Of a stretch of DNA of 64,000 nucleotides, positions 1 to 64,000 are shown piece by piece. The stretch's first letter is position 1; every line of letters begins with the position of its first letter. The position numbers and the translations under genes were made by a program. Origin of the DNA: Bolinopsis microptera (taxonomy: Eukaryota; Ctenophora; Tentaculata; Lobata; Bolinopsidae); assembly GCF_026151205.1 (NCBI RefSeq), contig NC_087076.1, positions 11,570,902 through 11,634,901 on the forward strand, read 5' to 3'. The notes beneath the pieces are model-generated. The model was not told where the DNA came from and searched no databases. It worked only from the letters and a program-made list of their open reading frames with translations.

Positions 1-897
1 AGTTCAGTCAGTAGTCTGTAGTTAGTCAGTAGTCTGTAGTTACAGTCCAGTAGTCAGTACTTCATGTCAGTAGTCTGTACTTCAGTCAGTAGTCTGTACT
101 TCAGTCAGTAGCCTGTACTGCTTCATCAGTAGTCTGTATTAGTCAGTAGTCTGTACTCAGTCCGTAGTCTGTTACCTTCAGTCAGTAGTCTGTACTTCAA
201 GTCAGTATCTGTAGTTCAGTCAGTAATCTGTACTTCTGTCAGTAAGTCAGTAGTTTAGTCAGTAGCATGTAGTTCAGTCCAGTAGTCGTGTAGTTCAGTC
301 TGTATCTGTAGTTTCAGTCCAGTAGTCTGTCGTTCAGTCAGAGTCTGTAAGTTCAGTCAGTAGTCTTACTTCAGTCCGTAGTCTGTACTTCAGTCCGTAG
401 TCTGTACTTCAGTCATTAGTCTGTACTTCAGTCAGTAGTCCCCTGTACTTCAGTCAGTAGTCTAGTTCGTCAGTAGCTCTGTTACTTCAGTCCAGTAGTC
501 TTGTAGTTTAGTCCAGTAGCATGTAGTTCCAGTCGTTAGTCTGTAGTTCAGTCAGTAGTCTGTAGTGCAGTCTGTAGTCTGTAGTTCAGTCAGTAGTCTG
601 TAGTTTCTGTCATAGTCTGACTTCAGTCATAGTCTGTAACTTCAGTCAGTAGTCTGTACTTCAGTCAGTAGTCTGTAAGTTCAGTCAGTAGTCTGTATTC
701 AGTCAGTAGTCTGTACTTCAGTAACAGTAGTCTGTAACTTCAGTCAGTAGTCTGTAGTTCAGTCAGTAGTCTGTACGTCAGTCATAGTCTGGTACTTCAG
801 TCAGTATCTGTAGTTCAGTTCAGTAGTCTGTATTCAGTCAGTAGTCTGTAGTTAAGTCAGTATCTGTAGTTCAGTCAGGTAGTCTGTCACTTCAGTC
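1..897. repeat. 19-bp minisatellite, copy 1 (left part cut by window start)
   Basis: Repeats of cagtagtctgtacttcagt alternate with the variant that has g for c at the twelfth base. Two variant units containing tttagtcagtagcatg lie near 265 and 505, about 630 and 390 bases before the array end. This matches the second and third marker positions in the complete arrays. Confidence 0.95.
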
Positions 898-1845
898 TAG
901 TCAGTCTTTATACATGTATTAATACTGCCGTGTATGAACCTCGAGACCTCAGCTAGGTCAATAATGAATGATAATGAACCCCAAAAAATGATCATGATTA
1001 TTTCGTATAAATGATAGTGAATACAAAGTTTTTAGTATTATGATTTGCCACTACCCGAGCAGTACTCTCTGCATTAACGCCTTAAAATGTTTAATTACAA
1101 TCAATTTAAAGATATACACACATACATAGATATAATAACACTATTAGGGAATGAATAGTTCGTATCTCTTACATTAATTTTAAACAGTAATACAGAGTCT
1201 GAAAGAATGTCTCAGCTATCTTATCAGGAATGTCAGTGGAATTGTTGGATGGCGTGTAGCATTGTAAAAGAACCTCCGAAGATAGTCATATGTTTCGTTC
1301 GGCGATAAAGTTTTGTGTTTCGTTGACTGTACTTCCGCAACTTTTAATCACACCTTTTATCACGCTCCTAAACCTGGGGCATCGTAGCGACTAGTGAGTG
1401 TGGGTATTCGATTACCCAAATATGTCGACGTGAACGCCTGAAACAGTTTGTAATTTGTTGTTAAGCACGATATTAAACACCGAAATACTCCTGAGTATGC
1501 CTCAGAATAGACTCTAATTTGAATTTTTTGGCTCGTCGATAATCTGCTGTTTGATTTTTCATTCAGCATCGTGTATTTTTCTTCAATTTACACATGAGTA
1601 GAAACCATTTGTCCGCGCCAAAATTTTACCTAAACCTGGCCGTGGTTCTGAGTGTGGATATTGATTCAATACAGAATTCTTTAAAATTGTATTTTCAGAA
1701 AGAAAAAGTAAGCATATATTCTCGGAAAAATCCATAGCCAAAAAGTCTAATATGATTCTTTTTCTGACTGGGAAATAACCATTGGGAAGATCTTACATCA
1801 AGGTAAACGATAAACACATTTAATTGTTAATTTATGATAATATTA

Positions 1846-2496
1846 CTAGTGTAACCCGGCCTACGGCCGGATTTCACTGCCGCAGTTAAAAGGGTAGGAG
1901 TAATTACCCGCTGAGTCAAAAGCCCGATTAGGCGAGCAATTCCTATTGCGGAGTCCCTCACGAATCCAATATAAGCTTAAAAGATAGTAATTCTTAATGA
2001 ATAATCAATAAATTAACCCTTACCACCATGCACCACACCAGCCTATCATATTTGTGAACATCATTACATAGTTCGTATGAAAGATGAACTCTCTCTACAG
2101 TCAAAACAGACGCGGTTGAGCACGTCCCCCTTCCCTAATAATTTTAATAGTATTATATGACCATGTAATATATACGCCATGTAATATATACGCTACATAG
2201 CAGAGAGAAGCTAGCCCCTAACGCTTGCCGTTCTTTCTCAAGCCATTTTTTAAAAAATAAATTGTAAAAAAAACCATAATTTTGGTACAAAACCATCAAT
2301 TAAACCACTTACCCACCATGCCGATGTTTTATAAAATTTGCTTATTGCTCGTCAGAGTTTTGGTCGTCACTATACCGAAAAACCATTCCCGTAACTATTA
2401 ACGGTTTTTTTTGTATAACCGTTCGTGAATTAGCACACAGACACACACACAGACCCACACCCAGACACACAACACATTCTGTTGTTATTAAGTTGA
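1846..2496 (-). mobile_element. Non-autonomous Helitron-like element, copy 1
   Basis: Read on the minus strand, the element begins tcaacttaataacacc, passes a gtgtgtctgtgtg tract, and ends with a perfect 7-bp-stem hairpin cccggcc-gta-ggccggg seven bases before a terminal ctag. The flanking host bases are A at the 5' side and T at the 3' side. A GC-rich hairpin just before CTRR, a TC start and insertion between A and T are the Helitron signature. At about 0.63 kb it has no helicase/Rep coding and must be non-autonomous. It lies in the E1-E2 intron, antisense to the host gene. The 5' boundary is less certain than the 3' one. Confidence 0.6.
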
Positions 2497-4271
2497 TAAT
2501 ACACTTGCTATGACCTGACCTTTGTATCGTCTCATTGGCACAAATCGCCAAATATCAGCTCTCTAGACAACCATATTAATGTGGATATTCTGTTTTAGAA
2601 CCTGTCCCCTGGTATGCTGAGTGCTCGGTGTTGTTTCTGAAGTTGGTGAGGTTTGATGTGGTAGTGAACCTGCCCAATGGATGACTGGCTTTATCAGAGT
2701 AATGTGAATATGCAATTCTTGTTAAATTGGTATGTGTGGCACCAAAATTCAGCTTTGAATCAGATCTAGCTTAAATAAAATATTTTGATAACAAATTAAG
2801 TGCAATGTCAATTGCATACCGGAATGAAAAATGAAATGAAGAAGACTAGATTAGAAGTAATTTATGTCATATTGAATTCTTGTGTTGAGCCATATCTAAT
2901 TATTATCATAATATGCTAGCTACTGATATCAGCGATGAATTTTACAGTGTTTTCGAGAACAACGCTGAGGGACGAGGAAGCAGAAGGTGAAGAGGTTTGT
3001 TTCCTCTGTTGTAGATTTGAAGAAGCGAAATTTACTTACAGAACGGTGGGCGTTGAGAGTTCACCACACTGTTCTATACTCAAACTCAGAGATTCGATAC
3101 GAATTAATCATAAACCATTTCTAAACAGCCTTCTTTGAACATCAATTTATAATGTAAGCCCACCTATAACATAGTATCTCTATCTTTAAGCTCCTGTAAG
3201 TTCCACTTAATTTCAGGAACTAGACCTCTGTGACGGTGTATCACAGTGGGAACAGTTCTTATCCCTCTCGTTGTTGATGTAGTTACTGTTGACAAACAAC
3301 GCAAACTCAACCTACTCACCACCAAACGGAGATAGTGAACGTTTTCTGTCAAGCAACAGATATCAACAAGAATATGGTAGGTGATTTCATTCGTTGAAAG
3401 GACTAGTTGACCACCTTACCTTCTTCATACAGAATATCTTTTTTAGTATGAAATGTTTCAATGTTGCTTTAATTAGCCGGAACCTTATTTCCGGTAGGTT
3501 TTCACTTAAAAATACTTTAAATGATTGTGCACTAGTTTAAACAAAAATACAGTTTTTTAGGAAATCTGATAGTTGAAGTTTAAACATTAAAAACAGGTGC
3601 TGACAAGGAGTCCATCCAGAGTGTTGAAGAGTATGGGTACATGGTGAACGTGGGAGTCAAGAGTCAACAGCTTCTCAACAAGAGTGCAGTGCTCCTGAAA
3701 AAGTTTGATATTGTCGGTGGGTCAATACGAGTTAACGATGGCAAACCTTATTTTAGGTGAGGTGTGTTATAATTGTGACTGCCCCAGGGGGATTTATTAA
3801 ATTTTTTTATTTCTTTTCTCTCCTCCAGAGTTTGAGATTGAATAATACAATAATAAGTTTGACTCATATCCTATAATCTCTGAAATTTCTGGCAATTCTA
3901 AGAAGAATTACGGAAGTTTATTAAAGGGTCGCGTATGGGCAGTTAACATCTTGGCCACTTCTGTATAATGGGTAGCTCTGGCAGTGGATAAGTCATGGGT
4001 CATACATTTATAAATTAAAATATTTAATTTTAAGCAGGGAGATAAATTATTAATCATATCTCTTATTAACTGTCTAATTAACACCGTCAATTACACGGAC
4101 TGTACGCGGTAGGGATATAAGCACTTTCGAGAAAACAGTAACCACGTTCTCTTCTCTTGACCCCATGTCACCTTGTTAATATCACGTTACGAACAGGCTG
4201 CTAACGGACTGAGATGTCTTCCTTGGGGGTATCTGTATGGGGGGTACTCTTTCCACTTAGGACGTTTTGCT

Positions 4272-5073
4272 GGGGTGATGCAACGTCCATTAATGTCAGT
4301 ATTTCCATATAAAACCAACCCCAAACTGACATGGACATACTTACATTAATTGACATTAATTGACATTAATTGACTATTAATTGGACATTAATTGACACTA
4401 ATTGACATTATTCGATAAATACATCAAGAATTCACGTCTATGTAAGTAGATCGGTTTCAAAAAAACCAAACTGGTCCTTAAATAATTATGAGTATTTCTT
4501 ATCTGTTGATCCTTAGGTTCAAAGACCACCAAAAAATTTCAGCTTCCAACTCTGTCCATCTGCTATTCTTCGGTCCCCACCGGCCACGCCCATATTTTAT
4601 TGTTTCTTATACAGGGTAAAATATCTAGAATCGCATTTTTTTTAGTATGAGGGAGTAATGTTAGCTGTTTAAAATTCGTTATTCAAAAAATAAATGTCAT
4701 GCAGGCATTTGGTTAATGTGGGGTTTTAAGTTTCTGATCGATGAGAGAACCAACGCCCTTGGATGGCCAAGCCCATTTAAGCAAAATTAAATTTTCGGGA
4801 AACCGTATTATTTTAGTTTTATTAGTTTAATGATCTGAATTTTTCACATTCACATTTCCTATATATGTGGATATAGTAGTGAATAAAATTGATGATATAA
4901 GCGTTCTAAAGTGCTAAAAATAGGTAGAACTACATAATCTCTGGTCGAAAAATATCATGTCAATATAATGTCATATTCAAAATTTTGCAAAACTGACATT
5001 AATGCCATTTATTGAACATTAATTGACATTAAATTGACAATTAATTGACATTAAGTGACGTTGCATTCCCCCT
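4272..5073. mobile_element. MITE with decamer subterminal arrays, copy 1
   Basis: Consensus left end is ggggg-tg-atgcaacgtcaattaatgtca. The right end, reverse-complemented, is gggggga-atgcaacgtcaattaatgtca, so the ends are near-perfect terminal inverted repeats. The 8-base host sequence gttttgct stands on both sides, as expected of a target-site duplication from an 8-bp-staggered family such as hAT. Inside each end is an array of attaattgac decamers. There is no open reading frame for a transposase, so it is non-autonomous. It sits in the E6-E7 intron. Confidence 0.65.
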
Positions 5074-5085
5074 CGTTTGCTAGAG

Positions 5086-5993
5086 TAGGAACCGACCGGT
5101 CTAAGGTTTTGGCTGCCGGACAGAAAGACCGATATTTCCGGTTGTCGCATTTTTCCGGCCGAACCGGTAATAAGAAGAAGATATTTAAGGCTGCCGTCAA
5201 ATAGATAATCCTTGATGTGGTTTTATCAATTATAATATTAAAGCCAAGTGGACACCAATGAGAAAGTGCTTACAGGCCGACTAAGCTGTGTCACGGCCCT
5301 ATTTCAAATTTCAACCAAACTTCCTGCCTGTGAGCATCAGGTCACTTGTTGATATGTTGTGCGAGCAGTGCAGAGGGCACTGATTGATCTGCTGTAATGA
5401 GCAGAGCTAGAAACGAGTTGGAATAAAATCAAACATTGCAAGAATTCACTGCGCCTTGCCTAGCACAAATGTACATATTGCTTCAGTATAAAGCCCCAAG
5501 TCCAGCAGCCAGTGCAGCTCTTATAAGTTCGTGGCGTCATATAACCGAGGATAATGTCGCCAAAGTTTTTAATGCATGATGGCCTTTGTTTAATCCTGAC
5601 ATGTAAGGGGAGTTAGCAACGGGATTGTTTACACCACAAAAAGCAGGGACCCTCGGGCTCTGCTTGAAATGCTCATAAGTTAAAGCATAAATGGTAGCTG
5701 ATTTTGACTCCAACCAATCAATATATCCTCTCATCAACCGGGTCTTGAACATTCGCTGACAGATAACAGGCGACCGGTGGAGGCTGGAATTTACCGGTCA
5801 CAGAGAGCAATGGACGATGCCCCTTATGTAAGAATTTTGACAGAAATATTATACATTTAGGAACACCTAAAAAGAATGGCCGGTTGAATATCCGGCCAAA
5901 TGTTTGAAACCGACCGAAAACCGGAAGCCGAACCGGAGATTTAAAGCCGAATATCCGCTGGAACCGATTCAGCCGGATATCCGGTCAGTTCCA
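5086..5993. mobile_element. hAT-like non-autonomous element, copy 1
   Basis: Consensus ends are taggaaccgaccgg at the left and ccggtcagttccta at the right, 14-base inverted repeats with one mismatch. They are flanked by the same 8 bases, tgctagag, on both sides. Eight-base duplications and short inverted ends with subterminal ccgg-rich motifs are typical of hAT elements. The interior of about 0.9 kb has scattered stops in all frames, and I recognise no transposase domain. The start lies only a few bases right of the MITE and shares tgct with its duplication. Confidence 0.65.
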
Positions 5994-6636
5994 TGCGAGA
6001 GCAGCTTTATTTCTACTATGGTCCATGGAGAGATTTCTTCTTCTGGCTATTAAATATATTAATTTGTTTACTTACAAACTACTAGTGTTTATTTTATCGC
6101 GATGTTTTCTTTATTTCACATCTAAATAATCCCCTTTTTAACCCTGAATATCCCTAACAGGGCTCCGTACACCTAATACATCTGAAGGAACAGATGTACA
6201 ACAGTAAGAGTGTACTGGAGTGTACCCTGCTAACCGCAAGTTTACGCCAGAGTCCCCTCATTAACCCTGAAAACAAGGTGAGTTGTACCCTGTCTTGATG
6301 ATGCTATAGGTCCATTTTAGTAGATAAATTAAGGATTTACTGTGTATTAAGGTACTTCAATTCTCGAACTGTAGCTACTCACAAGAAAATTGGTTAGAAG
6401 TTGTACACTATGTACAGTGTAAATCATTGTAAATGTAAACAGTGTAAATGTAACCGTGTAAATCATGCAGAATGAACATGTTAATGTAACAGTGTAACAA
6501 CTCTCAACAGTGCTGTTGATACATGAACGCCATGTAACCATGGAGACACCAGCTAACAACTAAAGAAGGGTGATGTGGTGGAGGATGTGGAGGGGCAGGG
6601 TTAACTAAACGTGGGGGGATGTCTCACTTGATGACG

Positions 6637-8074
6637 GTCAGTAGTCTGTACTTCAGTCAGTAGTCGTGTAGTTTAGTCAGTAGCATGTAGTTCAGTCAGA
6701 TCTGTAGTTCATCCGTAAGTCTGTAGTTCAGTCCAGAATCTGTAGTTCAGTCAGTATTCTGTAGTTCAGTCATAGTCTGTACTTCAGTCAGTAGTCTGTT
6801 CCTTCCGTCACAGGTAGTCTGTAGTTCATCAGTAGTCGGAAGTTCAGTCAGTAGTCTGTACTTCAGTAATAGCCATTTATTAGTCTGTACTTCAGTCAGT
6901 AGTCCTGTAGTTCAGTCAGTAGTCCTGTAGTTCAGTCAGTAGTCTGTACTTGTCTGTCAGTAGTCTGTACCTTCAGTCAGTAGTGCCTGTACTTCAGTCA
7001 GTAGTTCTGTAGTCAGTCAGTAGTCTGTAGTTCAGTCATAGTCTGTACTCCAGTCCAGAGTCTGTACTTCATCAGTAGTCCTGTAGTTCAGTTCAGTAGT
7101 CGTAGTTCAGTCAGTAGTCTGTACTTCAGACAGGTATCTGTACTTCATCAGTAGTCTGTAGGTTCATCCAGTAGTCTGTAGTTCAGTCAGTAGTCAGTAG
7201 TTTAGTCAGTAGTCTGTAGTTTCAGTCAGTAGTCTGTACTTCAGTCAGTAGTCTACTTCAGTCAGTAGTTCTGTACTTCAGTCAGTAGTCTTACTCAGTC
7301 AGTAGTCTGTAGTTCAGTCAGTAGTCCCTGTACTTCATCATAAGTCTGTACGTCAGTCAGTAGTCCTGTACTGCAGTCAGTAAGTCTGTAGTCCAGTCAG
7401 TATCCGTACTTCAGTCAGTAGTCTGTAGTATTATGTCAGTAGCATGTAGTTTCAGTCAGTAGTCTGTAGTTCAGTCAGTAGTCTGTAGTTCAGTCAGTAG
7501 TCTGTAGTTCAGTCAGTAGTCTGTAGGCAGTCAGTAGTCTGTACTTCAGTCATAGTCTTGTACTTCAGTCAGTATCTGTAACTTCAGACAGAGTCTGTAC
7601 TTGAAGTCAGTAGTCTGTACTTCAGTCCGTAGTCTGTAGTTTCAGTCAGGATCTGTACTTTCAGTCAGTAGTACTGTAGTTTAGTCAGTAAGCATGTAGT
7701 TCATCATAGCTGTAGTTTCAGTCAGTAGTCCTGTAGTTCATTCAGTAGTCTGTAGTTCAGGTCAGTAAGTCTGTAGTTTCAGTCAGTAGTCTGTAACTTC
7801 AGTCAGTAGTCTGTACGTCACTTCAGTAGTGCTGTACTTCATCAGTAGTCTGTAGTTCATCAGTAGTCTGTATTCAGTCAGTAGTCTGTACTGTCACACA
7901 GTCAGTAGTCTGACTTCAGTCAGTAGTCTGTAGTTCAGTCAGTAGTCTGTACTTCAGTCAGTAAGTCTGTACTTCAGTCGAGTATCTTATTTCAGTCCAG
8001 TAGTCTGTAGTTCATTCAGTAGTCGTAGTTTTATCAGTAGTCTGTAGTTCAGTCAGTAGTCTGTACTTCAGTCT
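6637..8074. repeat. 19-bp minisatellite, copy 2
   Basis: About 1.44 kb, or roughly 75 units of cagtagtctgtacttcagt and its g variant. The array starts at the splice donor that ends exon E8. Marker units of the tttagtcagtagcatg type lie near 6,670, 7,430 and 7,680. All frames contain TAG stops every few units, so it is not coding. Confidence 0.96.
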
Positions 8075-9026
8075 AGTCAGTCTTTATATTCACTTGTATT
8101 AATACTGCCGTGGCAATGAACCTCGAGACCTCATATGCTATGGTCAATATGAATGATAATGACAAAAATGAATATGATTATATCGTAAAAAGATAGAGAA
8201 TACGAAAGTTTTAGTGTATTGATGAGTTGCACTACCCCGAGGCAGTACTCTGCCTTAACGCCTTAAAATGTTTTAATACAATCAATTTAAAGATAGAACA
8301 CTCATACATAAATATATAACACTATTAGGGAATGAAAATAGTTCTTATCTCTTACATTAATTTAGAAACAGTAATATACAGAGTCTGAAGAATGTCCCAC
8401 AGATATCTATCAGGAAAATGGCAGTGAAATTTTGGATGGCGTGTAGCATTGTAAAATAAATACCCGAAAGATAGTCATATTTCGTTCTGCGATAAAAGTT
8501 TTGTGTTTCGTTGCTGTACTTCCCGCAACTTAATCACACCTTTATCACACTACCTAAACCTGGGACACGTAGCGACTGTGGAGTGTGGGTATTCTGATTA
8601 CCAAATTTTGTCACGTGAAACATCTAAACATTTGTAATATTAAGCACGAGATTAAACACCGAAATCAACTCCTGAGTATGCTCAGATAACTCTTGTAATT
8701 TTTGCTCGTCCGATATCTGGCTGTTTGATTTTCATTCAGCATCGGTGTATTTTTCTTCAAATTTCACACATGATAGAACCAATTTGTCCGCGCCAAAATA
8801 TACCTGAAACTGGCCGTGGTGTTCTGAGTGTGGATATTGATTAAAATACAGAATTCTTTTAAAAATTTGTAATTTTCAGAAAGAAAAGAGTAAGAGCTAT
8901 ATTCTCGGAAAAATCCAGAGCCAAACAGTCTAAAGATGGATTCTATTCTGATCTGGAAAAACCATTGTAAGATCATACATACAGAGGTAAACGATAAACA
9001 CATATATTGTTAATTATATGAATATA

Positions 9027-9696
9027 CTAGTGTAACCCGGCCTACGGCCTGATTCACTGCCGCAGTAAAAAGGTAGGAGTAATTACCCGTTGAGTCAAAA
9101 CCCGGATTAGGCGAGCAATTCTAGTCGAGTGCCCCACGTAACCAATAGTATGCTTAAAAGAATAGTAATTCTTAATGAATAATCATAGAAATTAACCCTT
9201 GATCCATGCACCACACCAGCTATCATATTTTGTGAACATGCATTACATTGTCGTATGAAAGTATGAACGCTCTCTACAGTCCAAACAGAACCGTTTGAGC
9301 ACTGCTCACTCCCCTAATAAGTTTATAGTATTATAGTGACCATGTTAATATATGACGCCATGAATATATACCTACATATGCATACGAGAGCTAGGCCCCG
9401 TAACTCTGCCGTTCTTCTCAAGCCATTTTATGTAACATATTTTTGTGGTAGCTAAACCCTCAATTAAACCACTTACCACCGGCCGATTTTTATAAAAATT
9501 TTGCTTATGGCTTCGACAAGTTTGTCCGGCACTATCCCGGGTGAAAAAGCGCGCAGTCGCCGTAGTACACACACACTCGGTGTTGTTATCTGCAAATCTG
9601 CACAGAAGAGACCGCTTCGGGGAAATTACACACAACACACACACAGACACACACACAGACACAACACAACACATTCTGTGTTATTAATTAAGTTAA
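9027..9696 (-). mobile_element. Non-autonomous Helitron-like element, copy 2
   Basis: Same hairpin and ctag end as copy 1, between E1 and E2. It is longer because the stretch at about 9,535-9,625 does not match the other copies. Confidence 0.57.
9535..9625. other. Divergent GC-rich patch inside copy 2 Helitron-like element
   Basis: The consensus ataccgaaaaaaaccagtcc and following bases are replaced by unrelated cgcg-containing sequence and an extra acacacacac, then the consensus resumes at ggaaattacac. The other copies agree with one another here. Confidence 0.6.
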
Positions 9697-11484
9697 TAAT
9701 ACACTTGCTATGACCGACCTTGGATCGTCTCATTGGCACAAATCCAAAATATCACTCTCTAAACAACATATTATGGTGGATATTCTGTTTTTAAGAAACT
9801 GTCCCCTGGTATCTGATGCTAGGTCGATGGTGTTGTTTCTGAAAGTTGGTGAGGTTGATTGGGTAGTGAAACCTGCCCAATGGATTTGACCTGGCTTGAG
9901 CTCAGAGGTAATGTGAATTGCATTTCGATGTTAGAATTGTATGTGTGTGGCACCAAATAACTTGAATAAGATCTACTTAAGATAAAATATTTTGATAACA
10001 ATTAAGTGCAAATGTTAAAATGCATACCGAATGAAAAATGAATGAAGAAACTAGATGTAAATAATTTGATATCAATATTGAATTCTTGTGTTGAGCCATA
10101 ATCTAAATTATTATCATAAGTATGCTTAGGTACCTGATATCAGCGAGGATTTTAACAGTGTTATCGAGAACGACGCTGAAGGGTGACGAGACGCAGAAGG
10201 TGAAGAGGTTAGTTTTCCTCTGTTGTAGATTTGAAGAGAGAAATGTACTTACAGAACGGTGGTCGTTAGATTCACCGACACTGTTCTATACTCAACTCAG
10301 AGATTCGATACTACATTAATCATAACAATTTCCCTACACAGCCTTCTTTTTAACATCAATTTAATTAATGTAAGCCCCTATAACATAGTATCTTCTATTC
10401 TTTAAGCTCCTTAAGTTCCCTTAATTTCGTAACTAGACCTCGGTGACGTTGTATCAGTGGACAGTTCTATCCTGCTCGTGTTGATGTAGTCACGGTTGAC
10501 AAGAACACGCAAACTCAACCTCACCCCCAAACCGGAGATAGGTAACGTTTCTGTCAAGCAACAGGATATCAACAAGAATACTGAAGGTGATTTCATTTCG
10601 GATTTAAAGGACTAGTGACCCTCACCTTACCTTATTCATAAGAATCTTTTTTAGTATGGAGAATGTTTCAATGTTGCTTTATTAGCCGGAACCTTATTCC
10701 TCCGGTAAGGTTTTCATCTTAAAAATACTTTAATTGATTGTGCCACTTCTAGTTGTTTAAACAAAAATACGAGTTTTTAAGATTATCGTGATAGTTGAAA
10801 GTTGTAAACATTAAAAACTGGTGCACAGAGGAGTCATCCAGAGTGGTTGAAGATAAAAAACGGGTACATGGTGAACTGGGTAGTCAAGGGAAGTAACGCT
10901 TCCTCAACAAGAGTGCAGTGCTCCTGAAGAAGTGTGATAATTGTCGGTGGTGGTCAATCCGGTTAACGATGGCAACCATATTTTAGGTGAGGTTGTTATA
11001 AATGTGCAGCCCCGGGGGGATTAATTAAATTGGTTTATGTCTCTCTCCAGAGTTTGAGATGAATAATACAATTAATAAAGTTTGACATCTTATCTAATCT
11101 CTGAAATTTCGTTTCAATTCCTAAGAAGAATTACGTGAGTTATTAAAAGGGTCGCGTATGGGCAGTTACTTCTGGGCCCACTCTGTATAATGGTAGCTCT
11201 GGCAGTGTAGTCAGGGTCATCCATTTATAATTAAAAATATTTTAATTTTAGCAGGGAGATATATTATATTCATCTCTATTAACTGTCTAATTAACACAGT
11301 CTAAGTAACACAGGACTGTACGCGGTAGGATGAAAGCCTTTCCGAGAAAACATTAACCACGTTCTCTTCTCTGAACGCCAGTCACCTTGTTAATATCACC
11401 GTTAAGAAACAGCTGCTAACGGACTAGATGTAAACCTTCCTTGGGGGTATCCTGAAGGTACTCTTCCATTAAGGACTGTTTGCT

Positions 11485-12267
11485 GGGGGTGATGCAACGT
11501 CAATTAATGTCAGTATTCCATAAAAACCCCAAACTGACATTGACCATTAATTGACATTAATTGACATTATTTTACATTAATGGACATTAATTGACATTAA
11601 ATGACATTAATTGACATTATTCCGGTAAATATTCAAGATATTCACGTCTATGTAAGTTAGATCGGTTCAAAAAAAAACAAATGTCCTTAATACTTATGAG
11701 TATTTTCGATAGCTGTTGAGCCGTAGGTTCAAAGACCACCAAATAAATTTTCAGCGTTCCAACTCTTCCCATCTTCGGTCCCCACCGGCACGCCCGATAT
11801 TTTATTGGTTTTCTGTATACAGAAAATATCACGGAAATGGCTTTTTTTTAGTAGGAAGGAGTAATTTAGCCTGTTTAAAATTCGTTTATTCAAAATAACT
11901 GTCATGAAGGCATTCGTTTAATGTGGGTTTTTAGTCTGATGATGTTGAGACCACGCCCTTGGATGGCCAAAGCCGCCATTTAAAGAAAATTAAATTTCGG
12001 AACCCGTATTATTTTAGTTTTATTGTTTAATGACTGAATTATTTTTTTTCACATTTCATCACATTCCATATGTGATAGGTAGTGAATAAATTGATGATAT
12101 AAAGTTAAAGGTGCTAAAAATTGGTAGAACTACATAATCTCTGTCGAAAAATATCATGTCAATAATGTCAGTATCCAAAATTTTGCAAAACTGACATTAA
12201 TTGACATTAATTGACTTTAATTGACTAATTGACATTAATTGACATTAATTGACGTTGCAATCCCCCC
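11485..12267. mobile_element. MITE with decamer subterminal arrays, copy 2
   Basis: Same inverted ends and flanking gttt(t)gct duplication as copy 1. The two decamer arrays lie near 11,536-11,620 and 12,190-12,253. Confidence 0.63.
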
Positions 12268-12279
12268 GTTTTGCGAGAG

Positions 12280-13221
12280 TAGGAACCGACCGTCTAAGGG
12301 TTTGGGCTGCCGGACCGAGAAAAGACCGAATAATCCGTTGTCGCATTTTCCGGGCCGGAACCCGGGTACTAAGAAAGAAGTGTATTTAAGGCTGCCGGAA
12401 AATTGAGATTAATCCTTGATTGTGGGTTTATCATTATAATATAAAAGCCATGTGGACATCAATGAAGAAGAGTGCTTACTAAAGTCCACTAACGGTGTTC
12501 ACGCCTATTTCAAATTTTCAATCAAACTTTTCTGGCGCTGTGAGCAGCATTCAACTTGTTAAGTGTCGAGCGGCAGGGTCACTGATTGATCTGCTGTATG
12601 AGTACAAGCTATAGAAACGAGTTGGAAATAAAATCAAAACATTGCAAGAATTCACTGCGCCTTGCCTAGCACAATGACAAATTGCTTCAAGTAGTAAAGC
12701 CCCAAGATTCCAGCAGCCAGTGCACTCTTATAATTCGTGGCGTCAATATAACCGAGGATAATGTCGCAAGTTTTTTTAATGGCATGGATGGCCTTTGTTT
12801 TAATCTGACATGTAAGGGGAGGTTAGCAACGGGTTGTTTACACAATAAAGCAGGGACCCTCCTCCTGGCTCTGCTTTGAAATGCCTCATAAGTATAGCAT
12901 TAATGGTAGCTGTTTTGACTCTAACCACTCAAAAATCTCACATCAACGGGGGTCTTGAACATTCGTGCTGACTGATAACAGGCGATCACGTGGAGGCGTG
13001 GAATTTACCGGTCACTGAGAGCAATGACTGGATGAGCCCCTGAGTAAGATTTTGACAAGAAATATTATACATTTAAGGAACACTTTAAAAAAGAACTGTC
13101 CTGTTGAATAACCGGCAAATTTTTTGGAAACCGTACCGAAACCGGAACCGGAAACCGGCGATTAAAAGCCAAAATATAGAATATCCGGCTGGAACCGATT
13201 AGCCGATATCCGGTCTTCCTA
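12280..13221. mobile_element. hAT-like non-autonomous element, copy 2
   Basis: Same ends. The flanking duplication reads tgcgagag on both sides in this copy. Confidence 0.63.
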
Positions 13222-13883
13222 TGCGAGAGGAGCTTTATTTCTACGTATGGTCCATGGAGGATATTTCTTCTTCCCTGGCTATTAAATATATTGACTTGTT
13301 TACTTAAAAACTTACTATGTGTTATTTTATCGCGATGTTTCCTTTTTATTCACAACTAAATAATCCCCGTGTTGACCCTGAATATCCCTAACAGGGCTCC
13401 GTAAATCGAATACATCGAAGGACATGTACAACAGTAAGAGTGTAACTGGAGTGTACCCTGCTCAACGCAAGTTAAGCCGCAGAGTCCTCCTCATTACCCT
13501 GAAAACAAGTTAGTTGTACCCTGTCTTGTAATGATGCTATAGGTTCATTTTAGTAGATAAATTAAGGTTTACTGTGTGATTAGGTACAACAATTCTCTAC
13601 TGTAGCTACTCACTGAGAATATTTGGTTAGAATTGTAAACGAATAATGTAACAGTGTAGAATCATTGTAAATGTAACAGTGTAACGTATCAGTGTAAATC
13701 AGTGCAAATGTAACAGTGTTAAATGTAACAGTGTTACTACGCTCAGACAGTGCTGTTGAGTACATGACTGCATGTAACCATGGAGACACCCTGGCTACCA
13801 ACTAAAGAGAAGGGTGATGTGGTGGAGAGTGTGGAGTGGTCAGGGTTACTAAACGTGGAGGTGTATAGTCTCACTTGATGACG

Positions 13884-15315
13884 GTCCATAGTCTGTACTT
13901 CAGTCAGTAGTCTGTAGATTAGTTCAGTAAGCATGTAGTTCATCCAGTAGTCTGTAGTTCATCAGTAGTCTGTAGTTCAGTCAGTAGTCCTGTAGTTCAG
14001 TCAGTAGTCTGTAGTTCAGTCAGTAGTCTGTACATCAGAGTCAGTAAGTCTGTACTATCAGTCCCAGTAGTCTGAAGTAAGTTCAGTCAGTAGTCTGTGA
14101 GTTCAGTCAGTAGTCTGTACTTCAGTCAGTAGTCTGTACTTCATCAGTTGTCTGTAGTTCAGTCAGTACTGTAGTACATCAGTAGTCTGTACTTCAGTCA
14201 GTAGTCTGTGACTCATCAGTAGTCGGTACTTTTTACAGTCAGTAGTCTGTAGTATCAGTCAGTAGTCTGTAGTTCAGGTCTGTAGTCCTGTACTCCAGTC
14301 ATATCTGTACTTCAGTCAGTAGTCTGTAGTTCAGTCAGTAGTCTAGGTAGTTCCTCAGTAGTTCTGTACTTCAGTGCAGTAGTCTGACTTCAGTTAGTAG
14401 TCTGTAGTTCATCAAAGGTTCTGTAGTTCCAGTCAGTAGTCTGTTGTTTAGTCAGTAGTCTGAGTTCAGTCAGTAGTCTGTACTTCAGTCAGTAGTCTGT
14501 AACTTCAGTCAGTAGTCTGTACTCAGTCATAGTCTGTACTTCAGTCAGTAGTCAGTAGTTCAGTCAGTAGTCTGTTACTTCAGGTCTGTAGTCCTGGTAC
14601 TTCAGTCAGTAGTCTGTACTTCAGTCAGTATCTGTATTCAGTCAGTAGTCTGTACTTCAGTCAGTAGTCTGTAGTTTAGTCAGTAAGCAAGTAGTTCATC
14701 CGTAGTCCTGTATTTCAGTCAGTAGTCTGTATTCAGTCAGTAGTCTGTAGTTCATCCAGTAGCTGTAGTTTCAGTCGAGTAGTCTGTACTTCAGTCAGTA
14801 GTCTGTACTTCAGTCAGGTATCTGTACTTTCAGTCAGTAGTCGGTACTTGACTTCAGTCAGTAGTCGACTTCAGTCAGCAGTCTGTAGTTCAGTCAGTAG
14901 TCTGTACTTCAGTCATAGTCTGTAGTTTAGTCTGAGCAAGTAGTTTCAGTCCCAGTATACTGTATTCAGTCAGTAGTCCGTAGTTCAGTCAGTAGTAACT
15001 GTAGTTCATCCGTAGTCTGTAGTTCATTCAGTAGTCTGTACTTCAGTCAGTAGTCGTACATTCATCCAGTAGTCTGTACTTCATCAGTATCTGTAGTTCA
15101 GTCAGTAGTCTGAAGGTTCAGTCAGTAGTCTGTACTTCAGTCCGTAGTCCGTACTTCAGTCATTAGTCAGTAGTTCAGTCATATCTGTACTTCAGTCAGT
15201 AGCCTGTACTTCAGTCAGTAGTCTGTAGTTCAGTCAGTAGTCGTGTATGTTCAGTCAGTAGTCTGCTAGTTTAGTCATAGTCTGTAGTTCAGGCAGTAGT
15301 CTGATACTTCAGTCA
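13884..15315. repeat. 19-bp minisatellite, copy 3
   Basis: About 1.43 kb. Marker variant units lie near 13,915, 14,675 and 14,925, at the same offsets as in copy 2. Confidence 0.96.
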
Positions 15316-16262
15316 AGTCCAGTCTTTATATACACTTGTATAAAAATGCCGTGTAGTGAACCTCGAGACCTCTCATGCTATGGTCAATATGAATGATAAT
15401 GAACAAAAATGAATATGATTATATGCGTATAAATGATATTAATACGAAAGTTTTTATGTTATTGATGGATTGCACTACCCCGAGGCAAGTACTCTGCATT
15501 AACGCCTTAAAATTGTTTAATTACAATCAATTAAAGATATACACACATACATAAATATAATAACACTATAGGGAATGAAAATAGTGCTTATCTCTTACAT
15601 TAATTTAGAACAGTAATACAGAGTCTGAAAGAATGTCACAGATATTGTATCAGGAACATGGCTGTGAAATTGTTGAAGATGGCGTGTATGCAGATGTAAA
15701 ATACCTCGAAGATAGTCATATTTCGTTCTGCGATAAAAGTTTTGTGTTTCGTTGCTGAGCTTCCCGCAACTTTAACAAACCTTTTATCACACTTCCTAAA
15801 CCTGGGCAACGTAGCACTGTGGAGGTGGGGTATTCTGTTTACCAAATATGGTCACGTGAACATCTAAACAGTTGTAATTAGTTTACACGATATTAAACAC
15901 CGAAATCACTCCTGAGTATGCCATCAGATAGACTCTTTGTAAATTTTATGCTCGTCGAATCTGGCTGTTGATTTTCATTCAGCATCGGTGTATTTTTCTT
16001 CAAATTACACATGAGTAGAACCAATTTTGTCCGGCTGGCCAAAATTACCTGAAACTGGCCGTGTTTCTGAGTGTGGATATTGATTAACTTACAGAATTCT
16101 AAAAATTGTATTTTTTCAGAAAGAAAAAGTAGAGCTTATATTCTCGAAAAATCCATAGCCAAAAAAGTCTAAAGATGATTCTATTTCTGATCTGGGAACA
16201 ACCCATTGAAGATCTTACATACAAGGTATACTAACACATTTATTGTTAATTATAGATTATTA

Positions 16263-16881
16263 CTAGGTACCCGGCCTACGGCCGGATGTCACTGCCGCAG
16301 TTAAAAAGGGTAGGAGTAATTACCCGCTGAGTCAAAATACCCGATTGGCCGAGCAATTCTATTCGGGAGTGCCTCACGTATCCAAGATATCTTAAAAGAT
16401 GTATTCTTAATGAAATAATCAATAGAAATTACCTACACCATGCAACCACACCAGCCTATCATATTTGTGAACATGCATTACATTGTCGTAGGAAAGTATG
16501 AACTCGTCTTACAGTCCAAACAGACCGTTTTGAGCACACCCTCCCCTAATAAGTTATAGTATTATATGACCATGTAATATACCGGCCATGTAATATATTA
16601 GCTACATATGCAGAGAGGAGCTAGCCCCGTAACTCTTGCGTTCTTCTCAGCCTTTTTAGTAGGTAACATATTTTGTGTACAAAACCATCAATTAAACCAC
16701 GTAACCACCGGCCGATTTTTATAAAATGCTATTGGCTTCGTCAGATTGTCCGGCACTATACCGAGCAAAACCAGTCCCGTAACTATTACCGTTTTTTTTG
16801 TATATCCGTTGGAAATTTACACACAGACACACACACAGACCACACCCACAGACACACACGACATTCTGTGTAATAAGTTGA
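16263..16881 (-). mobile_element. Non-autonomous Helitron-like element, copy 3
   Basis: Terminal ctag at 16,263, followed on the plus strand by the ccggcctacggccgg hairpin. The ac-rich tract and ttga end are near 16,881. Confidence 0.58.
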
Positions 16882-18671
16882 TAATACACTTGCTATGACC
16901 TGACCTTTGTACTCGTCTCATTGGCAACAAATCCAAAATATCACTCTCTAACAAACATATTAAGTGGATATTCTGTTTTTAGAAACTGTCCCCTGTATGC
17001 TGATGCTCGGTGTTGAGTTTTCTGAAGTTGGTGAGGTTTGATGTGGTATGTGAACTGCCCAATGGATTGACTGGCTTTATCAGAGGTAATGTGAAATATG
17101 CATTTCTATGTTAAATTGTATGTGTGCACCAAATAACTTGAATTAGATCTAGCTAAGATAAAATATTTGATAACAAATAGTGCAATGTTAAATGCAAACC
17201 GAATGAAAAATGAAATGAAGAAACTAATGTAAAAAAGAAGTAATTTATATCAATATTGGAATTCTTGTGTTGAGGCCATATCTAATTATTATCATAATAT
17301 GCTAGGTACTATCACAGCGAGGAATTTAACAGTGTTATCGAGAACCCAACGCTGAAGTGAACGTAGGAAGCAGAAGGTGAAGAGGTTAGTTTCGCTCTGT
17401 GAGATTTGAAGAAGAGAAATGTACTTACAGACTGGCGTGAGAGTTCGACGCACACCTGTTCTATACTCTCAAACTCAGAGATTCGATACTAAATTAATTC
17501 ATAACAATTTCCTAAACAGCCTTCGTTTTTGAACATCAATTTATAATGTAAGCCACCTATAACATAGTAGATCATTCTTTAAGCTCCTTTAAAGTTCCAC
17601 TTAATGTCAGGAACTAGACCTCTGTGACGTTGTATCAGTGGACAGTTTCTTATCCTGCCCCGTTGTTTGATGTAGTTACTGTTGACAAGACCGCAAACTC
17701 AAACCCTCACCACCAAACCAGGAGATAGTGGCGTTTTCTGTCAAAGCAACAGAATTCAACAAGAATATGGTAGGTGATTTCATCGATTTAAAGGACTAGT
17801 GACCACCTTACCTTCTTCATAAGAATATCATTTTAGTATGAAATGTTCAATGTTGCTTATTTGCCGGAACCTTATTTCCGTAGGTTTTCATCTAAAAATA
17901 CTTTAAATGATTGTGCGACTAGTTTAAAAAAAAATACAGTTTAGGATGTACTGATAGTTGAAGTTGTTAACATTAAAAAACAGTGCTACAAGGAGTCATC
18001 CAGAGTGTGGAAGAAGTACGGGTACATGGTGAACGGGGGAGTCAAGGGAGTAACAGCCTTCCTCACAAGAGTGGCAGTGCTGCCAGAAGAAGTGTGATAA
18101 TTGTCCGGTGGTGGTCAGATACGGTTCAGGTTGGCAACCTTATTTTAGGTGAGGTGTGTTATAAATTGTGCAGGCCCCGGGGGATTATTAAATTGTTTTT
18201 AATTTCTCTCTCCAGAGTTTGGATAGCATAATACAATAATAAGTTGACTCATATCTATAATCTCTGAAATTTCTGTGCAATTCTAAGCAGAATTACGTGA
18301 GTTATTAAAGGGTCGCGTATGGCGTTACTTCTGGCCACTCGTATAATTGGGTGGGGTAGCCTCTGGCAGTGTAGTCAGGGTCGATAACATTTTATAATTT
18401 TTTTTTAAAAAAAAATTTTATTTTTAATTTTAGGCAGGGAGATAAATTTTAATCATCTCATATTTTAACTGTCTAATGTAACACAGTCTAATAACACAGG
18501 ACTGACGCGGTAGGAGAAAGCACTTTCGGAGAACATAACCAAGTTCTCTTCTCTGACGCCAGGTCCCTTGTTAATATCACTACCGTTAAGAAACAGGCTG
18601 CTAACGGACTGAGATGTACCTTCCTTGGGGGTAATCCTGTAGGTACTCTTCCACTTAGGGACTGTTTTGCT

Positions 18672-19450
18672 GGGGTGATTGCAAAACGGCAATTACTGTC
18701 AGTATTCCATAAAACCCCAAACTGACATTGACATAATTGACATTATTGACCATTATTGACATTAATTGACATTAATTGACAGTAATTGACATAATGACAT
18801 TATTCGATAAATATTCAAGATATTCACGTCTATGTAAGTTAGATCGTTTCAAAAAAAACAAATGTCCTTAAATAAATTCTATATTTCTTACTTGTTGATC
18901 CTTAGGTCAAAGACCTCCAAAAAATTTCAGCTTCCAACCCTTTCCATCTCGGTCCCCACCGGCCACCCCATATTTTATTGGTTATCTTAATACAGTAAAA
19001 TATCTAGAATCGGTCTTTTTTTTAGTATGAAGGAGTAATGTTTAGCGTTTTAAAATTCGTTATTCAAAAATAAATGTCATGAAGGGGCATTTCGTTTAAT
19101 GTGGTTTTTAAGTCTGATGATGTTGAGAACCACGCCCATGGATGGCCAGCCCATTTAAGAAATTAAATTCGGGAAACCGTATTTACTTTAGTATTATTGT
19201 TTAGATGTCTGAATTTTTTCACATTTCCACATTGTCCATATGTGGATAGTAGTGTGGAATAATTGTTGATAAAAACGTTCTCCAAGTGCTAAAAATAATG
19301 GTAGAACTACATAATCTCTGTCGAAAAATATCATGTCAATTATAATGTCAGTATTCCAAAATTTTGCAAAACTTGACATTAATTGACATTAAATTAGACA
19401 TTAATTGACATTAATTGACATATTGACATTAATTTGACGTTGCATCCCCC
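18672..19450. mobile_element. MITE with decamer subterminal arrays, copy 3
   Basis: Flanked by gttttgct on the left and gttttgc-ct on the right. The left inverted repeat has private insertions. Confidence 0.63.
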
Positions 19451-19465
19451 GCGTTTTGCCTAGAG

Positions 19466-20380
19466 TAGGAACGACCGGTCCAAGGTTTTGGCTGCCGGAC
19501 CAGAAAAGACCGGATTATTTCCGGTTGTCGCATTTTCCGGCCGAGAACCGGGTAATAAGAAAGAAGATATTTAAGGCTGCCGGAAAACTGGAGATTAATC
19601 CTTGATTGTGGGGGTTTATCAATTATAATATTAAAGCCATGTGGACACATGAGAAAGTGCCTTACAGTCCGACTAACTGTGTCACGCCCCATTTCACATT
19701 TCAACCAAACTTCTGCGCTGGAGCAGCGTCACTTGTTTGATATGTTGTGCGAGGCAGGCAGAGGTCACTGATTGATCTGCTGTATGAGCAAGCTAGAAAC
19801 GAGTTGGAAATAAAACAACATTGGCAAGAATTCACTGCGCCTTGCTTACACAAATGTACAATTGCTTCATATAAAGCCAAGATCCAGCAAGCCAGTGCAG
19901 CTCTTATAAGTTCGTGGGCGGTCAATATAACCGAGGATAAGTCCAAAGTTTTTTAATGGCAAGATGTCCGTTTGTTTTATCTTGACATGTAAGGGGAGTT
20001 AGCAAACGGGTTGTTTACCACAATAAAGCAGGGACCCTCTGGGCTCTGCCTTGAAAGCTCATAAGTAAAGCATAAATGGAAGCTGTTTTGACTCTAACCC
20101 AAACTCAAAAATCTCACATCAACGGGTCTTGAACATTCGCTGACAGATAACAGGCGACCGTGGAGGCTGAATTTACCGGTCACTGAGGAGCAATGGACTG
20201 GATCCCCTTAGTAAGAATTTTGACAGAAATATTATAACATTTAGGAACACTTAAAAAAGAATGTCCTGTTTGAAATCCGGGCCAAATTTTTGAAACCGGA
20301 CAAACCGGAACCGCGAACCGGAGATTAAAGCCGAATATCCGCTGGAACCGATTCAGAGCCGATATCCGGGTCAGTTCCTA
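19466..20380. mobile_element. hAT-like non-autonomous element, copy 3
   Basis: Right flank is a clean tgctagag; the left flank has one extra c. Confidence 0.64.
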
Positions 20381-21036
20381 TGCTAGAGGAGCTTTATTTC
20401 TACTTGGTCCATGGAGCTATTTTCTTCATCTGGCTATTAAATATATTACTTGTTACTTAAAAACTTACTAATGTTTATTTTATCGCGATGTTTTCTTTTT
20501 ATTCACAACTAAATAATCCCCTGTTTGACCCGAATGATCCCTAACAGGGCTCCGTACACCTAATACATCGAAGACATGTACAACAGTCAGATTGTACTGG
20601 AGGTGTACCTGCTAAACGCAAGTTAGCCGCCAGAGTCCTCCTCATTAACCCTGAAAACAGGTGAGTTGTACCCTGTCTTAGATCTAGAAGGTTCATTTTA
20701 GTAGATAAATTAAGTTACTGTGGATAAGGTAACACAATTTCTCACTGTAGCTACTCACTAGAATATTGGTTAGAAGTGTAAACATAATGTAAACAGTGTA
20801 AATCATTGTAAATGTAACAGTGTAAATGTAAACAGTGTAAATCAGTGGCAAATGTATACAGTGTTAATGTAACAGTGTTACAACTCGCAGACAGTGCAGT
20901 TGAGTACATTGTAACTGCCATGAACCATGGAGCACACCTGCTACAACTAAAGAAGGGTGATGTGGTGGAGGATGTGGAGGTGGTCCAGGTTACTAAACGT
21001 GGGTGTATATGTCTCACTGATGACGGTCCCCCCAAA

Positions 21037-22464
21037 GTAGTCTGTACTTCTGTTCAGTAGTCTGTAGTTTAGTCAGTAGCATGTGAGTTCAGTCCGTAGT
21101 CCCGTAGTTTCAGTCAGTAAGTCTGTAAGTTCAGTCAGTAAAGTCTTAGTTCAGTCAGTAGTCCTGTATTTCAGTCAGTAGTCTGTACTTCAGTCATTAG
21201 TCCTGTACTTCAGTCAGTAGTCCTGTAGTTCCAGTCAGTAATTCCTGTAGTTCAGTCAGTAGTTGTACTTTTCAGTCATAGTCTGTACTTCAGTCTTAGT
21301 CCTGTATTCAGTCAGTAGTCTGTAGTTCCGATCAGTAGTGCCTGTACTTCATACAGTATCTGTACTTCAGTCAGTAGTCTGACTTCAGTCAGTAGTCTGT
21401 AGTTCATCAGTAGTCTGAGTTCATCAGTATGTCTGTACTCCAGTCTGTAAGCTGTACTTCAGTCAGTAGTCTGTAGTTCAGTCAGTAGTCTTGTATTCAG
21501 TCAGTAGTCTGTACTTCAGTCAGTAGTCTGTACTATCATCAGTAGTCTGTAGTTCAGTCAGTAGTCTGGTAGTTCAGTCAGTAGTCTTAGTTTAGTCAGT
21601 AGTCTGTAGTTCAGTCCCCAGTAGTCTGTACTTCTTCAGTAGTCCTGTACTTCATCAGTAGTCGTACTTCAAGTCAGTAAGTCAGTACTTTCAGTCAGTA
21701 GTCTGTAGTTCAGTCATAGTCTGTACTTCGTCAGTAGTCCTGTACTTCAGTCAGTGATTCTGTACTTCAGTCAGTAGTCTGTAGTTCAGTCAGTAAGTCT
21801 GTACTTCAGGATCAGTAGTCTTGAGTATTTAGTCAGTTAGCATTTAGTTCAGTCAGTAGTCGTAGTTCAGTCAGTAGTCTGTAGTTCATCAGTATTCTGT
21901 AGTTCAGTTCAGTAGTCTGTAGTTCAGTCAGTATCTGTACTTCAGTCAGTAGTCTGTACTTCAGACAGTAGTCTGTAACTTCAGTCAGTAGTCTGTACTT
22001 CAGTCAGTAGTCTGTACTTCAGTCAGAAGTCTGTAGTTTCAGTCAGTATCTGTACTGTCAGCAGTAGTCTGTAGTTTAGTCAGTACAGTATTTCAGTCGT
22101 AGCCTGTGTTCAGTCAGTAGTCTGTAGTTCAGTCAGAGTCTGTAGTTCAGTTCTGTAGTCGGTATGTTCAGTCAGTAGTCTGTACTTCAGTCAGTAGTCT
22201 GTACTTCAGTCAGTAGTCTGTATTCATCAGTAGTCTGTAGGTCAGTCAGTATCGTAGTTTCAGTCAGTAGTCTTGTACTTCCGTCCATAGTCTGTACTTC
22301 AAGTCAGAAGTCTGTAGTTTCATCAGTAGTCTGTAACTTCAGTCAGTAGTCGTACTTCCGTCAGAAGTCCTGTAGTTCAGTCAGTAGTCTGTAGTTCAGT
22401 CAGTAGTCTGGTTATGTTTTAGTCAGTAGTCCTGTAGTTCATCAGTAGTTCTGTACTTCAGTCT
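21037..22464. repeat. 19-bp minisatellite, copy 4
   Basis: About 1.43 kb. Marker variant units lie near 21,067, 21,830 and 22,073. The junction with the preceding exon reads cccccaaag here instead of the usual direct join. Confidence 0.96.
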
Positions 22465-23414
22465 AGTCAGTCTTTTATATCACTTGTATTTAAATACTTG
22501 CCGTGTAGAACTCGAGACCTCATGCTATGGGTCAATATAATGATAATGAACCAAAAATGAATATGAATTATATCGTATAAATGATAGTGAATACGAAAGT
22601 TTATTATTGATGGATTGCACTACCCCGAGGCAGTACTCTGCATTAACGCTATAAAATGTTAATTACAATCATTTAAAGATATACAACACATACAGAAAAA
22701 AAATATAATATACACTATTAGGGCATGTAAATAGTTCTTATCTCTTACATTAATTTAGAACTGTAATACAGAGTCTGAAAGAATGTCTCAGATATCTTAT
22801 TCAGGAAATGGCAGTGAAATTGTTGGATGGCGTGGAGCATTGTAAAATACTTCGAAGATAGTCATATTTCGTTCTGCGATAAAGTTATGTGTTTCCGTTG
22901 CTGTAGTCCCGCAACATTAAATCACACCTTTTATCAAACTTCCTAAACCTGGGCAACGTACGACTGTGAGTGTGGTTATTCTGATTACCACATAATGTCA
23001 CGTGAACATCTAAACAAGTTTTGTAATTAGTTAAGTGCACGATATTATACCGCGAATCACTCCTGAGTAGCCTCAGATAGACTCCTTGTAATTAGTTGGC
23101 TCGTGCCGATATCTGCCCTGTGATTTTCATTCAGCATCGGTGTATTTTTCTTCAAATTTACACATGAGTAGAACCAATTTTGTCCGCGCCAAAATTGTAC
23201 CTGAAACTGGCCGAGTGTTTCTGAGGTATATTGATTAAATTACAGAATTCTTTAAAAATTTATTTTCAAGAAAAAAAAGTAGAGCATATATTCTCGGAAA
23301 AATCCATAGCCAAAAGTCTAAAGAATGATTCTATTTTCTGATCTGGAAAACCATTGGAAGATCTTACATACAAGTACACGATAACACATTTATTTGTTCA
23401 TTATATAAATATTA

Positions 23415-24054
23415 CTAGTGTAACCCGGCCTAACGGCCGATTCTCCCTGCCGCATTAAAAAGGGTAGATAATTACCCGCTGATGTCAAAACCCGGATTAG
23501 GCGAGCAATCAATTCGGAAGTGCCCTCACGTGATCCAATAGTAATCTTTAAAAGATAGTAATTCTTAATGAAATCAATAGAAATTAACACCTAACACCAT
23601 GCACCACACATCCTATCATATTTGTGAACATGCATTACATTGTCCGTATGAAAGTTTAACTCTCTCTACAGTCCAAAAAGACCGTTTGAGCACTCCTCCC
23701 CTAATAAAGTTTTATAGTATTGATATGACCAATGTAATATATACGCCATGTAATATATACTCTACATATGCAGAGAGAGAGCTAGCCCCGTAACATCCCT
23801 TGCCGTTCTTCTCAGCCATTTATGTAAACCCGAAATATTTTTGGTGGTAGCAAAACCATCAATTAAACACTTACCACCGGCCGATTTTTATAAAATTTGC
23901 TTATTGGCTTCCGTCAGAGTTTTGTCGCAACTATACGCAAAAACTCAGTCCCCTAACTATTAACGTTTTTTTTGTTAACCGTTCGGAAATTACACACAGA
24001 CACCACACAGACACACACACAGACACACTGACAATTCTGGTGTTATGTAAGTGA
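23415..24054 (-). mobile_element. Non-autonomous Helitron-like element, copy 4
   Basis: Same termini and position between E1 and E2. The hairpin carries a private one-base insertion in its loop. Confidence 0.58.
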
Positions 24055-25807
24055 TAATACCCTTGCTATACCCTGACCTTTGTATCGTCTCATTGGCACA
24101 AATCCAAATATCACTCTCTAACAACATATTAATGTGGATATTCGGTTTTTAGAAACTGTCCCCTGGTAATGCTGATGCTCGGTGTTGTTTCTGAGTTGGT
24201 GAGGTTGATGTGGTATGAACCCTGCCCATATGGAATTGACTGCTTTATCAAGGTAATGAGAATATGCATTTCTATGTTATTGTAATGTGTGGCACAAATA
24301 AGCTTTGAATTAATCTAGCTAAGATAAAATAGTTTGATAACAATTAAGTGCACTGTTAAATGCATACCGACATGAAAAATGAAATGAAAACCTAGATGTA
24401 GAAGTAATTTATAACAATATTGAATTCTTGTGTTGACCATATCTAATTATTATCATAATATGCTGGACTGATATCACGAGGAATTTAACAGTGTATCGAG
24501 AAACAACGCTGACAGCAGGTTGACGCGGAAGCCGAAGGTAAGAGGTTAGTTCCCTCTGTGGTAGATTTTGAAGAAGAGAAATGTACTTACAGAACGGGTG
24601 GGCGTGAAGTTCACCACACTGTTCTATACCAAACCAGAGATTCTGATACTAAATTATATCATAAGCAATTCCTAAACAGCCTTCTTTTGAACTCAATTTT
24701 ATAATGTAAGCCACCTATGAACATAGTATCTCTATTCTTTAAGCTCCTGTAAGTTTCCCACTTAATTTCCGGAACTAGACCTCTGTGACGTTGTATCAGT
24801 GACAGTTCTTATCTGCTCGGTTTTGTTGATGTACGTTTCTGTTGACAAGACACGCAAACGCAACCGCACCACAAACCGGAGATAGTTGAACGTTTTTCCT
24901 GTCAAGCACAGATATCGAACAAGAATATGGTAGGTGATTTCATTCGATAACAAGACATGACCACCTACCTTCTTATAAGAATATCTTTTTAGTAAGAAAG
25001 TGTTTCAAATGTGTGCTTTATTACCGGAACCTTATTTCCGGTAGGTTTCCATCTTAAAAATACTTATATGAATGTGCCACTATTTTAAAACAAAAATACA
25101 GTTTTTAGGATTATCTGATGTCGAAGTTGTAACATAAAAACAGGTGCTACAAGGAGTCCATCCGTAGTGTTGAAGAGTACGGTACATGGTGAACGTGGGA
25201 GTCAAGGGAGTAACAGCCTTCCTCAACAGAGTCAGTGCTCCTGAAAATGTGGATATGTCCGGGTGGTTGTCAATACGGTTAACAGATGGCAACCTATTTT
25301 AGTGATTGGTGTTATAAATTGTGCTGCCCCGGGGGATTATGTACATGGTTTTTATTTCTCGTCTCCAGAGTTTGTGATTGAATAATACAATAATAAGTTT
25401 GACTCATATACTATAATCTCTGAAATTCTGTGGCATTTCTAAGAAGAATTACGTGAGTTATTAAAGGTCGCGTATGGGCATGTTTACTTCTGGGCCACTC
25501 TGTATAATTGGGTAGTTCTGGCAGTGTAGTCAGGTTCATACATTTATAATTAAAATATTTTAATTTTAGCAGGGAGATAAATTATTAAGCATCTCTTTAT
25601 TAACTGTTAATTAACACAGTCTAATTAACACCAGGAACTGTACCGGTAGGGATGAAAAGCACTTTCGGAAAAACAGTAACCACGTCTCTTTCTCTTGACG
25701 CCAGGTCTCTTTGTAAATATCACCGTAAGACAGGGCTTCTAACGGTCTGAGATGTACTTCCTTGGGGGTATCCTGGTAGGTACTCTTCCACTAGGGACTT
25801 GTTTGCT

Positions 25808-26595
25808 GGGGGTGATGCAACGTCAATTTAATGTCAGTATTCCCATAAAAACCCCAAACTGACATTGACCTTAATTGACATTAATTGAACATTTATTGAC
25901 CATTCATTGACATTAATTGACATTAATTGACATTAAGTGACATTATTCGATAAATATTCAAGATATTCAACGTCCTATGTAAGTTAGATATCGGTTCAAA
26001 AAAAACAAAATGTCCTTAAATAATAAGAGTATGTTCTTATCTGTTGATCCTTAGGTTACCAAAGACCACCAAAAAAATTTCAGCTTCACTCTTCGCATCT
26101 TCGGTCCCCACCGCCACGCCCCATATTTTATTGGTTCTTATACAGTAATAGATCTAAATCGCTTTTTTAGTAGGAAAGGAGTAATGTTAGCGTGTTAAAA
26201 TTCGTTATTCAAAAATAAATGTCATGAAGGCATTTCGTTGTAATGTGGGTTAAGTTCTGATGATGTGAGAACCACGCCCTATGGATGGCCAAGGCCCATT
26301 TAAGAAAATTAAATTTCGGGAAACCGTATTATTTTAGTTTTGTTTATTGATCTAATTTTTTCTCATTTCCATTTCAAATGTGATAGTAAGTGAATAAAAT
26401 GATGATAAAAACGTTCTAAAACAGTGGCTAAAAATAAATGGTAGAACTACATAATCTCTGGTCGAAAAATATCATGGTCAATTAAGTGGTCAGTAATTCC
26501 ACAAATTTTGCAAAACTGACATTAATTGACATTAATTGACATTAAATGACATTAATTGACATTAATATTGACTTAATTGACGTTGCATTCCCCCC
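25808..26595. mobile_element. MITE with decamer subterminal arrays, copy 4
   Basis: Clean ends: tgctgggggtgatgcaacgtc at the left and gacgttgcattcccccc at the right, then gttttgct. Confidence 0.65.
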
Positions 26596-26607
26596 GTTTT
26601 GCTAGAG

Positions 26608-27545
26608 TAGGAACGACCGGTCTAAGGTTTTGCTGCCGGACCGAACGAAGACGATATTCGTTTGTCGCATTATTCCGGGCCGAACCGGGTAATAAAAGAA
26701 GATATATAAGGCTGCCGGGAAAATTGAGATTAATCCTTGATGTGGTTTTATCAATTATAATAATTAAAAGCCATGTGGACGACAATGAGAAAGTGCTTAC
26801 AGTCCGACTAACTGTGTTTCACGCCCTATTTCAAATTTTCAACCAAACTTCTTTCTCTAGCGCTGTGATCGCAGTCACTTGTTGGATATGTTGTGCGAAG
26901 CAGTGCAGAGACCACTGAATGATCTGCTGTATGAGCAGAAGCTAGAAACGAGTTGGAATAAAATCAAAACATTGCAAGAATTCACTGCGCCTTGCCTAGC
27001 ACAAATGTACAAATTCTTCAGTAAGTAAAGCCCGCAGATCAGCAGCCATGCAGCTCTTATAAGATTTCGAAGTTCGTGGCGTCAATAATAACCGAAGATA
27101 ATGTCCAAAGTTTTTAATGGCATGAAATGGTCTTTGTTTTAATCCTTGACATGTAAGGGGAGTTAGCAACGGTTTGTTTACCACAATAAAGCAGGACCCT
27201 CCTGGGCACTGCTGAAATGCTCATAAGTAAAGCAGAAATGGGTAGCTGTTTTGACTCTAACCCCACTCAAAAATCTCACATCAACGGGTCTTGAACAGTC
27301 GCTGACAATTAACAGCGAACCGTGAGGCGGGAATTTACCGGTCGCACTGAGAGCAATGGAGCTGGATGCCCTTAGTAAGAATTTTGACAAGAAAAATTAT
27401 ACATTTTTTAGAACACTAAAAAAGAAATGTCCCTGTTGAATACCGGCCAAAGTTTTGAAAAACCGGACCGAAACCGAACCGAACCCGGAGATTAAAGCCG
27501 AATATCCGGCTGAACCGGATTCAGCCGATATCCGGTCAGTTCCTA
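26608..27545. mobile_element. hAT-like non-autonomous element, copy 4
   Basis: Left flank is a clean tgctagag; the right flank is tgcgtagag. Confidence 0.63.
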
Positions 27546-28202
27546 TGCGTAGAGGAGCTTTAGTTTCTAGCTATGGTCCCATGGAGATATTCTTCTTCTG
27601 GCTATTAAATATATTTACTTGTTTACTATAAAACTTACTATGTGTATTTTATCGCGATGTTTCTTGTATTTTCACAACTAAATAATCCCCGTTTGACCCT
27701 GAATATCCCTAAGCAGGCTCCGTACACCTAATACATCTGAAGGAATGTACAACAGTAAGAGTGTACTGGAGGGTACCCTCCTAAACGCAAGTTAGCCGCC
27801 AAGAGTCCCTCTCATAACCCTGAAAAAAGGTGAGTTGTACCCTGTCTGTGATGATGCTATAGGTTACATTTTAAGTAGATTAAATTAAGGAATTTACGTG
27901 TGATAAGGTACACAATTCTCTACTGACAACTCTACTAGAATATTTGGTTAGAGAAGTTGTAAACATAATGTATACAGTGTAAAATCATTGTAAATGTTAA
28001 ACATGAAATGTAACATGTAAAATCATTGCATAATGTAACAGTGTTAATGTAACAGTGTTACAAACTCTCAGACAGTGCGTTGAGTACATTGAACTGCCAT
28101 GTAACCATGGAAACACCCTCTCCAACTAAAGAAAGGGGATGTGGAGGAGGATGTGGAGGTGGTTCAGGTACTAAACTGGGGTGTATGTCTCACTTGATGA
28201 CG

Positions 28203-29614
28203 GCAGTAGTCTGTACTTCAGTCAGTAGTCGTACGTTTTAGTCAGTAGCATGTATTCAGTCAGTAGTCTGTAGTTCAGTCAGTAGTCCTGTAGTTTCAGT
28301 CAGTAGTCAGTAGTTCCAGTCAGTAGTCTGTATCAGTCAGTAGTCTGGTACTTCAGTCATATCTGTACTTCAGTCAGTAGTCTGTAAGTTCAGTCAGTAG
28401 TCAGTATTCAGGTCAGTATCTGTACTTCAGTCCAGTAGTCTGTACTTCAGTCAGTAGTCTGTAGTTTCAGTCAGTTATTCTGTAGTTCATTCAGTAGTCC
28501 TGTACTTCAGTCAGTAGTCCGTACTTCAGTCAGTAGTCCTGTACTTTCAGTTCAGTAGTCTGTAGTTCAGTCAGTAGTCTGGAGTCCAGTCAGTAGTCCG
28601 GTACTCAAGTCAGTAGTCTGTACTTCAGTCATATCTGGTAGTTCAGTCAGTAGTCTGTATTCAGTCAGTAGTCTGTACTGTCAGTCAGTAGTCTGACTTA
28701 GCAGTAGTCTTAGTACAGTCAGTAGTCCTGTAGTTCAGTCAGTAGTCTGTAGTTTAGTCCAGTAGTCTGTAGTTCAGTCAGTAGTCTGTACTTCAGTCAG
28801 TAGTCCTGTACTCAGTCATAGTCTGTACTTCAGTCAGTAGTCTGTACATTTCAGTAGTACGTCTGTAGTTCAGTCAGTAGTCTGTACTTCATCAGTAAAG
28901 TCCTGTACTTCGAGTCAGTAAGTCCTGACTTCAGTCAGTAGTCCTGTAGTTCAGTCATAGTCTTACTTCAGTCAGTAGTCTGTAGTTTTAGTCGTAGCAT
29001 TAGTTCAGTCATAGCGTAGTTCATCATATCTGTAGTTCAGTCAGTAGTCGTAGTTCAGTCAGTAGTCTGTAGTTCAGTCAGTAGTCCTGTACTTCATCAG
29101 TTAGTCTGGACTTCAGTCAGAAGTCTGTACTTCATCGTAGTCTGTACGTCAGTCAGTAAGTCTGTACTTTCATCTGTAGTCTGTAGTTCTGCAGTATTCT
29201 GTACTTCAGTCAGTAAGTCTGTAGTTTTAGTCATAGCATGTAAGTTCATCATAGTCTGTAGTTCAGTCAGTAGTCTTAGTTCAGTCAGTAGGTCTGTAGG
29301 TCATCAGTAGTCCTGTATTTCAAGTCAGTAGTCTGTACTTCAGTCAGTAGTCTGTACTTCAGTCAGTAACTGTACGTCAGTACAGTATCTGTAGTGGTCA
29401 GTCAGTAGTCATAGTTCCATGTCGGTAGTCCCTGTACTTCAAGTCAGGTAGTCTGTACTTCAGTCATAGCTGTAGTTCAGCATTAGTCTGTACTTCAGTC
29501 AGTAGTCTGTACTTTCAGTCATAGTCTTAGTTCAGTCAGTAGTCTGTAGTTCAGTCATAGTCTGTAGTTTAGTCAGTAGTCCTGTATTCAGTCATGTAGT
29601 CTGTACTTCAGTAT
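28203..29614. repeat. 19-bp minisatellite, copy 5
   Basis: About 1.41 kb. Marker variant units lie near 28,235, 28,983 and 29,223. Confidence 0.96.
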
Positions 29615-30419
29615 AGTCAGAGTCTTTATATCACTTGATTAATACTTCCGTGTAGAACCTCGAGACCTCATGCTATGAGTCAATATGAATGATAAAATGA
29701 ACAAAAAATGAATATATTATATCGTATAAATGAATAGAGACAACGAAAGTTTCAGTTATTGATGGATTGCACTACCCCGAGGCAGTACTCTGCCATTAAC
29801 GCCTTAAAATGTTTAATTACAATCAATTTAAAGATATACACACATACATAAATATAATAACACTATTAGGGATTGAAAATGATTCTTATCCTTACATTAA
29901 TTTAGAACAGTAATAACAGAGTCCCTGAAAGAATTCACAGATTATCTTATCTGAAAATGGCAGTGAAAATTGTTGGATGGCGTGTAGCATTGTAAAATAC
30001 CTCGAAGATAGTCTATTCGTTTCTGCGATAAAGTTTTGTGTTTCGTTGCTGTACTTCCCGCAAACTTTAATCACACCTTTTATCACACTTCCTAAACCTG
30101 GGGCAACGTAGCGACTGTGAGTGTGGGTATTCTGATTACCAAATATGTCACGTGAACATCTAACAGTTTGTAATTGTTTTAAGCACGATATTAAACCTCC
30201 GAAATCAACTCCTGAGTATGCCTCAGATAGACTCTTTGTAAATTTTGCTCGTCGATATCTGGCTGTTGATTTTCATTCAGCATCGTGTATTTTTCTTCAA
30301 ATTTACCACATGAGTAGAACCAATTGTCCGCGCCAAAATTTTTACCTGAAAGCTGGCCGTGGTTGCTGAGGGTGGATATAGATTAAATACAGAATTCTTT
30401 AAAAAATTGTATTTTCAAG
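29615..30419. other. Gene-free block between minisatellite and E1 (copy 5 as example)
   Basis: AT-rich block of about 0.8 kb with no recognised exon, RNA gene or mobile element. The other copies lie at 898-1698, 8075-8879, 15316-16119, 22465-23270, 36774-37562, 44085-44895, 51237-52035 and 58377-59192. In a normal RRP5 gene, coding for the rest of S1 domain 4 would follow E8, and I do not see it here. The block is therefore best read as the intron upstream of E1, brought next to E8 by the duplication. The minus strand keeps a short open stretch containing ENQQPDIDEPKIT, which I cannot assign. Confidence 0.6.
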
Positions 30420-30526
30420 AAAGAAAAAGTAGAGCATAATATTCTCGGAAGAAATCCTTAGCCAAAAAGTCTAAAGATGATTCTATTTCTGATCTGGGAA
30501 AACCCGTTGAAGATCTGACATACAAG
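30420..30526 (+). CDS. Exon E1: charged N-terminal linker of RRP5/PDCD11-like protein
   Basis: Consensus exon begins after ttttcag and ends before gtaaac, phase 0 at both ends, about 35 residues. It reads KEKVEHIFSEKSIAKKSK, then DDSISDLGKPLEDLTYK. It is rich in Lys, Glu and Ser with no domain, like the low-complexity region ahead of the first S1 domain in PDCD11, where LEDLTYK would stand just before that domain. The identification rests on position next to E2 more than on sequence. No methionine start is present, so at least one exon should lie further upstream in the complete gene. Confidence 0.6.
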
Positions 30527-30541
30527 GTAAAACGATAAACA

Positions 30542-30571
30542 GAAGGGGGGGGTGGGGGGGGGGGGGGGGGA
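30542..30571. other. Long g-rich run unique to copy 5
   Basis: About thirty bases, nearly all g, interrupt the consensus gataaacacatttattg just after E1. No other copy has it. Its form fits a basecalling artefact. Confidence 0.7.
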
Positions 30572-30600
30572 CTGTTATTGTTTTAATTAGATAATATTCA

Positions 30601-31230
30601 CTAGTGTAACCCGGCTACGGCCGGATTAACTGCCGCAGTAAAAAGGTAGGGAGTAATACCCGCTAGTCCAAAACCCGGATTAGGCCGAGCATTCTATTCG
30701 GAGTGCCCTCTCGTATCCAATAGTATGCTTAAAAGATAGTAATTCTTAATGAATATCATCAGATATTAACCCTAACACGCATGCAACCACACAGCCTATC
30801 ATATTTGTGAACTGCATTACATTGCCGTATGAAAGTATGAACTCGCCTACAGTCCAAACAGAACCGTTTGAGCACTGCTCTCCCTCCCCTAATAAGTTGA
30901 TAGTATTATATGACCATGTAATATATACGCCATTAATAAATACCTACATATGCAGAGAGAGAGCTAGCCCCGTAACTCTTGCCGTTCATCTCAAGCCATT
31001 TTATGTAACCATATTTTTGTGAAACAAAACCATCGATTAAACCACTTACCACCTGCCGATGTTGTTAATAAAAGTTGCGGATGGCTGCGTCAAGTTTGTC
31101 GGCACTATACCGAAAAAAACCAGTCCGTAACATTACACTTTTTTTTTGTATAACCGTTCGAATTACACACAGACACACACACAGACACCCACACAGACAC
31201 ACACAACATACCTGGTGTTATTAAATTTGA
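30601..31230 (-). mobile_element. Non-autonomous Helitron-like element, copy 5
   Basis: Begins ctagtgtaaccc on the plus strand, with the hairpin short by one base, and ends after the ac-rich tract at ttga. Confidence 0.58.
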
Positions 31231-31331
31231 AATACACTTGCTATGCCTGACCTTTGTATCGGTCCTCATTGGCACAAATCCAAAATATCACTCTCTATAA
31301 CAACATATTAATGTGGATAGTCTGTTTTTAG

Positions 31332-31429
31332 AAACTGTTCCCCTGGTATGCTGATGCTCGGTGTTTCTGAAGTTGTGAGTGATGTGGTAGTGAACCTCCC
31401 CAATGGATTACTGGGGGGCTTTATCAGAG
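31332..31429 (+). CDS. Exon E2: first half of S1 domain 1
   Basis: Consensus exon follows a tract ctgtttttag and ends agag before gtaatg, phase 0 in and phase 1 out, about 34 residues. It reads KLSPGMLMLGVVSEVGEVDV, then VVNLPNGLTGFIR. This is the most diagnostic exon: the pattern GM..LG.V.EV.E...V..LPNGL.GF is the opening of the first S1 RNA-binding domain in PDCD11/RRP5. S1 domains are five-stranded OB folds that contact pre-rRNA. In copy 5 a g run and some one-base losses disturb the frame near the 3' end; the consensus does not. Confidence 0.87.
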
Positions 31430-31657
31430 GTAATGTGAATAAGTGCATTTCTATTTAAATTGTATGTCTTGAGGGCACCAAATAAGCTTTGGAATTAGGA
31501 TACTAGCGCTAAGATAAAATATTTTGATAACAATTAAGTGCAATGTTAAATCATACCGAATGAAAAAATGAATGAAGAAACTAGATGTAGAAGTAATTTA
31601 TATCAATATTGAATTCTTGTGGTTGAGCCATATCTAATTCTTATCATAATATGCTAG

Positions 31658-31729
31658 GTACTGATATCAGCGAGGAATTAACATGTTATCAGAACAACGC
31701 TTGAGGGACGAGGAAGAGAAGGTGAAGAG
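31658..31729 (+). CDS. Exon E3: S1 domain 1 middle, acidic insert
   Basis: Consensus exon starts after atgctag in phase 1, ends at gaag-ag before gttagt in phase 0, about 26 residues. It reads GTDISEEFNSVIENNAEGDE followed by EAEGEE. The first part matches the V-T-(E/D)-I-S segment after strand 3 of S1 domain 1. The acidic tail fits the variable loop seen there in PDCD11. The donor gttagt is weaker than the others, and the frame stays open for about 60 more bases past it. Confidence 0.75.
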
Positions 31730-31949
31730 GTATTTCCTCTGTTGTAGATTTGGAAGAAGAGAAATGTACTTACAGAACGGTGGCGTGAGAGTTCACCACA
31801 CTGTTCTATACTCAAACTCAGAGATTCGATACTAAATTAATCATAACAATTTCTAACAGCCTTCTTTGAACATCAATTTTATTGTAAGCCAACTATAACA
31901 TAGTAATCTCTATTCTTTAAGCTCCTGTAAGTTCCTCCACTTAATTCAG

Positions 31950-32106
31950 GAATCTAGACCTCTGTGACTTGTAATCAGTGGGACAGTTTCTTATCCTGCT
32001 CGGTTGTTGATGTAGTTACTGTTGACAAGACCGCAATACTCACCTCACCACCCAAACCGAGATAGTGAACGTTTCTGTCAGCAACAGGATATCAACAAGA
32101 CTTATG
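31950..32106 (+). CDS. Exon E4: end of S1 domain 1
   Basis: Consensus exon starts after aatttcag and ends aatatg before gtaggt, phase 0 at both ends, about 53 residues. It reads ELDLCDVVSVGQFLSCSVVD, then VVTVDKTRKLNLTTKPEIVN and VSVKQQDINKNM. The pattern V-G-Q-F-L-S-C-S-V followed by K-L-N-L-T is the last two strands of an S1 domain, where PDCD11 has an equivalent L..G..V.C.V block ending in L-S-L-N-P. Several copies show this frame clearly in pieces. Confidence 0.85.
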
Positions 32107-32322
32107 GTATGTGATTCATTCCGATTTTAAAGGACTAGTGACCACCTTACCTCTTCATAAGAATATCTTTTTTAGTATGAAATGTTTCAATGCTGCTTTA
32201 TTAGCCGGAACCTTATTTCCGTAGGTTTTCATCTAAAATACTAAATGATTGTGCCACTCTTTAAACAAAAATACAGTTTTAGGATTATCTGATAGTTGAA
32301 GTGTAAACATTAAAAAAAACAG

Positions 32323-32486
32323 GTGCTACAAGGAGTCATTCCAGAGTGTTGAAGAGGTACGGGTACTGTGAACGTGGGATCAAGGGAGTAACAGCCTTCC
32401 TCCACAAGAGGGCAGTGCTCCTGAAAGAAGTGTTGATATTGTCGGGGTGTGTCAATACGGTAACCGATGGCTAAACCTTATTTTAG
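32323..32486 (+). CDS. Exon E5: S1 domain 2
   Basis: Consensus exon starts after aaaaacag and ends ttttag before gtgagg, phase 0 in and phase 1 out, about 55 residues. It reads VLQGVIQSVEEYGYMVNVGV, then KGVTAFLNKSAVLLKKCDIV and RVVVNTVNDGNLIL. G.I.SVE.YGYMV..G..G..AFL is the standard S1 core, and it matches domain 2 of PDCD11, where the same block is followed by a V-G-x-V-x-x-V-V strand. Best single-copy views are at 17,984-18,148 and 53,916-54,075. Confidence 0.88.
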
Positions 32487-32818
32487 GTGAGGTGTGTTTA
32501 TAAATGGTGCAGCCCCGGGGGATTATATCCATTGTTTTTATTCTCTCTCTCCAGAGTTTGAGATTGAAAATACAATAAAATTATGAAACTCATATCTATA
32601 ATCTCTGAAATTTCTGTGCAATTCTAAGAAGAATTACGTGAGTATGAAAGGGTCGCGTATGGGCAGTTACTTCTGGGCCACCTGTATAATGTGGGTAGCT
32701 CTGGCAGTGTAGTCAGGTGCATACATTTATAATTAAAATAGTTTAAAATTTTAGCAGGGAGATAAATTATTAATCGACTCTTATTAACTGTCTAATTAAC
32801 ACAGTCTAATTAACACAG

Positions 32819-32962
32819 GACTGTACGGCGTAGGGATGGAAAGCACTTTCGGAGAAAACAGTAACCCACTTTCTCTTCTCTGACGCCAGTCACCTTGTTA
32901 ATACACCGTTACGAAACAGGCTGCTAACGACTGAGATGTACCTTCCCTATGGGGGTATCCTG
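32819..32962 (+). CDS. Exon E6: end of S1 domain 2 and start of S1 domain 3
   Basis: Consensus exon starts after taacacag in phase 1 and ends atcctg before gtaggt in phase 0, about 49 residues. It reads GLYAVGMKALSEKTVTTFSS, then LTPGHLVNITVKKQAANGLR and CTFLGGIL. The L-T-P-G-H-L-V motif opens S1 domain 3, as L-L-P-G-L-V-V does in PDCD11. The coding part breaks off just before the long intron that carries the two DNA elements. Confidence 0.83.
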
Positions 32963-33040
32963 TAGGTACTCTTTCCACTTAGGGACTGTTTTGCTGGGGT
33001 TGATGCAACTCATTAATGTCAGTATTCCATAAAACCCCAA

Positions 33041-33122
33041 ACTGACATGACATTATTGACATTAATTGACATTAATTGACATTAATTGACATAATTGACA
33101 TTAATGACATTAATTGAACATT
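33041..33122. repeat. Left decamer array of the MITE (copy 5 example)
   Basis: About eight units of attaattgac. In every copy it is preceded by an inverted copy, gtcaattaatgtcagt, about 17 bases upstream of actgacatt. The array start can therefore fold into a stem. Confidence 0.85.
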
Positions 33123-33711
33123 ATCGATAAATATTCAATATATTCACGTCTATGTTTAGTAGATCGGGTCAAAAAAACAAAATGTCCTTAAATAATTATG
33201 AGTATGTTCTTATCTTGTTGATCCTTAGGTTCAAAGACCTACCAAAAAAATTTTTCAGCTTCCAACTCTTCCATCTTCGGTCCCACCGGCCACGCCCAAT
33301 ATTTTTTATTGGTTTCTTATACCAGGTAAAATATCTAGAATCGGCTTTTTTTTTTTTTAGTATGAAGGAGTAATGTTTAGCTGTTTAAAATTCGTTATTC
33401 AAAAATAAATGTCATGAAGGCATTTCGGTTTAATGTGGGTTTTGAAGTCTTGATGAAGGTGAGAACCCACGCCCGCTTGTATGGCAAGGCCCATTTAAGA
33501 AAATCTTAATTTCGGGAAACCCGTATTATTTTAGTTTTTATTGTTTAATGATCTGAATTTTTTTCACATTTCACCTTTCCATATGTGATAGTAGTGAATA
33601 CATTGATGATATAAACGTTCTAAAAGTGCTAAAAATAAATATGGTAACCTACAGAATCCAGGTCGAAAAATATCATGTCCAATAATGTCAGATCCAAATT
33701 TTGCAAAACAG

Positions 33712-33775
33712 AAAATTAATTGACATTAATTGACATAATTGACATTAATTTGACATTAATTGACATTATTGACGT
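33712..33775. repeat. Right decamer array of the MITE (copy 5 example)
   Basis: About six units of attaattgac run directly into the right terminal inverted repeat. It is preceded by gtcaattaatgtcagt and a 17-18 base loop, so the same inverted arrangement as the left array is repeated in direct orientation. Confidence 0.85.
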
Positions 33776-33797
33776 TGCATTCCCCCGTTTGCTAGAG

Positions 33798-34712
33798 TAG
33801 GAACCGACGTCTAAAGGTTTGTGGCTGCCGACCAGAAAAGACCGGATATTCCGGTTTGTCGCATTTTCGGGCCGGAACCGGGTATTAAGAAGAAGATATT
33901 TAAGGCTGCTCGGAAAATTAGATTAAGCCTTGATTGTGGGTTTTTATCAATAATTATGAATATAAAAGCCATGTGGACACAATGAGATAGTGCTTACAGT
34001 CACGACTAACTGTGTCACGCCCTATTCAAATTTCAACCAACTTCTGCCTGTGAGCAGCAGTCACTTGTTGATTAAGTTGTGCAGCATGCAGAGTCACTGA
34101 TTGATCTGCTGTATGACAGAGCTAGAAACGAGTTGGAATAAAATCAAACCATTGCAAGAATCACTGCGCCTTGCCTAGCACAAATGTACAAGATTGCTTC
34201 AGTAGTAAAGCCCAAAGATCCAGCAGCCAGTGCAGCTCTTATAAGTTCGTGGCGTCAAAATAACCGGGATAATGTCCCAAAGGTTTTTAATGGCATGATG
34301 GCCTTTGTTTAATCCTGACATGTAAGGGGAGATTAAGCCACGGGTTTGTTTACCACAATAAAGCAGGGACCCGCTGGGCTCTGTTGAAATGCCTAAAGTA
34401 AAGCATAAATGGTAGCTGTTTTGACTCTAAAACCCACTCAAAAATTCACATCAACGGGTCTTGAACATTCGCTGACAGATAACATGCGACATGTGAGGGC
34501 GTGGATTACCGGTCACAGAAGCAATGGACTTAGATGCCCCTTAGTAAAATTTTGACAGAAATATTAAATACATTTTAGGAACACTTAAAAAAGAAATGTC
34601 CTGTGAATATCCGCCAAATTTTGGAAACCGGACGAAAACCCGAACCGGAACGGAGATTAAAGCCGAATATCCGGCGGAAAACCGATTCAGCCGGATATCC
34701 GGTCAGTTCCTA
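33798..34712. mobile_element. hAT-like non-autonomous element, copy 5
   Basis: Clean tgctagag on both sides, about 0.915 kb. Confidence 0.66.
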
Positions 34713-34878
34713 TGCTAGAGAGCGTTATTCTTACTATGTCCATGGAGATATTTCTTCTTCCTGGCTATTAAATATATATACTTGTTTTTACTTAAAAACT
34801 TACTAAGTGTTATTTTATCGCGATGTTTCTTTATTCACAACTAAATAATCCCCGTATGACCCTGAATATCCCTAACAG

Positions 34879-34993
34879 GCTCCGTACACTAATACACTTG
34901 AAGGACAAGTACAACAGTAAAGAGTGTTACTGAGGGTGTACCCTGCAAACGCAAGTTAGCCGCCAGAGTCCTCCTCATTAACCCTGAAACAAG
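34879..34993 (+). CDS. Exon E7: S1 domain 3, second half
   Basis: Consensus exon starts after ccctaacag and ends aacaag before gtgagt, phase 0 at both ends, about 39 residues. It reads GSVHLIHLKDMYNSKSVLE, then AKRKLAARVLLINPENK. The H-L block followed by K-L-x-A-R-V-L is the usual close of an S1 domain. The middle gaggg(t)gtaccc is a homopolymer-ambiguous spot: only the version with two g keeps the frame open, and the copies disagree there. Confidence 0.8.
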
Positions 34994-35112
34994 GTGAGTT
35001 GTACCGTCTTGATGATCTATAGTTCATTTTAGTAGATTAAATTAAGGTTTTACTGTGTGATAAGGTACACATTCTCTACTGTAGCTACTCCACTAGAATA
35101 TTTGGTTAGAAG

Positions 35113-35219
35113 TTGTAAACATAATGTAACAGTGTAAATCATTGTAAATGTAACAGTGTAAAGGTAACAGTGTAAATCAAGTTGCAAATTAACAGTGTTA
35201 ATGTAACAGTGTTACAACT
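35113..35219. repeat. aatgtaacagtgt short tandem repeats ahead of E8 (copy 5 example)
   Basis: Five to six degenerate units of aatgtaacagtgta, interspersed with aaatcattg, fill the intron directly upstream of the E8 acceptor. They are present at the same place in all copies where this part is readable. Confidence 0.85.
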
Positions 35220-35224
35220 CTCAG

Positions 35225-35359
35225 AACAGTGCCTGTTGAGTACATTGAACTGCCATGTAACCATGGAACACACTGCTACCAACTAAAAGGGTGATGTGGT
35301 GGAGGATGAGGAGTGGTCAGGGTACTAAACCGTGGGGTGTATGTCTCCACTTGATGACG
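35225..35359 (+). CDS. Exon E8: end of S1 domain 3 and start of S1 domain 4
   Basis: Consensus exon starts after aactctcag in phase 0 and ends gacg before gtcagt in phase 1, about 45 residues. It reads TVLLSTLNCHVTMETPCYQL, then KKGDVVEDVEVVRVTKRGVY and VSLDDG. K.GDVVEDVEVVRV...GVYV.L matches the opening of S1 domain 4 in PDCD11. The only plausible donor, gtcagt, is also the first six bases of the minisatellite, so intron and repeat begin together. Without splicing the frame meets TAG at once. Confidence 0.82.
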
Positions 35360-36773
35360 GTCATAGTCTGTACTTCAGTCAGTAGTCTGTAGTTTAGTCA
35401 TAGCAATGTAGTTCAGTCAGTAGGTCTGTAGTTCAGTCATAGTCCTGAGTTCAGCTCAGTAGTCTGTAGTTCAGTCAGTAGTCTGTAGTTCGTCCAGTAG
35501 TCTGTAACTTCAGTCAGTAGTCTGTACTTCAGTCAGTAGTCCTGTATTCATCAGTAGTCTGTAGTTCAGCTCAGTAGTCTGTACTTCAGTCAGTAGTCGT
35601 ACTTCAGTCAGTAGGTCGGAGTTCAGTCATAGTCTGTAGTTCAAGTCAGTAGTCGGTACTTCAGTCAGTAGTCTGACTTCAGTCAGTAGTCTGACTTCAG
35701 TCAGTAGTCTGTAGTTCAGTCAGTAGTCTGTAGTTCAGTCAGTAAGTCTGTACTCCAGTCAGCAGTCTGTACTTCAGTCAGTAGTCTGTAGTTTCAGTCA
35801 GTAGTCTGTAGTTCAGTCAGTAGTCTGTACTTCAGTCAGTAGTCTTACTTCAGTCATAAGTCCTGTAGTTCAGTCAGTAGTCTGTAGTTTCAGTCAGTAG
35901 TCTGTAGTTTAGTCAGTAGTCTGTAGTTCATCAGAATCTGTACTTCAGTCCCAGTAGTCGTACTTCAGTCAGTAAAGTCTGTACTTCAGTCAGTTAGTCT
36001 GTACTTCAGTCATAGTCTGTAAGTTCAGTCAGTAGCTGTACTTCAGTCATTAGTCTGGACTTCATCATAATGTATCTGTACTTCAGTCAGTATCCTGTAT
36101 TTCAGTCAGTAGTCTGTACTTCAGTCAGGAGTCCGTAGTTTAGTCAGTAGCAATGTAGTTCAGTCAGTAGTCTGTAGTTCATGTCAGTAGTCTGTAGTTT
36201 CAGTCAGTATCTGTATTCAGTCAGTAGTCTGTCGTTTCAGTCAGTAGTCTGTAACTTCAGTCAGTAGTCTGTACTTCAGTCAGTATCGTACATCAGTCAG
36301 TATCTGTACTTCAGTCATCAGTCTGTACTTCAGTCATTAGTCTGTAGTTCAGTCAGTAGTCTGTACGTCAGTCAGTAGTCTGAGTTTAGTCAGTAGCATG
36401 TAGTTCAAGCAAGTCAGTAGTCTGTGGTTCAGTCAGTAGTCTGTAGTTCAGTCAGTAGTCGTAGTTCAGTCAGTAGTCTGGAGTTCAGTCATAGTCCCTG
36501 TACTTCGAGTCAGTAGTCGGTCTTCAGTCAGTAGTCTGTACTGTCAGTCATAGTCTGTAGTTCAGTCAGTAGTCTGTAGTTTCAGTCCAGTAGTCTGTAA
36601 CTTCAGTCAGTAGTCTGACTTCAGTCATATCTGTGTTCAGTCAGTAGTCTGTACTTCGTCATATTCTTACTGTCAGTCAGTAGTCTGTAAGTTCAGTCAG
36701 TAGTCTTGTAGTTCAGTCCGTAGTCTGTAGTTTAGTCAGTATCTGTAGTTCATCATAGTCTGTACTTCAGTCT
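35360..36773. repeat. 19-bp minisatellite, copy 6
   Basis: About 1.41 kb. Marker variant units lie near 35,390, 36,138 and 36,383. Confidence 0.96.
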
Positions 36774-37706
36774 AGTCAGTCTTTATATCACTTGTATTAA
36801 TACTGGCCGGTGAATGAACCTCGAGAACCTCATGCTATGGTCAATATGAATGATACTGAACAAAAATGAATATGATTATATCGTATAAATGATAGGAATA
36901 CGGAAAGTTTTAGTGATTGATGGATGCACTACCCCTAGGCAGTACTCTGCATTAACGCCTAAATGTTTAAAAATACAACAATTAAAGATAACACCATACA
37001 TAAATATAATAACACTATTAAGGAATGAAATAAGTTCTCTATCTTCTTAACATTATTTTAGAAAGTTACAGAGTCTGAAAATGTCACAGATACTTATCAG
37101 GAAAATGGCAGTGAATTGTTGGATGGCGTGTAGCCTGTGTAAAATTACCTCGAAGATAGTCCATATTTCGTTCTGCGGATAAAGTTTTGGTTTCGATGCT
37201 GTACTCCGCGCAACTTTAATCACACCTTTTATCACACTTCCTAAACCTGGGCAACGTAGCGCCTGTGGATGTGGGTTATTCAGATTACCAAATATGTAAC
37301 GTGAACATCCTAAACAGTTGTAATTAGTTTAAGCAGCGATATTAAACACCGAAATCAACTCTGAGTATGCCTCAATAGACTCTTTTGTAATTTTTGGCTC
37401 GTCGATATCGGGCTGTTGATTTTCATCAGCATCGTGTATTTTTCTTAACAAATTTACACATGATAGAACCAATTGTCCGGCGCCAAAATTTACCTGGAAA
37501 CTGGCCGTGGTTTTCTGGTGGATATTGATTAATACAGATTTCTTAAGAAATTGTAATTCCAGAAAAAAAAGTAGAGCAATATCTCGGCAAAATCCCCCAG
37601 AGCCGAAAAGTCTAAAGATGATTCCTATTTCTGATCTGGAAAACCATTGGAAGATCTTACATACAAGGTAAACGATAAAACACATTTATTTTAATTATAT
37701 ATATTA

Positions 37707-38341
37707 CTAGTGTAACACCGGCCTACGGCCGGGATTTCACTGCCGCAGTTAAAATGGTAGAGTAATTATACCCGCTGAGTCAAAACCCGATTAGGCGAGC
37801 AATTCATTCGAGTGCCCTCCGGTATCCCACATATATGACTTAAAAGATATAAATTCTTATGATAATCAATAGAAATTAAACCCTTAACACCATGCACCAC
37901 ACCAGCCTATCATATTTGTGAACATGCATTACATTGTCCTATGAAGTATGAACTCTCACTAACAGTCAAACAGACCGTTGAGCACGTCCCGCCCCTAATA
38001 AGTTTTATAGTATTATATGACCAATGTAATATATACGCATGTAAATATACGCTACATATGCAGAGAGAGAGCTAGCCCCGTAACATCTTGCCGTTCGTTC
38101 TCAGGCATTAGTAGTAACATAATTTGTGTACAAAACCATCAATTTAAACCACTACACACCGGCCGGATTTTTATAAAATTTTGCTTATTGCTTCGTCCAG
38201 AGTTTGTCGTGCATTTCTATACCGAAAAAAAAAACCAGTCCGTAACTATTACCGTTTTTTTGTATACCGTTTCGGAATTCACACAGACACACACACAGAC
38301 ACACACACAGACACACACACATTCTGGTGTTATTAAGTTGA
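37707..38341 (-). mobile_element. Non-autonomous Helitron-like element, copy 6
   Basis: Hairpin and terminal ctag are intact apart from one inserted base. The acacacagac tract and gttga end are clean. Confidence 0.58.
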
Positions 38342-40132
38342 TAATTACACTTGTATACTGACCTTTGATCGTCTCATTGGCACAAATCCAAAATTATCAC
38401 TCTCTAACAACATATATTAAATGTGGATATCTGTTTTTTTTTAGAACTGTCCCCTGGTATCTATGCTCGTGTTGTTTCTGAAGTTGGTGAGGTTGATGTG
38501 GTAGTAACACTGCCCAATGTTGACTGGCGCCTTTATCACGGTAATGTGAATATGCATTCAATGTTAAATTGTATGTGTGCACCAAAAAGCTTTGAATTAG
38601 ATCTAGCTAAGATAAAATATTTGATAACAAATTAAGTCAATGTTAAAATGCATACCGAATGAAAATGAAATGAAGAACTAGTGTAGAAGTAATTATATCA
38701 ATATTGAATTCTTGTGTTGAGCCATATCAATTATATCATAAATATGCTAGGTACTGATAACAGCGAGGAATTTAACAGTGTTACGATAACAAACGCTGAA
38801 GTGACGAGGAAGCAGACGGTGAAGAGGTTAGTTTCCTCTGTTGTAGATTGAAGAAGAGAAATGTACATACCGAACGGTGGGCGTGAGAGTTTTCACCACA
38901 CTGTTCTATACTCAAACTCAAGATTCGATACTAAATTAATCATAACAATTTCCTAGAACAGCCTTCTTTTTGAAACATCAATTTAAATGGAATGCCACCT
39001 ATAACATAGGTATCTCTATTCTTTAAAGCTCGCTGTCAGGTTCCACTTAATTTCAGGAGACATAGACCTACTGTGACGTTTGTATCAGTGGTGACAGTTC
39101 TTATCCTGCTCGGTTGTTGATGTAGTTACTGTGACAAGACACGCAAACTCCAACTCACCACCAAGACCGGAGATAGTGAACGTTTCTTCTGTCAAGCAAC
39201 AGATATCAACAAGAATAATGGTAGTGATTTCATTCGATTAAAGGGACTAGTTGGACCACCTTACCTTCTTCATAAGAATATCTTTTTTTTTTTTTTTAAG
39301 TATGAAAATGTTTCGAATGTTGCTTTATTAGCCGGAACCTTTGTTCCGGTAGGTTTGCATCTTAAAATACTTTAAATGATTGTGCCACTATTTTAAACAA
39401 AAATACAGTTTTAGGAATTATCTGATAGTTGAAGTTGTAACATTAAAAACGATGGTGCTACAAGGAGTCATCCAGGTGGTTGAAGAGTACGGTACATGGT
39501 GAACTGGGGAAGTCAAGGGATCACGAGCCTTCCTCACAGAGATGCAGTGCTCCTGAAGAAGTGTGATTTGTCCGGGTGGTGGTCAATACGGTAACGAATG
39601 GCAACCTATTTTTAGGTGAGGTGTGTGTATAAATTGTGCAGCCCCGGGGATATTAAATTGTTTTATTTCTCGCTCCCTCTCTCAGAGTTTGAGATTGAAT
39701 AAACAATAATAAGTTTGACTCATATCTATAATCTCTTGAAATTTCTGTGCAATTCTAAGAAGAATTACGTGATTATTAAAGGGTCGCGTATGGGCAGTTT
39801 ACTTCTGGGCCACTCTGTATAATGGGTAGGCTCTGGCGTGTAGTCAGGGTCATACATTTATAATTAAAATATTTTTTAATTTTAGCAGGGAGATAATTTA
39901 TTAATCATCTCTTATTAACTGTCTAATTAACACTGTCTAATTAACACAGACTGTACGCGTAGGGATGATAAGCACTTTCGGAGAAAACAGTAACCCCGTT
40001 CTCTCTCTGAACGCCCAGGTCACCTTGTAAATATCACCGTTAAGAAAACAGGCTGCCTAACGGACTGGAGATGTACCTTTCCTTGGATAGGTATCCTGGT
40101 AGGTACTCTTTCCACTTAGGGACTGTTTTGCT

Positions 40133-40909
40133 GGGGTTGATGCAACGTCCAATTAAGTCAATTATTCCATAAAAACCCCAAACGACATTGACATTAATTG
40201 ACATTAATTGACATTAATTGACATTAATTGACATTAATTGACATTAATTGACATAATTGACATTATTCGATAAATATGTCAATATATGTCACGTCCTATG
40301 TAAGTTAGATCGGTTCAAAAAAACAAAATGTCCTTAAATAATTATGAGTATTTCTATCTGTTGATCCTTAGGTTCAAAACCACCAAAAATTTTCAGCTTT
40401 CCAACTCTTCCATCTTCGTCCCCACCGCCACGCCCATATTTTATTGGTTCATATACAGGTAAAATATCTAGAATCGGCTTTTTTAGGTATGAAGGAGTAA
40501 TGTTTAGCTGTTTAAAATTTCGTTATTCAAAAATAAATTGTCATGAAGGCATTTCGTTAATGTGGGTTTTAAGTTCCTGATGATGTTGAGAACCACGCCA
40601 CATTTGGATGGCCAAGCCCATTTAAGAAAATTAAATTTCGGGAAAACCGTATTATTTAGTTTTATTGTTTAATGATCTGAATTTTTCACATTTCCACATT
40701 CCATATGTGAGAAGTAGTGAATAAATTGATGATATAAACGTTCTAAAAGTGCTAAAAATATGTTATAACTACATAATCTCTGACGAAAAATATCATGTAC
40801 AATTAATGTCCAGTATTCCAAAATTTGCAAAATCTGACATAATTGACATTAATTGAAATAATTGACATTATTTACATTAATTGACATTAATTGACGTTGC
40901 ATCCCCCCC
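40133..40909. mobile_element. MITE with decamer subterminal arrays, copy 6
   Basis: Flanked by gttttgct on both sides. The left decamer array is the most regular in the window, with six consecutive exact attaattgac units near 40,193-40,252. Confidence 0.65.
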
Positions 40910-40920
40910 GTTTTGCTAGA

Positions 40921-41835
40921 TAGGTACCGACCCGGTCTAAAGGTTATGGCTGCCGACCAGAAAAGACCGATATTCCGGTTGTCGCATTTTTCCGGGCCGG
41001 AACCGGTATAAGAAGAAGATCTTTAAGGCTCCGGAAAATTGAGATTAATCCTTGATTGTGGTTTTATATCAATTATATATTAAAAGCCGATGTGGACACA
41101 ACAATGAGAAAGTCTTACAGTCCGACTAACTGTGTTCACGCCCTATTTCAAATTTCAACCAAACTCTGCGCTGTGACAGCAGTCACTTGTTGATATGGTT
41201 TGCGAGCATGCAGAGGTCGCCTGATTGATCTGCTGATGAGCAGAGCTAGAAACGAGTTGGAATAAAATCAAAAACATTGCAAGAATTCCACTGCCCTTGC
41301 CTAGCACAAATGTCAAATTGCTTCAGTAGTAAAGCCCAAGTCCAGCAGCAGTGCCGCTCTTATACGTTTCGTGGCGTCAATATAGACCGAGGATAATGTC
41401 CAGAAGTATTAATGGCATGATGGCCTTTTGTTTTAATCCTTGACATGTAAGGGGAGTTAGCAACGGGTTTGTTTACCACAATAAAGCAGGGACCCTCTGG
41501 GCTCTGCTTGAAATGCTCATAAGTAAAGCATAAATGGTAGCTGTTTTGACTCTAACCCAACTCAAAAATCTCACATCAACGGTCTTGACATTCGCTGACA
41601 GATAACAGGCGACCCGTGGAGGCGTGGAATATACCGGTCACTGAGAGGCAATGGACTGATGGACCCTTAGTAAGAATTATTGACAGAAATATTAACATTT
41701 TAGGAACACTTACAAAAGAAAATGTCCCGTTGAATACCGGCCAAATTTGGAAACCGGACCGAAACCGGAACCGAACCGGGATTAAGCCGAATAGTCCGGC
41801 TGAACCGGATTCAGCCGATATCCGGTCAGTTCCTA
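40921..41835. mobile_element. hAT-like non-autonomous element, copy 6
   Basis: Same ends. Each flank has one private base loss. Confidence 0.62.
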
Positions 41836-42263
41836 TGCTGAGGAGCTTTATTTCGACTCTGTCCATGCGATATTTCTTCTCTGGCTATTAAATATATTTA
41901 CTTGGTTACTTAAAAACTTACTATTGTTATTTTTATCGCGATGTTCTTTTATTCACACTAAATAATCCCCGTTTTTGACCCTGATATCCCTAACAGGCTC
42001 GTAACACTAATACAGGCATCTGAAGGACATGTACAACATAAGAGTGTACTGGAGGGTATCCTGCTAAACGCAAGTAGCCGCCAGAGTCCACCTCATTAAC
42101 CTGAAAACAAGGTGATTGTACCCCTGGTCTTGATGATGCTAAAGGGTCATTTAGTAGATAAAATTAAGGATTTACTGTGTGATACAGGTACGACAATTCT
42201 CTCCTGTAGCTACACACGTTAGAATGATTTGGTTTAGAAGTTGTAAACGGCATAAAATGTAAC

Positions 42264-42740
42264 AGGCAGGTGTATAAATAATTTGGGTCAAGTGTACCGA
42301 GGAGTAACACCGCTGACCCCGTGTGCCCCACCGCTATCCGCGTGCCCCTAATGTACCCCTATAACGCAGTCGTCCCCCTTATTCCAGGGACACTACGGTG
42401 GTTCTCGCCTGTTTCATTAAGAGGGCTGTTCCCCTATCGCCCTTTCCCTGACACCCTTGGCGCCCCCCAGGCGCCGGGTCTTCTTGGGCGCCCCCAACTA
42501 AATCTCGGTAGTCTTATTATTCTTCAGGTATTGGCTTATGTAGCCTTGGTAGCCACCCGCTTGTTTGTAGACAGTGTGACTCAGGCCCCGTGAGAATGCA
42601 TACGGGGACCTTAGCTACAGTGACCAGATCAGGGGGGTGGGGGGGACATTAAGTGTCTGTAGATAGTCGATCCGGTCGGTCATGTAGATCAGGGGGGGTC
42701 AGGTTCTTCAGTCTTATCGCTCATGTAGGTACTGAGAGTG
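42264..42740. other. Scrambled GC-rich stretch replacing E8 in copy 6
   Basis: All other copies have acagtgt repeats, E8 and the start of the minisatellite here. This copy has about 480 bases with no match to them, c-rich in the left part and g-rich with g runs in the right part. It grades into broken minisatellite words near 42,650-42,740. A 90-codon open frame at 42321-42593 has no recognisable product. A low-quality stretch of read is the simplest explanation; a true insertion with deletion of E8 is the alternative. Confidence 0.6.
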
Positions 42741-44084
42741 TCCGTCAGTAGGTCTGTAGGTTCGGGGGGATCAGTAGTCCTGTAGTTCAGTCAGTAGTCG
42801 GTACTTCAGTCCGTAGTCTGGACTTCAGTCCGTAGTCCTGTAGTTCAGTCAGTAGTCCTGTAAGTTCAGTCAGTAATCTGGACTCAGTCAGTATCTGTTA
42901 CTTCTGTCAGTAGTCTGTAGTTCAGTCAGTATCTGGAGTTCAGTCATAGTCTGTACTTCAGTCAGTAGTCGTACTTCAGGTCAGTAGTTGTACTTCAGTC
43001 AGTATCCTGTAGTTCAGTCAGTAAGTCGTATTCAGTCAGTAGTCAGTATCCAGTCAGTAGTCTGTACTTCAGTACAGTAGTCTGTTAGTTCAGTCAGTAT
43101 CTGTAGTTCAGTCAGTAGTCTGTACATCAGTCAGTAGTCCCCTGTACTTCAGTCAGTAGTCCTGTAGTTCAGTCATAGTCCTGTTAGTTCATGTCAGTAG
43201 TCTGTAGTTAGTCACGGGGAGTAGTCCTGTAGTTCAAGTCATATTCCTGTACTTCAGTCCAGTAGTCCTGTACTTCAGTCAGTAGTCTGTACTTCAGTCA
43301 GTAGTCTGTACTTCAGTCAGTAGGCCTGTAGTTCAGTCAGTAGTCTGTACTTCAGTCAGAAGTCTGTACTTCAGTCAGTATCTGTACTTCAGTCAGTAGT
43401 CTGTAGTTCAGTCAGTAGTCGGTAACGTCAGTCAGTATCTGTAGTTTAGTCAGTAGCATGTAGTTCAGTCGTAGTCGTAGTCAGTCATAGTCTGTAGTTC
43501 AGTCCAGTAGTCTGTAGTTCAGCCAGTAGTGTAGTTCAGTCATAGTCTGTACTTCAGTCAGTAGTCTGTACTTCCGTCAGTAGTCCTGTACTTCAGACAG
43601 TATCTGTACTTCAAGTCATAGTCTGTACTTCAGTCAGTTAAGTCTGTAGTTCAGTCAGTATCTGTACTCTCAGTCCAGTAGTCTGTAGTTATAGTCATAG
43701 CATGTAGTTCAGGTCATTAGTCTGTGAGTTCAGGTCAGTAGTCCTGTAGTTCAGTCAGGTAGGCTGTAGTTCATTCATGTAGTCTGTAGTTCCGAGTCGT
43801 AGTCTGTACTTCAGTCAGTAGTCTGTCTTCAGTCAGTAGTCTGTAACTTCAGTCAGTAGTCTGTAGTTCAGGTCATAGTCTGTAGTTTCAGCAGTAGTCT
43901 GTACTTCAGTCAGTATCTGTACTTTCAGTCAGTAAGTCTGTAGTTCAGTCAGTAGTCCTGTACTTCAGTCGTCGTCTGTACTTCAGTCAGTAGTCCTGTA
44001 GTTTCAGTCAGTAGTCTGTATTCAGTCAGTAGTCTGTAGTTTAGTCAGTAGTCTGTTGTTCAGTCTGTAGTCTGACTTCAGTCT
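42741..44084. repeat. 19-bp minisatellite, copy 7 (left end scrambled)
   Basis: About 1.34 kb is readable. The first hundred or so bases and the first marker variant are lost in the scrambled stretch to the left. The other two marker variants remain near 43,442 and 43,688. Confidence 0.94.
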
Positions 44085-45040
44085 GTCAGTCTTTATATCA
44101 CTTGTTTAAACTGCAGTGAATGAACCCTCGAGACCTCATCAATGGTCAATAGAATGATAATGAACAAAAATGAATATGATTATATCGTATAAATGATAGT
44201 GAATACGAAATGTTTTTAGTTATTGATGGATTTGCACTACCCCGAGGCAGTACTATTGCATTAACGCCTTAAAATGTTAATTACAATCAATTTAAAAAGA
44301 TATACACTCATACATAGAATAAAATAACACTATAGGGAATGAAAAATAGTTCTTATCGCTACACTAATTTAGAACATAATACAGAGTCTGAAAGAATGTC
44401 ACAGATATCTTTACAGAAAAATGGCAGTGACATTGTGGATGGCGTGGAGCATTGGTAAAATACCTCGAAGATAGTCATATTTCGTTCTCGGCATAAAAGT
44501 TTTGTGTATCGTTGCTGACTTACCGCAACTTTAATCACACCTTTTATCACACTTCCAAAACTGGCTAACGTAGCGACGTGATGTGGGTATTCTGAATTAC
44601 CAAATATGTCACGTGAACATCAAAACAGTTTGTTTAATGTAGATTTAAGCACGATATGTAAAAAACACCGAAATCAACTCCTCAACTCCTGAGTAGGCCT
44701 CAGAAGACTCTGTTGTAATTTTTGGCTCGTCCGATATCTGGCTGTTGATTTTCTCTTTCATCATCGGTGTATTTTTCTTCAAATTTCCACATGAGTAAGA
44801 ACCAATTTGACCGCTGCCAAAATTTACCTGAAACTGGCCGTGTTCCTGATGTGGGACTTGATTAAATACAAATTCTTTAAAAATTGTATTTTCAGAAAGA
44901 AAAGTAGAGCCATATATTCTCGAAAAATCCATAGCCAAAAAGTCTAAAGATGATGTCTATTGTCTGATCTGGGAAACCATTGGAAGATCTTACGATACAA
45001 GGTAAACGATAAACACCATTATAGTTAATTATATAATATA

Positions 45041-45675
45041 CTAGTGTATACCCGGCCTACGGCCGGGATTTCACTGCCGCAGTAAAAATGGTAGGAGTAA
45101 TTACCCGCTGAGTCAAAACCCCGGATTAGCGCGAGCAATTCTATTCGAGTGCCCTCACGTATCCAATAGTAGGCTTAACAGATAGTAATTCTTAATGAAT
45201 AATCAATAGAAATTAACCCTTAACACCATGCACACACCAGCCCAATCATAGTTGTGAACATGCAGTACATTGTAGTATGAAAGTATAACTCTCTTCTACA
45301 GTCCAAACAGACCGTTTGACACTCCCCTCCCCTAATAAGTTTATAGTATTATATGACCATGTAATATATAGCGCCATGTAATATATACGCCTACATATGC
45401 AGAGAGAGAGCTAGCCGAACTCTTGCCGTTCTTCTCAAGCCCATTTTATGTAATCATATATTTGTGGTAGCAAAACCAAACATTAAACCACTTACCACCG
45501 GCCGATTTTTATAAAATTTGCTTATTTGCTTCGTCAGAGTTTTGTGTCGCACTAAACCGATAAAACCAGTCCCGTAACTATTAGCCGTTTTTTTTGTATA
45601 ACCGTTCGAAATTACACACAGACACACACACAGACACACACACGACACACACACATTCTGGTGTTATTATGTTGA
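45041..45675 (-). mobile_element. Non-autonomous Helitron-like element, copy 7
   Basis: Clean hairpin cccggcctacggccggg and clean gttga end, with the expected length of about 635 bases. Confidence 0.6.
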
Positions 45676-47429
45676 TACTACACTTGCTATGGCCCTGACC
45701 TCTGTATCGTCCTCATTGGCACAAATCCAAATATCACTCTCTAACAACATATTAATGTGGATATTCTGTTTTTAGAAACACACTGACCCCTGGTATGCAG
45801 ATGCTCGGTGTTGTTTCTGAGTTGGTGAGGTTGATGGGGTGTGAACCTGCCCAATGGATGACTGGCTTTATCAAGTAATGTGTAATATGCCATTTCCTAT
45901 GTTAAATTGTATGTGTGGCAACCAAATAAAGCTTTGAATTAGATCTAGCTAAGATAAAATATTTTGATAAACAAATTAGTGCAATGTTTTGTAAATGCAT
46001 ACCGATGAAAAATGAAATGAAGAAACTAGATGTAAAGTAATTTATATCAATATTGAATTCTTGTGTTGAGCCATATCCAATTATTATCATAATATGCTAG
46101 GTACGATCTCAGCGAGGAATTTAAACAGGGTATCGAGAACAACGCTGAAGTGACGAGGAAGCAGAAGGTGAAGAGGTTAGTTTCCTCTGTTGTAGATTTG
46201 AGAAGAGAAATGTACTTACAGAACGGTGGCCGTGAGAGTTCACCACACAGTTCTATACTCAACTCAGAGATTCGATACTAAATTGAATCATAACAATTTC
46301 CTAACCATCCTGCTGTTGAACATCAATTTATAATGTAAGCCCACCTATAACATATTATCTCCTATTACTTTAAGCTCCTGTAAGTTCCACTTAATTTCAG
46401 AACTAGACCGTCTGTGACGTTGTATCAGTGGGACAGTTTCTATCCTGGCTCGTGTTATGTAGTTACTGTTGAACAAGACTACCAAACTCAACCTCACCAC
46501 CAAACCGGAGATGATAGAACGGTTCTGTCAAGCAACAGGATACAACAGAATATGGTAGGTGATTTCATTCGATTTAAAGACCTAGTGATCCACCTACCTT
46601 CTTCATAAGAATATCTTTTTTTAGTATGAAATTTTTCAATGTTGCTTTATTAGCCGGAACCTTATATCCGGTAGTTTCATCTTTAAAATACTTAAATATT
46701 GTGCCACTATTTAAACAACAATACAGTTTGTAGAGATTATCTGATAGTGGTGAAGTGATAAATTAAAAACGAGGGGTGTCTACAAGAGTCATCCCGAGTG
46801 GTTGAAGAGTACGGTACATGGAACGTGGGATCAGGGAGTAACAGCTTCCCTCAACAAGAGTGCAGTGCTCCTGAAGAAGTGGTGATATTGTCCGGTGGTG
46901 TCAATAACGGTTAACGATGGCAACCTTATTTTTAGGTGGGTGTGTTATAAATTGTGCAGCCCCCGGGGGATTATTATATTGTTTTTATATCTCTCTCCAG
47001 AGTTGAGATTGATAATACAATAATAAGTTTGACTCATAATCTATATCTCTGAAATTTCTGTGCCATTCTAAAAGAATTACGTGAGGTTATAAAGTCGCGT
47101 ATGGGCCGTTACTTCTGGCCGACTCTGTTAATTGGGTAGCTCTGGCAGTGTAGTCAGGGTCATAACATTTTAGAATTAAAATATTTTAATTTTAGCAGGG
47201 AGATAAATTATAATCATCACTATTAAACGGTCTAATTACACATCTAATTAACACAGGACTGACGCGGTAGGGATGAAAGCACTTCGGAGAAAACAGTAAC
47301 CACTTCTCAATTCTCTTGACTCAGTCACCTTGGTTAATATCACCGTTAAGAACAGGGCTGCTAACGGACTGAGATGTACCTCCTTGGGGGTATCCTGGTA
47401 GTACTCTTCCACTTAGAACTGTTTTTGCT

Positions 47430-48216
47430 GGGGGTGATGCAACGTCATTAAATGTCAAGTATTCCATAAAACCCCAAAACTACATTGACATTAATGACAT
47501 TAATTGACATTAATTACATTATTGACATTAATTGACATTTAAATTGACATAAATTGACATTATTCGATAATATTCAAGATATTCACGTCTATGTAGTTAG
47601 ATCGGTTCAAAAAAACAAAAATGTCCTTAATAATTATAGTATGGTTCTTATCTTTGATCCTTTAGTTCAAAGACCACCAAAAAAAATTTCAGCTTCCAAC
47701 TCTCCATCTTCGTCCCCACCGGCCACGCCCCATATTTTATTGTTTCTTATACAGTACAATAATTCTAGAATCCGGCTTTTTCTTTTTAGTATGGAAGGAG
47801 TAATGTTTAGCGTTTAAAATTCGTTATTCAAAATAAATGTCATGAAGAGGCATTTCGTTTACTGTGGGTTTTAAGTTCTGATGATGTGAGACCATCGCCT
47901 TGGATGGCCAAGCCCATTTAAGCAAAATTAAATCTCGGGATACGTATTATTTAGTTTATTGTTTAAATGATCTGAATTTTTTCACATTTCACGTTGATGA
48001 TTTCCATATGGGTGGATAGTAGTGAATATATGATGATTATAAACGGTCTAAAGTGGCTAAAAATATGGTAGAACTACATAATCTCTGGTCGAAAAATATC
48101 ATGTCAATTAATGTCAGTAGTCCAAAATTTGCCAAACAGACATTAATTGACATTAATTGACATAATTGACATTAATAGACATTAATTGACGTTAATTTGA
48201 CGTTGCCGTTCCCCCC
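47430..48216. mobile_element. MITE with decamer subterminal arrays, copy 7
   Basis: Same ends. Both flanks have an extra t in the gttttgct duplication. Confidence 0.63.
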
Positions 48217-48230
48217 GTTTTTTGCTAGAG

Positions 48231-49155
48231 TAGGAACGCGACCGTCTAGAGGTTTTGGCTGCCGAGACCAGCAAAGACCGGATATTTCCGGTTGTCGCAT
48301 TTTTTTTCCGGGCCGGAACCGGTAATAATAAGAAGATATTTAAGGCTGCCGAAAATTGAATTACTCCTTGATTGTGGGTTTTAATCAATATATAATATTA
48401 AAAGCCATGGACACAATGGAGAAAGTGCTAACAGTCCGCTAAAACTGTGTCTTCACCCGCCCTATTTCAAATTTCACCCAAACTTCTGCGCTGTGACACA
48501 GTCACTTGTGATATGTTGTGCGAGCAGTGCAAGGTCACTGATTGATCTGCTGTATGGCAGAGCTAGAAACGAGTTGAAATAAAATCAAAAACATTGCAAG
48601 AATTCACTGCGCAATGCTAGCACAAATGTACAAATTGCTTCAGTAGTAAAGCCCAAGATCCACACCAGTGCGAGCTCTTATAAGTTTCGTGGCGTCAATA
48701 TAACCGAGGAAAAATGTCCAAAGTTTTTTAATGGCATGATGGGCCTTAGTTTAATCCTTGACATGTAAGGGGAGGTTTGCCAACGGGTTGTTTACCACAA
48801 TAAAGCAGGGACCCTCTGGCTCTGCTTGAAATGCTCCATAAGTATAGCATAATGGTAGCTGTTTTTGACTCTAACCCACGTCAAAAATCTCACATCAACG
48901 GGTCTTGAACATTCGCTGACAGATACAGGCGACCGTGAGGCGTGAATTTACCGGTCACTGAGAGCAATGACTGGGACGGCCCCTTAGTAAGAATTTTTAC
49001 AGAAATATGATACAGTTTAGGAACACTAAAAAAAGAAATGTGCCTGTTGATATCCGGCCAAATTTTTGAAACCGACGAAACCGGAACCGAACCGAGATTA
49101 AAGCCGAATATCCGGCTGGAAACCGGATTCAGGCCGGATATCCGGTCAGTTCCTA
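48231..49155. mobile_element. hAT-like non-autonomous element, copy 7
   Basis: Left flank tgctagag, right flank tgctaggg. Confidence 0.63.
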
Positions 49156-49819
49156 TGCTAGGGAGCTTTATTCTACTATGGTCCATGGAGATATTTCTTC
49201 TTCTGGCTATAAATAATTTAACTTTTTGTTTTTTACTTAAAAACTTTACTATGTGTTATTTTATCGCGATGTTCTTTATTCACAGACAAATAAATCCAAT
49301 CCCCGTTTTGACCCTGAATATCCCTAACAGGGGCCCGTACACCTATACATCTAAGGACATGTACAACAGTAAGAGTGTACTGGAGGTGACCCTCAAACGC
49401 AAGTTAGCCCGCAGAGGTCCTCCTCATTAACCCTGAAAACAAGTGAGTTGTACCCGTCTTGGATGATGGCTATAGGTTCATTTTAGTAGATAAATTAAGG
49501 ATTTATCTGTGTGATAAGGTACACAATCTCGAACTGTAGCCTACTCACAACTAGGAATTTTTTGGTTAGAAGTTGTAAATCATAATGTAACATGTAAATC
49601 ATTGTAAATGTAACAGTGATAAATGTATCAGTGGAAATCAATTGCAAATGTAACAGTGTTAATGTAACAGTGTTACAACTCTTCAGACATGCTGTTGAGT
49701 ACATTGAACTGCCATGTAAAACTGGAGACACCCTGCTACCATCTAAAGAAGGTGTGATGTGGTGAGGATGTGGAGTGTCAGGGTTACTAAAGTGGGGTGT
49801 ATGTCTCGACTTGATGACG

Positions 49820-51236
49820 GTCAGTAAGTCTGTACTTCAGTCAGTAGTCCTGTAGTTTAGTCATTAGCAATGTATTTCAGTCAGTATCTGTATTCAGTCA
49901 GTAGACTGTAGTTCTTCAAGCGTGTTCAGTCAGTAGTCGTAGTTCCAGTCATTAACGTCTGTACTTCATCAGTTAGTTCTTGTACCTATCAGTCAGTAGT
50001 CTGAGTTCAGTCAGTAGTCTGTAGTTCAGTCAGAGTCTGTACTTCCAGTCAGTAGCTGTACTTCATCAGTAGTCTGTAGTTCAGTCAGTAGGCTGTAGTT
50101 CAGTCAGTAGTCTGTACTTCAGTCAGTATCTGAGTAACTTCATCAGTAGTCTGTACTTCAGTCAGTAGGTCATGTAGTTCATCATAGTCTGTAGTCAGTC
50201 AGTAGTCTGTGTACTCCAGTCAGTAGTCAGTACTTCAGTCCAGAAGTCTATAGTTCAGTCATATCTGTAGTTCCAGTCAGTATCTACTTCAGTCAGTAGT
50301 CCTGTACTTCTGTCATGTAGTCTGTAGTTCATCAGTAGGTTTTAGTTCAGTCAGTAGTCCTGAATTAGGTCAGTATCTGTAGTTCAGTCAGTAGTCGTAC
50401 TTCAGGTCAGTAGTCTGTACTTCAGTCAGTAGTCTGTACTTCAGTCAGTAGTCTGTACTTCAGTCAGTAGTCTGTAAGTTCATCAGTGGTCTGTACTTCA
50501 TCAGTAGGTCTGTACTTCAGTCAGTATCTGTACGTCAGTCAGTAGTCTGTTAGTTCAGTCAGTAGTCTGTACTCAGTCAGGATCTGTAGTTTAAGTCATA
50601 GCATGTATTCAGTCAGTATCTGTAGTCAGTCAGTAGTCCTGTAGTTCAGTCAGTCGTTCCTTAGTTCATCAGTAGTCCTGTAGTTCAGACAGTAGTCTGT
50701 ACTTCAGTCAGTAGTCTGTACTTCAGTCAGTAGCTGTACTTCAGTAGTAGTCTGTACTTCAGTCAGTAGTCCGTGTACTTCAGTCATTAGTCTGTAGTTT
50801 CAGTCAGTAGTCCTGTACTTCATCAGTAGTCATGAAGTTTAGTCAGTAGCATGTAGATTCAGTCAGTAGTCTGTAGTTTCAGGTCATAGTCTGAGTTCAG
50901 TCAGTATCGTAGATCAGTCAGTAGTCTGAGTTCAGTCATAGTCAGTACTTTCAGTCAGTAGTCTGTACTTCACTCATAGTCTGTACTTCAGTCCAGTAGG
51001 GTCTGTAGTTTCAGTCAGTATCTGTAGTTCAGTTCAGTAGTCTGTACTCATCTGGGGGGGTCAGTAGCTGTACGTCAGTCCGTAGTCTGTAGTTCGGTCA
51101 GTAGTCTTACTTTCAGTCAGTAGTCTGTACTTTCAGTCAGTAGTCTGTAGTTTCAGTCTGTAGTCTGTAGTGTCAGTCAGTAGTCTGTAGTTTAGGTCAG
51201 TAGTCTGTAGTTCAGTCAGTAGTCTGTACTTCAGTC
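49820..51236. repeat. 19-bp minisatellite, copy 8
   Basis: About 1.42 kb. Marker variant units lie near 49,856, 50,590 and 50,838. A run of eight g near 51,052 interrupts one unit and is probably a read artefact. Confidence 0.96.
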
Positions 51237-52187
51237 TAGTCAGTCTTATATCACGTTTTGTATTAATACTGCCGGTGTATGAACCTTCGAGACCTCAAGC
51301 TAGTGGTCAATATGAATGATAATGAACAAAAATGAATATGAATATATCGTATAAATGATAGTGAATACGAAAGTTTTAGTTATTGATGGATTGCACTAAC
51401 CCGGAGGCAGTACACTGCATTAACGCCTTAAAATGTTTAATTACAATCAATTTAAAGATATACACACATACATAAATTATAATAACACTATAGGGAATGA
51501 AATAGTTCTTATCTCTTACATTTAATTTAGAACATAATACAGAGTCTGAAAGAATGTCACAGATACTTATCAGGAAAATGGCAGTGAAATTGTTGGATGG
51601 CGTGTAGCATTGTAAAATACCTCGAAGATAGTCTAATTTCGTTCTGCATAAAAGTTTTGTGTTCGTTGGCTGACTCCCGCAACTTAGTCACCCTTTTATC
51701 AACACTTCCTAAACCTGGGCACGTAGCGACTGTGGAGTGGGGTATTCTGTTTACAAAGATATGTCAGGGGGAGACGTGAACATCTAAACAGTTTGTAATT
51801 AGTTTAAGCACGATATTAAACACCGAAATCAACTCTCTAGTATCCTCAGATAGACTCTTGTAATATTTTGGCTCGTCGATATCTGCTGTTGATTTTCATC
51901 AGCAATTCGGTGTATTTTTCTTCAAATTTTACACATGAGTAGAACCAATTTGTCCCGCCAAAATTTACCTGAACTGCCGGGGTTTCCGAGTGGATATTGA
52001 TTAAATACAGAATTCTTTAAAAAATGTATTTTCAGAAAGAAAAGTAGGAGCAATATCTCGAAAAAAAAAAGAAAAAGCATAGCCAAAAAGTCTAAAGATG
52101 ATTCCGATTTCTGATCTGGAAAAACCATTGGAAGATCTTATCAACAGGTACACGATAAACACATTTATTGTTAATTATATAATATGA

Positions 52188-52825
52188 CTAGTGTAACCCG
52201 GCCTACGGCGCGGGAATTTCACTGCCGGGCAGTTAAAAAGGAGATAATTACCCGCTGAGTCAAAACCGATTAAGCGAGCAATCTATTCGAGTGCCCATCC
52301 ACGTATCCATAGTATTGCTTAAAAGATGTAATTCTTTAATGAAAATCAATAGAAATTTAACCCTTAACACCATGCACCACACCCAGCCTATCATATTGTG
52401 ACATGCATTACTGTCGTATGTAAGTATGAACTCTCTCTACCGTCCAAACAGACCGTTTTTGAGCACTCCCTCCCCTAATAAAGTTTATAGTATTAAAAGA
52501 CCATGTAATATAGACGCCATGTAATATACACGCACATATGCAGAGAGAGAGCTAGCCATCGTAACTCTTGCCGTTATTCTCAAGCCATTTTATTTTAACA
52601 TATTTTGTGGTACAAAACCATCAACTAATCACATACAGCTACCGGCCGATATTTATAAAATTTGCTTATTGGCTTTCGTCAAGTTTGTCGGCACGATAAC
52701 CGAAAAAAACCAGTCCCGTAAGACTATTAAACCGTTTTTTTTGTATAACCGTTTCGGCAATTACACACAACACACACACAGACACACACACAGACACACA
52801 CACATTTCTGGTGTTATTAAGTTGA
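52188..52825 (-). mobile_element. Non-autonomous Helitron-like element, copy 8
   Basis: Terminal ctag at 52,188. The hairpin has a one-base insertion. It ends gttga at 52,825. Confidence 0.58.
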
Positions 52826-54595
52826 TAATACACTTGCTTATGACCCTACCGTTGTATCGTCTCATTGGCACAATCCAAAATATCAGTCTCTCTAACAACA
52901 TTACATGTGGGATTTCTGTTTTTAGAAACTGTCCCTGGTATCTGATGCTCGGTGTTGTTTCTGAAGTTGGTGAGTTGATGTGGTAGTGAACCTGCCCAAT
53001 GGATTGCTGCTTTATCAGAGTAATGTGAAATATGCATTTCTATGTTTAAATGTATGTGTGGCACTCAAATAAGCTTTGACTTTGATCTAGCTAAGATAAA
53101 ATATTTGATAACAAATTAAGTGCAATGTTAAAATGCATACCGAATGAAAATGAAATGAAAGAAACTAGATGTAGAAGTAATTTATATCATATTGAAATTC
53201 TTGTGTTGAGGCCATATCTAATTAATTATCATAATATGCTAGGTACTGATATCAGCGAGGAATTAACATTGTTATCGAACAACGCTGAAGTGAACGAGAG
53301 CAGAAGGTGAAGAGGTTAGTTGCCTCTGTTGTAGATGAAGAAGAGAAATGTACTTACAGAACGGTGGGCGTGAGAGTTCACCACACTGTTCTATACTCAA
53401 ACTCAAGATCCGATACTAATTAATCATAACAATTTCCTAACAGCCTCTTTTGAACATGCAATTTATAATGTAAGCCACCTATAACATAGATCTCTAGTTC
53501 TTTAAGCTCCTGTAATTCACTTAATTTCAGGAACTGCTAGACGCTCTTGTGACGTTTGTATCAGTGGGACAGTTCTATATCGCTGCACGGTTGTTTTGAT
53601 GTAGTTACTGTTGACAAGACACGCAAACTCAACCTCACCCCAAACCGAGATAGTGAACGTTTCTGTCAAGCATCAGGATATCAACAAGAATATGGTAGTG
53701 ATTTCATTCTATTTAAAGGACTAGTGACCCCTACCTTCTTCATAAGAATATCTTTTTTAGTATGAATGTTTTCATTTGCTTTATTAGCCGGAAACCTTAT
53801 TTCCGGAACGGTTTTTTCATCTTAAAAACTTTAAAATGATTCGTGCCACTATTTTAAAAAACAAAAATACAGTTTTAGGATTATCTGTTAGTTGAAGTTT
53901 GTAAACATTAAAAACGTGCCACAAGGAGTCATCCAGAGTGTTTTGAAGAGTAACGGTACATGTGAACGTGGAGTCAAGGGAGTTAACAGCCGTTCCTCAA
54001 CAAGAGTTGGCAGTGCTCTGAAGAAGTGTGATATGTCCGTGGTGGTCAATACGGTTAACAGGCAACCTATTTTAGGTGAGGTGTGTTATAAATTGTGCAG
54101 CCCGGGGATTTAAATTGATTTTAGTCCTCTCTCCGAGAGTTTTTGAGATTGAATAATACAATAAGAAGTTGACTCATATCTTTAAATAAAAATCTCTGAA
54201 ATTTCTGTGCAATTCTAAGAAGAATACGTGAGTTATTAAAGGTCGCGTAATGGGCAGTTACTTCTGGGCCACTCTGTATAATTGGGTAGCTCTGTGGCTT
54301 GTAGTCAGGGTCAACATTTATAATTAAAATATTCGATTAATTTATGCAGGGAGATAATTATTAATCATCTCTTATACCGGTCTAAATTAAACACAGTCTA
54401 ATTAACACAGACTGTACGCGGTAGGGATGTAAGCCACTTTCCGGAGAAAACAGTAACCCGTTCACTCTCATGACGGGGGCAGGTTCACCTTGTTAAAATA
54501 TCACACCGTTACAGAAACAGGCTGCTAACGGACTGAGATGTACCTTCCTTGGGGGTATCCTGGTAGGTACTCTACCACTTAGGGACTGTTTTGCT

Positions 54596-55367
54596 GGGGG
54601 TATGCAACGTCAATAATGTCAGTATTCCATAAAACCCCAAACTGACATTGCATTAATTGACATTAATTGGATATAATTGACTATTAATTGACATGAATTG
54701 ACATTACTTGACATTATTTGACATATTCGATAAATATCAAATATTCACGTCTATGTAAGTTAGATCGGTCAAAAAAAACAAATGTCCTTAATAATTATGA
54801 GTAAGTTCTTATCTGTTGATCCTTAGTCAAAGACCACCAAAAAAATTTCAGCATCCAACTCTTCCATCTTCGGTCCCCACCGGCCACGCCCCATAATTTA
54901 TTGGGTTCTTATACAGGTAAAATACTTAGAATCGGCCTTTTTTAGTATGAAGGAGTAATGTTAGCTGTTGTAAAATTCGTTTTCCAAAAATAAATGTCCT
55001 GAAGGCATTCTTAATGTGGGGTTTAAGTTCTGATGATGTTTGAGAACCACGCCCTTGATGGCCAAGCCCATGTTAAGAACATGACTTCGGGAAACCGAAT
55101 TAATATTAGTTTTAATTGTTTAATGATCTATTTTTTCACATTTCACATTTCCATATGTGATTTAATATTGAATAATTGATTGAATAAACGGTTCTAAAGT
55201 GCTAAAAATATGGTAGAAAACTACATAATCTCTGTCGAAAAATATCATTTCAATTAATGTCAGTATTCCAAAAATTTTTGCAAAACTGACATACTTGACA
55301 TTAATTGACATTAATTGACAGTAAGTGACATTAATTTGACATTAATTTGACGTTTTGCATTCCCCCC
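54596..55367. mobile_element. MITE with decamer subterminal arrays, copy 8
   Basis: Flanked by gttttgct on both sides. Decamers in the right array have several private changes. Confidence 0.63.
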
Positions 55368-55378
55368 GTTTTGCTAAG

Positions 55379-56303
55379 TAGGAACCGACCGGTCTAAGGT
55401 TTTTGGCTGCCGGACCAGAAAAGACCGGATATTCCGGTTGTTGTCGCATTTTTCCCGGGCCGGAACCGGTAATAAGAAAAGATATTTAAGCTGCCGGAAA
55501 TTGAGATTAATCCTTGAGTGTGGGTTTTATCAATTAATAATATAAAAAGCCATGTGACACAATGAGAAAGTGCTTACAGTCCGACTAACTGGTTCACGCC
55601 CATTTCAAATTCAACCAAACTTCTGCGCTGTGAGCAGCATCACCTTGTTGATAGTTTGTGCGAGCAGTGCAGAGGTCACTGATTGACTGCAGTTTGAGCA
55701 GAGCTGAAACGAGTTGAATAAAAACAAACATTGCAAGAATGCACTGCGCCTTGCCTTAGCGAGACACAAATGTACAAATTGCGTCAGTAGTAAAGCCCAA
55801 GATCCAGCAGCCAGTGCAGCTCGTATAAGTTCGTGCGTCAATATACCGAGGAATAATGTCCAAAGTTTTTTAAGGCATGAGGGCCTTTGTTTTAATCCTT
55901 ACTTGTAAGGGGATTAGCAACGGGTTTGTTTACACCAAATACAGCAGGGGCCCTCCGGTCTGGGCCTCTGCTTAAATGCTCATAAGTAAAGCATAAATGG
56001 TAGCATGTTTTTGACTCTAACCCACTCAAAAATCTCAACATCAACGGGTCCTATGAACATTCGCTGACAGATACAGCGACCGTGGAGGCGTGTAATTTAC
56101 CGGTCACTGAGAGCAATGGACTGGATGCCCCTTAGTAAGAATTTTTGACGAAATATTATACATTTTAGAACACTTAAAAAAGAAATGTCTGTTGAATATC
56201 CGCCAAATTTTTTGCAACCGGACCGAAACCGGAAACGGAACCGAGATTAAGGCCGAATATTCCGGCTGGAACCGGATTCAGCGGATAACCGGTCAGTTTC
56301 CTA
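55379..56303. mobile_element. hAT-like non-autonomous element, copy 8
   Basis: Right flank is a clean tgctagag; the left flank has lost one base. Confidence 0.63.
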
Positions 56304-56961
56304 TGCTAGAGGAGCGTTTATTTCAACTATGGTCCATGAGATATTTTCTTCCTTCTGGCTTTAAATATATTTACTTGTTTACTTAAACACTACTATGTGT
56401 TATTTTATCGCGATGTTTTCCATTTATTCACAACTAGAATAATCCCCGTTTTGAACCATGAATATCCGCTAACAGGGCTCCAGGTACACCTAATACATCT
56501 GAAGACAAGGTACAAACAGTATGAGTGTACTGAGGGTACCCTGCTAAACGCAAGTTAGCCGCCAGAGTCCCTGCTCATTACCCTGAAAAAAACAAGGTGA
56601 GGGTACCCTGTCTTGATGATGCTATAGTCATTTTAGTAGATAAATTAAGGATTAATCTGTGTGATAAAGGTACACATTCTCTACTGGTAGCTACTCACAA
56701 GAATATTTGGTTAGAAGTTGTAAACATACTGTAACAGTGTAAATCATTGTAAATGTAACAGTGTAAAATGTAACAGTGTAAAACATTGCAAATGTAACAG
56801 TGTAATGTAACAGTGTTACAACTCTCAGACAGTGCGGTTGAGTACATTGAACTGCCATGTAACCATGGAGACACCCTGCTACCAACTAAAGAGGGGTGGT
56901 GTGGTGGAGGATGTGGAGGTGGTCAGGGTTACTAACTGGGTGTATGTCTCACTTGATGACG

Positions 56962-58376
56962 GTCAGTAGTCATGGTACTTCAGTCAGTAGTCCGGTATTT
57001 TTAGTCAGTAGCATGTAGTCAGTCAGTAGTCTGTAGTTTCAGTCAGTATTCTGTAGTTCAGTCCAGTAGTCTGTAGTTCAGTCCAGTAGTCGGTAGTTAG
57101 TCAGTAGTCTGTAACTTCAGTCAGTAGTCTGTACTTCAGTCAGTAGTCTTTAGATTCAGTCAGTAGTCTGTAGTTCAGCTCAGTAGTCTGTACTTCAGTC
57201 AGTAGTCTGTACGTCAGTCAGTAGTCTGCAGTTCAGTCATAGTCTGTATTCAGTCATAGTCTGTACTCAGTCTGTAGTCTGTACTACTTCAGTTCGAGTA
57301 GTCTGTACTTCAGTCAGTAGTCTGTAGTTCAGTAGTAGTCTGTAAGTTCATACAGTAGTCTGTACTCCAGGCAGTAGTCTGGTACTTCAGTCAGTAGTCG
57401 TAGTTTCAGTTCAGTAGTCTGTAGTTCAGTCAGTAGTCTGTACTTCAGGTCAGGTAGTCTGTACTTCAGTCAGTATCTGTAGTCAGTCAGTAGTCCTGTA
57501 GTTCAGTCAGTAGTTCTGTAGTTAAGTCAGTAGTCCTGTGTTCATCAGTAGACTGTACATCAGTCAGTTGTCGGTACTTCAGTCAGTAGTCGTACTTCAG
57601 TCATAGTCTGTACTTCCAGTCATTAGTCTGTAGTTCAGTCAGTAGGCGTACTCAGTCGTAGTCTGTACTTCAGTCAGTAGTCCTGTACTTCAGTCAGTAG
57701 TCTGTAGTTCAGTCAGTATCTGTACTTCAGTCAGTAGTCCCCTGTAGTTTTAAGTCAGTAGCATGTAGTTCAGTCAGTAGTCTGTAGTTCATCAGTATCT
57801 GTAGTTCAGTCAGTAGACTGTAGTTCATCCGTAGTCTGTAGTTTCAGAGCAGTAGTCTGTACTTCAGTCAGTAGTCCTGTAACTTCAGTCAGTAGTCTGA
57901 CTTCAGTCCGTAGTCTGTAACTTCATCAGTAGTCTGTACTTCAGTCAGTAGTCTGAGGTTCAGTCCGTCGCTGTACATCATCAGTAGTCTGTAGTTGTAG
58001 TCAGTACATGTAGTTCAGTCAGATAGTCTTAGTTCATGTCAGTAGTCTGTAGTTCCGTCAGTAGTCTGTATTCAGGGTCAGTAGTCTGTAGTTCATCAGT
58101 ATCTGAACTGTCAGTCAAGTAGTCTGTACTTCAGTCAGTATCTGTACTTCAGTCATAGTCTGTAGTTCATCATAGTTCTGTAGTTCAGGTCCAGTAGTCG
58201 TACTTCAGTCAGTAGTCGTACTTCAGTCCAGTAGTCTGTAGTTCAGTCAGTAGTCTGTACTTCAGTCTAGTCTGTACTTCAGTATGTAGTCAGTAGTTAG
58301 TCAGTAGTCAGTAGTTAGTCAGTAGTCTGTAGTTTATCAGTAGTCTGTAGTATCAGTCAGTAGTCTGTACTTCATC
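56962..58376. repeat. 19-bp minisatellite, copy 9
   Basis: About 1.42 kb. Marker variant units lie near 56,998, 57,750 and 57,995. Confidence 0.96.
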
Positions 58377-59347
58377 TAGTCAGTCCATTATATTCACTGT
58401 GTATTAATACTGCCGGTGTATTGAACCTCGAGACCTCATGCTATGGTCAAGATGAATGATATGAACAAAAAAGATATGATTAATCGTATAAATGATAGGG
58501 AATACGAAAGTTTAAGTTATTGATGGATTGCACTACCCCGGAGGCAGTAACTCTGCATTACAGGCCTTAAATGTTTAATTACAATCAATTTAAAGATATA
58601 CACACATACATAAATATAATAACACTATTAGGTAATGAAAATAGTTCTTATCTCATACATTAATTTAGAACAGTAATACAGAGTCTGAAAGAAGTCGGAC
58701 AGATATCTATACCAGGAAAAATTGACAGTGAAATTGTTGGATGGCGTGTAGCATTGGTTAAAATACCTCGAAGATCGTCATATATCGATCTGCGATAAAA
58801 GTTTTTTGTGTTTCAGTTGCTGTACTTCCCGCAACCTTTAATCACACCTTTTAATCACACTTCCTAAACCTGGGCACGTAGCGACTGTGGAGTGTGGGTG
58901 TATGTCTGATTACCAAATATGTCACGTGCACATCTAAACAGTTTGTAATTAGTTTAAGCGACGATATTAAACACGAAATCAACGTCCGAGTATCCCAGAT
59001 AAACTCTTTTGTAATTTTGGCTCGCGATATCTGGCTGTTGATTTTTGTCATTCAGCATCGGTGAGGTTTTTCTTCAATTTACAACATGAGTAGAACCAAT
59101 TTGTCCCGCGCCAAAATTGTACCTGAACTGGCCGTGGTTTCTGAGTGTGGGATATTGATGTTAAATACAGGAATCTTTAAAAAATGATTTCAAAAGAAAA
59201 AGTAGAGCATATATTCTCGAAAATCATATCCAAAAATCTAAAGATGATTCTATTTCTGATCTGGGAAAACCATTGGAAGATCTTACCATACAAGGTAAAC
59301 GATAACACATTTATTGTTAGATTATAAAAATAAAAATAATTTTTTTA

Positions 59348-59986
59348 CTAGTGTAACCCGGCCTAACGGCCGGGATTTCCACTGCCGCAGTAAAAAGGGT
59401 AGGAGTAATTACCTGTACCCGCTGCGTCAAAACCCGGATTAGGCGATGCAATTCTATTCGAGTGCCCCTCCGTATCCAATAGTATGCTTAAAAGAAAGTA
59501 ATTCTTAATGAATAATCAATAGAAATTACCCTTAAAACACCAAATGCACGCACACCACCTATCATATTTGTAACATGCATTTACATTGTCGTATGAAAGT
59601 AATGAACTCTCTCTACAGTCGCAAACAGACCGTTTGAGCACACCCTCCCCTAATAAGTTTTAAAGTATTATATGACCATGTAATATATACGCCATGTAAT
59701 AAATACGCGACATATGCAGAGAGCGAGCTAGCCCCGTAACTCTTGCGTTCTTCTCAAGCCATTTTATTAACATATTTTGTGTACAAAACCATCAAATTAA
59801 ACCACTTACCACCGTCCGATTTTTATAAAATTTGCTATTGGCTTCGTCTGAGTTTTGTCTGCACTATAACCGAAAAAACAGTCCCGACTAATACCTTTTT
59901 TTTGGTATAACCGTTCGGAATTACACACAGACACACACACAGACACACAACACAGACCACACACATTCTGGTGTTATTAAGTTGGA
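59348..59986 (-). mobile_element. Non-autonomous Helitron-like element, copy 9
   Basis: Terminal ctag at 59,348 after a t-rich artefact in the flank. The hairpin carries one inserted base. The right end is near 59,986. Confidence 0.58.
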
Positions 59987-61766
59987 TAATACACTTGCAT
60001 GACCTGACCTTTGACGTCTCATTGGCACAAATCCAAAAAATCACTCTCTAACTACATATTAATTGATAATCTGGTTTTTTAGAAACCTGTCCCCTGGTAT
60101 GCATGCTCGGTGTTGTTTCTGAAGTTGGTGAGGTTGATGTGGTAGTGGAAACAGCCCAATGGATTGACTGCTTATCAGAGTAATGTGAATATGCATTTCT
60201 ATGTTAAATTGTATGTGTGGCACCCAAATAAGCTTTGAATGATCTAGCTAAGATAAAATATTTTGATACAAATTAAGTGCAATGTTTAAATGCATACCGA
60301 ATGAAAAATGAAATGAAGAAACTAGATGTAGGAAGTAAATTGTATATCAAATAGAATTCTTTGTTGAGCCCTATCTAATTATTATCATAATATGCTAGGT
60401 ACGGATATCAGCGAGGAATTTTACAGTGTTATCGAGAACAACGCTGAAGGTGACGAGGAAGCAGAAGGTGAAGAGTTAGTTCCTCTGTGTAGATTTGAAG
60501 AAGAGAAATGTACTTACAGAACGGGTGGGCGGTGAGAGTTTCACCGACACTGTTCTATACTCAAAACTCAGAGAGTTCGATACTAAATTAATCATAACAA
60601 TTTCCTAACAGCCTTCTTTTGAACATCAATTTTATAGTGTAAGCCACATATAACATAAGTAGCCTCTATTCTTTAAAGCGCCAGTAAGTGTCCACTTAAT
60701 TCAGGAACTAACCTCTGTACGTTTTTTGATGTATCAGTGGGACAAGTTCTTATCCTGCTCGGTTGTTGATGTAGTTACTGTTGGACAAGACAACGCAAAC
60801 TCAACCCTCACCACCAAACCGAGATAGTGAACGTTTCTGTCAAGCAAACAGGATATCAGACAAGGAATATGGTAGGTGATTCCTCGATTTAAAGAAAGAT
60901 CTAGTACCACACCTTAGCCTTCTTCATAGAATATCGTTTTTAGTATGAAATGTTTCAATGTTCTTATTAGCCGAACTTATTGGTCCGGTAGGTTTTCATC
61001 TGTAAAAATACTTTAAATGATTGGCCACTATTTAAACAAAAATACCGTTTTAGGATTATCTGATAGTTGAAGTTGTAACATTAAAAACAGGTGCTACCAG
61101 TAGTCATCCACGAAGTGGTTTAAAAATAGAAGAGTACGGGGTACATGGTGAACGTGGGAGTCCAAGGAGTAACAGCCTTTCCTCACAAGAGTGCATGCAG
61201 GCTCCTGAAGAAGTGGTGATATTTCCGGGTGGTGGTCAATACGTTAACGATGGCAACCTATGTTAGGGTGAGGTTGTTATAAATTGTGCAGCCCCGGGGG
61301 ATTATTAATTGGTTTTAGTTTCTCTCTCCAGAGTTGAGATTGAATAATACAATAATTATTTGACTCATATCTAAAAATCTCTGAAATTTTCTGTGCAATT
61401 CTAAGAAGAATTACGTGAGTTATTAAAGGTTCCGATGGCAGTTACTTCTGGCCACCTGTAATAATTGGGGAGCTCTGGCAGTGTAGTCAGGGTCAAACAT
61501 TTATAATTAAAATATTTAATTTTAGCATGGAGATGAAATTATTTAATCATCCTTATAACTGTCCTAATTAATCACAGTCTAATTAACACAGGACTGTACG
61601 CTAGGGATGAAAGCACTTTCGGAGAAAACAGTAACCACGTTCTCTTCTCTCTGACGCAGGTCACCTTGTTAAGATCACCGTTAAGAAACAGGCTTGCTAA
61701 CGACTGAGATGTACCTTCCTTGGGGGTATCCTGGTAGGTAATCTTCCACTTAGGGACTGTTTTGCT

Positions 61767-62553
61767 GGGGTGATGCAAACGTCCCATTATTGCAGTATTC
61801 CATAAAAACCCCCAAAACTGACATTGACATTAATTGTACATTAATTGACATCTAATGACATGAATTGACATTAAATTGACACTAATTGACACTAATTGAC
61901 ATTATTTCGATAAATATTCAAGATATTCACGTCTATGTAAGTTAGATCGTTCAAAAAAAACAAAATGTCTTAAATAATTATGAGTATGTTCTATCTTATG
62001 ATCCTTAGGTCAAAGACCACCAAAAAAATTTCAGCTTCCAACTCTTCCATCTTCGGTCCCCCCGCACCGGCCCACGCCCATATTTTATTGGTTTCTTATA
62101 CAGGTAAAATATCTAGAAATCGGCTTTTTTAGTATGAAAGGAGTAATGTTAGCTGTTTAAAATTCTTATTCAAAAAAATAAATGTCATGAGGCATTTCGT
62201 TTATGTGGGTTTTAAGATCTGATGATGTTGAGACCACCACGACGCCTTGGATGGCCAAGCCCCATTTAAAAATATTAAAATTTCGGGACACCGATTATTT
62301 TATTTTATTTGTTTAATGATCCTGATTTTTTCACATTTCACATTTCCATATTTTGATAGTAGTGAATAAATTGATGATATAAACGTTCTAAAGTGCTAAA
62401 AATATGGTAGAAACTACATAATCTCATGTCGAAAAATATCATTCAATTAAATGTCATATTCCAAAATTTTGCAAACTGACATAATTGACATTAATTGACA
62501 TTAATTGACATTAATTGACATTAATTGGACATTAATTGACGTGCATTCCCCCC
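61767..62553. mobile_element. MITE with decamer subterminal arrays, copy 9
   Basis: Left flank gttttgct, right flank gttttggct. The right decamer array is regular, near 62,477-62,541. Confidence 0.63.
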
Positions 62554-62566
62554 GTTTTGGCTAGAG

Positions 62567-63492
62567 GTATGACCGACCGGTCCTAAGGTTTTGGCTGCCG
62601 GACCAGAAAAGACCGGATTATTCCGGTTTGTTCGCATTTTTCCGGCGGAACCGGGTAGATAAGAAGAAGATTATTTAAGGCTCCGGAAAATTGAGATTGA
62701 TCCTTGTTGTGGGTTTTATCGAATTATAGATATTAAAAGCCATGTGGACACAATGCGAAAGTGCTTACAGTCCGACTAACTGTGTTCACGCCTATGTCAC
62801 ATTTCAACAACCAAACTTCTGCGCTGTGGAGCAGCAGTCACTTGTGATATGTTGTCGAGCAGTGCAGAGGTCACTGATTGATCTGCTGTATGAGCAGAGC
62901 CTAGAAACGAGTTGGAATAAAATCAAAACATTGCAAGAATTCACGTGCGCTTGCCTAGCACAAATGTACAAATTGCCTTCAGTAGAAAAGCCAGATCCAG
63001 CAAGCAGGCAGCTCTTATAAGTTCGTGGGCGTAATATAACCGAGGATAATGTCCAAAGTGTTTTAATGGCATGATTGGCCTTTGTTTTTAATCCTTGACA
63101 TGTAGGGATTAGCACACGGGTTTGTTTTACCACAATAAAGCAGGACCCTCTTGCTCTGCTTGAAATGCTCCATAAGTAAAGCAATAAATGGGAGCTGTTT
63201 TGAGACTCACCACTCAAAGAAAATCTCACGCCGATCAACGGGGTCTTGAACATTCGCTGACAGATAACAGGCGACCGTGAGGCGTGGAATTTACCGTCAC
63301 GAGAGCAATGGACTGGATGCCCCTTGTAAGAATTTTTGACAAAATATTATACATTTTAGGAAACTTAAAAAAGAATGTCCTGTTGAATATCCGGACCCCA
63401 AATTTTTTGAAACCGGACCGAAACGAACCGGAACCGGAATTTAAAGCCGATATCCGGCTGGAACCGATTCAGCCGATATCCGGTCATTCCTA
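62567..63492. mobile_element. hAT-like non-autonomous element, copy 9
   Basis: Right flank is a clean tgctagag. The left end is disturbed by one-base changes. Confidence 0.62.
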
Positions 63493-64000
63493 TGCTAGAG
63501 GAGCTTTATTTCTACTATGGTCCATGGAGATATTTATCTTCTTCTGGCTATTAAATATATTTACTTGTATTACCCTTTAAAAACTTACTATGTGTTATTT
63601 TATCGCGAAGTTGTCTTTTAATTCACAACTAAATAATCACCCGTTTGACCCTGAATATCCCTAACAGGGCGCCGTACACATCTATACATCTGAAGGACAT
63701 GTACAACAGGAAGAGTGTACTGAGGTGTACCCGCTAAACGCAAGTACAGACCGCCAGAGTCCTCCTCATTAACCCTGAAACAAGGTGAGTTGTACCGCTT
63801 CTTGATGAGGCTAGTAGTTCTTTTTAGTAGATAAATTAAGGATTAACTGTGTGATTAGGTACAACAATTCCTACTGAAGCTACTCACTAGAAATATTTGG
63901 TTAGAAGTTTGTAAACATAATGTAACAGTGTAAATCATTGGTAAATGTACCAGTGTAAATGTAACAGTGTAAAATCTTGCAAATTGTAACCGTGTAATGT

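Follow-up and report, generated by a model that had tools for sequence, protein, structure and literature searches.

Probable long-read artefact behind a tandem RRP5 array in the Bolinopsis microptera genome assembly

The array of 7.15-kb units that fills our window (the whole 64,000-nucleotide stretch that was analyzed, C5:11570902-11634901, forward strand) is, with a probability that we put at about 95%, an assembly artefact, in which uncorrected read text over a single 7111-bp template from the RRP5 gene would have been inserted in C5. We arrive at this reading because (i) the copies amount to read-type noise about a single clean gene and (ii) the same noise stands at several chromosomal places. 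Among the options raised in an earlier note on this DNA was that of an artefact, produced either in assembly or by rolling-circle amplification, and it is supported here by read-type errors and by their exact recurrence elsewhere. Two others, namely a young intragenic amplification and a satellite born from a gene segment at this site, are not supported, as the copies differ by read-type errors, have no common history, and show errors that are found exactly on other chromosomes. The repetition is real in the letters, whereas, judging from the sequence, a genomic array at C5 is very probably not real.

Layout of the array and its clean template

The assembly that was searched comprises 264,652,675 bases in 232 contigs. 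The window lies entirely in the inner part of the array and holds eight whole and two partial unit copies, all in direct orientation, with the partial ones at both ends. By BLAST, the array extends from ∼C5:11556923 to ∼C5:11639825 (82.9 kb), beyond both window ends, which agrees with the earlier observation that neither edge lies within the window. The earlier description of about nine direct repeats of 7.14-7.17 kb was right in period (∼7.15 kb) and orientation, but whole-unit lengths range from 7145 to 7316 bases, and the first, second, and sixth units measure 7183, 7247, and 7316 bases. Nor is the array uniform, contrary to what had been thought: over the long aligned pieces listed, identity between the copy at 30001-37150 and the remaining ones is 84.7 to 85.8%. 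There are no N bases in the stretches of array, locus, and flanks that were checked. A known RNA gene array was considered and rejected, with no Rfam match at gathering score and no tRNA. The features of the window are as follows.

1..1367 (+), partial unit (3' part)
1368..8552 (+), unit copy whose end is an estimate based on the joint match
8553..15795 (+), unit copy whose start is an estimate based on the joint match
15796..22942 (+), unit copy
22943..30092 (+), unit copy whose end is an estimate based on the joint match
30093..37240 (+), unit copy whose start is an estimate based on the joint match
37241..44556 (+), unit copy with the garbled stretch
44557..51708 (+), unit copy
51709..58863 (+), unit copy
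58864..64000 (+), partial unit (5' part)
35360..36782 (+), 19-bp minisatellite, example copy; present in each unit
6637-8083, 13889-15315, 21036-22473, 28204-29612, 42771-44092, 49820-51246, and 56962-58374, further copies of the 19-bp minisatellite
30584..31227 (+), dispersed repeat of ∼640 bp (unit 455-1099), example copy; also at many other genome places
42260..42740 (+), garbled stretch, G/C-rich with G and C runs, limits by eye

The unit was found in clean form once, at C11:3063170-3070280 (7111 bp; among the matches listed, with 40 of 285, 40 of 42, and 40 of 455 candidates scored). At this locus it occurs once, its ends are separate, and it is continuous with the gene on both sides. In the array copies, the template ends are instead joined, with nine joints in the window and one in the fetched stretch of C4, and the two template breakpoints have three bases, CTA, in common. 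The earlier note had reasoned that single-copy read depth, together with a single clean RRP5 locus in another assembly, would speak against a genomic array; such a single clean locus was found, in this same assembly. A majority consensus of eight copies is 98.6% identical to it; the 5253 columns of this comparison contain 11 mismatches and 62 gap bases. Since the clean gene is unchanged, introns included, copies that lie so far apart could hardly have come from mutation.

The assignment of the unit to RRP5, also proposed earlier, holds: when joined, the five unit exon peptides match yeast Rrp5 (5wlc, residues 208-373) with an E value of 4.6e-12. Six peptides of the gene were submitted to Pfam, and three were matched, two of them from exons outside the unit (S1 and S1_RRP5, above cut-off) and one from the unit (S1_RRP5, E 7.4e-5, below the Pfam cut-off), whereas the other three, all from the unit, gave no match. 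From the window, 43 copies of the five exons were recovered, 8 or 9 of each where a complete set would be 45, and none of the 43 is free of indels. The clean gene carries the 19-bp minisatellite at ∼C11:3068400-3069800, between exons, in ∼74 units.

Errors of the copies and clean controls

The nine window copies were aligned to the clean locus over 45,157 template bases with gap costs of our own choosing. The alignment covers the unit up to the minisatellite and uses matches of at least 1500 bases; for four of the nine copies it spans a shortened range, by which the garbled stretch at 42260-42740 is excluded too. Against the template, the copies show 1.72% substitutions, 4.07% inserted bases, and 3.46% deleted bases. 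Single-base indels dominate, with 1116 of the 1365 insertions and 1285 of the 1405 deletions affecting one base. Mutation usually favors transitions; here they account for 102 of 778 substitutions, so that transversions dominate.

The errors are independent between passes, in that 687 of the 724 distinct substitutions are private to one copy. A further 33 occur in two copies (24, with a standard deviation of 5, are expected at random), and this we counted against the artefact reading; none occurs in three or four copies, and four occur in five or more. Variants common to copies by descent, as in a genomic array or satellite, were not found among the nine copies. The variants present in at least four of the nine copies number 19, namely the four widespread substitutions and 15 one-base indels. 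Each of these indels lies in a homopolymer run and is present in four or five of the nine copies; we read them as context errors, among which a few could be real unit differences. The four substitutions (sites within C11:3063170-3068394, by local alignment) are present in nearly all of the window copies and of the C4 copies that cover them. As they are common to both texts, a single template haplotype would have been read, one that differs from the assembled C11 allele; the template is thus probably the other haplotype.

The dispersed repeat embedded in the unit (455-1099) served as a control, for which copies from eight other places were taken among 52 listed matches outside the arrays and the clean locus. 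Compared with the clean copy, the eight control copies together carry 9 substitutions and 13 indel events (∼99% conserved), whereas the nine window copies carry 121 substitutions and 366 indel events over the same repeat. Because the control copies are nearly clean, the assembly is clean where sampled. None of the nine control substitutions is a transition, a number too small for a control of the spectrum. An old, diverged satellite was rejected on the error spectrum, the private variants, and the clean control copies.

Recurrence on other chromosomes and rival readings

The same text stands elsewhere in the assembly, and window positions 30001-31500 are 100% identical on both C3 and C1. The recurring stretches are as follows.

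15262..38613, recurring on C3 (minus strand), sharp edges
12701..46291, recurring on C1 (minus strand), sharp edges

Base-for-base identity with C5 was seen over 15262-19000 and 26001-38613 for C3 (19001-26000 of this copy was not fetched) and over 12701-19000, 26001-36000, and 42214-46291 for C1 (the rest of which was not fetched). The garbled stretch at 42260-42740, which takes the place of about half a kilobase of unit, is identical in the C1 copy and resembles a burst of poor base calling. A lax coverage scan covered the whole window, this stretch included, and was uninformative.

A second array, at ∼C4:14824569-14942117, has the same unit and the same joint with errors of its own; in the two copies that were fetched from it, substitutions stand at 2.15 and 2.21%, and 10 of 80 and 7 of 53 of these, respectively, are transitions. 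The C4 text recurs in turn at ∼C11:14292376-14337167, where 1301 of 1301 bases are equal and four copies have equal scores, and the overlap of the two adds up arithmetically to one text of ∼130 kb. The 40 scored unit matches (of 42) are distributed over C5 (12), C3 (3), C1 (4), C4 (15), C11 near 14.3 Mb (5), and the clean locus (1). Ten array flanks showed no similarity to the unit at an E value of 1e-3, the one match being of 27 bases at E 0.006. Flank similarity, to the unit or between sites, was accordingly rejected as the cause of placement, with none in the 10 flanks.

As a separate observation, photoprotein-like open frames, with a total of 55 matches of which many score equally, form tandem clusters at a spacing of ∼0.94 to 1.03 kb. 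Another such frame elsewhere is closest to berovin (E 1.2e-121) and mnemiopsin 1 (E 2.4e-121), both of which are ctenophore proteins. As a species marker, a photoprotein was thus informative, whereas a glutamate receptor was not, no ctenophore being named among the rows listed for it. The clusters are located as follows.

C5:17012730-17026401, photoprotein-like cluster
C13:11082451-11094340, photoprotein-like cluster
C1:21999412-22006929, photoprotein-like cluster
C3:3415490-3427363, photoprotein-like cluster

The rival readings differ in how much of this evidence they can accommodate. The animal may have held a homogeneous amplification, either a multicopy circle or a one-haplotype tandem array of at least ∼18 units, from which raw reads were misplaced together with their errors. 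We regard this as unlikely, while noting that the text on C5 (82.9 kb) and that on C4 and C11 (∼130 kb) differ in their errors but have the same joint, and that nearly all copies of both carry the four substitutions relative to the clean allele. Two versions of the text with one joint mildly favor a molecule that was present more than once; however, the pattern is equally obtained if one or two polymerases read a single library circle, and the two texts might belong to the same long polymerase read.

That the text is raw Oxford Nanopore rather than PacBio output is very improbable. Insertions and deletions are nearly equal here, as published for that platform, but the raw profile given for it in PMC7671305 (∼4% for each kind of error) has transitions raised, against 102 of 778 in the window; moreover, the assembly section of the likely source study names PacBio as its sole long-read data (PMC10232365). 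We give next to no credence to a genuine, ancient array on C5 that diverged by mutation and from which parts were later copied to C3 and C1, together with another such array on C4 and C11. In its favor, the array is long, regular, direct, chromosomal, and free of N in the stretches checked, and the base-identical stretches at other places might represent recent duplications. Against it, the copies lack a common history, transversions dominate, the gene remains clean down to its introns (consensus 98.6% identical), no exon copy is intact, and copies of the embedded repeat from other loci are clean.

Under the preferred reading, that of an assembly artefact, long-read text left uncorrected, its closest match being raw PacBio CLR, would have passed repeatedly over the 7111-bp template and been inserted in C5. 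Parts of it would also have entered C3 and C1, and C4 and C11 would have received another text of this sort. A gap-closing or single-read consensus step may have placed them, and the circling of the template, 11 to 18 times, is the least certain part of the scheme. One-way passes would result from a 7.1-kb circle that is read in a rolling manner and equally from a long homogeneous array, and between these we lean toward a rolling, strand-displacing reading of a DNA circle over a real long tandem array.

About 302 kb of the assembly would apparently be read text (82.9 kb on C5, 23.4 kb on C3, 33.6 kb on C1, 117.5 kb on C4, and 44.8 kb on C11), which at these five places would mislead the annotation of repeats, counts of pseudogenes, claims on copy number, and local synteny. 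The finding is of value mainly as an assembly warning, and the features used here, namely the proportion of transitions, variants private to one copy, noise that recurs exactly at unlinked places, and clean controls, can separate read noise from evolution elsewhere.

Comparison with known read types, gap filling, and circles

The text resembles raw PacBio CLR output in its dominance of single-base indels, its substitution level of ∼1.7%, its raised transversions, and its variation of errors by pass; the level and the type of its substitutions point to PacBio. Unsplit reads of an ordinary hairpin library alternate strands, whereas the passes here all run in one direction. The raw PacBio (RS II) profile given in PMC7671305 has ∼1.7% substitutions, 3.2% deletions, and 8.0% insertions, with A↔C and G↔T changes raised. 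Insertions here, at 4.07%, are half of that published level, a point that we counted against the artefact reading; insertions and deletions stand at 4.07 versus 3.46%, compared with about 8 versus 3% in the published set (PMC7671305).

The likely source assembly, according to its assembly section, was built from PacBio CLR data on a Sequel II with wtdbg, HiRise, TGS-Gapcloser, Purge Haplotigs, and pilon (PMC10232365). Polishing with short reads was part of this procedure, yet the noise persists, which we counted against the artefact reading (PMC10232365). TGS-GapCloser, as described in PMC7476103, picks read segments with alignments on either side of a gap, and one read may fill several gaps. 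The arrays resemble a mis-fill by this tool in that read segments stand between clean flanks, and differ from it in that these flanks have no similarity to the unit, so that the alignment by which a read would have been chosen is not visible. Because the tool needs reads aligned to both sides, and the flanks are unlike the unit, it does not explain the choice of sites, which we likewise counted against the artefact reading. In a limited search of the literature on such fills and on one-way concatemeric PacBio reads, from which we claim no absence, this very artefact was not found.

Direct plasmid sequencing without library preparation is cited in PMC4302988. An extrachromosomal circle is a possible source molecule of the reads, as far as sequence can tell. 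The likeness to extrachromosomal circular DNA lies in one contiguous genomic segment whose ends are joined, with CTA at the joint, although a 3-base overlap is weak. With respect to RRP5 (PDCD11) itself, the unit differs in being a part of the gene and in that each exon copy recovered from the window is broken, whereas it resembles the gene in its exons, which are similar to Rrp5, and in the S1 repeats.
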